From Bursaphelenchus xylophilus (Eukaryota; Nematoda; Chromadorea; Rhabditida; Aphelenchoididae), in the NCBI GenBank assembly GCA_904066235.2, contig CAJFCV020000003.1, positions 2,356,001-2,420,000 on the forward strand: a stretch of DNA of 64,000 bases, in the 5' to 3' direction. A model generated the notes under the pieces. That model was not told where the DNA came from. It worked only from the letters and a program-made list of their open reading frames with translations, and made no database searches. Below, in pieces: positions 1-64,000 of this stretch. Within the stretch, counting starts at the first letter, position 1. Each line of letters opens with the position of its first letter. Made by a program: the position numbers and the translations under genes.

Positions 1-3000
1 CATTGGCATTCCGTTTCATTCGAGGCTTCTCGGCTGTAAAAATACCAAATTTGTGAATTTTCTATCCAGATCCTTCACGCTTTCTTAGGGCACTCAGAAA
101 AACAAGATCTCAAGAAAAAAAAAACATTTTTATCAAATTTATATTTACAACAGGATACATCTTCACTTCGGGCGAGCTTTTTTGTCTAGTGAAATTTTTG
201 GCTTTCCGTTGTCTTGAACTCACTGGATGCGGTTTTTTGAATCGGAGCAGAACGGTCTTTCTTTCCCTTCTTTCCTTTCTCCGCTTTCTGAAAAGAAAAA
301 TGTTACATATTTTATTGAAACACTTTTTTTCGCAGCAAAAAACCTTGCACTGTGCCAAAAATTGATTTCCCATTGCAGTCATCATTTTTCGTTATGCATG
401 GTGCAAAAATTAAAATTGTATGCACGGTGAATCTCCATTCTTACCTTGTTGCTGTTACCATTTTTGGCTTTATTGAGGGTTAAATTTTCGTCTTCCGTGT
501 TCATGGCAATCTAAAAAGGCTCATATTTTAACCACATTACAAAAAATAGTTTAATTCTAATTGTACCGTGCCGAAAAATATTGTCTTCACAATGCACGTC
601 AATCCAAAATAGAAGAAAAAATTTCCCGCCCCTTTTTGGTGATTCGTTCAAGACGAAATGTCACTATCCGATAAAAAGCATTTTCTTATCTTTCTTCTTC
701 CTTTTAGAGAAAAAACAATTATTTCGGGCGAGAAAAAGTGCCGATAATTTCGCGACATTTCGTCTCACTTTTAAATCAATGAAAACGATACGAAGTTTCG
801 AAACGGTTCAGGAAATGCGCTGGATTGACGTGCAATGCAAAAAAAAATAGATAAAATGAAAATGCCTTTCTGCAAACTTGCTCTGTACAAAAAATTAAGT
901 TCCCATTGCACAGTACAGTCGTCATTTTTTGATCTGCACAGTGCAAAATAAAAAAAAAATCTTACCTTGTTGCTGTTACCATTTTCGTTCTTTTTGAGGG
1001 TTAAATTTTGGTCAATGGAAGTCGTGGCCATCTAAAAAAACTCGAATTTTTATCACATTTCAAAAAATATTTTAATTCTAACTAGACCATTTCAAAAATT
1101 TTTTACTGCACAGTGCAAATAAAAATAAAAAAAAAACTCCGTTTTGCTGTTAACGCTTCAAAAAACATTTTTCCCATTCAATCAGAAATATTTTCAGTTT
1201 CCTCCCTTACCTTGGACGACTTCTGATTCATCATGGAAGAGCGAGTTTCCGTCTTTGTCTTCACATCAACAGTACCACTTGCATTTTTCAAAGTTTCCGT
1301 CGACTTAAAAGGGCGCTGATTTTTCAAGTCTCTCTCTTTCTAAAAAACGCAGCGTCATTCTAGGACCAAAAACCAATTTCTTTACCTTATCTTGCCCTTC
1401 TCTGTAGACTAACGCACCTGAAACGGAAATCAGGAAGAGGAGGGCTAGCAAGACAAAAATCGAGCCAACACTGATGTAGACAGTGGAGTTTTTCGGTGGC
1501 ATCACCAATTCTTCGAAGCTAAAAAAAAGTTAATCATATTTCGGAAAAAGTTCCTTATTTTGGCCACAAAAATGTACTCCGCGAACTGCGCCCAAGCTTG
1601 GGCACTAAAGTTCGGAAAAAACGCTTCGACCTAGCTGGCACTGAATTACTATAATAGCTCTACAGTTTTAAGGTTACCTACGAAGGCGATGCCGACTCAT
1701 TTAGTTCTATACGGAGGCAATAAGTTTAGTTCCGGACAGTTTTCATCGTATAAAGTGTAAAATCACAGGCTGCAGCCGTTTTTGAAGGGTAAGATGGTAC
1801 GTAAAAAAGAAGGTACCTCACTAACTAAATCCCCTGTCCGGGCATTGACAACGATGAATTGAGCGTGCACGTTAAATGTGGGCTAATTCCGCCAGTTTCC
1901 GCAAAGTTATAAGTTGTGGCCAAAATAAGGAACTTTTACCCATGTTTCAAAACGGCTTAAAACTTCTTGCCCTGCTGTAAAATAACCTACTGCGCAGGCA
2001 AGCCTGTGGTGACAAAAGACACATTACTTGTACTTGGCTTGGCATTGGGATCAATTCTTGTTGGCGATACAGAAGAGGGTAGTTGAGTGGACGTTCGATT
2101 GGAGAACTTGGTTGTGGCGGTAGCCAAAGGATTCCTGTATCGCATAATAAAAAAAAATTGGCAAAAATTGCACTATGCAAAAAATGCAAAACTAATTTCG
2201 CACCGTGCAACAAAAAAAAACAAATAATTTTCGCCAAAAATCCGCATCTTGCGGTACAAGGATAACATTAAAAAACTTTTTTGACTACTGTAACAAAACC
2301 TACTCCACAGTCGACTTTGCACTACTAGGAGCAATTCTTGAGGGCGATACAGTAAAGGTTACTGTAGTAGACGTTAGGGTGTTGTTGGTCGTGTTTGTTG
2401 TGGTGGTGTTCTGAAAATACAGAACTTAAAATGTATGTTTTTTTTGCATTTTAATTTTTTTCTATTACACTCGTTCTGCGACAAATTTCGTACAGTGCAA
2501 AATTTAAAAATCAAAAATTTCTTGTCGCTGTTTTGGACAATGCCCACAAACTTACGGTAGAGGGTGCTGTAGTAGACGTTGGAGTGGTAGTCGTTGTTGT
2601 GGTTGTCTGAAAATAAAACTTACAGTTAAGAGTAAAAATGTCTTTTTTCTTTTTTTACTGGTCCTTCCGGAAAGCCGCCGGATTGGTTTCTGACGTTTGG
2701 ACTGTGCGAAAAAAGTCATGGTGCGAGCGACAGCCCAAAAAGCCAATTGCACAGTGCAAAAAGCAAAAATTGCACAGTGCAAAGAAAAGTTGTGTTCTTC
2801 GCACAGTGCGCGCCGCCGATTTTGGCCCGGCGACATTCCGGAAAGGCTGGTACTGCACTGCGCACTCAAAAAAAAAAAAAAAAAAAAAAAATCCTGTTCA
2901 AATGACAAAAAAAGTCCTGTCGGTTTTTTGAGCCCCGCCATAAACTTGCAGTAGAGGGTACTGTAGTTGACGTCGTGGTGGTGGTCGTTGTTGTTGTTGT

Positions 3001-4937
3001 TGTGGTTGTCTGAAAATAAAACGTAGCAAAATTTGAACTGTTTTTTCTGCACTGTGCAGTGAAAAAAATCCTGTGTCGCAGAGTAAAAAAATGAAAAAAG
3101 CATACTGTGGTAGTCATGGTCGTGGTCATGTTCGGTGGGGGAAAATTTTCAATTGAAAAGTAAAAAAATAAACAAAAAACATACTGTGAAAGTTGTAGTT
3201 GTAGTGGTAGTGGTGGTCGTAGTGGTGGTCGTTGTTCTTTTGGTGCCCTGAAAAAAAGCTTACAATTGCAGCAAAAAATTTTAATGCCAGCTTTTTGTTG
3301 CCTGCACAGTGCAACCAAAAAACTGTTTGCACGGTGCGGCTCGAAACTTTTCGTCTTTGCTTTTTGCACTGCGCAGTCAACAGGAAACTTTGACAAAAAA
3401 ATTTTTGCACGGTGCGGTTCAAAAAATCTCCAGGCCTTTCTACGCACCGTGCAATCAAAGAGTTCCACAATTTGGGCGATCAAAACATCGCGTCTGCACA
3501 GTGCAAAAAAATGCTCAAAAAACGATTTTTATTGCACTGTGCAAAAACAAATTTTCAAAGACTTGGAAATTTGCGCGCCTAACTTCTCGTTACACCATGC
3601 ATAAAAGAAAATAAAAATCATTTCCACCCACCGACGGCGGTGAGTAGACAAAACGGATGTAAAAGTAGGCATGTGCGTCGTAATTTTGCCACAGCGGTGA
3701 TCTGCATTTCCTTCCGAGCCATGCGAACTTGGACTAAAAGATTGTTAAAATTCTCAAAATTATTTAAATTTTAGTGTAAAATATTGTAAAAACAAATTTA
3801 CAAGAGGATAAATGACGTCTATCTTGGCTCTGGCATAAATTCCATGTGGTTTGTCGCATTTTCCTTGGGGCCCATGAAGCGGACTTTTTATCTGAAAAAA
3901 TAAAAAAAATGAATAAAAAAGTTGTTTTCGTAATAAAAAATTATTGCAAGAAAATAAAAAAAAATACAAAAAAACAAAAAAAGTAAAAAAAAATGAAAAA
4001 AATAAAAAAATAATAAAAAAATAAAAAAAAATAAAAAAAATAAAGTCCAAATATATAAAAAATATAAAAAAAAAATAAAAAATATACAAAAATTTCTTCA
4101 ATTTCCTCACCGTTTCCAAATGCTCAGCCGCCAGCAGACACTCATCGCCCTTCAAATAGTACAGAACGCCCACATCCTGCATGTAGAAGTAGTTTTTGAT
4201 GTCGTCGTAAAATGGAATCAAATAAACCTTTTCTATGTCGGAATCACGTATCCAGCGTCGCCTAAGGAACCGTGGAGTTAATTCGTAATGAACCCAATAA
4301 AACACAAAGTCTCTGACCATGAAGACTCTTTGAAGAAAGTCTTCGTATCCCATATGAATTTCGATTTCTTCAGACGTGTTCAGCCACTGGATTGCTTTAC
4401 GCTGCGTGCTGCAAAACGCAAATTAGCAGTCTGTACGTTTTAGGAAAGCCTATTCTAAACTTGTCCCAAGTTTCATCAAATTCTGAGTGTTGCACTTGGA
4501 GTAAAATGCAATAAAAAAAAGAAAGGAAATTTTTCCTTAATACTTACCCGTGATAGTTGCGCAAAAGTCCAATTTGTTGAAAATCCGTAGCGAAGAATGC
4601 CCAAAGATCATTCTGATACCTTGTGGGGACAAATTTAGAGTCGCGCTGAGGACGCAAAGGAAGAGGTGCGCTGAAATCGCCGTCAAATTTCATGCCGAAT
4701 TTCAGAAACAAGTCCTCACCTCGCTGCATCGATTTGCTCTGTTTCTAGGTCGAACGTGTAATTGTGGAGATACGGAACCTCGGCGTGTACGAATCCAAAA
4801 ATAAAGCCACGTGTTGCGTTCTGGGGAAAGTATTCGGCCGCCTCAGGACAATCGAACAGCAAATTTTTAAAGGTGCTCTCATTCAACTGAGCCAAACTCT
4901 CCGAAATTGCGGCGAAGACGAGAATTGGGAGCTTCAT
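1..4937 (-). CDS. Receptor-like membrane protein A (ectodomain, Thr-rich stalk, TM, cytoplasmic tail; 3' part outside window)
   Basis: No known family name recognised. Coding exons read on the minus strand: 4937-4720, 4670-4548, 4408-4111, 3891-3802, 3733-3632, a Thr-rich mini-exon array (about 3247-2070), then 1518-1386, 1339-1211, 1031-966, 510-445, 287-224 and 33-1. The start, MKLPILVFAAISESLAQ, is a good signal peptide. The ectodomain shares exon sizes and phases with B, C and D downstream (first exon 218 nt in A and B; FAWL exon 102 nt in A and C) and the conserved features GDEC, C-x(4)-HGIY and FAWLGRKC. Exon 1518-1386 encodes one membrane helix (about 24 residues beginning VYISVGSIFVLL). 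The tail is Lys/Ser/Thr-rich. By analogy with B and C a kinase-like domain should follow left of base 1, but this is inferred, not seen. The join between the stalk array and the TM exon is uncertain. Confidence 0.75.
445..1031 (-). repeat. Duplicated cytoplasmic exon pair in gene A
   Basis: Exons 1031-966 and 510-445 are both 66 nt, both phase 0, and encode near-identical 22-mers (DQNLTLKKNENGNSNK and DENLTLNKAKNGNSNK). The surrounding intron sequence is also alike, including the donor GTAAGA and a downstream palindrome. This looks like a recent tandem exon duplication. Confidence 0.75.
1543..1940. mobile_element. Small terminal-inverted-repeat element, copy 1
   Basis: The ends match in inverted orientation: AAGTTCCTTATTTTGGCCAC at the left and GTGGCCAAAATAAGGAACTT at the right. 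It lies in the intron between the stalk exons and the TM exon of gene A. An inverted partial copy with the same internal sequence (GCCCAAGC-TGGGC block, 'gacctagctggcactgaatt') is found at about 57860-58022. No coding capacity, so a MITE-like non-autonomous element is likely. Confidence 0.65.
2070..3247 (-). repeat. Array of Thr-rich mini-exons (mucin-like stalk of gene A)
   Basis: At least four short exons, 3247-3185, 3009-2950, 2606-2556 and 2410-2351 (63, 60, 51 and 60 nt, phase 0), encode runs of Thr with PTSTTAPST-type ends. Two degraded relatives lie near 3140-3106 (no clear AG acceptor) and 2135-2063 (frame unclear). Each is separated by an intron carrying the 11-bp palindrome. The 3009-2950 exon ends at a GC donor (ACT|GCAAGT) where its sister exon has ACC|GTAAGT. 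The last exon of gene D (62008-61964) is homologous to these cassettes. Confidence 0.65.
2165..3545. repeat. 11-bp palindrome cluster (introns of A stalk)
   Basis: More than a dozen YGCACNGTGCR palindromes, for example near 2744, 2773, 3303, 3403, 3447, 3495 and 3534, separated by AT-rich spacers between the Thr-rich mini-exons. A poly-A run at 2870-2890 lies inside. Confidence 0.85.
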
Positions 4938-5745
4938 TGGAAAGCGACTGGTCGGTTCGACACTTGGTAAGAAAAGTGGGGGAAAAAGGAAAGTTGAAGC
5001 TTCAAAAAATACTGGGAAAGAAATTTGCTTAAATTTTGGGGTACCCCATTTGGGCGCCCCAATCTTCCCATACATTTAGTGAGAAATTTGCATGAAAATC
5101 GAATTTTCGCTCATTCGGAGGCATTTTAATTCAGGAGAAAGGTTGGTTGATCGCTCTCCGAGACATCTGAAAATCAATTTTTTTTCGAAATTTGCATAAT
5201 CGAAATAATTTGGAATAGTGGGAATTTCGAATTTTGAGTGTGCCAATTATAATATTTCCCGACAGAAAAATCAACCAATATTTTCCAACCCTTTTCTGTT
5301 TTTTATTCTGTAATGACGTCATATTCTTGCAGAGAAAAGCCAAATATATAATTACTTTCATCGTTCTTTTTCAAAATTTTTCTGTTTCAAAAAATTGCGC
5401 AAATTTTTCTGCGTTTTTTTCTGCCGTGTGATTAGTGCCTAATTTACGAAATATAAGCGTCACAAATTCTATAGAAACAGAAGTGAGCGGTTGCTTTAGT
5501 TGGACCGTTCTGTTCGCCGTTAAAAAACTATGTGTGCTTCTCCGAGAAGTATCTGCTGCTGTCATTGTTGGGCAAGGGCGGATTTAGGTGAGCTATATTT
5601 TCTTTTTTTCGAGGTTTTTTGTTTTAGATTACAAGGTTCGCTTTTGTAACGGCTTGTGGTATTTGCTTGCTTTGTAATATAAATTTTTTCTAAGCCATTA
5701 AGTTTATATTTTCCATGACGACTAATTCCAAAAATAATTCATGTT
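4938..5745. other. Upstream region of gene A, no gene seen
   Basis: AT-rich sequence between the start of gene A and the tandem repeat at 5.76 kb. Short ORFs here lack coding character. It presumably contains the A promoter, but no clear element was recognised. Confidence 0.4.
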
Positions 5746-5759
5746 TTAGTGAGGTGTGA

Positions 5760-6540
5760 CGAGCCTACGACCAGGAGGCAGATGTAATGCACATAGGCTC
5801 CAGAACTGTACGATTTGGCACCTGGAATGAAACATTAATCGTATGGTGGAAGTATTCCAAGGAAGAAAAGAAGGCGAATTATGCGAAACATGCGTTGCGA
5901 GAAAAGAATCTTCACATTTCCCAACCTCACACTCGAATCGTCCAACTTTTTGACGTCTTTCAATGGATGGTCGCTCTTTCTGCACTATCCTTGCGTTTTG
6001 TGGAGCATCATTATGCAGGTATGTTAATATCTTTTTTTATACCACATATTTTGATAGAAAAATTATTTTAATGTTCTTTTCAGGCCGTCAATGCTCAAAA
6101 TACCTAGCTTCTCATGATCCACCGATCGTAAAAAGGAGGCAGATGTAATGCACATAAACTCCAGAACTATCCGATTTGGTACCTGAAATGAAAGATCAAT
6201 CGTATGCTGTAAATATTCCAAGAAAAGAATGGCGAGAAAAGAATCTTCACATTTCCCACCCTCACGCTCGAATCGCCCAACTTTTTGACGTCTTTCAATG
6301 GATGGTCGCTCTTTCTGCACGATCCTTGAGTTTTGTGGAGCATCATTATGCAGGTATGTTAATATGTTTTTATAGAACACATTTTGATAGAAAAATAATT
6401 TTTATGTTCTTTTCAGGTCGTCAATGCTCAAAAATACCTTGAAAATCATGATCCACCGATCGTAAAAAGGAGGCAGATGTAATGCACATAAACTTCAGAT
6501 TTTGGACCTGAAATGACGGATCAATCGTATGCTTTAAATT
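5760..6540. repeat. Direct tandem repeat, about 340-360 bp, two copies plus a partial third
   Basis: The block beginning AGGAGGCAGATGTAATGCAC recurs near 5774, 6136 and 6470. Each copy continues with a diverged 'ccagaact..ccgatttgg.acctg' segment, then 'cttcacatttccca' and 'atggatggtcgctctttctgcac'. Apparent ORFs on both strands are shared by the copies but contain stops, so I do not call a gene. Confidence 0.75.
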
Positions 6541-6683
6541 AACAGTCAGCGTAAGGGTTTTTGTTTGAGTCTTGTTTAGATTCCTGCGGTAACCAGCACA
6601 AAAAAATCAACCTTTTGCAGATTCTGCCTACAGTAACAAGAAATTGCGTTGACTAGAGATGCCTATTCGTAATTGCCACAGGA

Positions 6684-7370
6684 TTGGATTTCAAAATGGG
6701 AGAAAATTTGGACAACTCCATTCTGTTAACTTGTCTTCACAAAAATGGACATACAGTACACAGACGTAATGCTCTCAGCAGCGTCGAAGACAAATTTCAA
6801 GTTGAGAGGTTAACAAGATGTCCAACAACAACCGTGACCGAAGAGATCACCAACTTTTTACACGACGAAAATGTTGCTGTATTGCACATCAACTTTAGAA
6901 CAAAAAAGAGGGCGGGAAGAACGCTCATATCACCAAATTAAATCGGTGGACCACGTAGTATTGGAAGAGCGCAATGGTTTTGGCTCGTTGTGAGCAACCA
7001 GGACGAATTTATCATTAGCAGAAAAGTGTTTCATGTACCCACGAGATTTCCTAAATATGGAAGCCTATATAATGAGAATGACACGACGTCGACGGCGGAA
7101 TGCAATGTTGCTTTATAACCCAGATCATTTCACTATTCTTGCAGCTGTCCAATTGGCGTAATCTGGACAAAAGTTATGTTGCCTTTGTACGTATTGAAAT
7201 AAGGCGAACGACGTGGCCCATCTACGACGGGAAAATTAAGAACAAAAGATTGGTAAACTTTATCATTATTTTTTGAATCCATTTCAGATACAGGCCCAAG
7301 AGGTTACCGACTTTCACACGGCGCAAATCTCGGTGCTTATGTAATACACATCAACTACAGAACAAAGCTA
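6684..7370 (+). pseudogene. Decayed tandem galectin-like gene
   Basis: Reading frame fragments resemble the carbohydrate-recognition domain of galectins: NVAVLHINFRTK (like the LHFNPRF strand) at about 6871-6906, then LVVSNQDEFIIS and VFHV (like the D-F-x-V-x-V-N-G strand) at about 6985-7035, then HFTILAAVQLA (like the final strand) at about 7127-7158. A second copy of the first strand (EVTDF....VIHINYRTK) occurs at 7297-7368 after a good acceptor at 7288. Nematodes have two-domain galectins, so this fits a tandem layout. Stops occur after LISPN at 6939-6941 and inside the second copy, and no intact splice solution was found. The family assignment is by motif only; it could be an unrelated decayed repeat. 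Confidence 0.45.
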
Positions 7371-7794
7371 TGTACAAAAGAATAATTAATTCTAAGGTTT
7401 GGTCATCCTTAGATGTAGAGACGTGTGAAGTCGAAGACAATTTCCGGACAAACCCGCAAATGGAACCGCTCTGCAGTCGTGTCGACGCGGATAACAGATG
7501 CATATTGGAAGGCGTTGCTCGAGTGTTAGAGATCAGTCCACTCTGAAGGTTGCGAAATGTGGAAGCCCAAAAAATTTTTGCTAATGCCCATCCGCTGCAG
7601 AAACTTTTTCCAACCAAACAGCACATACTATTTTTTGCAGAACAATTGCGAAATAAACAATGATTCATTCTTCTTCAGACGACCCATACTCTACATTACG
7701 AAACCATCTGTAGAACTTTGTGCTGTATTTTGCACCTTTCGTCCACTACGAAATACCTAATTGAGTTTCCAAGGAGAACTCCATGGTGACGCGT

Positions 7795-7916
7795 ACAAAT
7801 ATAAGGACCCGAAGACGGAATCAACGACACTTTCCCAAGCTTGCCTTTCTTTCGCTTTTTCCGGGTCACAGTTGTTTTCTCTTGTTGACAATTTGTTGTT
7901 TTAGCGCTTGTGAACT
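7795..7916 (+). promoter_or_regulatory. Putative promoter and 5' acceptor of the 60-aa protein gene
   Basis: A TATA-like ATATAAGG lies at about 7799. TTGTTGTTTTAG followed by CGCTTGTGAACT and the start codon at 7917 looks like a trans-splice (spliced leader) acceptor a dozen bases before ATG. Confidence 0.4.
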
Positions 7917-8407
7917 ATGAGTGACGACCAGGAATATGTTGCCGATGTGAGGAAAGCCGACGAGGATAGTATTCCGCCAGAGGAGCCGGTAAGTTTGACA
8001 TTTTGTCAGCAACAGCGATGTTAACTAGGCGTGAGGGAAAAAAGAGTATTGAAATTGTTTATTCGGCGCCGAAATTCATGAACTACTATACGCATAACAT
8101 CCCAACGCAGTTGTCAATCGGCATAAGATTTGCCGAGATTGAGAATCCACGCTATTATCGTTTTTTTTGTGGCAAGAGAAGCCAATGTAGGTGTTGAGGG
8201 TGCCCAAAAAGATACCACTTAAGCTGCGCTGGTTACTATTAGTATTTTAATGAAGTGCATGGACATTTTGTCGCGTTACATACAATTGCTTTGCAGGAGC
8301 GAAACATGAAAAACTACGACGACATTCCGGTGGGTCCTGCTCAAGGCTACGTTGAAGAGGACAAGCTCGACAAAACCCAGCCAGTTGAATACGAAGAGAA
8401 AGACTAA
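7917..8407 (+). CDS. Small acidic protein, 60 aa, function unknown
   Basis: Two exons, 7917-7988 and 8297-8407, join in phase 0 across GTAAGT...TTTGCAG. The product starts MSDDQEYVADVRKADEDS, continues through PPEEP|ERNMKNYDD and ends VEYEEKD. It is rich in Asp and Glu, has no signal peptide, membrane segment or recognised domain, and is probably intrinsically disordered and cytosolic or nuclear. A canonical AATAAA at 8521 lies 114 bases after the stop. Clean splice sites, an acceptor just before ATG and a poly(A) signal support a real gene despite its size. I do not recognise a homologue. Confidence 0.7.
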
Positions 8408-8520
8408 CTATATAATAACATCACATCTCACAGTTCTCGAAATTCTATTTCTATCATATTGATCTGATCTTATGCACTAACTTATTTCTGCTATTTCCTT
8501 TCGCCAATTTTTAAAAATAG

Positions 8521-8526
8521 AATAAA
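8521..8526 (+). terminator. Poly(A) signal of the 60-aa protein gene
   Basis: AATAAA 114 bases after the stop codon at 8405-8407. Confidence 0.6.
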
Positions 8527-8529
8527 ATT

Positions 8530-9419
8530 TACTTTACTGTGTCTTGGTTTTTGCAAGCTGACTGTAGGAGGAGACCCACATGTTATTTGCAGAGGGAAAA
8601 ACAACACCCGCACTGAAAGAAGTAACCCAAGCTTTTGTAATCTTGTTTCGTTAGTTGATCGAGATTTATGGTAGCATGAGATTGGGCGAAGAGCAAGCAT
8701 TTTGACACAAGGCTTACATGGAAGGGTGTCGAAATTTTAACGAAATCCTGTTTAAAAATCACTTCAGAAAGCCAGACATCAATAAAACCACCTCGAAGGC
8801 CATAGTCACGTATTATATAACAAACTCAAAAATATCGAAGTATATAGTAGGTCGGCTCAGGCGGCGGACTTCTGGTTCTGATTGGTATTTCCGCCGCGGC
8901 GGAATGCCATTATGGCCTTCGTCAGCTTCACAACGACTCTCCGGATGTTTTAAGTCGGAACCATAGCGCGCGACAGCGGTAATGAGGCAAGTTTCCCGCT
9001 TCACGATGCAAAATGGAGGCTTTTTGTGCACTAGCGCGACGAAATATCCATGCACTTTATGAAAATATGAATAGTCTTGTGCTGATCTCACATACGTCAT
9101 CGCATGTAAATTCGCTAGTTCACAAAATTGTAAACAGCAATAAAGCATTCAAACCCCGAAAAAGATCGACAACGACCTTTATGTCCGTCCGATCTCCGAC
9201 ATAATCTTGCAGTCAGAGTTCATCGCTGCATAATTAAGCGCCAAACTTCACAGGTCCACGGATGACTCAGAATACGTTGCGAGTTCATCCGGAGGTTAAG
9301 CTGAGAAGGCAACAGGAATCTGAGAGGCGGTCCCTTTTTTGGTGATATTTATTGAAATCGATGTGATTCCGAGCAGGATTCCATTCACATGAAGCGAGTC
9401 CGCTTTTGTGCGAGCAAAA
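8530..9419. other. Intergenic region without recognised gene
   Basis: Longer open frames here (for example minus 9148-8813) are not flanked by splice signals and have no recognisable domains. Nothing else was seen. Confidence 0.4.
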
Positions 9420-9951
9420 ATGAAATCCTTCACTTTTTTGGTGTTGATGACAGCGATTAGTCTGGGTAAGAACATCATTCGCCTTCTTTAGCTGGTTTAT
9501 TGAACATCTACGGTAGGACGAATCTACCGGGAAAATAATGTGGATTTGTCGCAGCGAAGTGTCCCAGCAGTGATATAATAGCAAATTATCAAATATTTTT
9601 TACACACATCTAGAATGTCACACTAATTTGGAGATTTCGCAATCGCGATTAAGAAGTCTATGGATGCCTTTATATCTTTGATTCGAGTTCAGCCGTTCAG
9701 TCAGGCAGCTGATTCTCTGCCAGTTCCTTACAGCACACAAAAAACACCATTGCAGTTTGCTAAGACTGATTTTTGATAGCTTGTTTTCAGCTCTAATTAC
9801 CGCTCAGCCCGTCAAAAGAGAAGGTCCACCGGAAGGTGATGAAGTCATCGCTGATGACAAATACTTTATTCGAGATTACTTGAAATACATCCACAGCAAG
9901 CTCTTCTACGACGATGATCCGTCGAGATTTCTGCAGAACCTTTTCAAATGA
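9420..9951 (+). CDS. Small secreted peptide precursor, 68 aa
   Basis: Exon 9420-9465 encodes MKSFTFLVLMTAISL plus one base, followed by the donor GTAAGA. Exon 9791-9951 starts after TTGTTTTCAG and continues in phase. The joined N-terminus is a strong signal peptide ending ...ISLALITAQ, followed by PVKREGPPEGDEV. The mature part (about 47 residues) contains a Lys-Arg dibasic site right after the signal peptide and a C-terminal half, YFIRDYLKYIHSKLFYDDD then FLQNLFK, that could form an amphipathic helix. It has no cysteines. A neuropeptide-like or other secreted peptide is possible. I do not recognise a family. The 325-bp intron is the least certain part; the phase match and quality of the signal peptide favour it. 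Confidence 0.65.
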
Positions 9952-10113
9952 CTGTTTGTTTACTCGGTAGTAGTGTTGTTATACTATCAACTAGTTCTTG
10001 ACCTCAGGATATTATCTATTTATAGATACTTTGTTGTTATTTGTATATATTTACACATATATGTATGTATATGTAAAAAACGTGATTTTAAAGAAAGCGA
10101 TTAAACTTTTTAC

Positions 10114-10119
10114 AATAAA
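10114..10119 (+). terminator. Poly(A) signal of secreted peptide gene
   Basis: AATAAA at 10114, 163 bases after the stop codon. The next gene (minus strand) ends at 10129, so the two genes are convergent with nearly touching 3' ends. Confidence 0.5.
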
Positions 10120-10128
10120 ATGATTACT

Positions 10129-11157
10129 TTACTGGTTAGTTTTGGCCTTCTTCTTGTCCTCGTTTGCTTTCCGCTGCAGCTGAAGACACGTTTCTCGGCG
10201 CACACACTCGCCTTTGGGGTTCTTGGAGGAGAGCAACACAAATCCGTGTTTACATTCACATTTCGGCTCACCGCAATGCAACGAAACACAGGGGGAGACC
10301 TAAACGGATTATGATGAAAGCATTATGATAGGAGTTATAGAGAAGGATTTGGAAATGCCATCAGAGGCTAATGTCAAAGATTACTATAATCTGAATATAT
10401 ATAACAAACTGCGCTCTTCTTGCGAGAGAGCACGAGGAATGATGAGAGTCGGAAAAACGGCGATTTACCGGCAAGATATTATATTCAAAATTTTCTTTTT
10501 TTTGAGAGAGAGAGGACGTAGAATGAGGAGAGTCTTAACAACAAAAAGTTTTCGGGTATAACTTTTTATTTTTGATCAGGAAAAATTTGATTTTTCGTAG
10601 AAACCAGTACGCTTTGTCAACCCATTTTTGTATTCTTGCCAAGAAAGTACATGAAAAATGCTTCAAATATAATGGTTTTCTGGCTATGTTGTCAGGGTGT
10701 CCCATAAAGTTTTCACACCAAATTTCAAGGTTCTAGGCCCAGCGAAGACCAATATTCTGGGTGAAAAGAAAATTTTGTGCGCCAGTAAAACAGTCCTACC
10801 ATTAATCATATTCAAAATACTGAGCCATTTTTGCGAATTGTTTGCTAAAATTCTGGCATACATCTTCGAAAATTGTCGTCAAAAAATTTGCCAACTATCA
10901 AAAAAACAGCAACTTTTTCAAAGCTCCAAAAAATCTCAAATTTCAATAAAATTCCAAAATCAATTTTTTCCCACCTGCAAAATATTATCGCATCCTTTCG
11001 GTGGGCAGTCAGTCGTGCATTCATGGAAATATTGATTTTTCGGACACCGCTTATCCTGCGGGCCATCCGGCGCCCCATAATCCGGCTTCTTTGTCGTTCT
11101 ACAGAATAATCCACTCAAAGAAACGAGAAAAATTGTTAAAATCAGCCGTTTATTCAT
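10129..11157 (-). CDS. Secreted TIL-domain serine protease inhibitor, 117 aa
   Basis: Two exons, 11157-10975 and 10299-10129, join in phase 0 (ILQ|VSPCVS). The product begins with a signal peptide, MNKRLILTIFLVSLSGLFC. A single trypsin-inhibitor-like (TIL) cysteine-rich domain runs from residue 38 to about 99 with ten cysteines: RCPKNQYFHECTTDCPPKGC, then PCVSLHCGEPKCECKHGFV, then ECVRRETC. This spacing, including the C-x-C-x(3)-GF segment, is typical of TIL inhibitors, which block serine proteases through an exposed loop. The tail is Lys-rich (KANEDKKKAKTNQ). Secreted inhibitor activity is inferred from the family. The 675-bp intron carries a mariner-like terminal sequence near 10696. Confidence 0.88.
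10694..10740. mobile_element. Mariner-like terminal sequence
   Basis: CAGGGTGTCCCATAAAGTTT and following bases resemble mariner-family inverted-repeat ends. It lies in the intron of the TIL gene. The opposite end was not identified. Confidence 0.35.
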
Positions 11158-11814
11158 CGTAAAAATAGGTGAATGGTGTTCGCTGAGGATGCATAATAAA
11201 CAGTGGAGTCTGTTTATTTTTTGTTATTTGAAAGCGTTCGGATATTTTGATTAGGCTGGAAGTAAAATGGAAGAAAAATAAAATTTGAGGGGATTAGTCA
11301 TCAAAAAAAAATTTTGCGCAAAAATAGGGAAACTGTTGGCGTGGAGCGAACGGAAATGCATGGGAGCTAGCTCAAATTTAGACTATAATTTCCTCAAACA
11401 TAAGTGAGATTCTATTTTTCCTAGTTCCCTCCTTTGCGCTTTGCAGAAATGTCCGAGAAGCTCACAATAGCCCAAGGTCAAGGAAACTAAGGTTGGAAAT
11501 AACCAAAGCGAGAAAAAAATAGTCGCATTGTACATAAGTCGTCGCCAAGGCTCCTCCGAGCAATCGCCCAGCATCCAAAGGGTTTGCTATGCCTGGTAGG
11601 CACCTCCAGCCATAAAAAGTTCTCCGGCTCCGAATCCCGGCTCCTATGCAATAGATTGTTTAAGATACGTTTCCAAAATTAAAAATTATGTGTGCCAGAG
11701 ATCATACAGTCAACGTTTTTGCAGCCAAGTCGTACGCAACACATCCTCCCCAGTATTGTTCAAGCAATTTGGTTAAACAAGATCACGAAATTTTTAGTTT
11801 TCTGAACGCTGAAA

Positions 11815-11940
11815 AGCCTGGCTCCGACTTTGGGCTCGGGAGCCGGAGCCACACCCAAAATTACCGGCTCCGGCTCTGGCTCCCGGCTCGGAGCCGCTCA
11901 GAGCCGGAACCAAGAGCCGGCTCCGGAGCCGTGGCAATCC
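11815..11940. repeat. GGCTCCGGAGCC low-complexity block
   Basis: Repeated GGCTCCGG/GAGCCGG units, including the perfect palindrome GGCTCCGGAGCC, stand out by high GC in an AT-rich neighbourhood. Open frames through it (66-115 codons) are repeat artefacts. Confidence 0.6.
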
Positions 11941-12594
11941 CTGAGTCTCCTCCTGCATCTATCCATCGATTTGACTTCGCCAATGTCGCCGACCCAAAAT
12001 TCCCGAACACGCACTTGTCTGGTGTACTAGAATAAAGTGCGTAGAATTTTCGTCGCGAAGCTTTTCGCTCTCTGTGGTTCACTTTTTCACTGTGTCATTC
12101 CAAAATCGTCACCATATAGGCTTTTTTAACTGCTCAACTACATAATCATTGAACTCCCGTTTTACGAACTCGTTCTCTGAAACTGTCATCAGATATGATG
12201 AAATTTTAATTTATTAGGAATCACAAATCTTTGTAAATTTTAATCCCCTTGCAGCAGATATGTAAATAAAAAGGGATTATTTCGGTGGGAAGCCGATTGT
12301 TCCTAATTCTTTTTTTTCCTGTAGAGCGATGCTTTTAAACAGTGCTTCCGGATATGGTTTGCATGTGCAACATCAATGAGCAGAAAAATTGAATTTTACA
12401 CAGGTTTGACTGGAATCGCAATATCAATGATTCAAAAATTTTGTGTCGAAAAAATAAGTGAATTGCTCGAGGGCAAATGCTTATATTTTCAGGAAAAAAA
12501 TTTTTTTTTTGGTTAAATCTTTTTCAACGTTGCTTCGAAAAAAATAATAATTTTTAAAAATCCGAAAAAAAAATTTGGGATTTTTTGAATTTTC

Positions 12595-12835
12595 GAGCTA
12601 AAAATCTTGGTGATTACTGCAAATCATGACGTAAAATTTTATGAAATTACATAGAAATCTGTGTTCTAAATTTTCTACAAGTTTCATCGAATTCTGAAAA
12701 GAAAATTTTTTGGGATTTTTTGAATTTTCAAGCTTAAAATCTCGGTGATTACTGCAAATCATGATGTAAAATTTTCTGATATTGCTTAAAAAATTGTGTT
12801 CTATAATTTGTGTAAGTTTCATCGTATTTTGCAAA
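12595..12835. repeat. Tandem repeat, about 125 bp, two copies
   Basis: Block 'ggtgattactgcaaatcatga' occurs at about 12609 and 12734, each followed by 'gtaaaattt' and 'aagtttcatcg'. No gene seen. Confidence 0.7.
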
Positions 12836-13319
12836 AAAAAAATTTTTTTGCATTTTGAAAAAAAATTTTTCTATCAAATATATAAATATTTGGCCATAAA
12901 TTTGTTCTCCTAATCTCTTCCAAAGCAATCCACTGACAATAAACACTATAAAGTTTCATTGCGCAGACACCCTTCATTTCTCCCATTTTCTTTCTCTCCG
13001 CTTTTTTTGTGGACCGGATTATCTTCGTTTTTTCTCCCATCGAAAGCTGTCGTTATAAAGGGAAAACGAAATAAATCCGGGTTCGAAACAACGCCGACTG
13101 GAAAGGGAAGGCCAAGGACAAAAGGAGAAGGGTGTTCTTGGACGTGGGAATCGAAAAATTGGAAAATGAAAAAAATTTTTTTTTTTTTGAAAAACGAGAT
13201 TTTTTGGTTTTTTATCGCAAAAAATTGGACACAGCTGTCAAATACGGAAAAAACACAGTGCAAAAAAGGCCTGTTTCAATTTTATTTTTTCAAATTTTCA
13301 TTATTTTTTCGATTTGTTG

Positions 13320-13900
13320 GCGATTTCCAGAAAATGCGTCATCCTTCTCCCATAACACAAAAAATAATCGTCCAAAATGGATCATAATTTTTTAGCAGCC
13401 TCTTCAAGCAACTATAGAAACACGGTCATTTTCATTTTTCTTAAAAATGCGTCATTAAAAGTGTCATCATGACGGATTTTCTGGAATTTTTGAAAAAAAT
13501 GACTGGTTTTTGACCGTAACTTTGAAAATACAGTAATCCAATAATGAAAAATTAAAATTTCAACTCTTTTCAAGTGGAATTGAAAAAAAAATTTAGATTT
13601 TTTGAAAATTCTTGGGAATTTGTGCTTATTTCCATAAAATGCGTCATCCTTTTCACATAACATGGAAATTAATTGCCCAAAATAAAACACAATTTTTTAT
13701 CAGCCTCTTCAAGCGACTATAGAAACATGACAATTAGCATTTTTCCAAACAATGCGTCACTAAAGGTGTCATCATGACGGATTTTCTGGAATTTTCGAGG
13801 AAATGACTGATTTTTGACCGTAACTTGGAAAGAAGTGTTATCGGATGATGAAAAATTAAAATTTCAATCCTTTTCAAGTGGAAATAAAAACTTTTTTTGC
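13320..13900. repeat. Tandem repeat, about 310 bp, two to three copies
   Basis: Blocks with 'cagcctcttcaag', 'ctatagaaaca', 'gtgtcatcatgacggatttt' and 'tgaccgtaactt' recur near 13396-13570 and 13702-13870, with a partial copy before. Between 13.0 and 14.0 kb I see no gene. Confidence 0.7.
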
Positions 13901-14083
13901 GATTTTTTTAAAAATTTTGAGATTTTTTCCAATTTTTCGGCTTTTTTTCACATTTTCCAAATTTTTTTCGCAACAAGTCGAATGCTAATCCCGCCAGCTC
14001 CTCACCAAAGCTGACGGGATCCCCCGATAACCATAGCCAGATGCATTTTGCGCAATAAAACCGAGAGCCCAATCTTTTTCCGC

Positions 14084-14130
14084 GGGCTTATATAAGAAAA
14101 GGCAGACGAAAAGAAGGGGGGAGAGCAGTT
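14084..14130 (+). promoter_or_regulatory. Possible TATA promoter, transcript unknown
   Basis: GGGCTTATATAAGAAAAGGC followed by a purine-rich stretch resembles a core promoter on the plus strand. Downstream ATGs give only very short frames, so a noncoding transcript or a distant 5' exon is possible. Weak evidence. Confidence 0.25.
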
Positions 14131-14869
14131 CTCGGGGAGCGAAAAAACGCAGAGCAATGATAGATTGCGACTGATGCTGATCTTTTGTTTCCGAGGACGC
14201 ACCTCCGATTCACGTTTGGGGTCATTTTTAAGCAATCGAAATTTTATGCAAATTTGTTGAAAAAATTGCGAATTTATGCAAATGAGGCGTTAAAAATGAT
14301 TTGATATGAAAGAAAAATGTTTCTGGAATTTATTTTTAATCGTTTTATATTGGAGACACAAGTTTTCGAGTGAAAAAAGTTGATTTTTGAACATCTGATA
14401 TCAAGTGTAATATAAAAAGTTGCTTATGCATGCGAAACGCACGTTCAAAAATATTTTTTATTAAAGAATATGGCTCGAAAAAGATTCTATGGCGTATTTT
14501 ACACTAAAAAAGACAATTTTTCCCTTGAAATTTGCTAATCTCATCAAACATCTAAGTTTATATAAAATTACGCTAATTCATCCTAGTTCGTCGTCAATAT
14601 TGATGTTATTCAAAACATGATGAAGCACAAGTTCCATTGGGGCCGATTCAGAGTTGATTGGACACTCGTTTCCCCAAAAAAATCGCAATTTCCACATCTG
14701 ATGTCATGTGTAATATAAAAGTATGCAAATTTTTGCCAAATCTCATCCTAAAATTTTGCTGAGATGCGTTTGGAAGCATATTCAGCTCTCATGTTTCATG
14801 TTTTGTCACTTTCGATCCCGTTTTGGACTCGTCAATTACAAGCCAACTCATCCCAGCCGCACAGGCTCC

Positions 14870-15490
14870 GCCCCTTTTTGACATAGCGAGAAAACCGGCG
14901 AGAGGGGGGAGAATCTTTCATTTATATTTTTTCGTTTCATTCCCAACATTTCCCTCGCCCCATACTTTTCCCTTCTCCTTCTTGTTTACGATGAAAAATG
15001 GGGCGAGGGCGGCGAGAGAGTGCGTCAGAATGAGAGACGGCGAGAGAAAATTAATGTCAAATCAACAAAATCTACGGGCCAAAATACGAACATGACATTC
15101 GCAATACTCAAAAACACATTTTTTGCGAAATCCGCGTCTTACGGAAAAATCCGCGTTATACGGAAACAACGTGCTGTATGGAAGAAAATGGTCGGAAAAC
15201 GAATGGACTCTTGCTCTTTGTGCGCCAGACATCATTAAGACCGCGGAGACGCCCGACAAACGTCGCAAAAACCCCGTGAAACCCGAGAAACCGCCAAAAA
15301 ATGAGAGGCGGACAGAGAAAAATCCAGCAATTTGATGCACAATGGACGCGTCGGAGCGCCGCAGACATGCCGGTGGCCGCGACGAGAGAGCACAGCGTCT
15401 GCGGTGTCTGGCGCGCCTCGCACTCTTTTCCCCACTCGTTCTCTTTTTTCTCTTGCGCCCATCGCGGGCCCGCGGTTGGGGGGCAGGCGA
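14870..15490. repeat. GA-rich (GAGAGAG/GGCGAGAG) GC-elevated region
   Basis: Purine-rich GAGAGAGCG-type runs (14880-15060 and 15300-15490) alternate with GC-rich sequence. Similar material recurs at 16950-17160, 18165-18200 and 20500-20720. Long overlapping ORFs on both strands (up to 187 codons) show no domain and are attributed to composition. It may mark a 5' regulatory region of the large gene starting at 23.7 kb. Confidence 0.4.
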
Positions 15491-15539
15491 CCGAAAAAAA
15501 GTCGGGGGATGAACTGATATTTATGGTTTCCCAGCTAGT

Positions 15540-17280
15540 TTTACGACCTCCCCCATCGGCCGGAGTGGTACCCTCGGCTAGCCGACAGTCCGCGCTTCCC
15601 TTTCGTGTAGCGTTCGGCCCTGAAACGGAATGCCAGAGGCGATTTTTGGGAAGTTTTTCGCCGAAAAAATCCGAATTTTCCCCGATGCGCTGGCGTTTTA
15701 ATCCCATAAGTTGCTGCAAAAAGTTGCAACTGCCGAAAAAAGTAGTTTAACGGATAGAATGGGATCTTGGCTACAAGGGGATATTAATTTTACTATCAAT
15801 TTCTAACGGGGGCATGGCAAATTCCTCGTTTTCCCGGACCCCCCTCGTTTCGGATGGGTTGAGAGGGGCAACTTGCAACTGCCATAACTTTGTCGTAAAG
15901 CAAGATCCAGAGCTAAAAAGTAGTTCCACGGATAGCCAATGACCTGTACAATAGAATAGCATACACTTTAGCTGATGTTGACATAAATTTCATGCGGTTT
16001 TGACAGTGTAAACACTTTAGGGATTAGAAACCCCTTGCCCAATGACTCATGTTTTCTCGAATTTCTGCAAATTTTCAAACCAATCTGCTCTAACCAATAT
16101 GTTTTTCGAATACTATGGGATGTTGGAAATACGATACACTATTTTTTGCCTCGTTTTCGGTTTGATGTAATACCTTTTAATTGCTTTAAAGTCGAGCCGT
16201 CCGTGTTTTATCGATTTCTTGATGTTTCTTCGCGTTTTTTCAATATCCACTGTTTCTGAAAATGTGTGAATTGTTCTTTATTGGGGAGTACAATATGTGG
16301 GCTATCGGGTAGTCGTATTTTAAGTTGCCGTAAACACTTGCCTTGGGGCTAAAATGACGTGTTTTTGCAGTTTGCTCGGGTTTTTGGGGGTTTTGAGGGG
16401 GGAAATTGATTGTAATGTAATTTTTAGAGGATGTAACTTCCAAATTTTGACTGTAATTAACTTTATACAGTCTGACTGCTCATGTAAACATTGATTTTGT
16501 AACGTATATGACTTTGTTATTTCGAAATCGGCTTGTTTTCGCCAAGATTCTCGATAATTCGGGGGGAAACTTACAAATCATCGTACTTTCTGGCACTTCA
16601 GCTGCTCTCAATGTCTCTCACTTTCATTCACAATTACATATAATGCTTTGTTCGTCATTCTGGAGCTCCCTTGACCTTGTCCTTTGCTTGCTTTTGCATA
16701 TTTCGACGACATTCCACTTGATCTACTAGGGGATTTTTAAGTCATCGTTTCAAAACGAATGTCGTTAGGTGTGATGAACATTTATTTGCTGATGTAATTT
16801 CATTGCAAACCCTTCATTGTGCGTTTTTTTTGGAGGAGAAAGAGGGGGGATTTTGGTTCGGAAAAGCCGAGTGAAAAACGGGCAGTTAAAAATGAAAGGG
16901 GGTGCTGAATTCCGCCGTCTCCGCATCGCCGGTCCCCCGGTTTTCGAATGGACCGCCACTCCCTCTCTCCCCGACTTCCTTGTGGCGTGCGGAGAGAGCG
17001 CCGCGAAACGAGAGAGCGGCGAAAACGGCGAGACAGGCAGAGAAATCGGAAATAGTGGGGGAAACGGAGAGATAGGTTAGAGAAAAGAGAGAAATCACGG
17101 GGAATCGAGAGAGTGGCGAGAGAACAGAGGAATGGGGCGAGAGTTTCGGGGCGGCTAAGGTGTTCGTCGCCGCCGCAGACGGCCGAATGAAGGTCAGGTT
17201 ACGTAACACACTGCGGAGCGGCGGCCCGGTGTTTTCGCGACGACTCCCAAACACTCACAGATTGGGTTCGGAGGCATGAC
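15540..17280. other. Gene-poor region
   Basis: A diverged direct repeat around 'ttgcaactgcc....agtagttt.acggata' occurs near 15722-15760 and 15873-15940. The rest shows no convincing gene. Confidence 0.35.
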
Positions 17281-17322
17281 GTCGCACTGTTTGATATGCC
17301 CTGAAAATTGCTCAAATTCGAT

Positions 17323-18132
17323 TATTGCAGCGTGCAAATTTCGAAAGTTTTGCGTTCGCACCGTGCGACGAACAATTTTGCACTTTGCACCGTGCAAATT
17401 TCCGAAATTGAATTTGCACAGTGCGGAGAAATCGAAATTGTTTTTTGCACAGTGCGGAGAAATTGAGATTGTTTTTTTGCACCGTGCAAACACCTTTTTG
17501 AAATCGAACTGCACTGTGCAACAAAAAAAAAAAATCGTTTATTGCACCGTGCAAATTGTTTTCGAATTGAAAGTTTATTTTGCACAGTGCATTAGCGACA
17601 AATCATCGCTTTTTCTCTTGCACGTTGCGTAAAATCAATTTCGATTCACCGCACGGTGCAAAAATTTGGATGCACTGTGCGGATTTCATTTCAACAAAAA
17701 TTTGGATTTGCACAGTGCGTCCGCGACAAATTTACTGCACAGTGCAGTTTCCAAATTCAAAATTTATTTTTGCACAGTGCATTAGCGACAAATCGTCGCT
17801 TTTTGTTTTCCACGGTGCGTAATCTCAATTTCGATTCTCCGCACGGTGCAAAAGTTTGAATGCACTGTGCGGATTTCATTTCAACAAAATTTTGGGTTTG
17901 CACAGTGCACAAGCGACAAATTTGCTGCACAGTGCAGAAAAATTCAATTTTTGAACCTTGCACAGTGCAAAAAATTCTATTTTTGAACTTGCGAAAAGCC
18001 GCACAGTGCAAAAATCATTTTTTGGGCCCCTCGCACTGTGCAAACAAATATTTTCCAGTTCCGCACTGTGCAAGCCCCCTTCATTAGCGTATGCACAGTG
18101 CAAACGGTCTTTTCCAATTCCATGCACAGTGC
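17323..18132. repeat. 11-bp palindrome cluster
   Basis: About 25-30 YGCACNGTGCR copies spaced roughly 20-35 bp apart. Part is a tandem duplication: the block with 'gtgcattagcgacaaatc' and 'gcggatttcatttcaacaaaa' occurs at about 17580-17715 and 17775-17900. Confidence 0.9.
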
Positions 18133-18459
18133 GGTCCGCAAAATTTTGAAAAGAAGCCAAAAAGGGGCCGAGAGAGAGCGGCTTCTCGCTGCAAGTGCCC
18201 TCCGAAAAGCCGTCCGTAAAGCTCTAATTCGCCGCCGGCTGTAAACTCCCATCTAATTAAGTAGTTGTGAATCGTCAAACAGGAATTCCGGCGGATTTAC
18301 AGCCAATTCGATGCGAGTAATGTAATCTGAGTCGGGTTTGTAGCAAAACATGTTTATTATCGTCTATTTGCATTCCATTTTCTCCCCTCCGAAGATCACA
18401 TGTTCTGTGGAAAGCGGCAGCCGAAAACAAGAAATCGTATTTTTGATTTTGAAAGGCAA

Positions 18460-19206
18460 ATGCACCGTGCAGACGGAATTAATTGACGTCGCACCCTGCG
18501 ACGGAAACGATTTTGCACTGTGCAACGGGAATTGGGGTGGATTGCACTGTGCGAATGCTTCGGAACGTTGAAAATGTTCAAAATGACGTCATTGCACTGT
18601 GCAAAGCTCAATTCTTTGTTTTTGCACTGTGCAAGAAGACTATTTTTGATTTTTCGCACAGTGCAGTCAAAAAATGATTGCACTGTGCAAGGTGTCGCGA
18701 CAGCCAATCAAAAATGAAATCTGTTTGTCGCACTGTGCAAATCTCGAATTTCTTATTTTTGCACTGTGCGGTCAAAAAATGACTGCACTGTGCAGTCAAA
18801 AAATTTCTGCACTGTGCAAGGTGTTGCGACAGCCAAGGAAAAATGAAATCTGTTTGTCGCACCGTGCAAATCTCGAATTTCTTATTCTGCACTGTGCAAT
18901 CAAAAAAATGCCCGCACTGTGCGATGGAAAAGAGCGATTGCACTGTGCAGGGTGTCGCGACAGCCAAGGAAAAATGAAACCTGTTTGTCGCACCGTGCAA
19001 TTTTTATACTCCTAATTTTTGCACTGTGCAGTCCGAAAATGTCTGCACAGTGCGGTCAAAAAATGTCTGCACAGTGCAAGGTGTCGCGACAGCCAAGGAA
19101 AAACCAAATCTGTTTGTCGCACCGTGCAAATTTCAAATTGCTTATTTCTGCACTGTGCAGTCAAAAAACTGTCGCAATGTGCATCCGAAACTTCACTGCA
19201 CCGTGC
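18460..19206. repeat. Palindrome cluster in about 130-bp tandem units
   Basis: About 30 palindromes. The unit 'gtgtcgcgacagcca..aaaaatgaaa.ctgtttgtcgca' recurs at about 18690, 18820, 18950 and 19080. It also contains a second palindrome, TGTCGCGACA. Confidence 0.9.
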
Positions 19207-19419
19207 ATTCCGTCAACTCCGGTTATACGCACAATACGAAAGACATTTGTAGATAGGTCTACCGGGAAAATCGGCTTTATTACACCGCATGTCATTTGGA
19301 AATACCAAAGCTTACATTTGTTATTTTCGGAGGGAAAAAGGAATGAAATTGGAGTTTGGGCCTCAAAGAAATTCCCCCCAAAATAATTCAAAGGGATCAG
19401 AGTACAAACAGCAAGAGTG

Positions 19420-19930
19420 TATGGGGAACAGAGAGAGTGGGCGGGGCTTGACAGTGAATAAGAGGGAATTTGGAGGAAAAATTACAGAGTGTGGGGTGTG
19501 GAGAGACGACAGAGAGGGTCGGAGAAAAGCGATCTTTGTTTCATTGAGTGAAATAACATGCGAAAGTGAGAGGGTGGCGAGAGAAAGTCAGAGAAAGAAT
19601 TTGCTACGAAGAAGAGAGCGAAAATAGCATGCAAAGATGAGAGAGCGCGAGAGAAAGTCCGAGAAAAAACCCCTTTCGAAGAAGAGAGCGAAATAGCACG
19701 CAAAAAGCGAGAGGGCGGCAGAGAAAGTTAGAGAAAAATCCCTTTCGAAGAAGAGAAGCGAAATAGCACGCAAAAGTGAGAGGACCGAGACAAAATTAAG
19801 TCAGAGAAATTTTCTCTCTTCGTTTTTGCCGCCAAAATAGCATGCAAAAAGTGGGAGAGCGCCAGAGAAGGCTAGAGAACGGGCAAAAATAGCCCATAAA
19901 CCCGAGAGAACGTCAGCGAAAATTTCAAAC
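19420..19930. repeat. GA-rich tandem repeat, about 65-75 bp
   Basis: Units containing 'gaagaagagagcgaaa', 'tagca(t/c)gcaaa' and 'gagaaagt.(c/a)gagaaa' recur about five times. ORFs on either strand follow the repeat. Confidence 0.75.
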
Positions 19931-20977
19931 CTCCGGCAATTTGAGTGGAATGTCAAATGAAATGACTAATTATGATGATAAAAGAAAAAAGAACATTAAG
20001 GAATGAGAGGATGACTAGAGAAACAGAGAAATTGAAGAAAGTGGGCGGACCTTAGAGGAATTTACCTAAATTTTGTAATAGGATTGTTAGAAAATGTTGT
20101 AAAAAATGTAAATTAATTGTCAGCAAGTAACAAAGATCAAAACTTAATTGTGCATGTAGTTTATTAGGGTTTTTGAGACGAAAAAAGAGACTTTTTTGAG
20201 GAAAAATATCGAAAATTTTCGTTTTTTGCCTATAACTCGTTGAATTTTCGGTGAAAAAGTTTGATTTTTTGAAGAAATTTTCTACAAGACATACATAATG
20301 CACTATGAAATTTTGAGGTTGAAAAATGAAAAAAAAATTTTGAATTTTAAATTTTTTTTTCAAAAAAGTTGCTTTTCTGTCTTACAAGGTCATTAAAAAT
20401 TCTAAACCAGTCGTCTAAAATACTCCAACGTCTTCGCTTCTTCCCATTTTAACCGCAGCTGTCCAAATTTCCCGATTTTTGCGCATTTTCCCCATCAATC
20501 TTGAAGGATCTTCAAATTTCGTCTCGTTTTCTCTCCCACCCTCTCTCCATTTTTCGCTCTCTCGCTTCAAGTCGAATGTCCTTGAAAGGTCGCGTGTTTG
20601 CACTTATAGAAACGGCGTCTTTTCTCCCATTCAATCTCATAAAAAAAGGAGTGAATAATAAAGACCGGCGAAAACGGCGAGAGAGCGCGCGAATTGAGAG
20701 GGTGGCAGAGAAAAAAGAGATTAGTAGAAGATTACAGCGACAAAGAGCTACGAACTTTTCGAATTTACACACGTTTCGTCCTGAAATACGACTATTTTAG
20801 AGCAAAAAATTTTCAAAAAAAAAAAATTTTCAAAAAAAAAAATTACAAAATTAAAAAAAAAATTTCAAAATTTCGTATCAAAAATGGTCTGAAACATTGC
20901 GTAATCACATGAACAACCCTTCAAAATTTTTTTTCCGGTCCAAAATCACAGAAAGCCGAGAAATTCCCGCATTAAAT

Positions 20978-21503
20978 ATTATGCACGGTGCAGGTGAAAT
21001 TAGAAATATCGCACCGTGCACACAAACTTTTGGACCTTCGCACTGTGCCAGGAATTATGTTTGGTGTTTATGCACTGTGCAATTTTCATTTTTTCCTTTT
21101 GCACGGTGCGATTATTTTCCCAACCACTTGCACTGTGCAGGCGCGACAAATTTGGCGATCTTTTGCACTGTGCAGTGAGCGTTTTTTCTATTTCGCACAG
21201 TGCAGTCAACACTTTTTTTATTTTGCACAGTGCAGTTTTCATTTTTTCCTGTCGCGCGGTGCAGTTATTAAGCGCGACAAAATTTGGCGATCTTTTGCAC
21301 TGTGCAGTGAACATTCCTTTTTTCGCACAGTGCAATTTTCATTTTTCTCTTTCGCACAGTGCAATTATAAAGCGACAAAATTTGGCGATCTTTCGCACAG
21401 TGCAGAGAACATTTCTTTTATTTCGCACAGTGCAATTTTCATTTTTTTCCCTTTTGCACAGTGCAGTAATTTTCTCAACCCTTTGCACTGTGCGGAGCTT
21501 ACT
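20978..21503. repeat. Palindrome cluster with 'gcgacaaaatttggcgatc' units
   Basis: About 20 palindromes. The spacer 'gcgacaaa(a)tttggcgatctt' recurs near 21141, 21272 and 21370. The 234-codon frame through this block is a repeat artefact. Confidence 0.9.
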
Positions 21504-22581
21504 TTTTTGATGAGTGCTGCAAAATTGATTAGAATTGATAGCAAATATCATATGTTTTTGCCTTTATGCGTCATCTACAATTACTGGACCACTTTTTCTT
21601 CGCAAAACGGACCTTTTTTCCGACGAAAACATATGGTGTTGGCTTGTGATTCGACTTCGTGCATTTTCTCCCGTCTTTTCATTATGAAATGACCCTTCAA
21701 GAGGCCTCAAACTCTCTGTTTTCGCTTTTTTTCGTCTCGAAGAACCCCCACAAATTTCGCAAAAAAGTGGAATTTTTGAAAAAAATGCATAAAAGCGACC
21801 AAAGAATGCGACAAAAGGATAATTAATGGGCTAATTATGCACGAAATACAAGGATGAAAGGGAAATTACAGCAAAATGTTGAAGTATTAGCATTAGTTAT
21901 ATTAGAGATGCCTCAAAAAACGTAAGAAAACCTGCAGAAATCGACTGGTTGAAAAATAAATCTTGCAAATTAGACTTTTGCAAGCATTGCTAATGATTTT
22001 ACAACAAGTCTAGACCATTCATTTGTTTTTTACAGCGATTTATCATCAAGGGTAACAGTTGACACTTGGGTCAGGTGTTGTCCTTTGACGAAAAGGCTGG
22101 TAATAAGGTCATATTTCCATTAATTCTAGTCTATAGATCATTTTTCACTCTCTAATGTCCATGTTATTATGTTGCAATACCAAAAATGGCCAAATCTAGG
22201 GTTTTCCAGAAAATCCGTCATGATGACACATTAAAAATAGTTGTCCAGAAACAAAATTTTGACGTATTCTAGTCGTGAGAGACATGTGGAAGTCGATAAA
22301 AATATTTCTAGTTCAAATACCACTCAGCATCGCCGATTGCCAGCACTTCGGATGACGGATTTTCTAGAAATTTCTGGACTTCGCAAAAATCGCCGATTTA
22401 TTTTCGTTTCTCGACTTTTTTCGCGTTACCTCGTGAACTACACCTTTTTTACGTGATTTTCACGTGTTTTACAATCCTCAATTTACTGATTCTCCGTCAT
22501 TTCAGGCCATTTTGGGTCTCGGTTGTTGGTCCTCCCTTCCCCCACCCGAAAAACACCCCTCCCACCCGCGCCTGTACAGAA

Positions 22582-22659
22582 ATTGTGGTTGATTTTTGTA
22601 AATTATTCATCAGGGATTCGTTGTTCATGCGTGTTGATCCACCAGAAATTTCTTCGGTA
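22582..22659 (+). other. Candidate 5' untranslated exon of the NCoR-like gene
   Basis: A segment bounded by TGTACAG at 22575-22581 and the donor TCG|GTAAGT at 22659 could splice to the acceptor CATTTCAG at 23640, 43 bases before the NCoR start codon. Its short ATG frame (MRVDPPEISS) would meet a stop after the splice, so it would be 5' UTR with a small upstream ORF. Speculative. Confidence 0.3.
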
Positions 22660-23120
22660 AGTTTTTCGAATTTTTTTTTTGTTGTTTTAGGTAGAAAAGT
22701 GGATTTTTCGATTTTCGAGGATTTTCTGGGAGAGTTTGGTATAAAATTGATGGAAATTCAATTTAAAATTGATTTAGAACAATTTCGACTAAAAAGTAGT
22801 GGTTCAAAGGGACGTTTTGCAGATTTTTGATATTGGTTGCCTAGTGTAATATAATTTTCCCTTTATTTTCGGGAATTTCGGAGGTTTTTCGATCACGGTT
22901 TGCTTCAAAAATAATGCATAAAATTTCCAGGACGTATTTTAAGTTATAAACATTGTTTTTCGACTAAAATCTAGAATTTACCCAAAAAACTGGGTTTTCA
23001 CTGTTTTATAGACGATTTTGGGGAATTTTTGATCTCTAATTTATGGTGTAGAAATTTTCTTTCTCGTATTTTAACAAATTTCCCAATTTTCTCCCAAAAA
23101 TTCAGCCAAATATTCCCATT

Positions 23121-23300
23121 TGCATGCACTGTGCGAAAATCCCGAAAATTTTCGCACAGTGCAGTTCCAAATCGAAAAAATGCTTTTGCACTGTGCGAAG
23201 TTTCATTTTCATGTTGATTGCACGGTGCAGAGGTTGTCGCAAGGAACCTTTTGTTTTGCACGGTGCGAAATAAAATTTTTGCTTTTTGCACAGTGCAATT
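23121..23300. repeat. Small palindrome cluster
   Basis: Six YGCACNGTGCR copies in 180 bp just upstream of the NCoR-like start codon. Confidence 0.85.
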
Positions 23301-23683
23301 GGTAAAGATGGGGTGAAAAAGTGGAATTTTCGGGGAAATTTTGGGATTTTTTTTTTTAAAAAAGTAAAAAATAAGTTTTTCTAACCTGTTTTTAGGGAAA
23401 TTCTTGAAAAATTTTTTTAAAAATATCAAATTTTCTCCATTTTTTTACCTAAAACAATATAATTTTCCTTCATTTTTTGTGTTAAAAATAAAGAAAAATA
23501 AATTTTACATGCTTTGCAGTCCTTTTTCATCAATAAATTTTTTGAAAAATCGCAAAACATTCCCATTTTTCTCGATTTTTTACCTAAAACAATATATTTT
23601 TTTCATTTTCTGATCTTCAATCACCTCCAAACCATTTCAGGGTTCGCTAATTTATTCGTTATAACCGTCCATTCGTCCCAACC

Positions 23684-26600
23684 ATGTTCCCGAACGGGAG
23701 TTCGGCGAACAGTGCCGGAGGGCAGAACGGTCAGCTCGGCTTTCCGATGGCTTCCCTTCTCCAAGCGGGTGGCCCCGCCGCCGCCGGACTCCAGAACTTG
23801 AATCAAGCACAAATCTTCAGCCTGCTGCAGAACCCCGGGCTGTTCACGGACATGCAGAAACGGGCGGCGACCGCGTGTAAGTTTGCAGGAATTTTTGGAT
23901 TTTTTTTTATTTTTTAGGGATTTTTGAACGTTTTATCGATCAAATTATGGATCGTCAAGGGTTTTGGAGGCTTTTTTATTATAGTTACCCTTTGATTTCT
24001 CGAGTTTTTGAATGAAAATTTGAAATTTTGCCTGCTACAATATAAGTTTTTGCCGAAAAATTGAATTTCCAGCCTTTTTTGACGATTTTATGGATTGAAA
24101 TGGCTTGAAAATGAAATAAAAGACATTTTAGAGCCATTTTGAATTAGTTCCCAGCTTGATTTTACCAATTTTCACCAAAAAATTTGATAATTTCCCCAAC
24201 TTTTCAGCTGCCCAACACGTGATCCTAGCCCAACAACAGGCCGCCGCCCAACAGCAGGCTCAACAACGAGAGCGCGAACTGAAGGAACAACGGGAACGCG
24301 AGCAAAAACAGCAGCAACTGAAACGCGAACAACAGCAAATCCAAATGCTGAGGATACAACAACAACAGCAAGCAAATCAGAAGGCAAATCAACAGGCAAG
24401 CAATGCGAATCAAGCACAAGTGTTGCAGAATATGGTAAGGAAAATTTGGGGTGATTTTTGGGTTGTTTGGAGGGGATTTGAAAATGTCATCATGACGGAT
24501 TTTTAGACGTCATGATGACAGTTGTAAAATACGTTTGTATGAATGAGTTTTTGTTATAGAAAAAAGTGTATTCTTTTTAGGACATGACAAAAAAAATTTG
24601 GGTAAAAATTCCGTCATCGTGACTGATTTTTTGGGTGTCATGATGACACGGATAAAATACGTCGTAATGCTGGACTTTTTGAGTTTAGAGAATTAAAAAT
24701 GATTTGAATGAGCTTTATAATGAATTTCTGAAGTATTTTTATTAAAAAATCGGTCGTAGTGACGCATTTTTTTGATGTCATAATGACAACTAAAAAATGT
24801 TGAAAATGCGTTTTTTGAAATAGTGCAGCGTTTATAACCGTAGTGGACGTTTTTGTCCCCACCCCGGTTTTGTCCCCAAGGCGGTTTTGTCCCCAGGACG
24901 TTTTTGTCCCCACTTTTTTCGAGCCTTTTTGTCCCCAGACCGGTTTTGTCCCCAGGACGGTTTTGTCCCCAAGACGTTTTTGTCCCCACTTTTTTTATTT
25001 TTTTGTCCCCACACCGGTTTTGTCCCCAGGACGTTTTTGTCCCCAAGCTGCATAGTGCGATTAAAAATTATGCATTCAAATGTTAATGCTGTTGGTTTGG
25101 AGCCCAGTATTGCTCAAACAACATGTTCTTAGCGCTTGGTACTGTATAGTACGAGGTGGTACTATATAGCACGAGATAAAAATTAAGACATAACACGTCA
25201 ATGCTATGGGTTTGAAGCCCAGTACTTCTCAAAAATGTGTTTTAGCACATGGTACTATATAGCACGAATTTGTTTTTGCACAAAATGAACGTTTGATCAG
25301 TACTGCATACCAAAACAACGTTATTCACGCGTTATAGCTTAATTTTCACCTCGTGCTATATAGTACCACCTTGTACTATACAGTACCAAGTGCTAAAAAC
25401 ACATTTTTTGAGAAGTGCGGGGCTGCAAACCAACAGCATTAACGCGTTATGGCTTAATTTTTACCTCGTGCTCAATAGTACCACCTCGTACTATACAGTA
25501 CCAAGCGCTAAGAACATGTTGTTTGAGCAATACTGGGCTCCAAACCAACAGCATTAACATTTGAATGCATAATTTTTAATCGCACTATGCAGCTTGGGGA
25601 CAAAAACGTCCTGGGGACAAAACCGGTGTGGGGACAAAAAAATAAAAAAAGTGGGGACAAAAACGTCTTGGGGACAAAACCGTCCTGGGGACAAAACCGG
25701 TCTGGGGACAAAAAGGCTCGAAAAAAGTGGGGACAAAAACGTCCTGGGGACAAAACCGTCTTGGGGACAAAACCGGGGTGGGGACAAAACCGGGCCCAAT
25801 CTTTATAACTGATACGGAAAATGAAAATGATCTTTTTGGACTGTAATGAAGATGGTTTGAGGGAAAATTCGGTCAAAATGACTCATTTTTAGGTGTCATG
25901 TTGACACCGCGGAATTAAGTCATAATGACCCGTTTTATGTCGCACATTGTAAAATACGATCATTCTAACCTTTTCACTAGCTTTATTCATAAAAAAGTCT
26001 TTTTGGAATTTTTTCGTCAAATCTTGATGTCGAAAACAACTTTTATTACCTTGAAAATATAGCCTTCAAATTTTTTTAGATGATGCTCCTCCAACAACAG
26101 CAGCAGCAGAACAGCAGGCAACTCCAATCCAACTCGCTGATGTCCCAAATGGGCCAAGGAGTGTCGAATTTGCAAATGCAACAACAACTGCAGCAGCTGC
26201 TGAACCCAAGCTCCCTTTCCATGACCCCGCAAATGCTCCAACAATACCAAGCGATACGGCAGGTGAGGAAAAATTCATTTTTTTGGAGGAAAATTAGAAA
26301 TAAATTTTCGTTGCACAGTGCAGTTTTTTCGAGGTTTGAATCTTGCACAGTGCGGTGGAAAAAATAAAATTTTGCACTGTGCAATGAAAAGTTTGGGGTG
26401 TTTTGCACAGTGCGAGGGAAAATTTTGGTGATCACTTGCACTGTGCGGTCGATCGCGGGGTTTAAATTTTCTGCACCGTGCAAAAAATGTCTTGTTTTGA
26501 AGATTGCACGGTGCGATTAGAAATTTTGCGATTTGCACTGTGCGATAAGGCAAATATGGAATTTGCACGGTGCGAAACAAAAATTTGAAGTAACTGCACT

Positions 26601-29600
26601 GTACGAAAAATTTTTTTGACTCGGAAAAATGCACTGTGCGATGGAAAAATATGTTTTTTGGGTTCGCACGGTGCGAAACAAAATTTTGAAGATTTCGCAC
26701 TGTGCAATGGGAGATTTGAGAAATTGCACGGTGCGAAAAATTTTTGGAGGAATTTTTTTTCGCCCGCAAATGGACTTTTCGATGCCCGCAAATTTTCGCG
26801 GTTCGCGACCGCAAATTAAATCGAAATTTGCCCGCACTTTTTCTGCCCGCAAATTATAAAAATGTTATGAAACGCCTGGAATATGGATAATTAGTCAAAT
26901 ATCCGTGCAAATACGGTGAAATTAATAAATTTACATATGTAAATGTGCATTTGACAAAAAAATTTTTTGAGAAATGTTTCTAATCCATGTTTTCTGGGAT
27001 AAAATTTCAAATAACGGAATGATATCATGTTTTTGGACAAAGCTGATGAATATGGAGTCCAAATCAACTTGTTATAAAGGCCGAACAAAACTTTTTTTGT
27101 CTAAACGAACTTTTCGATGCCCGCAGATCGGAAAATCGGGTCCTCGGACAATACGAATGTAAAACTCTTCATTGTAATCCCTTTTTGAGCAATTCCTAGC
27201 TACCACTAGGCCATTGCCGCATGTCTCTTCGCAGAAAATTTGAATTTCAGTTTTGCGGGCAAAAAAAGTTTGAAAACTTTTGGATGCCCGCAAACAAAAA
27301 AATGCTCCAAAACCTTTCGTAAGCCACCGTAATGAAAATTTTTTGATTACTATGACAAGATTAAGCACTATGATCATTTTGTGGCAATTGATGCCGATTT
27401 GTTTGCAGGAAAACAGATTTTTGACAGAAAAAATATTTGCGGGCAAAAAAAGTTCTAAAAATTTTTGAATGCCCGCAAATCTGAAAAAAGCTTCTAAATC
27501 AATCGAAAGTAGTTGTGATGAAAAAACGAGTTCCATAAGTCACATTACGACACTTTTTACGGCCAGTGACACCGATTTTTCAGTAGAAAAATCCAAATTA
27601 AAATTTGCGGGCAAAAAAAGTTCCAAAAATTTTTGGATGCCCGCAAATCAAAAAAGGCTTCCAAATCAACTAAAACTTATTGCCTTGGGAAAAATTGGAC
27701 TCATAGTGCCATTATGACAAGTTTTATGACCACTGATACCGATCTTTTGGTTGAAATGTTGAAATTTAAATTTGCGGGCAAAAAAAGTTCCAAAAATTTT
27801 TGGATGACCGCAAATCAAAAAATTTTTTCCAAATCAATCAGAACTTCTTATTAAGAAGTCACATTATATTTATTTTGCTTTTTAGAAACTTTAGTAATAA
27901 GTGAAGGTTTTTATTATGAATGTCCTCAAAAAAAGGCGCCTCTTCCTGTAGCACGCCGGTAACTACTAGGGTGTCCCTTAAGTCTTGTGTATTTTTGGGT
28001 TTGAGAATTAAAGTCTTGTTTCGCAGGCCTAAATGAATGCACCCCTTAATGTTTGGTACTGTTGAAACCGCCATCTTTTACTCATATACTCCGCCGATTT
28101 AATTTGGACCAGTCTGAAACTTGAAAACGGTTATAGATATGAACTCCATTCCTTCAACAAGTTTGATCACCAGTCGACTCTATGTTCAACTGTAGCCAAA
28201 TATTTCCTCTGCCTTGAGGCACAAGAAAAATATTCGGATTTTTTAATTTTTTCTGTCGAAAAAGTTTGGACCAGGGCAACAAAAATTTGCATTTCTTTAT
28301 CACTAGGTGGGGTGAAACCATGATAACTTGTGAAAATAATTGTGATTCCCTGGTGATTCTAGCGAGCAGGAAATTTCGAGATTAGCGCTGTGTTTAAGGC
28401 CCTGAGGGCAATTTTTAAGAAAATTCCCAAAATTCCAGAAATTTTTCGTCCTAGCGATTGAGTAAGAAGCGTAAATCGTCTTAAATTAGTTTCTGTGCAA
28501 CCACAGTATAGTGTACATTTAATTGGTTGACGTTATAAAACAGTTTTACATCTAAAATTTTTTGTTCTTGGAGGATTTGCGAGTTTGAAACTTGGGTTGG
28601 CGATAATAGTGAGGCCACTGCGCTCAAACAACTGCTAAATCATACAGCGTTTAGCGTGGGACGTATGAGGGTCATGCCACACTTTCCTTCAGTGTCAAAA
28701 CAATATCCGATTTACACGCGACAAATGCACAATAGACCGAAAACTTTGATAAAAAAATTTAAGAAGAAGGTGCTTACTTAAAAGTTTTCGAAAGTGAAAA
28801 AAGATGTTCCTATATGTATATTGTACGTTTATTCCGCTATGAGGTGCTAGCCAGACCTGATAGAACTTAATTTGATGCACATTAAATTGTTTTTTCTCAA
28901 CATGTTTCGAGTGGGCCAACGAAAAGTTTTTTTTATCAAAGTCTTCGGTCTATTGTGCATTTGTCGCGTGTAAATTGGATATTGTTTTGACACAGAAGGA
29001 AAGTGTGGCATGCCCCTCATATGTCCCAAGCAAAACGCTGTATGATTTAGCAGTTGTTTGAGCGCAGTGGCCTCACTATTATCGCCAACCCAGGTTTCAA
29101 AGTCGCAAATCCTCCAAGAACAAAAAATTTTAGATGTAAAACTATTTTATAACGTCATCCAATTAGATGTACACTATACTGTGGTTGCAAAGAAACTAAT
29201 TTAAGACGATTTACGCTTCTTACTCAAGCGCTAGGGCGAAAAATTTCTGGAATTTTGGGAATTTTCTTAAAAATTGCCCTCAGGGCCTTAAACACAGCGC
29301 TAATCTCGGAATTCCCCGCTCGCTAGAATCAGCAGGGAATCACAATTATTTTCACAAGTTATCATGGTTTCACCCCACCTAGTGATAAAGAAATGCAAAT
29401 TTTTGTTGCCCTGGTCCAAACTTTTTCGACAGAAAAAATTAAAAAATCCGAATATTTTTCTTGTGCCTCAAGGCAGAGGAAATATTTGGCTACAGTTGAA
29501 CATAGAGTCGACTGGTGATCAAACTTGTTGAAGGAATGGAGTTCATATCTATAACCGTTTTCAAGTTTCAGACTGGTCCAAATTAAATCGGCGGAGTATA

Positions 29601-32600
29601 TAAGCTGCATAAAAAAGTGACACATAAAATAATTTTGCGTTTAACTTTTTTTGACAGTGGTTGCTCAGGTCGCGCCGATACCAAAAAATATTGTGACTTC
29701 TTAATAAGAAGTTCTGATTGATTTGGAAAAAATTTTTTGATTTGCGGTCATCCAAAAATTTTTGGAACTTTTTTTGCCCGCAAATTTAAATTTCAACATT
29801 TCAACCAAAAGATCGGTATCAGTGGTCATAAAACTTGTCATAATGGCACTATGAGTCCAATTTTTCCCAAGGCAATAAGTTTTAGTTGATTTGGAAGCCT
29901 TTTTTGATTTGCGGGCATCCAAAAATTTTTGGAACTTTTTTTGCCCGCAAATTTTAATTTGGATTTTTCTACTGAAAAATCGGTGTCACTGGCCGTAAAA
30001 AGTGTCGTAATGTGACTTATGGAACTCGTTTTTTCATCACAACTACTTTCGATTGATTTAGAAGCTTTTTTCAGATTTGCGGGCATTCAAAAATTTTTAG
30101 AACTTTTTTTGCCCGCAAATATTTTTTCTGTCAAAAATCTGTTTTCCTGCAAACAAATCGGCATCAATTGCCACAAAATGATCATAGTGCTTAATCTTGT
30201 CATAGTAATCAAAAAATTTTCATTACGGTGGCTTACGAAAGGTTTTGGAGCATTTTTTTGTTTGCGGGCATCCAAAAGTTTTCAAACTTTTTTGCCCGCA
30301 AAACTGAAATTCAAATTTTCTGCGAAGAGACATGCGGCAATGGCCTAGTGGTAGCTAGGAATTGCTCAAAAAGGGATTACAATGAAGAGTTTTACATTCG
30401 TATTGTCCGAGGACCCGATTTTCCGATCTGCGGGCATCGAAAAGTTCGTTTAGACAAAAAAGTTTTGTTCGGCCTTTATAACAAGTTGATTTGGACTCCA
30501 TATTCATCAGCTTTGTCCAAAAACATGATATCATTCCGTTATTTGAAATTTTATCCCAGAAAACATGGATTAGAATCATTTCTCAAAAAATTTTTTTGTC
30601 AAATGCACATTTACATATGTAAATTTATTAATTTCACCGTATTTGCACGGATATTTGACTAATTATCCATATTCCAGGCGTTTCATAACATTTTTATAAT
30701 TTGCGGGCAGAAAAAGTGCGGGCAAATTTCGATTTAATTTGCGGTCGCGAACCGCGAAAATTTGCGGGCATCGAAAAGTCCATTTGCGGGCACCGAAAAG
30801 CACGTCCAAAATTTTTTGATAATTTTGCACTGTGCAAAGGCGTAATTTTTAATAAAAACGTAACGTTATTGTGAACGACGTATTTTAAAATGAAATTGCA
30901 TACTTTTTTCCTTTCAGCAACAGCAACAATCTCAACAACAAACCACTTCGGCGTCGGTCGCCACGTCTCGCTCCGACGAGCCCCGAAGGCCCTCGCTGAT
31001 GTCCAATCTTCAACAAACCCCTCAATCCCAGTTGAATTTGAATTTACGTAAGAGATTTTGAGATTTTTTTAAATTTTCGGAAAAATAGGCCAATTATGGA
31101 AAATATCGTAGTTTAAAAATTTGATTTTTGTGGTTTCAAAAAATTTGCAGTGCTTCTGAAACAGTCGGTAGTGTTTTCTCCAATTTTGGGGAAATTTGGG
31201 CTTGTTTTGGATGACGTCATTTAATCAGTCATGATGACAGGGGTTTGGAGATGGTAGTTTTTGTTGATTTTTTTGGTAATACGATTACTGCGGATTGGAA
31301 ATTACTGTAAAAAAATTTGAGCCATGTTGGATGATTTTAAATGGGTCAGGATGACGGATTTAATTTTGTCATCATGACATGCCCAAAATTTCAAATTTGG
31401 CTCTAGAATGACAGGCACATTATGTTTTATGAAGAGATATATAAAAATTTAGGTTATTTCCTTTGAAATACGATTATTTTTTCAGTTAAACCCGATCCAA
31501 AGCCCTCGAATTTCGGCTCGATAACTTCCGGTGTGCCCCTCCGGCCGAACTCGTTCGGCCTGAACCTCCCAGCCCAACCAGCCACAACGACCACCCTCAA
31601 CAAACCGGTCGAACAGAAGCCTGGCTCCTCCCAACAACAAGGCCAGATTCTGGAGGAAAAAAGAGAGAAGAAGGATGTGAGGGATAAGATCGACAAGACC
31701 GAAGCCGATCTCAAAATGGTAAGAAAGTTTTTTTGAGAGGGTTCTGGAAGCCTATGAGTTATTTTGGATAGGAATTTAGCGGCTTGGCCAAGCGCAAGAG
31801 CGAGTTTTGAAAAAAGGTAGGGCGCAACTCGCCAAGGTTGATTTTGGCTTAAAAAAGGTTATTTTGGAAGTTTCTGAGCTCATTTTTGGCTTGTAAAAAT
31901 TGTGGACACTGTTACAGCAGCGTCTTAAATTGTCTTACCGACTTTTTCAACGTTAGCTAGGGCGCAGCTCGCCAACTGGAATTGGTTGAAAACCGATGAT
32001 TTTGGTATTTGTGGATTGGTTTGACGATTAGGAATGACCTGGTGACTTTAGAATTTCAGTTTTTGGCGATTTTGCAGGCCTTATCGCTTCAAGTTAGGGC
32101 GCAGCTCGCCAACTGGAATTGATTGAAAACCGATGATTTTGGTATTTGTGGATTGTTTTGAGGACTCGGAATGGCCTAGTGGCTTTTTAATTCCCGTTTT
32201 TTGGGATTCTTCAGGAATTATCGCTTCAAGTTAGGGCGCAGCTCGCCAAAAAAATTTCCCGATTTATTGAGTTTTTTGAATATTGAGAGCTTCGCTATGT
32301 TCGGCAGGACATATTTTACTGATTTTTCCCTTCTACAGATCGATGCTCAACATGCGGCGGCGAAAAAGAAACGAGAACAACTCCAAAATTTGCTGCGAAC
32401 CCGCCGAGAAGAGATGGAAAGAGAACGAGTCGAAGCCGAGGCCGAAGCCAGAGCTGCAGCCGCAAAAGCGGCCTCCATTGCCGAAGCTATTCGGTCGAGA
32501 ATCCCAATGATTGAGAAAATCGACGGGGAGAATCAGGCCACAATTGAAGAGAGGTTCAAGTCCATGAATTTGGCGCAAACTGTAAGAATTTTGTTGTTTT

Positions 32601-35600
32601 GTGCGGTAAATTGTGATGAAAAGGGTGTGAAATTACTCATTCTTGGATTTGAAAATAGTTTTTATTCGGTTGGTGAGCTTTTTTGAATGAGGGAAACAGT
32701 TGACCCATTCTTGAGTCAAGTGTTTTCCTTGGAGAAAAATTAGTGAAATTGGTTGATTTGGAGGTAAAATACGTCGAGCCTTATTTTTTGTTCAATTTTT
32801 TGGTATGGAGGTACGTAAAAAAAATTTTGAGTCAAGTGTTTCTTTTGTTGGAAAAAGTCTCAAAATTCGATAAATTTTGAGCTAATTTGAGCGATTTGGG
32901 TTCTCTCTGTGTGAAATAAAGTAAAAAAGTACTTTTAGTTATTTCAGAAACAAATTTATGAAATTTTGGGTCAAGTGTTTCTCCCAAAAAAATTTTTTTT
33001 TTTTTTTTTTTTGAAATTTACGAATTTTGTTGTAAAATACAGAAGCCGAAGTAAACATTTTTTGATTAACTGTTATTTTTGGGAGCTGAGAAGAGAAAGA
33101 TTTGATTCATTTTACGGGTTTTGGGTCAAGTCTTCCTCTTGGAGAAAATTTTCTAAAATTTTGATTGATTTGAATTCATTTGCAGTCAACTCTGCACTCC
33201 GACACCCCCGAAGAGATCACCGCCCGCTACCGCAACATGAGGCCATCCCTGATCGAGCAAATGAAGCGCCAAAAGGACTTCCGCGACCGAAAAATGCGCG
33301 AACACCAAGAATTGTACGAATCCAAGTATCAGCAATGGCTGAAGCGAGTGGACAAGGCCGAGAAAGCCCCGAAAAAAGTGGCCAGAGACGCGAAACATCG
33401 CGAATTGTTCGAGAAAATCTTCCCCGAAATCAAAAAGGAACGCGAAGACCGCGAAAGAAACGAACGCCACGAGAGAATTCAGCAGGCCGCCGAAGGAGTC
33501 ATCAAAACCAAGGAAGAGGTAGGGGATTGGAAGAGATTTGGAGAGGATTTCGGAATTTTTTTAACGATTTTTTGGGGAAATGGGGATTTTTTTGGATTTT
33601 TGGGGTTTTTTGAAAAAATGAAGGAAAAAAAGAGGTAAAATAGGGTAGAATTTGAAAGAAAATGAAAGAAGAAAGATACAGGAGAATAAAGGAAGATTTC
33701 GGAAGCGATTTTTTGGGATTTTTGAACGATTTTTTTGGCAAAATTGGGAATCTTTTGGATTTTTGTAGTTTTTTGAAAAAAATCAAGTAAAAGAGGGGTA
33801 GAATAGGGTAGAATTTGATAGAAAATGAAGGAGATGGGAAGCAGGAGATGAAGGGAAGATTTCGGAAGCGATTTTTTGGGATTTTTGAATGATTTTTTGG
33901 GGGAAAATTGGGAATTTTTTAGATTTTTGGGGGTGTTTTGAAAAAATAGTGAAGGAAAAAAAGGGTAAAATACGATTAGACTTTATTGAACATAAAGCAT
34001 GAGATGAAGTGAAGATTTTGGAAGTGATTGTTTGCGATTTTCTGACCCATTTTTTTTGGGAAATGGGAAATTTTTTGGATTTTTGGGGTTTTTTTGAAAA
34101 AAAAAATTATGAAAAAGAGGGGTAAAATACGATTAGACTTTACTGAAAATAGAGGAGATATGAAGCAGGAGATGAAGGGAATAATTTGAAAGCGATTTTT
34201 GGGATTTTTTGACGGATTTTTTTGGGAAAAAATGGGATTTTTTTGGATTTTTGGGGGTTTTTTTTTTGAAAAAAAATGAAAGAAAAGAAGGGTAAAAACG
34301 GGTAGGATTTGATTGAAAATGAAAGAAAGAGAGGAGGAGCAGATTTTTGGAATTTTTTGATCGATTTTTTGGGCAAGATTGGGAATTTTTTGGATTTTTT
34401 GGGGAAAGTGGAGATTTTTTCGAAAAAAATCAGGTGAAGGAGGAGTAAAATACGCGTGCGGTTGATTGAAAATGAACAAGATAGGGAGCAGAAGATTTTA
34501 GAAACGATTTTTGAGATTTTTTTGACCGATTTTTTGGGCAAAATTGTTTATTTTTTTGGAAAAATTTTTGAAAAAATGGTTAAAGTAAAGTTGGAATTGA
34601 TGGAAAACTACAGTCAAATGGAAAAATGAGCCAAAAAAATATATTTTTAATTCGATTTTTTGGATTTTTTTGAGAAAAATTTTGGAAAAAATTGCATTTT
34701 TTTTTTGATTTTTTGGGGGTAAAAGGCGGTAAAATAAGGTCGAAATTGAAGAAAAAATCTGAATTTAGTAAAAAAAAATGATTAAAAATTATGCTTGGGA
34801 GAAGTAGAAGCGTATTTTACAAAGATTTTTTTGCTTCAGAAGGTCACCGAAAGAGCCTGCCAAATCCCCCAACTGCAGCTGAACCGAGAGAAATTCGCCT
34901 TTGTCAATAATAATACGGTCATCAGAGAGGAGCTCCTGGCTAATACGAATGAAGCGTACGTTTTGAGAGATTGAAATTTTGTTTTTTGTTTTTTTTTTGT
35001 TTTTTTTTTTATTTTTTGAGCGAAATTTTTGATTTTTTTTTTTTTTTTTTTTTTGATTTTTTTGTATGGTTTTAGACTCTCGGACTACACGGATAACTGG
35101 ACCCCAGATGAAAAGAAAACCTTCAACGAGAAGATCAAACTGTTCGGCAAGAATTTCCATGCTCTCTCGCACTTCTATTGGAATAAGGTGAGTTTTGGAT
35201 AATTGAAAGTTTTGGTAATTATGCAAATTTTCAAAAAAAATTGGATTTTTTTCTGCATTTTTGAAAAATTTAAATTTTCTGATAATTATGCAAATTTTCA
35301 AAAAAAAATTTTTTTCCTTGATTTTTTTGGCCAAAATTTGCATTTTTGAAAAATTAAAATTTTTGATAAGTATGCAAATTTTAAAAAAAATTTATTTTTT
35401 CACGATTTTTTTTTGCATTTTCCTGGATTTTTCGGGCTGAAATTTGCATTTTTGAAAAATTTAAATTTTTTAGTTATGCAAATTTTCAAAAAGTTTTTTT
35501 TTTGGATTTTTTGGGCCAAAATCCGCATTTTTCAAAAAAAAAAATCGAATTTTTTAATTATGCAAATTTTCAAAATTTCATAGTTTTTCGATTTTTCCTG

Positions 35601-38600
35601 AATTTTTGGGATTTTTTGGGTCTTCTGGGCTGATATGCAAATTTTTTTCGTTATGAAAAAATTATGCAAATTTTCTAAAATTTATTTTTTTTCACTGTTT
35701 ACTTGATTTTTGCGATTTTTTACTATAATTTTTTTTGGAAAAACACAATTTTTTGCATTATGCAAAAATTATGCAAACTTTTTTACTCTTCAAAATCTCT
35801 TTATTTGCCTTGTGAAAGAGTGAATAATACGATTTCCGGCATTTTACAGCATGAATTACGTGTCCTTTCCCGGTTATATGACTGTTGTTACAGCAACTGT
35901 CCCGAAAATCGGCTTAATTCCCAAAAAAACATTGTAAATTCCTCTGCCGCCATTTGCAGCTAATTAAAAGGGACATTCCAGCCCGGTTAGCCTCTTGTAA
36001 GTGGCCTCAAGGCCTTTATCCCTAATTTGGTGGTTATTTGGGGTTGTTTTGGGAGAGGAAATTGGGTGTAAATTGTAATAAATGGTGTGAAATTTATTGT
36101 AGAAGATGAATTGAACAGTCTTTTGGCGATTTTTTGACGAAAAATGATAGTTTTGACCTTACTTTAGGTGATTTTTGGTAAAAATTGATGAAAAATCTCA
36201 TTTTTTCGCTTAATTATTAGGATTTAGGGCTTAAAAAATAAAGAATGGCCTGTAGATTTACTTAAGAACCGGTAATTTGCATATTTGAGGACTAAAATTT
36301 GCATAATTTTTACTTGATTTTATATTACCCATGAAAAAAAGTGCCGAAAGATGCCTCAAAATTGCTTGCGAAAGCCGGGAAATGCCCGTAAATCGTAGGA
36401 ACTAATCTTTTAGTTAGTAAAAATACTCTTTTCATCAAGAAAAGTGGATTTTCCCCCATTTTTGGGCATTATTTATATTAACCATGAGGTTTTTGGCCAA
36501 ATTACCCCTGTTTTCCCTCAATTTATTGTGCAGATTTTGTTTACCAGTAATTACTGCGTATGGGATTGTACTATTTAGTAACTCAACCACAAAATGTCAA
36601 GTGCATTCCACTTGAAAAGTAAAAATTTCACTGAAAATGCCCTTTTTTAGCAGAAAATGTCTAATTAAGCGGCATTTTGGGGTCTTACAGTATGAAAAAG
36701 AGTGTGATTTTGAGAGAATATAGTGTGATAAGTGTTGTATAGTAAGCTAGGATTGGCATTCAAAGGATAAATGAGAGTTTTTGCCCAAAAATTATGTTAT
36801 AGTAGGCAATTTTTGGAAATTTTAAAATTTTTTGTCTAAAAAAGCTTTTTTCTAGGAATTTTTGACGAGAATAGAACTCTTAAAGGTTGAATGGGTAATT
36901 TTTATGTTGAGTAGTACAAGTTGACATCATTTTTTGTATAGAATTGGGCTATTTTTGGGAGCTTTTTTGCCATAATTAGTTTTTTTTTCGTTAATTTGAG
37001 TTGTTTTTGAACTCCAAATCGGTAGTTTAGAAAGCTGATGGGGTTTGGAAGGGTTTATATTAATTTTTAGGCTTTGAGTTACTGTAATTTTTTGAGAATT
37101 TTTGGTTTAAAATGAAATTTTTTGATTTTTAGGGGGATTTTTTAAAAATTTGGTTTATTTTGATTGTTTTATGAGTTGATAATACTGAGTTAATGGGTTT
37201 AGATGATATTTAAATACTCAGGGTTACTGTAGCTTTTCTAAAATTTGTGGTTTTCGTATTAAATTTGCGATTTTTGGCGATTTTTTCACCAATTTCCCCA
37301 AAAATGAGTAAAAAGCCCAAAAACTTGTAATGAATTACTAATATTTGTATTCAAACTACTCCCTAGTACGTAATAGAGCCTTCGGAACACTTCGGCGTCA
37401 TTTTTCCCTTGCATTATTTGCCCTTTTTCGGGCATTTCAACCCCAAATGAACCATAATTAAGGTCCAAAAGTCCATTCCAAGTGCAAAGGGCCCTTGAGC
37501 CCTTCGTACGCTCGTTTTTCGAACTACGACACAACTTTGGAGCCCGCCGACCAACAATTTTTTACTCTGTTTTTGGGATTTTTTGCACTTTTTGCGCCAC
37601 AAAAACAATTTTTTTTCGCTTTTTTTGCCCTCCGAAATTCCATGTCAGAGCGGGTTTTTTCTTGATTACACGAGTATTAGAGAGGGCTGTTTTCGTGTTG
37701 AACGCGTATTATTTTTGGAGAAACTGCAGGAAAATTGAGGGTTTAGCGGTAAAAAGTGGGTATTTTGCAGTTTTTTGGAGTTTTAAGGGTATTTTGAGCA
37801 GTATAAATGGCGTTTTGGAGGGTATTTTGACAAAAACAAGATGTGATTTAGGTTGTAAATGTAATTTTCGGTAATTTTTGAGGTTGTGAAAAATTTGCAT
37901 AATTTTGAAAATTATGTAAATTTGAATAATTTATGGTAATTTGGATGTTTTATGGGTAAAATACGCATTGATATTATATTTGAGTAAATTTTAAAAGGTT
38001 TTGAATAATTAAAAAATTTGCATAAGTTTGAAAATTATGCAAATTTGAATAATTTAGGATAATTAGGATGTTTTATGGGGTAAAATACGTCTTGAAAATT
38101 TGTTTTATCAAATTTGAAAAGGTTTTGGTTAATTCAAAAATTTGCATAAATTTGAAAATCATGCAAATTTCGGTAATTAATGTAATTTAGATGTTTTATG
38201 GGTTAAAATACGCCTTGACATATATGCCGAAGCAAATTTGATAAGCTTTTGGATTATTTAAAAATTTGCGTAAATTTGAATATTTGCCAAAAATGAGAAA
38301 TTTGACGCAAAAAACTTCTCCATAAGGCAGATTTGACCTTTAAAAATGCATTTCATAAAATTTTTGAATAAAAAAGTTGTAGTTTCTACTCGATTAGTCC
38401 TGAAATTGCGACTATTTTTAAAGATTTGTCTGCTTCTGACACGGCCCACCACAATTTCGCCCTTTTTTCTCTCCTATTTTCGTGTTTGTGCACGGCTTGT
38501 AATTGCCTCAAAACGGCACGAACCCATGTCTAAGTGCCCATCCCCACCCCATGTCCATCTCACAAACGTTTTTTTTGCACTGTGCGGTTTTGTACGGCCA

Positions 38601-41600
38601 ACCCGTGCCAGCTGCTCTTTTTCGACTAATTAACTGTTGGGAAATACAGCCAATGTTCAGCACGATTTCAACGAAATACCATCCCTAATATTGGTATTCT
38701 CCGATCCTTTGCTTTTTGCACCGTGCGCCGAGATTTAGTTTTTCGGCTGCACAGTGCAAAAGGGTTTTGGTGTGGATTGCACAGTGCGAAAAGGATCGAG
38801 TTTTTGACGCACGGTGCGATTGAAGTTTTTGTTTTATAATTTGCACGGTGCAAAAATATGAGGTTTCAGAAATGCACAGTGCAATGGGAATTTTTCTTGT
38901 CGCGATAAAGATTGCACAGTGCAAAAAAGCTTTTGGTTTGGATTGCACAGTGCGAAAAGGATCGAGTTTTGGCCGCACGGTGCAAAGAAGCTTTTGTTTT
39001 GTAATTTGCACAGTGCAGAAATCTGAGGTTCAAAAAAATGCACAGTGCAATGGGAGTTTTTGTTGTCGCGAGAAAAATTGCACAGTGCAAAAAAGCTTTT
39101 GGTTCTGGGCGCACAGTGCGATGAAAACTTTAGTTTTTTAATTTGCACAGTGCATAAATATGACTTTCAAAAATGCACAGTGCAATGGGAATTTTTCTTG
39201 TCGCGAGAAAAATTGCACAGTGCAAAATTTTCCTCTTGTTTTTTCTGCGCACAGTGCAAAAACTCTTCTTCTTTTTTCGCCTGCACAGTGCAGAAGGCTT
39301 TGTTTTTTGATTGCACAGTGCGGAAAGGATCGAGTTTTGGCCGCACGGTGCGATGAAAACTTTCGTTTTGTAATTTGCACTGTGCAAAAATCTGAGTTTC
39401 AAAAAGTGCACAGTGCAATGGGAATTTTTCTTGTCGCGACATAGATTGCACAGTGCAAAATTTTGAACTTTTTTGTGCACGGTGCAAAAAGTCCTCTTCC
39501 TTTTCCACTGCACAGTGCGGAAGACTTTGTTTTTTGATTGCACAGTGCGGAAATGATTGATTTTTGGCGCACGGTGCGATGGAACCTTTTATTTTGCAAT
39601 TTTCACAGTGCAAAAATTTTAGGTTCACAAAATGCACAGTGCAATGAGAATTTTTGTTGTCGCGATAAAGATTGCACAGTGCGAAAATTTTTGTCTTTTT
39701 TGCGCTCCGCACAGTGCAAAAATCAGAGTTTCAAAAAGTGCACAGTGCAATGGGAACTTTTCTTGTCGCGATATATTGCACGGTGCAAAAATTCCTCTTC
39801 TTTTTTTTGACTGCACTGTGCAGTCGAAAAGATTGAATTTTCGCACCGTGCATGAATGAAAAGTTGGTTTATTCCAGTAAATATGGCCCAAATTCGACGG
39901 GCTTTGTCCCAAAAACTGAATATCAACCATAATCCCGGATTTGCGGCACCGTTTCTGACTGTGTTTTGGTATTTTCTCCCGGATTTTAGCAGCTTTTTGC
40001 TTGTTTATCCGCGGATTAAGTAATTAAAGCGAGAATTGACTAAAAAATAGAGCGTGTTTTGGAAAATTAAGCCTTAATTGGGCCGGCGACGGTGTTTTTG
40101 ACGGATTTAGAGAAAATTACGGTAATTTGCGAAATTTGCATAAATTTGCATATTATTTAAAGTGGCAAATTTTGGAATTATTTTGATTTAGAAATACGCC
40201 CTGAGGGGTTTATTGGAATTTTTAATGATTTTTTCGCAGAATTTTTGCAATTTTTTTTTGCGAAATTTCAAAAAAATTTTAAATTTAAATTCAAATTTTT
40301 GGTGTTTCAAATTCCCGGAATGATTTCTGATGCCCTCAATTTGCCTCGTGCCCGTTTCTGAAAACAATTTTTGTTTTTTGGACACTTTGGCCGCTTGTTT
40401 TTCCGCACCGTGCAAATTCAAACATCACTTCGGGTCGAATGACTCCTTGTTTTTTGTTGTTTTGGTCTCGAACGTGTGTCTAAAATGCATTTCGTTACAA
40501 ATTCCAGGCAGTAATCATCCAAAATGATCCACTGAAAGGTCGAAAATTTTATTTTTTTGATCAAAAATTTTGACTTTTTTTTTTTTTGAGATTTTGGAGA
40601 TATAAAGGGCAATTCGGGATAAACGGATTGATGAAAAGTGTTGACTTAGCTGTAGCCTTGATTTTCGGTCTTTGTCGGACGTGTTTACAAAGATTTATTT
40701 TAATTTTTTTTCGTTCTGATGTCTAAAATAATATCGAAATATGCAAATTACGGAGGTATTAGTCACTCTTTCTCGGTTTTAATAAAGTTCCACCAGAAAT
40801 AGCCGAGTATCATCCGCGTATTTGGCAGATATGAACGGAAATCCCACCCATTTCCGCTAAAAATCCCTTTTTCCGCAAAAACTTTTGAATGTTTTCGGCA
40901 AGCGTTGACGCAGATTGACGGAATTTTTGTCATTTGCGACGTCTTCTATCGTATTTTTCATATTTTTCGTTATCTCGGCTGTTTTCAGACCGCCAAAGAC
41001 ATGGTCAAATACTACTATGCGACCAAATCGGAGATGAAATACAAGATGTTCTTCCCGAAGAACAAGAAAAAACCCAACAAATTGGCCAAACCCATACCGA
41101 TGCCGGAGTTCCGCGAGATGTTCGACCATCTGATGGACACCTGCAGTAAGTTTTGCACGATTTTTGATCGTTTTGGACTGGTTTTGGCACGATTTTTGAT
41201 CGTTTTGGAGTGGTTTTGGACTGCACTGTGCAGCACTTCTCAAGTTTGAGAACTGCACAGTGCGTTTTGAAAAGTTCCTCCGATTGCACTGTGCGAAATT
41301 TGACATTTGTGTTTTTTGCACAGTGCAATATTTTGTTTTTGGAAACGCACAGTGCAAAACGAAAGTTTATGTCGCGGCGACAACGAGAAAGCGACCATTG
41401 CACAGTGCGTTTTGAAAAGTTCCTCCGATTGCACTGTGCGAAGTTTTCCATTTGTTTTTTTTGCACAGTGCAATTGTTTTTTGATCTGTTTTTTTGCACA
41501 GTGCAACGAAGCTTTTGTTTTTTGTCATGCACTGTGCAGCGGTTCTCAAGTTAGAGGATTGCACAGTGCGTTTTGAAAAGTTAGTCCGATTGCACTGTGC

Positions 41601-44600
41601 GAAATTTGTCGCACAGTGCAATGTTTTTCTTTGTAAACGCACAGTGCAAAATGAAAGTTCATGTCGCTGCGACTGAACGGAAAGCACTGCACTGTGCAAC
41701 GAAGCTTTTGTTTTTTTTGCACTGCACTGTGCAGCGGTTCACTGCATTCCGAATTATTTTTGCCGCCGACCGGCGTCCGAAAAAATGAAAAAATGAGATA
41801 CGCCTCTTACATTTTTGCCAATATCTCGCTAGCCTCGAAGTGTAGCGTGAATCTGAAAATTGTGTTTCAAAGCTGACACATTTGTCCTTCAGAATATATT
41901 AATTTTGTGATGATACTTATTATGTACGACAAGGAAACCGTTGCTGAAAAATGGCAAATTTCAACATTCAATGCCAGAAAAATGTACTTTCTAAGTGCCA
42001 GATTGCAAAATTATGGGCCTCATTGTGTACAGAATCTTGAACACTATAAGATATAACAATTTCAGGCATTTTCTGGCCCGATTCGCAGAGTTATACCCGA
42101 AAAACTGCAATTTTGGCCTTCTTATTGAGCTATCTGCACTTTAAAAGTACATACAAAAAAACATTTCTATGATTTTTGTTGCCCAGGTTGTGATGGACCA
42201 CTGTGCAAAATCTCAGCTTTCCAGGACTCCTCCGAAAAAAGTTATAACGGTTACAATATGGGACCCTCGTATGCCCAATATTTTGTAAAATACAGTACAC
42301 CATTGTAAAAAATAGCTCTATATGGCCTACGTAAACTTACTCGAAACCTGAACACTGTTTCTCAGATTTTTCCGCACGAGGGACACGATTTCAAGTTTTC
42401 GCTATACTAAAGGGAAAACAGTGAAAAGTTGGGGACATAGCTGGGAAATTTTTATATGTAGTTGACCGTGTAATTGCGATAAAATTTTTTACCCCAACCA
42501 ACGCGACAGCAGCAATAGGAATTCCATCATACAAAGCCATCTTGCACCGTAGTTTACCGTATTTTACAAAATATTGGGCATACAAGGGTCACATATTGTA
42601 ACCGTTATAACTTTTTTCGGAGGAGTCCTGGAAAGCTGAGATTTTGCACAGTGGTCCATCACAACCTGGGCAACAAAAATCATAGAAATGTTTTTTTGTA
42701 TGTACTTTTAAAGTGCAGATAGCTCAATAAGAAGCCCAAAATTGCAGTTTTTCGGTTATAACTCTGCGAATCGGGCCAGAAAATGTCTGAAATTGTTTTA
42801 TCTTATAGTATTCAAGATGCTGTATCCAATGAAGCCCATAATTTTGTGATTTGGCACTTAGAAAGTACATTTTTCTGGCATTGAATGTTGAAATTTGTCA
42901 TTTTTCAGCAATGGTTTCCTTGTCGTACATAATAAGTATCATTACAAAATTAATATATTCTGAAGGGCAAATGTGTCAGCTTGTAAACACAATTTTCAGA
43001 TTCGCGTTACACTTCGAGGCTAGCGAGATATTGGCAAAAATGTAAGAGGCAAATCTCATTTTTTCATTTTTTCGGACGCCGGTCGGCGGCAAAAATAATT
43101 CGGAATGCTGTGCGGTTCCGAAATTCGAGGACTGCACGGTGCGTTTTGAAAGTTTCTCTGAGTGCACTGTGCGAAATTTTCGAACTGTTTTTTTTTTGCA
43201 CAGTGCAATGTTTTTTTGGGAAAACGCACAGTGCAAAACGAAAGTTCATGTCGCAGCGACAACGGAAAGCACTGCACTGTGCAACGACACTTTCGTTTTT
43301 TTTTGATCACTGCACAGTGCAGAAAGGAAAAAGCTTTTTCTGCACGGTGCACTGATTTCGCGATTTTTTCCCCTTGCACAGTGCAGAGAGAAAAGAGAAG
43401 AAAAAATTCTTGCGAAAAAATTGGTTTTTTTTTTGCACAGTGCGTGACAAAGACAATTTTTTGCTCTGCACAGTGCATAAACTTTTGTAAAAATTTTTTC
43501 TTGAAAACCGCAGCGAACTAATCCCTTTTCCAAATTCCAGCAAAACGCGACATTTTCACGCACATTTGTTGTGTAATTTGCGATGGAGACATGAAAATCT
43601 TCACGGCTGTTCCGTCCATGTCCATGGAGAAGGAACGGCTGTACAAGAAGATCTTGAAAGAGCAGGAATTGCGACAAAAACTGCCAATCTGCACGAAATG
43701 CTTTGGAGCCTTCAAGAAGACAGCGATGTAAGTTAATTTTTAAAATTTTTTTATGGAAATTTTATTTTTCTTCACCAAGAAATCTCGTTTTAGCCGATGC
43801 CCGGTGGGAACTTGTCCCGGCGGAAAGCGAAAACAGAAACCATCACGAGCACCACCCCCAGAATTCTACGACCAACCCCTGGAGAATCAGTGTGCGATCG
43901 TGAGGAAGCTCCGATTCCATCCCGCAGCACCAAAAATTTGCTCCAATTGTTATAAACGGATTCAACAGGAAATCGAAAATGTAAGTGAAAATGGGAAATT
44001 GTAGGTGAGGGTGGGTGTAGGAGTGTGATAAATGATAACTACAAGTTTGTTGGACCCTTATTCGAGAGATTTTGAGAGTTGAAACAGAATGCCAAAAAAT
44101 TAGAATGTGGAAATTGGAGGGGATAAATAGGTGTAGGAGGGTGTAGAAGCGCATATAAAGCTGTTTTTTCACGTTGTAATGGTTATTTCGGCAGTTTTTG
44201 CACTTTTTTGGGACTTGCAACAGAATGCCAAAAAATTAAAATATGCAAATTGGAGGGAATTAATAAGTGTATGAGGCTGACAAATAAGTGTAGGTGGCTG
44301 TAGAAGCACATATAAAGCTGTTTTTCACTTTGTAATGGCTATTTCAGCAGTTTGCGAGCAGTTTTGGGGCTTGCAACAGAATGCCAAACCGGCGGGAAAT
44401 TTAGAAATTTAAAATATTGTAGGCGAGGGTGGATTGTTGGGACCTCTCAGAAGATTAGAACAAGTTTTAAGAGGCTGGTTTCCTGTTTTTCGACGGTTTT
44501 TGCCACTTGCAACAGAATGCAAAGACGGCGGAGAATTCGGAAATCCGAAGCATTTTGTTGATATTTTTTGGAAAAATAAATCTCTATGAGAAAATTTCAG

Positions 44601-46692
44601 TAGCTTATATCGCAGTTTAGACCGTTTACGGTCCTTGGAAAACTAAAATTTTTTCATTTTCAGATCGAAGACAACCCCTACTACAAGCAGCCACTGCCCG
44701 TTCCTCAAGCCAAACGAAAGCCCAACTGGAGTGCGGCTCGAGTCCGACAACTCTTCGATCTGGTCCAGGAGCTGGGCCGCGAATGGCTCTTGATTAGCCA
44801 ACGCCTCGCAGACCCTCAAAACGGCTTCAAACCGAGTCCGCGACAAGCCAGAGCCCTGCACGAACGTCTCCGATACTTTTGGATGCTCAAGGACCGAAGA
44901 ATTACGCTGCAAAAGCAGGCCCGAAAGATTAGCAAGCAATACCGAAGAATAAGGAGGAATGGAAGTGGTACGCTCAAATTGAGGAAGCAACAGAGCAGCG
45001 AGAGCGATGATGTCGTTGTAATTGACGAGATCAAACGCGAACCTCGCTTTGACGAGAATGGAACCAAAGGAAGAGTCAAAATGGAGCTTCCGCCGAAACT
45101 AGAGCCACTTCAAGAGGTCCCATCGATAATTGGAGTCAAACGGCCGGCCCATATGGACTCAATAGCCCATCAAATGGCTAGCCACACAGCCAACAGCGAG
45201 GCTTTGATTGCACAGGCCAATATGATCGAACAGAATCGAATGGGAATAACGACGACGGCCGGAAATCAGTCAAATTCGTTGCCCAGCCTCTTGGCCAGTC
45301 AACTAGCGAGTCAGGAGAACATGAATAGCCAGCCCGCGATCCTCGCCGCTCAAGCGACAGTATCGGCGCAAGCGGCGGCCGAATTGGCCCAGCTAAGTCA
45401 GGCAATCCAAGACCGGATCAAACTGACCCAGCCCCTCCAACTTCAGCCCGCTTTTCAAAACGAAATGCCCACGAATACGGATGTGGAGACGATTCGATTG
45501 TTGCTACTACACTTTAAGATCCCATCGACCTCACCGACCTGGAGAGACGAACTGGAGCGGAGCTTGAGGGACTCGAGTCAAAAGGAATTGGCTCTACTAC
45601 AATATCGACTCAACTCGTTCAGACAATCCAAGTGGGAAGAACCGAGATGCCTAACGGGTAAGTTATAGCACCTAACTAGGGCATTAAAAGCGGTTTGGAT
45701 CAAGTTACTCCACTTTAGAACCCATTTTCGGAAAAAATTTTGATATTGCACTGTGCAAAAAAATTAGTTTTAATTTTTTTCAAAATTTCAGGTGTTGGAA
45801 TCAAATTCCCACTGAATGGTGCATTGACGAGCCCTCAACAACAATCCGGACCACCACCGGCGAAGAAGGCCAAAGAAGACCGGCCCGTCGATGAGAATCG
45901 ACCGACCAGGAAATCCGGTCTGGCCACCGCTGCCCTCGATCAAACCCCACGACGGCCGACTGGCCCACAGTCGGTGAAACAGTTGGCACCACCGAACAAC
46001 ACTCATCGACCCGCAAGCACGCCGTTGGCCGAGGATTTGCAGCGAAAACCGCTAAAGCAGGAGCTGGCCAATATTCAACATGCCAGAACGCCCGATCCAA
46101 CACTCGGAACACAGTCGGATGACAATGGTAGGTTCGGGCGATCGTATTTTAGCTAATCAGAGTGGAAATTTGCAATGCCAAAGCATTCAAGGTTTTCGTG
46201 GTGGGACCCAGAATTTTTAGGATGAATGTAAGATAATGTCAAATTCCTTTGCAGAAACGGTTCGAGACGTACGTAAGAAGGCACTAACACCGACTCCACT
46301 CACTGACTCGAAGAATAAGATCAATTCGAGCACCGAGAACACGGCCCCCATCTACGAAGAGCTCAGCGACTCGGATTCGGATCAAAGTCGGCCGCCGTCG
46401 ACGAACGGACAGGTTCAGAAGGTCGTGGAAAAGAGAGTACCAGGTAAGTATTATCTACTAATCGAGTTTAGGCCTCAAAATCACAAAATTTTTATATTAC
46501 ACTAGACAAGCATCGAGTATAATATAAAATTTCGCTTCAGAATGGCCGCCCATGGTGAATATGTGGAATCTGGAGCCGGAGGAGCTGGAGAAGATCCGCT
46601 CCCTTCGCATCCCCCTCCTCAAACTCCCACCCATCCATCATCCGGAGCCGGGCCAACCGCCCAGCCCACCGTACGAAGACCTGTCGGACTAG
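23684..46692 (+). CDS. gei-8: NCoR/SMRT-family nuclear receptor co-repressor (GEI-8-like), 1323 aa as modelled
   Basis: Sixteen exons join without a phase break: 23684-23876, 24208-24434, 26080-26262, 30918-31047, 31486-31718, 32339-32581, 33186-33518, 34840-34955, 35076-35187, 40989-41145, 43541-43727, 43794-43980, 44664-45657, 45792-46127, 46255-46443 and 46541-46692. Residues 1-250 are Gln-rich. Residues 323-403 are a charged coiled coil. Residues 404-514 match the conserved NCoR segment before SANT1 (KMREHQELYESKYQQWLKRV, then ELFEKIFPEIKKEREDRER), which in NCoR precedes the HDAC3-activating region. SANT1 is at about 555-610 (NWTPDEKKTF ... MVKYYYATKSEMKYK). Residues 643-767 are Cys-rich (CCVIC, CTKC, CPVGTC, CSNC). 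SANT2 is at about 785-840 (PNWSAARVRQLFDLVQELGR). The C-terminus has YEELSDSDSD and ends YEDLSD. It should act in the nucleus recruiting histone deacetylase to nuclear receptors (family knowledge). Large introns could hide extra exons. Confidence 0.88.
24485..24800. repeat. GTCATCATGAC-type motif repeats in intron
   Basis: Repeated 'gtcatcatgac(a/g)' and its reverse complement, often followed by GGATTTTT, at about 24487, 24508, 24613, 24638 and in degenerate form at 24760-24785. Related copies occur at 13463, 13769, 22217, 25897, 31229 and 31368. Confidence 0.6.
24843..25803. mobile_element. Foldback element with GGTTTTGTCCCCA sub-repeats, about 0.96 kb
   Basis: Left arm (24843 onward) and right arm (to 25803) are near-perfect inverted copies. 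Outer parts consist of about 18-bp tandem units of TTTTGTCCCCA with G/A-rich linkers (around 11 on the left). Inner parts contain paired 'gtactatatagcacga' motifs. The centre is near 25310. Inserted in the intron between exons 2 and 3 of the NCoR-like gene. All ORFs (such as GDKNVLGTKPxWGQN) are repeat reading frames. Confidence 0.9.
26305..26735. repeat. Palindrome cluster at the left edge of the 4-kb inverted repeat
   Basis: About 16 YGCACNGTGCR copies at roughly 25-30 bp spacing in the NCoR-like intron after exon 3. A single copy also lies just beyond the right edge of the inverted repeat (about 30826). Confidence 0.9.
26757..30795. mobile_element. Large foldback element, about 4 kb inverted repeat
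   Basis: Sequence from about 26757 to 28750 is repeated in inverted orientation from about 28870 to 30795, centre near 28830. Outer arms hold four or five units of about 150-190 bp, each with a TTTGCGGGCA / TGCCCGCAAA pair. Inner arms match across 28090-28750 and 28935-29600. The left arm has about 210 bp (27870-28080) not in the right arm that include a mariner-like end. No transposase frame was found. It occupies one intron (26263-30917) of the NCoR-like gene. Confidence 0.9.
27870..28080. mobile_element. Mariner-like insertion fragment in the left arm
   Basis: CTAGGGTGTCCCTTAAGTC resembles mariner terminal repeats and lies in a segment present only in the left arm of the 4-kb foldback, so it may be a later insertion or a remnant lost from the other arm. 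Confidence 0.35.
31815..32255. repeat. Tandem repeat with AGGGCGCAGCTCGCCAA, about 130 bp period
   Basis: The block 'tagggcgcagctcgccaactggaatt' occurs at about 31959 and 32095, with partial copies near 31821 and 32231. Located in the NCoR-like intron between exons 5 and 6. Confidence 0.7.
32690..33180. repeat. Diverged repeats of 'tgggtcaagtgtttc'
   Basis: Four copies of a 'ttgagtcaagtgttt.c.ttgg.gaaaa' block near 32715, 32830, 32968 and 33122 in the intron before NCoR exon 7. A relative is found near 22065. Confidence 0.55.
33530..34570. repeat. Minisatellite, about 155-165 bp unit, six to seven copies
   Basis: Units of 'ggtaaaata.g.ttag', purine-rich spacer, 'gcgattttttgggatttttgaacgattttttggg' fill the NCoR-like intron between exons 7 and 8. 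Long minus-strand frames here are simple-sequence artefacts. Confidence 0.8.
35195..35760. repeat. AT-rich tandem repeats 'attatgcaaattttcaaaa'
   Basis: About 65-75 bp units alternate 'tatgcaaattttcaaaa' and 'tgcatttttgaaaaat' at the start of the 5.8-kb NCoR intron. A related array with TAAAATACG sits at 37880-38280. Confidence 0.7.
35780..37870. other. Interior of the 5.8-kb NCoR intron, no feature seen
   Basis: AT-rich unique-looking sequence with no convincing ORF, RNA gene or repeat. Confidence 0.4.
37880..38280. repeat. Tandem repeat, about 120 bp, three to four copies
   Basis: Units with 'atgttttatgggtaaaatacg' and 'tttgcataaatttgaaaattatgcaaatt' near 37945, 38070 and 38190. Confidence 0.75.
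38574..39852. repeat. Largest palindrome cluster, in about 180-bp higher-order units
   Basis: About 40 palindromes. A unit of four or five palindromes with spacers 'atgggaatttttcttgtcgcga', 'aaaagcttttggtt' and 'cgaaaaggatcgagtttt' repeats about six times with variation. Located in the 5.8-kb NCoR intron. The C-T-V-Q and H-C-A strings in ORFs come from the palindrome. Confidence 0.95.
41221..41735. repeat. Palindrome cluster left of a 1.4-kb inverted repeat
   Basis: About 20 palindromes with the recurring spacer 'ttttgaaaagttcctccgatt' in the NCoR intron after exon 10. Confidence 0.9.
41735..43118. mobile_element. Foldback element, about 1.38 kb inverted repeat
   Basis: Left arm begins ATTCCGAATTATTTTTGCCG; the right arm ends with its reverse complement near 43110. 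Arms are about 650 bp each with few mismatches, centre near 42430. No ORF. It separates two palindrome clusters, as if inserted into one cluster. Confidence 0.9.
43131..43470. repeat. Palindrome cluster right of the 1.4-kb inverted repeat
   Basis: About 12 palindromes. Spacers ('ttttgaaagtttctc', 'aacgaaagttcatgtcgcagcgacaacg') match the cluster at 41221-41735, so the two were probably one array. Confidence 0.9.
44030..44560. repeat. Tandem repeat, about 125 bp, three to four copies
   Basis: Units with 'aagtgtaggaggctgtagaagc', 'atataaagctgtttttcac' and 'cttgcaacagaatgccaaa' in the NCoR intron before exon 13. Confidence 0.75.
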
Positions 46693-47130
46693 ACTGTAAA
46701 TATTTGCATCGAATATCAGACTCATTGCCTCGTCCCTCCCCCTCATCCACTCTACCGGTTCCAACGTTTATATCGTCTTCTTTTCGTAACAAAACTTTTT
46801 CCACAGCGGGTTACTGTAGCCGAAATTACTGTAATTTGACAAAAAAATCTCGAATTTTGTACAATTTTGGATGTAAGACTGTCAAATTCAGTATTTACAA
46901 TCTATATTCTAATAAAAATTTCCCATTTTTTGGTCAAAAATTTGTTACAGTAACCAAAATTTCTATCAATTTTTCACTTATTTCCCGAATTTGTTCCTAT
47001 TTTGACGTAAGAATGACGCTCTTTTGCTCTGTCCGTCTCTCTAAATTCTCTACAATAATCAATCAGAACTCAAACACACGGGTATTGTTTTGTTCTCCTT
47101 AATTAAAGTTGTTGTTTCCTCTTCTTCTCC

Positions 47131-47136
47131 GAATAA
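47131..47136 (+). terminator. Candidate poly(A) signal of the NCoR-like gene
   Basis: AATAAA about 440 bases after the stop codon at 46690-46692. Confidence 0.4.
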
Positions 47137-47275
47137 ACTTATCATTCAGAAAAAGTTTTGACCTCGAAGCGCCGCACTGTGCAAAAACTTCGAAACGAAA
47201 AAACAATAAAAATGCACGGTGCAGACATTTCGTCGCAAAAATTTTTCTTTTGCACCGTGCGAAAAATCCGAAACA

Positions 47276-48505
47276 TTGCACGGTGCACTGCGGGTCGGGT
47301 CAAGTTTTTTTCATGGGGTGGTCAAGTCTTTCCCCTAATATTATTTTTTCCCCGAAATTCAGACTGTTATATGGGAGGTTAATCAAGGTAAATCTGGTCA
47401 GTTCTTGTTGATTATTTCAAGAACAAGTCTTATTCTATTTTTAGAAATCAAATTTGATTGAATTACGGTGTGGGTTTGCCTCAATTTTTAGCATTCTTTG
47501 GGGGTATGTATTCTATACCTAAATGATCGATTGTGAGACAGTTTCAAGTCTGATTTACGATATCGTTTCCATTTCACCTTCGGACGTACGCCACCTGTCC
47601 AATAAAGGTAAGTAACTGTGAATCTGGTAGTCCGTTTTCTAGTAATTAAAGATTTTGTATATTATACTAGGTACTTTTGAAGATTTTTGTTGAGATTTGC
47701 CAAGTTTTAGGCCTGGATTAGATTATTTAGCGTAATATTGGTCTCTAGTGCCTATAAAAACGTAAGTGGACAGGTTTCTCCTTCTCTTTTAGACTTTTTC
47801 TTTGTGTCCAAAGTTGATGCAGATTTTAGGTAGAGATGAAATTCAACGCCCAAACTATGCGGAATTTTCATAAAAATCAAAGAAAATACTTTCGAGGATC
47901 ATCAAGCGAAGCAAAAATGTGTTTGAGACCAATCTAGCGTTTTTTTCAGGCGGATGTTATACATGATCCCTGTAACGTATAACGTCTGGATCACATCTGT
48001 GAAGACCTCTGGTGATGGAAAACGTGGTTAGGACAGTAAAATTAATATGTTGGACGTGATTTTGAGGGAAAACCAGGCAAATCCCGTACAAAATTTTCTG
48101 AATAACCTAGAATAATATACAAAATCTTTAATTACTAAAAAACGGACTACCAGATTCACAGTTACTTACCTTTATTGGACAGGTGGCGTACGTCCGAAGG
48201 TGAAATGGAAACGATATCGTAAATCAGACTTGAAACTGTCTCACAATTGATCATTTAGGTATAGAATACATACCCCCAAAGAATGCTAAAAATTGAGGCA
48301 AACCCACACCGTAATTCAATCAAATTTGATTTCTAAAAATAGAATAAGACTTGTTCTTGAAATAATCAACAAGAACTGACCAGATTTACCTTGATTAACC
48401 TCCGATATAACAGTCTGAATTTCGGGAAAAAAATAATATTAGGGGAAAGACTTGACCACCACATGAAAAAAACTTGACCCGACCCGCAGTGCGGTGCACA
48501 CTTTT
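47276..48505. mobile_element. Foldback element, about 1.2 kb inverted repeat
   Basis: Left end near 47285 (GTGCACTGCGGGTCGGGTCA) and right end near 48496 are reverse complements; arms of about 500-600 bp meet near 47890. Palindrome clusters flank both sides (47170-47290 and 48490-48872). It lies between the convergent NCoR-like and CCCH genes. Confidence 0.88.
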
Positions 48506-48872
48506 TCGTCAACAAAAATTTTATTTTGCACTGTGCGAAAATTTCGAAAGGATAAAAAAATAAAAATGAATTGCACGGTGCAAATCTTTTCATCGTAAAT
48601 ATTTCTGTTTTGCACTGTGCGAAAATTTCGAAGCGACAAAACAATAAAAATGAACTGCACGGTGCACAACCTTCTCGTCGCAAAAATTTCTGTTTTGCAC
48701 TGTGCGAAAATTTCGAAGCGACAAAACAATAAAAATGAACTGCACGGTGCGCAATCTTTTCGCCATAAAAATTTCTGTTTTGCACCGACCAAACTTCCGC
48801 ACAGTGCAGTTCATCTCGGCCAAACTTGCTTCGCACTGTGCAAAAAACCAAAAAAACCAACTGCACTGTGCA
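48490..48872. repeat. Palindrome cluster
   Basis: About a dozen palindromes in roughly 88-bp repeats with the spacer 'gaaaatttcgaagcgacaaaacaataaaaatgaa' recurring three times. Confidence 0.9.
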
Positions 48873-49324
48873 ATAAAAGACCTTGACAAATTCGTTCAAA
48901 AAACAAAAAAAAAATAAGTAGCTAGCGACCCACAAAACAGAAAAAAAAATCTCAAAACGTCTTCTAAAACATTTTACACGGTGAAATTAACCGACAAAAC
49001 TCCAAATTGAGCAAAAAAATCAAAGAAAATTATTATTTTATTAAATAAAAACATCACTTAGCATAGGAAATACCTATATTTAGCTCTGAAACCCCCTGCT
49101 ATTAAACTATTCTACCCGTTTCCAACTTTTCACCCAACAAAATCTACAAAAATATAAAAAAATTGCTAAAAAATCGCTATAAAATATACAAAACACTAAA
49201 GAATTTGCAAAACTAAAAACGAAAATGAAATTCTAGACTCTTAACACAACCAAAGACGTCAAAACCCTTACAAATTACTTTCAAAAACATCAAAATTTAT
49301 CAAAATTGCCTAGTGTAATATCCC

Positions 49325-50929
49325 TTACTCCGGATAGGCAAATGCGTGAGTGAAGCGGTCGAAACGGACTGGCAGGCCCCCATATTCCAGGAAGCATCCA
49401 TATTCACTGGGGTTGATCTTGCTGAAGCCCGCAGCGGCTCTTACGGACTTGTCGTCGAAGCAGAAATGGGGGTCGGTATTGGTCGCGGAATCCACCGTAT
49501 GGACTGGGGATTTTGCCTAAAAATAGAGAAATCATCACTCATTCCACCACAAAGCTTTTTCGCACCAACACCCCTCAAAAAATACAAAAAAATCGAAAAA
49601 TTCGAATCCGATGTCAAGTATAATATAATAAATCTCTCAGAACAACCTCAAATCTCTCCTTACCACTTTACAATGGAACACAGAGTCATCGTCATTAATT
49701 TCCGGCAAAACAGTGTGTTCATCGAGGGATCCGGAGGTCTCATCGTGCAAATCCACCATATCTGGAAGATCACTGCTCTCGTATCGATGCCGACTCTTCA
49801 GCGGCGTGACCATCGGTGGCAATGGGCTTGAAAGACAGTTGGTCATGTCCGAATCGAATGTGGAATTCAGGGACTGGCTAAAATTTTAAAAATTATTGTC
49901 TAGTGTAATATCCAAAATAATTATGTAAAACTATGAAATCAAGTCGAAAACAGAACCGAATACTACCAAAATGACCCTACATAAATTTTCAATCCCAAAC
50001 TCACTAGGACCCATCATGCGATATCGTTCTTTGATGTTCCACATCTTGCAGTTGTTTCCTCAGACGTTCGATCTGCGGAATCGTGTGAACTGGAGGTGGT
50101 GGAGTCTCAACATTGTCCCATTGGACGTGAAGATGCCCACCATGCGTGGAGTATCGATCATGGTTGGCCAGCATCTGTTGAGTGAGCTGATGACCCTTGT
50201 TCATGGCGACTAAACCATGAACAATATAAAAATCGCTCGCAACCTGCGAAATTAACAAAATCTTGGAGAAAGTTGATATTCTCTGATAGGATGTGATCTT
50301 GATCAGCTAATAAAACGGAAGCTACACCAAAAACTTCAATAGCAACGTAAGATTCTAATAATTTTCTTCCTGTAGTCAAGGTTTTGATGGGTAACATCGG
50401 AAAGGTCTAAAAACCAAGAAAAAATAATAAAATCTTACCCTCACGACATCTTGAAGGGGGTAATGCTTCGATAACTTGCGCAAGAGCATCCACTTCCGCC
50501 TCGGGATGCATGTCCAACCGAGGAACTTGACGCAACTCCTGACGACCATGAGCAAACCAGCATTTTCGCCCGAATCTAAAGAGTTATAGGTTAATTCCAA
50601 TGAAACGTTTTACAGAGCTGCTTGATGGTAACAAGATAATAACTCCAAAATCTCCAGGTACAATAAATAGTCCAGCCGGAAATATCCCCCAAAGCATTTG
50701 GTCTACTATAACACCAGTAAACGCAACTCTGTTGTCCTTGCATGTCTAAAAACCAACACGAAATAACAAAAGCTTACTTGCATTCGCTCTTGCGTCGGTA
50801 GTGATCACATAACCGCGTCTTGTACAATGCCGGATTAGTCCAGTTTGGCAACGCGGCAGACGAACGACGGGAACGACTGTCTGAATCGCCGCTGATGGAA
50901 CTGTTCGCGGAGCACGATCCACCGGACAT
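49325..50929 (-). CDS. CCCH-type zinc finger protein
   Basis: Exons read: 50929-50778 (start MSGGSCSANSSISGDSDS), 50575-50439, about 50243-50005, 49877-49664 and 49516-49325 (stop TAA at 49327-49325). Exons 1 and 2 join to give one textbook C-x8-C-x5-C-x3-H finger, LCDHYRRKSEC then KFGRKCWFAHG, preceded by NPALYKT and followed by RQELRQVP. Such fingers (TIS11/MEX/POS type) usually bind single-stranded RNA, so a role in mRNA control is likely but inferred. The C-terminal part has Ser/Thr-rich and acidic stretches (DLPDMVDLHDET) and ends THAFAYPE. The third-exon boundary is unresolved: exon 2 ends in phase 1 but the next clear exon needs phase 0, so an exon or an alternative boundary is missing. 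An upstream TTTTCAG at 50948 fits a trans-splice site. Confidence 0.75.
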
Positions 50930-52152
50930 GACGCAAGAGAAATGAAACTGAAAATAAACAGGGTTTTGGACGAAAATAACCAATAAACATAGCACGTATC
51001 AAGGATAATATCGGAAAGTGCTTCTTTATAAGACAATATGCAAACGTAAACACGATAAAACTGAACAAAATGTTAGAAAAGGGATTCAAAAAGACAAAGC
51101 GGATCTTTCTGGACCAAAGTGTATCAAATTCATCAGGTATTTTTGCACTTATATTACACAAGACATTAAAATACAAAATTGCTGGCAAGAAGATAATTTC
51201 AACCGTTTCTTGAGGTAATTTGCGTTTAAAACGAAGCTACTAGTGTAACAAACATTTTGAAATGATTTTCAAGATAAAACAACCAATTCTTCATCTAAAA
51301 AATCCAATTTCCCCCATCAACATCTGATACTCAACAAAATCTCAAATTTTTCGAAAACAACGGCCATTTCAATAAAAATTTTGTAGTTTTCCAGTAAAAT
51401 ACACCATGTTCTCACTTTATAGTAGATTTTCCAACCTGAAAACGGCAAATAGATCAAGGAATAACATCAAAAACTTCAAAAAACCGTGAGAAAAAAGCTG
51501 GAAAACGCAATTTCGTCAAGCCCGAGATGACGGAATATCTGGACGGCCGCGAGCGATCATCATTCCAGTTATTACTTTACTGCTACGGCAATAATCGAGT
51601 TTGAACTTGCCACTTGATGCAAGGGAATATTTATTGCACAGTGCAACCGAAATTTTGCACTATTTTGGCGTCCGCAGGGTGCAAAAATTTGAGGATACAA
51701 ACTGACGAATTTTTCTGAAAACCAGTCAGCACTGACCGATTTTTTAGAGATAATGAAGAAGGATAAGTTTTTTTTCTTGTTCTTGTTAGTTTTCGATTGC
51801 TTCATGTTCATAAAATACAAGTTATCCTCATTCTCCACGTTCAAGATAATGTGTAAGGTAATATTTCATCGATTTTTCATTGATTTTTAGGTCTGTCTGA
51901 TTGGAGGCACTTCTCTCGAGGCTGTACAGGGTTGTGAACGATAAATCATTGTGCACGTTAGTGCAAAACACAAACTAAAAAGATTTCAAACGAAAATTTG
52001 CTGTCTGCGCAAGAAAATGTCAAATATTTTGAACACTTTGGCAAGGATAACATCGCTTATTGTCTCAAAAGCTAGCTGAAAGGCTAGGCTATAAATCTGA
52101 TATGATTTCAAAGCCAATAAACGTGTGGGTACAGCATTTATTTACAGATTGA
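50930..52152. other. Region between the CCCH gene and receptor B
   Basis: AT-rich, with two isolated palindrome-like motifs near 51630-51680. Small open frames on both strands lack domains. It presumably contains the CCCH gene promoter and the 3' end of gene B. Confidence 0.35.
52138..52144 (-). terminator. Poly(A) signal of gene B
   Basis: TTTATT on the plus strand (AATAAA on the minus) lies about 10 bases after the B stop codon. Confidence 0.45.
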
Positions 52153-55100
52153 TTAAGAAGGGTTAGATTTCTCCTTGCTATTCTGCAAAAAGAGCTGTTT
52201 GATCTTTCGATAGGAAATCTTCTTCATGTCGGGCAGTTCCACGATCAACTCATGCACTTGGCGGAGCAATTCTCTAGCTTTCTTATTTTCCACGTGCTTT
52301 TTTAGATGCTTTTCGACATTTGTTTTATTCAGGAGGTCACGTTTGAGCCGGTAAATCTTGGTTTTCTAAAAACAAAGGCTTAAATGTGTCCAAAAAGGCA
52401 AATTCAATCTTTGAGATTCGATTTTGGGAAACTAGAAGTCCTAAAACACCGGCTTACATCAGTTTCATCCTTCCAAATCAAAGCGTTTTGATTGAAAATC
52501 CAAAGAATAACAAAAAACCACGAGATCATGTCGTCGAAATGACTCCTCTCCAACTTTAGATGGCTGGCCGGACTGGCAAAGATTAAACTTCCAAAGAATG
52601 GCACGTTTTTTCTCGGAGTCGGGAGGGGGATTCGGGCCAGTCCAAGATTAGTGACGAAGATTTTTGCGCCATCAAATTCGTAGCGAAAACTTGACGGTTT
52701 GATGTCTCGATGGACAATATTGGATACTTGAAGGTCTTCCATGCATTTAAAAGTCTCGGCGACTAGTTTTAGCTTCTCTCCCGAGCTTAAAGTACCACTG
52801 AGAACTTGTTTTTCGATCGATGGGCCGAGCTGAAAATAATTGTTTTTTGATGGGCAAAGTAATATAAATTGACGGTTTAGATGGGAAATTTTGTAGAGTT
52901 CGTTAGTTTTCTAGTGTCTTTGGACCCTCTAGGTTTTCATCATGATATATTGGTCACCACAGTACGAAATTTCCCCGTTTTCAAAGTCAGGTGACATTTT
53001 ATACGAAAAAGTTTGGTTGACTAAAAAATCACTTTTTGATGGTTAAAATAATATAAATAGTTGGCAGTATGCCGTTAAAAGTGGTATATTTATTTGTTTC
53101 AACCGATCCGGGCTACAGTGGTGGACCTGATCCAATGGCAAAAAACGTTCCATTTTGCATCCGGAAAGTATCAAAAATGTAGCAAAATACCTCCCTCTCC
53201 AAGTGAACAAACTCCGGTTTGAAGGCGCGCGTTTAAAATTTGAGTTTTTTTTCACTTGGAGCGGGAGGTATTTTGCCACATTTTTGATACTTCCGGATGC
53301 AGAATGGTACGTTTTTTGCCACTGGATCAGGTCCGCCACTGTATATCTGCCTAAAATGCTCGACCTAACTCAAAACCCCTTACTTTACCTTTTTCACCAC
53401 CATCAATCGTATATTGAATTGATCCAAATGCGCGGTACTGATAAATTCTTGAATGGTCCCGTTTTTCTGATACTTTTGCGCTTGTCTCATGACCGCGGCG
53501 ATCGCCTGAAACGCAATATCACTCATTCTAAGCCGCTCTTACATCAATCCGATTCAATTTGCATCCCATATCCTCGTATTGCACTGTGCAGGGCTCTTCG
53601 TTCAAATTCAAATCGAATTCTCCAAACGTTGTTGTGAAAATTCTAGCCGGCAAGGTGACTCCGACCTTCTTGAAGGTCGTGAAGAAGCCTTCGTCCGGTT
53701 TCGCCAGGCCATCCAGGGGTTTGTTGGGACGCTCCGCCTCGAGGCCTTCGACCTCATTCTTCTCGAATATTTTGTTGAGCTCGTCGGAATTGAGAAGTTC
53801 GACGACTGTGTCCTGAAATGATAATTTTTGGTTGAATACTCTATTCTAAATGCAATTCGACAAAAGTTTCCGGGAAAAAATAAAATGTGTTGCACAGTGC
53901 AAAAATTTTTGGCGGAGAAAAATTCCGCACGGTGCAATGAAAATTTTTCTTTCGTTGCACTGTGCGGTCAAAGGGGATGTTCCATCTGCACAGTGCAATT
54001 CAGGTGCCTTTCAGAGAAGGACTTGCACGGTGCAATAGAACTTTCTGTTCCGTTGCACTGTGCAATCGAACTTTCGGTTCCATCGCACTGTGCAATCGAA
54101 CTTTTTGTTCCACTGCACAGTGCAATCGAACTTTTGGTTCCATTGCACTGTGCAATCGAAGTTTCGGTTCCATTGCACAGTGCAATTGAACTTTCTGTTC
54201 CGTTGCACTGTGCAATCGAACTTTTTGTTCCACTGCACAGTGCAATCGAACTTTCGGTTCCATCGCACAGTGCAATCGAAGTTTCGGTTCCATCGCACTG
54301 TGCAATCGAAGTTTCGGTTCCATCGCACTGTGCAATCGAAGTTTCGGTTCCATTGCACAGTGCAACCGAACTTTTGGTTCCATCGCACTGTGCGAAAATT
54401 TGAATTCAAAAACAATCCGCACAGTGCAATTGAAACTCGTTTTTCTCCGCACAGTGCGAGGAACGCGATTGTCAACCGCACGGTGTAAACATTCCCCTTT
54501 TTTGAATAGCTTTTTCCGCACAGTGCAAAAACTTGCTTACCACTGGAATAGCTCTGGAGACAACGGTCGTAGTATCCTTTGTCATATTCATTGGGGAAAA
54601 CGCAGTTTTGACTACAGTAAGACGAGATTCCACCGTATTCCCATCTAGCTCAGTTCTTTCAGTTACTGTCATCATCTAAATTTATATTATTTCATGAACT
54701 TTTGGCTCAATTTACATATGTTTTCTCCTTCTGCGTTTTCTTGAACTGATAATACAAAAATAATCCGAGCAATGCTGTAATGGAAATGACAAGGATGCCA
54801 TTTGCAACAGCCAGGGAGGTTATAATTCGAAGTTCACTTGGTCTTTCCAATCCCGCCGGAATGTATGGATCGGAATCTCCGGTGTTTTCTTGCTAAAATT
54901 AGGACAGATCAACGCTAATTGCAGTACAAAAAGTTTGTAAAAAGAGTCGAGTTCAATATAATTAAACATTTTTTTTTGATTTTTTTTGTATTTTTTTGCA
55001 CGTACAGTCTGGACCCAGTGGCAAAAAAATGTTCCATTTTGTATTCAGGAAGTATAAAAAAGCAGCAAAATACCTCCCTCTCCAAGTGAAAAAACTCCTT

Positions 55101-57282
55101 TTTGAAGAGCGGCTTTCCCTCACAAAAAGAGCAGGGCCCCGCTCTTTTTGCCCCGCGGGGGCGCTTTTGAAATCGGAGTTTTTTAACTTAGAGAGGGAGG
55201 TATTTTGCTGCTTTTTTGATACTTCCTGGATACAAAATGGAACATTTTTTTGCCACTGAATCAAGTCCGCCACTGTACGTGCAAAAAAAAAATTCCGCAC
55301 TGTGCAAAAGACAAGAATGACTCTTTTATGCACCGTGCGGACAAATGGGGAAGCAATTTTCTTCTATTTGCACTGTGCAGTGACAAAAAATTCGCACGGT
55401 GCGGGAAAATTTTGCTTTCTCGCACAGTGCAAAAGGAGTGAATAAAGTTTTACTTGCACCGTGCGGTAAACATTGACAGTCAGAAAAAAATCGCACAGTG
55501 CAAAGCCAAAAAAAAGATAGAGAAAGGTCCGCACTGTGCAAAAAAATTTCTTTCTCGCACATTGCAAAAGAAATAAAAAAAATGTCAACTCGCACCGTGC
55601 AGTAAAAACTGACAGTTAGAAAAAGAAACTGCACAGTGCAAAACAAAAAAAAATAGAAAAAAGTCCGCACTGGGCAAAAAAATTCTTTTTCGCACCGTGC
55701 AGAAGAAATTTTTTTTTGCACTGTGCAATCGAAATTCAATATGAAAATGTTGTAGAATAGCTTACTTTGAACCGAAAATAAGCCGCAGAGTAATTCTGGA
55801 GATTTGTCCACTCTTGTTGAGCACAATCCTTGGTGAGATACGCAAAAGAAACCGAAAAAAATATCAAAAAAGCTGACAATTTGGACTTACAAAATCATAA
55901 ACTGCATCGGAAGGGCCTGGCTGGAAAATCCCCTCATTTGGCGTACAGGGAATTAGGTCGCTGTCCTTTACCTCTTTCTAAAAAATTTTTTTTGGTAATG
56001 CCAATATCAAAATTAAAGAAAAAATTTTTTTTTATCCTTACGAGTGTTGAGTAATCAAAAATTTGATTGCATTTCTCGGCGGTAAACACATATAACACGT
56101 CCAAATGCCTTTGATATGAGAATCTAACTCCATTCGAGTCAAAATTCCCGACAAATTGGGTCTTATTTTCACCTGGAAACTGCCGTAAAACCGATGTTTG
56201 GAGGATGAAATCGGTGAAATCCGGGGTGATTACAATATTATCCGGTCGAATATTGTCTTCCACCCCCAAAGACATGTCATCAAGCGCGATTTTTGAGCTG
56301 AAAAATAAATTACCAAAGTTTTGCGGGGCGCACAGTGCAGTCGAAAAAATTTGATGATGCACAGTGCAAAAAAATCGCGACAAAAAATCAAATCGCCCAG
56401 TGCAGAGGAATGCACAGGAATAATGCACTGTGCAGCCAAACAAATATTTAATCTGCACAGTGCACAAATCTATTGTATACCATACGGAACGGTATACAAT
56501 AGATTATCCGCACGGTGCAAAATTCTCAGTATTTGTCCCGAATTTTTCATTGCACTTTGCAGTCGAAAAAATGGAGCTTTTTTGCACTGTGCGGTCAAAA
56601 AATCAAACTTTTTTGCACTGTGCAATCAAAAAATGAAACTTCTTTTTCACTGTGCAGTAAAAATCAAGGTTTTCTTGCACTGTGCAGTCAAAAAAAGCAA
56701 ACTGTTTGCACTGTGCAGTCTTAAAATCGGTCTCTTTTGCACTGTGCAATCAAAAAACCAGACTTTTTTGCCATGGCCAATCAAAAAATAAAGGTTTTTT
56801 TGCACTATGCAAACAAAAAATTATGCCTTTTTGCACTGTGCAGTGAAAAAATCAAACTTTTTTTGCACTGTGCAGTCAAAAAAATGACTTTTTAAATTTT
56901 GATACCCATTTCCGTTTTGGTAAATGACTCCAATTCTTTGCAATCTAGCATTCCAAACCACATGTTGCGGTGAGCCAGGGATCAGTTCTCTACTGCAATA
57001 TGAAAGTTTATATTGCACGTGATAAAAAAGTCATCAAAAAGTTGAAAAATCAATAAATATTTGCCTTTTCTCCTGAATAAGGCTACTCGTCAAAGAAATT
57101 GTATAAGTGATCGCATAAAGAGCCCCATCAATCTTTTCGTAGGTATAAAGAGCCGCTTCGTTGGTTCCTTCGGGCAAAAACGCGGCCAGTTGACAGTTCT
57201 TGTACAGTGAAAGAAATGCCTGAGGCATTGTTTGGGCTGTCGCTGACATCAGAAGAACAAAGAGTCTCAAAAATGGAGACAT
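52153..57282 (-). CDS. Receptor pseudokinase B: ectodomain, TM, CK1/TTBK-like kinase domain, about 672 aa
   Basis: Exons: 57282-57065, 56992-56906, 56297-56042, 55977-55891, about 55852 (or 55828)-55766, 54892-54716, 54675-54541, 53812-53543, 53505-53389, 52829-52458 and 52365-52153. The start MSPFLRLFVLLMSATAQ is a signal peptide. The ectodomain shares AEKC, C-x(4)-EGIF and FAYLTKDC with A, C and D. Exon 54892-54716 holds the membrane helix (within IITSLAVANGILVISITALL). Exons 270, 117 and 372 nt long match gene C exactly and encode the kinase-like domain: LGPSIEKQVLSG, IVHRDIKPSSF and NLGLARI, then SHFDDMISW as in the CK1 helix. The DFG Asp is Asn, the VAIK-type Lys seems replaced (CTVQYED) and no glycine loop is clear, so catalysis is unlikely. 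Two splice sites are unusual (GC donor at 57064, CG where AG is expected at 55853). Confidence 0.82.
53114..53343. mobile_element. TACAGTGG...CCACTGTA hairpin element, copy 1
   Basis: About 100-bp arms run inward from TACAGTGGTGGACCTGATCC; the whole 230-bp block folds on itself. TA-flanked CAGTGGCGGAC-type ends suggest a Tc1/mariner-related MITE. Lies in the gene B intron between the last N-lobe-like exon and the HRD exon. Confidence 0.8.
53580..53590. repeat. 11-bp palindrome inside a gene B exon
   Basis: TGCACTGTGCA encodes Cys-Thr-Val-Gln in the sense of gene B. The aligned codons of gene C (60474-60484) hold the same palindrome. Confidence 0.9.
53890..54535. repeat. 30-bp palindrome satellite in gene B intron
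   Basis: From about 54050 to 54385 the 30-bp unit 'gcac(t/a)gtgcaatcgaa(c/g)ttt(c/t)ggttccat' is repeated about 11-12 times almost perfectly, flanked by looser palindrome copies. The spacer itself contains GAACTTTCGGTTC, a second dyad. Open frames of up to 191 codons cross it on both strands because 30 is a multiple of three. Confidence 0.95.
55003..55277. mobile_element. TACAGT...CCACTGTA hairpin element, copy 2
   Basis: Arms match copy 1 at 53114-53343 ('ttccattttg.at.c.ggaagtat.aaaaa.g.agcaaaatacctccctctccaagtg'). A different central part (GCAGGGCCCCGC, CCCCGCGGGGG) also forms hairpins. Lies in another intron of gene B. Confidence 0.8.
55293..55722. repeat. Palindrome cluster in gene B intron
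   Basis: About 16 palindromes with two copies of a roughly 125-bp block ('gacagt.agaaaaa...tgcaaa.c.aaaaaa.atagaaaa'). Confidence 0.9.
56331..56885. repeat. Palindrome cluster in gene B intron
   Basis: About 20 palindromes at about 27-30 bp spacing with the spacer 'tcaaaaaa..aaactttttt'. Also a perfect hairpin, 'tctattgtataccatacgg' with its inverse, at about 56468-56505. Confidence 0.9.
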
Positions 57283-58135
57283 TTGGAAAATCGACTGGTC
57301 GGAAATTGAAAATGAAAAAGAATATTTTTTTGGAAAAAATTTTTTAGGAGTAACAATGTTTGAAGAAAATTGCAAAAATCCGAGCTTTTGTCGCCAAATT
57401 CTCATTGCACGGTGCGCCAAAGGCGACAATTCGCACTGTGCAAAAAATTTTTTAATGCAAAATTTGCAAGAAATTTGAATTTTTGCCCGTTTGAGAGTCA
57501 TTTTATTCTGGGGCCGTCCTCTCAGAGCTCTGAAAATTCGAAATCCCCATGATTCAAGGCTTCGATTATAGTACAAGTTTTCGAAAAAATTAAAAATCTT
57601 GGGAAATTTTGATTTTCAGAAATCTCGGAAATGATAAGCGCACTGATGAAATTTGGCCATCTTGTAGAAAATCGAATTTGACACACATAGACAAAAAGAA
57701 ATTTGTCAATACTATCATGCAACTTGTCCTTCTGGGTTGCAGATGTTTTAAAAATGAGATTTTTTTCAATTGTCATCGGGGAAGGTTACAATGCGGGGTT
57801 CCTTATTATATTTTCTGCAAGCCAGCTTTTTACTCTACTGCCCGACCAAATTTCAGCCTTACTAAATGAGTCGTCACAGCCTTCGAAGGTACCCTTAAAA
57901 CTATAGAGCTATTATAGTAATTCAGTGCCAGCTAGGTCGAAGCGTTTTTTCCTAACTTTAGTGCCCAAGCCTGGGCGCAGTTCGCGGGGTACCTTTGTTG
58001 TGGCCAAAATAAGGAACTTTTTCCGTACAGAATGCCGTGAAGCGTGAACTTCCCGAAAAATTAAAAAACCATTTCCAAAAAATAAATTCTTCCATTTATT
58101 CCCCCATAATCCCTACCGACCAGTCGCTTCCAAAA
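57283..58135. promoter_or_regulatory. Divergent promoter region of receptor genes B and C
   Basis: 852 bp separate the two start codons. It holds two palindromes (about 57404 and 57432) and, from about 57860 to 58022, an inverted partial copy of the element at 1543-1940. No TATA box was recognised. The arrangement suggests shared or coordinated control of B and C. Confidence 0.45.
57860..58022. mobile_element. Terminal-inverted-repeat element, partial copy 2
   Basis: Reverse complement of part of the element in gene A (blocks 'gaattcagtgccagctaggtc'-like and GTGGCCAAAATAAGGAACTT end). It sits 114 bp upstream of the gene C start codon. Confidence 0.65.
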
Positions 58136-61100
58136 ATGCGGCTGATTTTGCTCGCCTTCTTGCCAGTGTTGTCAGCGTTGTCGCCGCGAGGTCCTCCTCC
58201 AGATGCAGCAGAACCTTATTATAAGTTTAAAAACCTGTTCGAGAAGTGTGCTGAGTTGAAGAAGTTCTTTCCCGTGAGCGCTGCGTCGGCTCAAATGTGG
58301 TCGTTGAACATGAAGGATGAAAAAATTGTCATTCACAAACTCGTTTTTAACTTGGTCGACATGCAAATTGACACCAAGAGGTGAGTGGTGAACGGACCTT
58401 CTAGAGAGCAAATTTTTGAAACGCTGATACGTTAGCTTGGTGTACAGCCTACCTTATTGCTTGCATATTTTCAGCGTCGACGTTACTTCAGCAACCAGCG
58501 ATTCTGCAATTTGGAATCATAATATGAAAGGGTTAGGTTACTTCTTGGATTCTGAATGGTAAGTTGACAGTTGACATGACTCCCGTTTGTCAGGCCAACC
58601 TTCCAGTGGGAAAGCGATGAACCTGGTCCGTCAAACCAGCTAGATTTGGGAAACACGAATGGTACCTGCTATGGATTTGCGACCGAAGATTACGTCTACA
58701 CACAGGTTTTCCAGGAGGATGGAGCCAAAAAATTTGCTCGTTGGAGAGTCGATTTGAGCGGAGAAGTTGAAATTCTCGGCGATGCCAGCCCTGACGAAAA
58801 TGTGCTCCTTTTCCAGTACAAGTTTGGGCCCGCGTACTATTTGACGGACCAGAATTGTCTTCAAATCAATGATCTCAGGCAGTTGGTAAGTCGCAGACAC
58901 AGCTTGGGTTTTGAGCGAAACACTTGACTCATTTACCAAAGCGCTTTGCCTTTCAGTCTGATGGTTACAAAAGCTTCCGCAAATGCAACACCTCCCAAGG
59001 AATGTTCGCTTTCTCCGATCTGTACGAATGGTACAGCCTGGTAGGCCTGGTAGAAGCTTTAATTTGCTGATTCATCAATTAAGTTCAACAATTTCCTCTC
59101 GTTTTCAGAGTGCATTCGCATGGCTGACAAGAGAGTGCGATGGCGAGATTTGGAGCAACTATTGGGCCCACGTTTTCGTCAAGATTCGATTCCTCCCGGG
59201 ATATCCGCCGGTAAGAAAAGGGAGGCGATTTGAAAGGGAAGGGCCGCACTGCTGATAAAATGGGCCGGTGCAGACTGGGATTGCTGCACAGTGAATTTCA
59301 AAGGCAACGGGAGGACTGCACAATGCAGGAAATTTGGAATTTTGTTCCGAATTCTGCGATGCATCTGTGCAGAACAGAGTAGTCACTTATCTTTTTTTCA
59401 GGCGATTCGAAGAACAACAACTCTAACTCCATTTGCAACGACCCCCAGGTGAGACGAAAAAGCTTGACATGTGTTTGCACGGTGCGGTCGCGGTTTTTCG
59501 CGATAAACGTTCGGCATGATGCGAAGAAGGAGCGCGAGTTAGACGCCCGCAACATTGAGGCAACGCGAAATTGAAAAAAAAAAATACAAAAATGTTTCCC
59601 GCCCAATATGGAGTTTCGGCCAAACGAAATGTCACAATTGAAAAAAGAAATAATTTCGAGATTTTTTGGAAAACCCTTTTCTACATTATACATTGTGCCT
59701 CGCCGCCGTTTGAAGAGATGCGACGTGCACCGTGCACACATGTCAAGGCTTTTTGGTCACTTTCTAGTAGCACAACAACGGAAGAAGAGATAACGTAGTA
59801 AGTTGAGCGGCAAGTCGCCATAAAATTCGTCCTTAAGCCATTCCCCATGCCCCAACGTCACCAACATCTATCGGATTGTGTTGTTGACTCTAGCTATAAT
59901 CCTTGTGTTGATTGGTATCAACAACGTTATATTTTGCGTCTACATGCGGAGAAAAGTGAAGGTAAGTGCGACGTTTTTCTAGGAACACTTTATTTCTTAA
60001 AAAAATAAGGCTAAAAAATTCGAAAAACAATACTTTAAGGAAGCAAAATTGCAAGCAGCGCGTTTTGAGTCTTCGCAAGACAGCAAGGGCAGCACTAGCA
60101 CTGGGAAAGCAACGGCGACTTCCACAACCACTGCAACCACTGCGGCAGACTCCTCAACAACAAAAATCTCACGGTTGGCAACGATGTCGTCGCTCTCTTC
60201 TGAGGGATTGCCCAAGGTAAGGAATATTAAGACGTTGTTTTAGTCTTACAGGACGCCGTGACAAAACTTTTGCTGAGCCCGGAAATTGAGAAGATCTTTG
60301 ACCAGAATGAAGTGGAAGGGATCGAAGCAGAGCTCCCCTACACACCTCTGGAAAGACAGCCGGAACCTCCGGAGGGATTCTTCTGTACCTTCGGAAAGAT
60401 TGGGGTCACCATCCCGGCCAAGACATTCTACAAAACGTTTGGGGAATTCGAAATGGAAATGGGCGGAGAGTTGTGCACAGTGCAGTTTGAAGATGTGAAA
60501 TCTGAATTGAATCGGATTGAGGTAGGTGGGAAACATAGAGAAAATAACTTACTGGGACATACTAATAATATTCTAGGCGATGGCAGCGGTAATGAGACAA
60601 GCCCAAAAGAAGCAGATAAATGGGACCATTCCCGAATTCATGGTCACGGCCCAATTGGACGCCTTCAACTTCCGGTTGCTGGTGGCGAAAAAAGTAAGTT
60701 GAAGTCCTAAATTTACGATAAAAATGGACCGCTTTCTGACCGTTGGGTGCGAAACGTTCCGCAAAAAAAATAATTCTCTAAGCTAGGGTAATAATTCTGA
60801 GTCTCGAAGCGAAAGTTATGTTCGCCAATAAAAATAAAACGCAATGCCAAGAAACGATTGGTTTTTCGAGAAGTTTTCACTTTGGGATACAGAACAGCAA
60901 TTCGAAGGCAATATTAGCTTTCATATCCTACGGATACCTAAAATAATATCGAAAAATGTAAGGAAGAAGCACTAAGTTATGCTATGATTACGTTCAAGTC
61001 CGTATTGAAAAACGCCTGTATTTTAGTGGCTGTTTTTTGATGGTAGCCAATGCGACGGAACAGTTTTTTTCGTTTCTGATTTAAAAAAAAAATTCAGCTT

Positions 61101-61727
61101 GGTCCATCCATCGAGAAACAAGTCCTCAGCGGTAACCTAAGCACTGAAGAGAGGTTGAAACTGGTCTCCCTGACCTTCAATTGCATGGAGGACCTTCTCT
61201 TTTCCAACATTGTCCATCGAGACATCAAACCTTCAAGTTTTCACTATGATTTTGTCGGCTCAAAACTCCTCATTTCCAACCTTGGACTAGCCAGAATCAC
61301 TCCAAAGTCCCCTCGTCTCAAGCTGCCATTCTTTGGGAACCTCACTTTTTGCAGTCCATCCACCCATTTGAAGCTGGAGAGGACCCATTTTGATGACATG
61401 GTCAGCTATTTCTATGTGGTTTTGTGGATTTTCAAAAAGGATTTGCTGATTTGGAGTAGCGAGACTGATGTAAGGAGCTATTTCACTTGTTATAGGCCTC
61501 ATTCTTTTATTACATTAGCTTTTTTTACCCCTATTTTTCAGAAAACAGTGGTTTATCAGCTAAAATCTGACCTAATGGAGGGAAAATTGCTTGAAGAGCG
61601 GTTGAAAAAGTTCATCAAGCACGAAAAGATCATAGAATTCCTGAGCCAACTCTTCCGTCTGATCCTCATGTTACCCCCAAAACGACCATCTTATCGGAAA
61701 ATCAAGGAACTGATTGGGAAGAACTAA
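58136..61727 (+). CDS. Receptor pseudokinase C: ectodomain, TM, CK1/TTBK-like kinase domain, about 709 aa
   Basis: Thirteen exons join in phase: 58136-58380, 58475-58558, 58594-58885, 58957-59040, 59109-59210, 59402-59448, 59768-59797, 59838-59961, 60040-60216 (or from 60010), 60252-60521, 60577-60693, 61098-61469 and 61542-61727. The signal peptide is MRLILLAFLPVLSALS. The ectodomain (to about 269) has DQNC, KCNTSQGMF and FAWLTREC. A Thr/Glu stalk precedes the membrane helix (about 309-331, in IVLLTLAIILVLIGINNVI) and the basic stop MRRKVK. A Ser/Thr-rich juxtamembrane region follows. Kinase-like domain about 396-709: LGPSIEKQVLSG, HRDIKPSSF from 564, NLGLARI in place of DFG, FGNLTFCSPSTHLKLERTHFDDM as in the CK1 activation segment. 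Loss of the DFG Asp and of an obvious ATP-binding Lys suggests a scaffold or allosteric role. Substrate, ligand and tissue are unknown. Confidence 0.85.
60474..60484. repeat. 11-bp palindrome inside a gene C exon
   Basis: TGCACAGTGCA encodes Cys-Thr-Val-Gln (ELCTVQFED), aligned with EPCTVQYED of gene B. Confidence 0.9.
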
Positions 61728-61765
61728 TTGTAGGATAAATAATACCAAGGTTCTGGTTGAAGGAA

Positions 61766-61771
61766 AATAAA
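61766..61771 (+). terminator. Poly(A) signal of gene C
   Basis: AATAAA 39 bases after the stop codon; gene D ends on the other strand at 61964. Confidence 0.55.
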
Positions 61772-61963
61772 AGATTCCGTATTCAGTAACGGGAATATTG
61801 AGGGAAAAGGTATCCAAAAAGGGTTTGCATTCCATCATTTTTTGATTTTCGCAAGTTGTTTGATGACGTCATCATTCTTCAGAGCTAAAAGAAGAGGACC
61901 GCATGTTGAAGAGAAAAGTTCATTTAGTAAAAATTTAGATGTTCGAGAGTTTATATGTATAAT

Positions 61964-64000
61964 TTAAGACGTTGGAATGGTAGTGGTGGCAGCTGCTGTT
62001 GCGACAGTCTGAAAATAAAATTTATTGTATGTCATCAAAAATTTGAATCACAACTTTTCCTTGTGCCAAAAAAACTCCTTTGTCGCACAGCAAAAAAGTT
62101 TTTTAAATACCGCCTTTTCGCACTGTGCAAATTTCAAAAAAACTTACCGTAGTTGCAATAGGCCGCGAAATGAATTGAATCTTTGCATAAGCATGGCTCC
62201 AGTAGTTGCTATAGGTTTGATTTGAGCAGTTCCTTGTCAGATATGCGAATATCGTCTGAAGAAAAAAGTTTTCGTCCCACTAGTTTAGTGATGATAAGAC
62301 TTACCATACTGTAAACTGTATCAAGTTTGCTTGGATTAAACATTCCTTCGTCGGTGTCGCAGAGAGAGAAACTATTCTTTTCCAACCTCTAAAAAAAATT
62401 TTTTTTGAAAAAAATATTCGAAATTTTGGGTGAAATTTGACAAAAAAAAAAATAAATTTTTTTTTCGCAAAACTGCTTACCATTGTCAACAACTCCCCGA
62501 ATTCCAGGCACTCTGTCTCCGACAAATAATAAACCGGTCCATTCGGCTCAATGAATTGTAAAAATCCGGCGATTTCTCCGGCTTCGCCGAGAACCTCGAT
62601 GCTTCCATTCAAATCAGCCTTCCAACGAACAAATTTGGGTTGTCCTCTAACTTGTAACACCGCGTAGACAAAGTCTTTTCGCACAAATCCATACAATTCG
62701 CCGTAGTTTAGTGAGTCCAGCTTGATCGTGCGAGTTGGGTCATCGCTCCAGACAAAGTGCATACTGAAATGGGAAATAAATAAAAAATAAAAAAAAACTC
62801 TTTTATTTCCTTACTCGTCTTTTTTGAAAGTAATAAGTCCAACCTTGCGCATATCATGGCTCCAGATTCCTTGTGCCTCAAATGACTTTGGCAATTGTTG
62901 CCTAGAAAAATTATTGAAACAGAGAGGTCTGAAAATCAGTGGTGGGCTAGAATTTGACCCTGATTTTTTTGTCTTATAGTCGTTCCAGAAAGTGCGTCGA
63001 TTTTTTCGGCATTTTTTCGCACCGCACTGTGCATGTTGCGCTATACTTTTCGAAACATTTTGTATCAGTCTGTGGGGAAAATAACGGCGGATCGTCGCGC
63101 CTTGGAATCGCGCATCATCGATTTGCGACTGAAAGCCGCGGCTAGGGATTTGGTGCGCGATAGCGGCGAGGCGAGACATTTTGCTGCGACAATCCGCCGT
63201 TATTTTCCCGACAGACTGATACTGTGAAATTTCTTTTCGCGCTCCGCAAAAAAGTGTTTTGCGCAAGGTGCGGCCCATAAAAAAGTCTGCAAACTTTATG
63301 AAAATGCTAGTAGTCCGTTCGTAAAGTCGCTGCAATGATTTTCGCGACATGAACTGTGCAAAAAATCCCTAAAAATCCCTTATGGGCGACAACCCAAAGA
63401 AGTCTATCGGTCTGTCGGGAAAATAACGGCGGATCGTCGCGCCTCGGAGTCGCTCATCATCGCTTTGCGACTACAAGCCGCGACTTGGGATTTGGTGCGC
63501 GATAGCGGCGAGGCGAAACATTTTGCTGCGACGATCCGCCGTTATTTTTCCGACAGACTGATAATGCACGGTACAAAAAGCCAAAAATTGCACGGTGAAA
63601 AGTGGACTTTTGTTTTCGCACAGTGCATGTCGCCGAAATCGCTCCAGCGACTAACCAGTGCGAAAACAAAAGTTCAGTTTGCACTGTGCAATTTTCATCG
63701 TTTTGCACCGTGCAAAAGGCTTTTTCGGGCTGTCGCTCGCACCCTGACTTTTCCTGCACAGTGCATGTCGCAAAAATGACTCCAGCGACTTTACAAAAGG
63801 ACCAGTACCATCACTGTCAATGTTTACAACATCTATGTCCAAAAATATGTTTGGACAACCGGAATTCAAACCCCACTCACTTCGAAACGGTCTCAACACT
63901 CCCATTTTCGAAGTCAACACCGTACTCAACGGCATAAAGGCCCGTCTCATTGTTCCGAACAAACTCCAAAGACCAAATTTTTGCCCCGGTGGCTGTTTCC
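61964..64000 (-). CDS. Receptor paralogue D, ectodomain only (5' end outside window)
   Basis: Exons: 64000-63881 (partial), 62901-62815, 62763-62481, 62388-62305, 62255-62148 and 62008-61964. Phases and sizes match B and C (87/87, 283/292, 84/84, 108/102 nt). The segments read KIWSLEFV, GIWSHDMRKVG, FVRWKADLNGSIEVLG, ETECLEF, LCDTDEGMF and FAYLTRNC, equivalent to the other three ectodomains. The last exon encodes TVATAAATTTIPTS and stops. It aligns with the Thr-rich stalk cassette of gene A, where PTS continues. No membrane helix or kinase domain can follow, because gene C's 3' end begins 230 bp further on. The predicted product is a secreted or loosely attached ectodomain. The signal peptide exon should lie beyond base 64000. 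Confidence 0.78.
63063..63222. mobile_element. Hairpin element GTATCAGTCTG...CAGACTGATAC, copy 1
   Basis: 160-bp block with inverted ends TATCAGTCTGTGGGGAAAAT / ATTTTCCCGACAGACTGATA; interior has 'gcggatcgtcgcgcc'. Non-coding MITE in an intron of gene D. Confidence 0.8.
63404..63562. mobile_element. Hairpin element, copy 2
   Basis: Same family as the copy at 63063-63222, in the same orientation (ends TATCGGTCTGTCGGGAAAAT / CGACAGACTGATA). About 85% or more similar by eye, so either a local duplication or two insertions. Confidence 0.8.

Follow-up and report, generated by a model that had tools for sequence, protein, structure and literature searches.

A clustered 11-bp palindrome in the genome of Bursaphelenchus xylophilus, a putative protein-binding word of chromosomal arrays

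To our knowledge, the centromeres of C. elegans are not defined by sequence, and the question of how chromosome arms are marked and segregated is hard to address in this species. If one word is held by a protein at tens of thousands of genomic positions, it would give a sequence handle on arm marking, pairing and segregation in nematodes; furthermore, arrays of graded age within one genome reveal which bases a satellite must keep. In C. elegans, every chromosome has its pairing centre at one of its ends, and the zinc-finger proteins HIM-8, ZIM-1, ZIM-2 and ZIM-3 serve different chromosomes (PMC9071541). In Meloidogyne, tandem repeats associated with CenH3 carry a conserved 19-bp box and 11 satellites share a CENP-B-box-like 17-mer (PMC9673304, PMC3694981). 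Here, we describe in B. xylophilus a palindromic word that resembles the former as a short word repeated in arrays and the latter in the form of these arrays.

The palindrome, its arrays and their distribution

The present analysis identified 228 copies of GCACNGTGC in the window (the whole 64-kb stretch of DNA under study), compared to a mean of 0.43 and a maximum of four in 100 dinucleotide shuffles. In the 78.25-Mb genome of B. xylophilus, in which a primer site of an assay specific to this species is present, YGCACNGTGCR is found in 39,685 copies compared to 44 for the reversed control word, and tolerating a single mismatch brings in 12,316 further sites (2,363 for the control). The original prediction had claimed a genome-scale 11-bp palindrome in more than 200 clustered copies, to be counted against shuffled sequence; both counts bear it out, and the phenomenon is larger than first claimed. 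The free central base and the Y...R symmetry that it described are also found: all four bases occur at the centre of the window sites (A 93, T 80, G 32, C 23), and 226 of the 228 sites have Y...R outer bases (T/A 112, T/G 52, C/A 51, C/G 11), the remaining two having C at the right. The remaining 9-bp dyads whose central base is free are far rarer in the window once homopolymers (AAAA, 111; TTTT, 50) are set aside, the next one being TTTC (n = 13). The half-sites are separated by one base in 399 cases; gaps of 0, 2, 3, 4, 5 and 6 bases were found 0, 1, 1, 2, 0 and 6 times. Strong conservation concerns 11 positions and weak conservation extends to 13, the extension YYGCACNGTGCRR being weaker than the 11-bp core. 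The surroundings of the motif are AT-rich. A second word, GCGACA, is also enriched (79 copies compared to 6.2). No description of the motif was found among the titles and abstracts listed in literature searches, including searches by its letters, one of which gave a single paper, on mouse meiosis; this is weak evidence, since subscription papers mostly lie outside the reach of such searches.

Most of the window sites (208 of 228) belong to 15 arrays of at least four copies (Table 1), and isolated copies occur outside arrays. Every array region named earlier exists, and one more, the six-copy array beginning at 23126, had been omitted. The regions 41.2-43.5 and 47.2-48.9 kb do carry arrays, but each of them consists of two arrays parted by an inserted inverted-repeat element and not of a single one. 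A Pfam search of 10 ORFs gave just two matches, both under the Pfam cut-off, and an Rfam search gave no match at gathering score.

Table 1. Motif arrays and inverted-repeat transposons of the window
Positions	Feature	Motif copies	Remarks
3304..3542	motif array	6	
17358..18132	motif array	23	partly 190-bp repeat
18462..19206	motif array	22	129-bp higher-order repeat
20983..21493	motif array	16	
23126..23296	motif array	6	evenly spaced; spacer similarity not above null
26313..26734	motif array	13	even spacing (median 31); spacer similarity not above null
38577..39851	motif array	35	
41223..41732	motif array	16	left of element inserted at 41740
41740..43112	inverted-repeat transposon		within an array; CGGTT both sides; outside array system
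43134..43476	motif array	10	right of element 41740..43112
47174..47286	motif array	4	final copy split by element insertion at 47286
47286..48491	inverted-repeat transposon		inside a motif; target duplication CGGTG both sides; outside array system
48528..48871	motif array	9	right of element 47286..48491
53892..54526	motif array	20	contains 30-bp repeat at 54023-54393
55297..55726	motif array	12	
56330..56873	motif array	12	
63618..63764	motif array	4	

A map of 71 sites of rare variants shows that the motif is present on all six large contigs (C1-C6). After binning by 50 kb, these sites number 17 in the left third, seven in the middle third and 31 in the right third; the middle third is depleted but still occupied (nine of the 71 sites). 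Sampled 10-kb loci gave two motifs in six middle loci compared to 109 in 12 outer loci, four of the latter being devoid of motif. The preference for chromosome arms is observed in three samples; most of the tens of thousands of sites are interstitial. Since nematode repeats are in general enriched on chromosome arms, this preference says little about function.

At locus L015, six motifs are 172, 172, 174, 172 and 174 bp apart, and none of the 21 pairs of spacers (two flanks included) exceeds the 95th percentile of shuffles, the best pair being equalled by six of 100 shuffles. Similar distances are found at L033 and L034, both of which were chosen for that very distance. A genome-wide nucleosome ruler is not supported: triples spaced by 171-175 bp show no excess (259 compared to 319 at 140-144 bp, an imperfect control as 141-144 bp spacing is also found in L034). 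In a test of helical phasing, the highest score (0.29) was obtained for periods near 10, with no sharp peak.

Conserved words between divergent spacers

Comparison of 24 pairs of duplicated repeats revealed differences in only 49 of 2,120 columns (2.3%) for the eight fixed bases, compared to 73 of 264 (28%) for the central base, 62 of 522 for the outer bases and 1,015 of 5,789 (17.5%) for the spacers; these values come from local alignments that favour motif matches, so that motif divergence is somewhat lowered, and the gaps number 213 at motif bases and 751 at spacer bases. The pair scored in the 30-bp repeat at 54023-54393 shows no difference at 104 fixed bases. Since the fixed bases have changed far less than the centre and the spacers, youth alone is insufficient to explain the intact words, and the proposal that selection or biased copying acts on the motif is supported. 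The intactness of the 11-mer is also apparent inside the arrays of the 21 scored sources, which contain 391 exact copies and 26 with one mismatch. In agreement with the initial statement that spacers differ between arrays, only eight of 378 array pairs show similarity once motifs are masked (E<0.01), seven of them within one locus and one between loci. Moreover, three of the 20 scored arrays have a regular spacing yet no spacer similarity within the array.

Candidate explanations

It could be proposed that the arrays are debris of a single transposon or a single satellite family, the reading that had been named as fatal to the original prediction. Long inverted repeats adjoin several arrays, and ordinary tandem repeats are present in the young ones. 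However, both ends were found in 18 of the 21 examined copies of the element 47286-48491, with a target duplication in 17 of these 18, and among these 17 copies, three lie inside a motif and one more inside an array; the copies are thus mostly located elsewhere, and this element carries no arrays. Foldback elements with motif tails were likewise rejected as a source of arrays, because the boundaries and target duplications at 41740 and 47286 are those of insertions into arrays. As these insertions postdate the arrays and spacer similarity links loci in just one of the 378 array pairs, such an origin is scarcely credible. Inverted repeats are also present at 26736, 54991 and 63063; the insertion verdict covers the 41740 and 47286 elements. 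Equally little credence is due to hairpins of RNA or single-stranded DNA kept by pairing, and to template switching as the process that perfected the palindromes. The arrays do fold well as RNA (z of -3.7, -10.0, -2.0 and -6.7 for four stretches), but this results from the repetition of a palindrome. The outer pairs (20,282 / 16,932 / 2,471 observed compared to 20,825 / 15,846 / 3,014 expected) are deficient in matched and enriched in mixed combinations, and neighbouring motifs are complementary no more often than permuted ones, either at their centres (116 of 406 compared to 112.5 +/- 7.6) or at their outer bases (434 compared to 437.5 +/- 9.7). A hairpin or template-switch origin was therefore rejected, and this lack of covariation and of complementarity between neighbours points to double-stranded DNA, not RNA. 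Promoters of small RNAs, comparable to the Ruby word of C. elegans type I piRNAs, would account for a fixed word beside unrelated sequence, in an AT-rich setting and in thousands of clustered copies. They are nonetheless very improbable, since the motif is palindromic and unlike CTGTTTCA, the upstream word of type I piRNA loci (PMC9203780). The same paper reports that piRNAs have been lost outside clade V and that the 21-22U RNAs of S. ratti yielded no such upstream word.

An ordinary transcription factor with clustered sites in the regulatory elements of genes would fit a palindrome of homodimer type, the clustering of sites and the isolated copies, but the number of sites and their arm preference would be unusual for gene control, which makes this explanation improbable. 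The main rival is selfish amplification that preserves the word: a transposase-like or recombinase activity would recognise the palindrome and multiply the surrounding DNA, the host itself having no need of the word, while copies with a broken word would cease to amplify and fade. The arrays are indeed short and scattered, with fillers specific to each locus, and the enriched GCGACA could belong to such machinery; for Meloidogyne, where the junctions between monomers contain a conserved box, a mechanism related to transposition has been proposed (PMC3694981). Nevertheless, the amplifying enzyme is hypothetical, and the words are intact even where the spacers of an array have lost all similarity, although nothing there looks recently amplified. 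We thus consider this rival unlikely, but far less so than the preceding ones.

The best reading of the arrays is that they are motif-anchored minisatellites. Our preferred explanation is that YGCACNGTGCR is the double-stranded site of a putative, probably homodimeric DNA-binding protein and that its arrays are chromosome-structural; we estimate its probability at about 0.47, slightly below even odds. The symmetric double-stranded site suggested initially, as for a homodimer, is supported by the one-base gap, the Y...R outer bases and the lack of covariation. Arrays would start as short tandem duplications around one word; spacers would then drift while the words would be held by purifying selection or by binding-dependent maintenance. 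Coated arrays could act in arm structure as heterochromatin, nuclear-envelope anchors, homologue pairing sites or holocentric kinetochore sites. The copy numbers, the low divergence of the fixed bases, the unrelated spacers and the arm preference also favour this explanation. It should be emphasized that selecting about 40,000 sites individually would be demanding in terms of population genetics, which counts against this explanation, as do the four outer loci devoid of motif. In a more ambitious version, which appears doubtful, all six chromosomes would bear on their arms an addressing system made of one word. Its roughly 40,000 homodimer sites would be letter-perfect, with intervening DNA drifted beyond recognition and only the spacing kept (about 30 bp, or a nucleosome-like distance of about 172 bp at a few loci), and one putative protein would coat them and specify the chromatin of the arms, sites of pairing or sites of kinetochores.

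Comparison with known systems

In the gypsy insulator, a short Su(Hw) core is repeated about twelve times between AT-rich spacers, roughly at the spacing of the B. xylophilus arrays; this core is non-palindromic and belongs to a single element family in flies. What we take to be the C. elegans HIM-8 word has CAGTGCA in common with the right half of the motif, a likeness to which we give no weight. Like the pairing centres of C. elegans, the arrays consist of a short protein-binding word, binding being putative here (PMC9071541). However, an equivalence to these centres, which the original prediction had brought up, is not supported in detail: pairing centres use different 12-base words per chromosome and one end of each, whereas a single palindromic word is found on all of C1-C6, in both outer thirds and with no concentration at one end (17, 7 and 31 sites from left to right in 50-kb bins). 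The chromosome-scale protein-binding role that the prediction named as one possibility is our leading reading, so that its interpretation is partly supported.

The sequence for elimination of Oscheius tipulae is likewise short and palindromic and serves a function in chromosomes (such a function being putative here), but it is tied to elimination at chromosome ends (PMC13370393), whereas the B. xylophilus sites are mostly interstitial. Compared by length, the Meloidogyne boxes (a 19-bp box and a 17-mer) differ from the 11-bp palindrome of B. xylophilus, whose central base is free and which has about 40,000 copies; similarly, conservation over 11 and weakly 13 positions does not match a CENP-B box, which spans 17 bp (PMC9673304). 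Meloidogyne, also a clade IV plant parasite, nevertheless shares with B. xylophilus one conserved short word in short, otherwise divergent tandem arrays (PMC9673304, PMC3694981), a likeness that concerns the form of organisation.

Abundance and anatomy of the motif

The analysis revealed 228 copies of GCACNGTGC in the window, compared to a mean of 0.43 in shuffled sequence, in agreement with the more than 200 copies announced by the original prediction. The genome scale of the 11-bp palindrome YGCACNGTGCR was also corroborated: 39,685 sites are present in 78.25 Mb (six contigs of 12-15 Mb each and two of about 15 kb), compared to 44 for the same pattern read backwards. Tolerance of one mismatch adds 12,316 motif and 2,363 control sites genome-wide. 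Fifteen arrays (clusters of at least four sites) take in 208 of the 228 window sites; arrays lie where they had been predicted, with an extra one at 23.1 kb. Per-position counts give the consensus YYGCACNGTGCRR, i.e., eight fixed bases, the proposed free centre and outer Y and R, and weaker further Y/R.

In the window and 20 loci of 10 kb (264 kb), half-sites are separated by one base in 399 cases, compared to 0, 1, 1, 2, 0 and 6 cases for gaps of 0, 2, 3, 4, 5 and 6 bases. Neighbouring sites are at least 19 bp apart, most commonly 29-32 bp. The plainest reading of this geometry is probably recognition by a putative homodimer, which would read GCAC half-sites one base apart.

Conserved words among changing spacers

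The 11-mer stays intact, as predicted: arrays of the same 264 kb contain 391 exact and 26 one-mismatch copies. Divergence was measured on local alignments, which favour matching motifs: in 24 aligned repeat pairs (100 nt or longer, identity 72-97%, four or more motifs counting both members) from the window and 23 loci, each 5 kb or longer, three of them (L030-L032) chosen for their array matches, 49 of 2,120 fixed-position columns differ, compared to 73/264 for central bases, 62/522 for outer bases and 1,015/5,789 for spacers, and a looser comparison on the 264 kb gave 102/4,057, 193/505, 142/990 and 1,949/9,315, respectively. A recent origin would not by itself account for the intact words, as the central base has been exposed to mutation for just as long as the bases around it. 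Gap positions in the repeat alignments (213 on motif bases, 751 on spacer bases) were attributed to a putative absence of whole repeat units.

The same window and 23 loci served for the remaining spacer analyses. Spacers do differ between arrays: after motif masking, just 8 of 378 pairs (28 arrays of at least five motifs) are similar at E<0.01, seven within one locus and one between loci (L022/L030, E=0.001), and five shuffled trials gave no similar pair at this threshold. Of the 23 arrays containing six motifs or more, 20 offered a sufficient number of spacer pairs for scoring, and three of these are regularly spaced (CV 0.11-0.28); in these three, no spacer resembles another above null. The simplest history would be that of old tandem arrays whose spacers drifted apart while the words stayed.

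Spacers are enriched in a second word, GCGACA (79 compared to 6.2 expected), which takes the form TGTCGCGACA at four places in arrays and TGTCGC-N-GCGACA at two, and presumably resembles the human ZBED1 site. In sampled loci, the 9-mer TAAAATACG exceeds expectation about 13.6-fold (84 counts, 25 in L009); it occurs for example in L009, L015, L031 and the window, and also near some isolated motifs. Some motifs are separated by a nucleosome-like length; genome-wide, motif triples at such distances show no excess (259 compared to 319 in an imperfect control).

Features of the window and of sampled loci (L) or contigs (C)
Feature	Position	Remarks
Motifs ~168-174 bp apart	936-1108
Motifs ~168-174 bp apart	L015 4115-4979	G000:C2, about 10.004 Mb; six consecutive motifs 172-174 bp apart, spacers do not align together
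Motifs ~168-174 bp apart	L033 786-1129
Motifs ~168-174 bp apart	L034 252-1793
GCGACA word in array spacers	e.g. 18693, 39432, 41370, 43249
Regularly spaced arrays	23126, 26313, 43134
Palindromic element	24848-25792	17-bp GGGGACAAAA-type units repeated in tandem make up the arms; TTGTCCCCA is about 14-fold above Markov expectation in sampled loci
Long inverted repeat	26736-30817	Arms 98.8% identical over 1,136 bp; motif copies within ~10 bp of both outer ends
Second palindrome	28081-29604	Nested inside 26736-30817
Inverted-repeat element	41740-43112	CACTGC-type ends; CGGTT on both sides within array
Inverted-repeat element	47286-48491	CACTGC-type ends; 5-bp duplication inside array
Tandem repeat of ~2.36 kb with motifs	G000:C1 ~99-108 kb (L004-L008)	Motif spacing fixed at 130 and 347 bp

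Origin of the arrays and mode of action

The element at 47286-48491 is a member of a recent family (40 matches scored of 71 candidates, 90-100% identical), with near-identical copies on all six chromosomes. Both ends are at the expected places in 18 of the 21 copies examined, window copy included, and 17 of these 18 show a target duplication, 5 bp long in 16 copies and scored as 7 bp in the other. Three of the 17 lie inside a motif, compared to 0.09 expected from the motif share of the genome, a preference confounded by the G+C-rich targets of the family, and one more lies inside an array. An origin of the arrays from one transposon, the alternative raised with the original prediction, is rejected for the two inverted-repeat elements at 41740-43112 and 47286-48491, whose insertions with target duplications inside arrays identify them as visitors.

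Arrays fold well as RNA because the palindrome is repeated. An RNA hairpin would be expected to show matched outer pairs in excess; they are in deficit, with 20,282 T..A, 2,471 C..G and 16,932 mixed pairs (the latter by subtraction) in the genome, compared to 20,825, 3,014 and 15,846 under independence. In 406 adjacent pairs from 33 arrays of the window and the 23 loci, centres are complementary in 116 (112.5 +/- 7.6 when permuted within arrays) and outer bases 434 times (437.5 +/- 9.7 permuted). The hairpin is thus rejected, and the motif is best read as double-stranded DNA.

Chromosomal distribution and known systems

As estimated from samples, motif density along the chromosomes is low in the middle third and favours the arms. 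Two arrays of the window were used as queries, with the 40 best of 73 and of 115 candidates scored; the matches, a sample biased to arrays resembling these queries, fall in 62 different 50-kb loci, all of them outside the middle third of a chromosome. All 71 genome sites of a rare exact variant include nine in the middle third (7/55 after binning). Eighteen preset 10-kb loci contain 109 motifs in 12 outer loci compared to two in six middle ones; four of the outer loci are devoid of motif and one holds 53. In the two small contigs, the initial 10 kb contain 0 and 60 motifs. TTAGGC-type telomere repeats are found at the start of the small contig C7, and BxITSF has three exact matches at the start of contig C5. 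This is one primer of a real-time PCR assay that gave a signal with B. xylophilus and with none of the other species tested (PMC3823978), so that the genome is probably that of B. xylophilus or of a near relative.

The number of sites, their preference for the arms and the form of the arrays probably fit a chromosome-structural role, close to that initially suggested, better than they fit ordinary control of genes. A selfish system, whose amplification machinery would itself maintain the word, is the main rival to this reading. The closest parallel among the systems compared comes from Meloidogyne, in which divergent satellites have a box in common and CenH3 is associated with short arrays that contain a 19-bp box (PMC9673304, PMC3694981).
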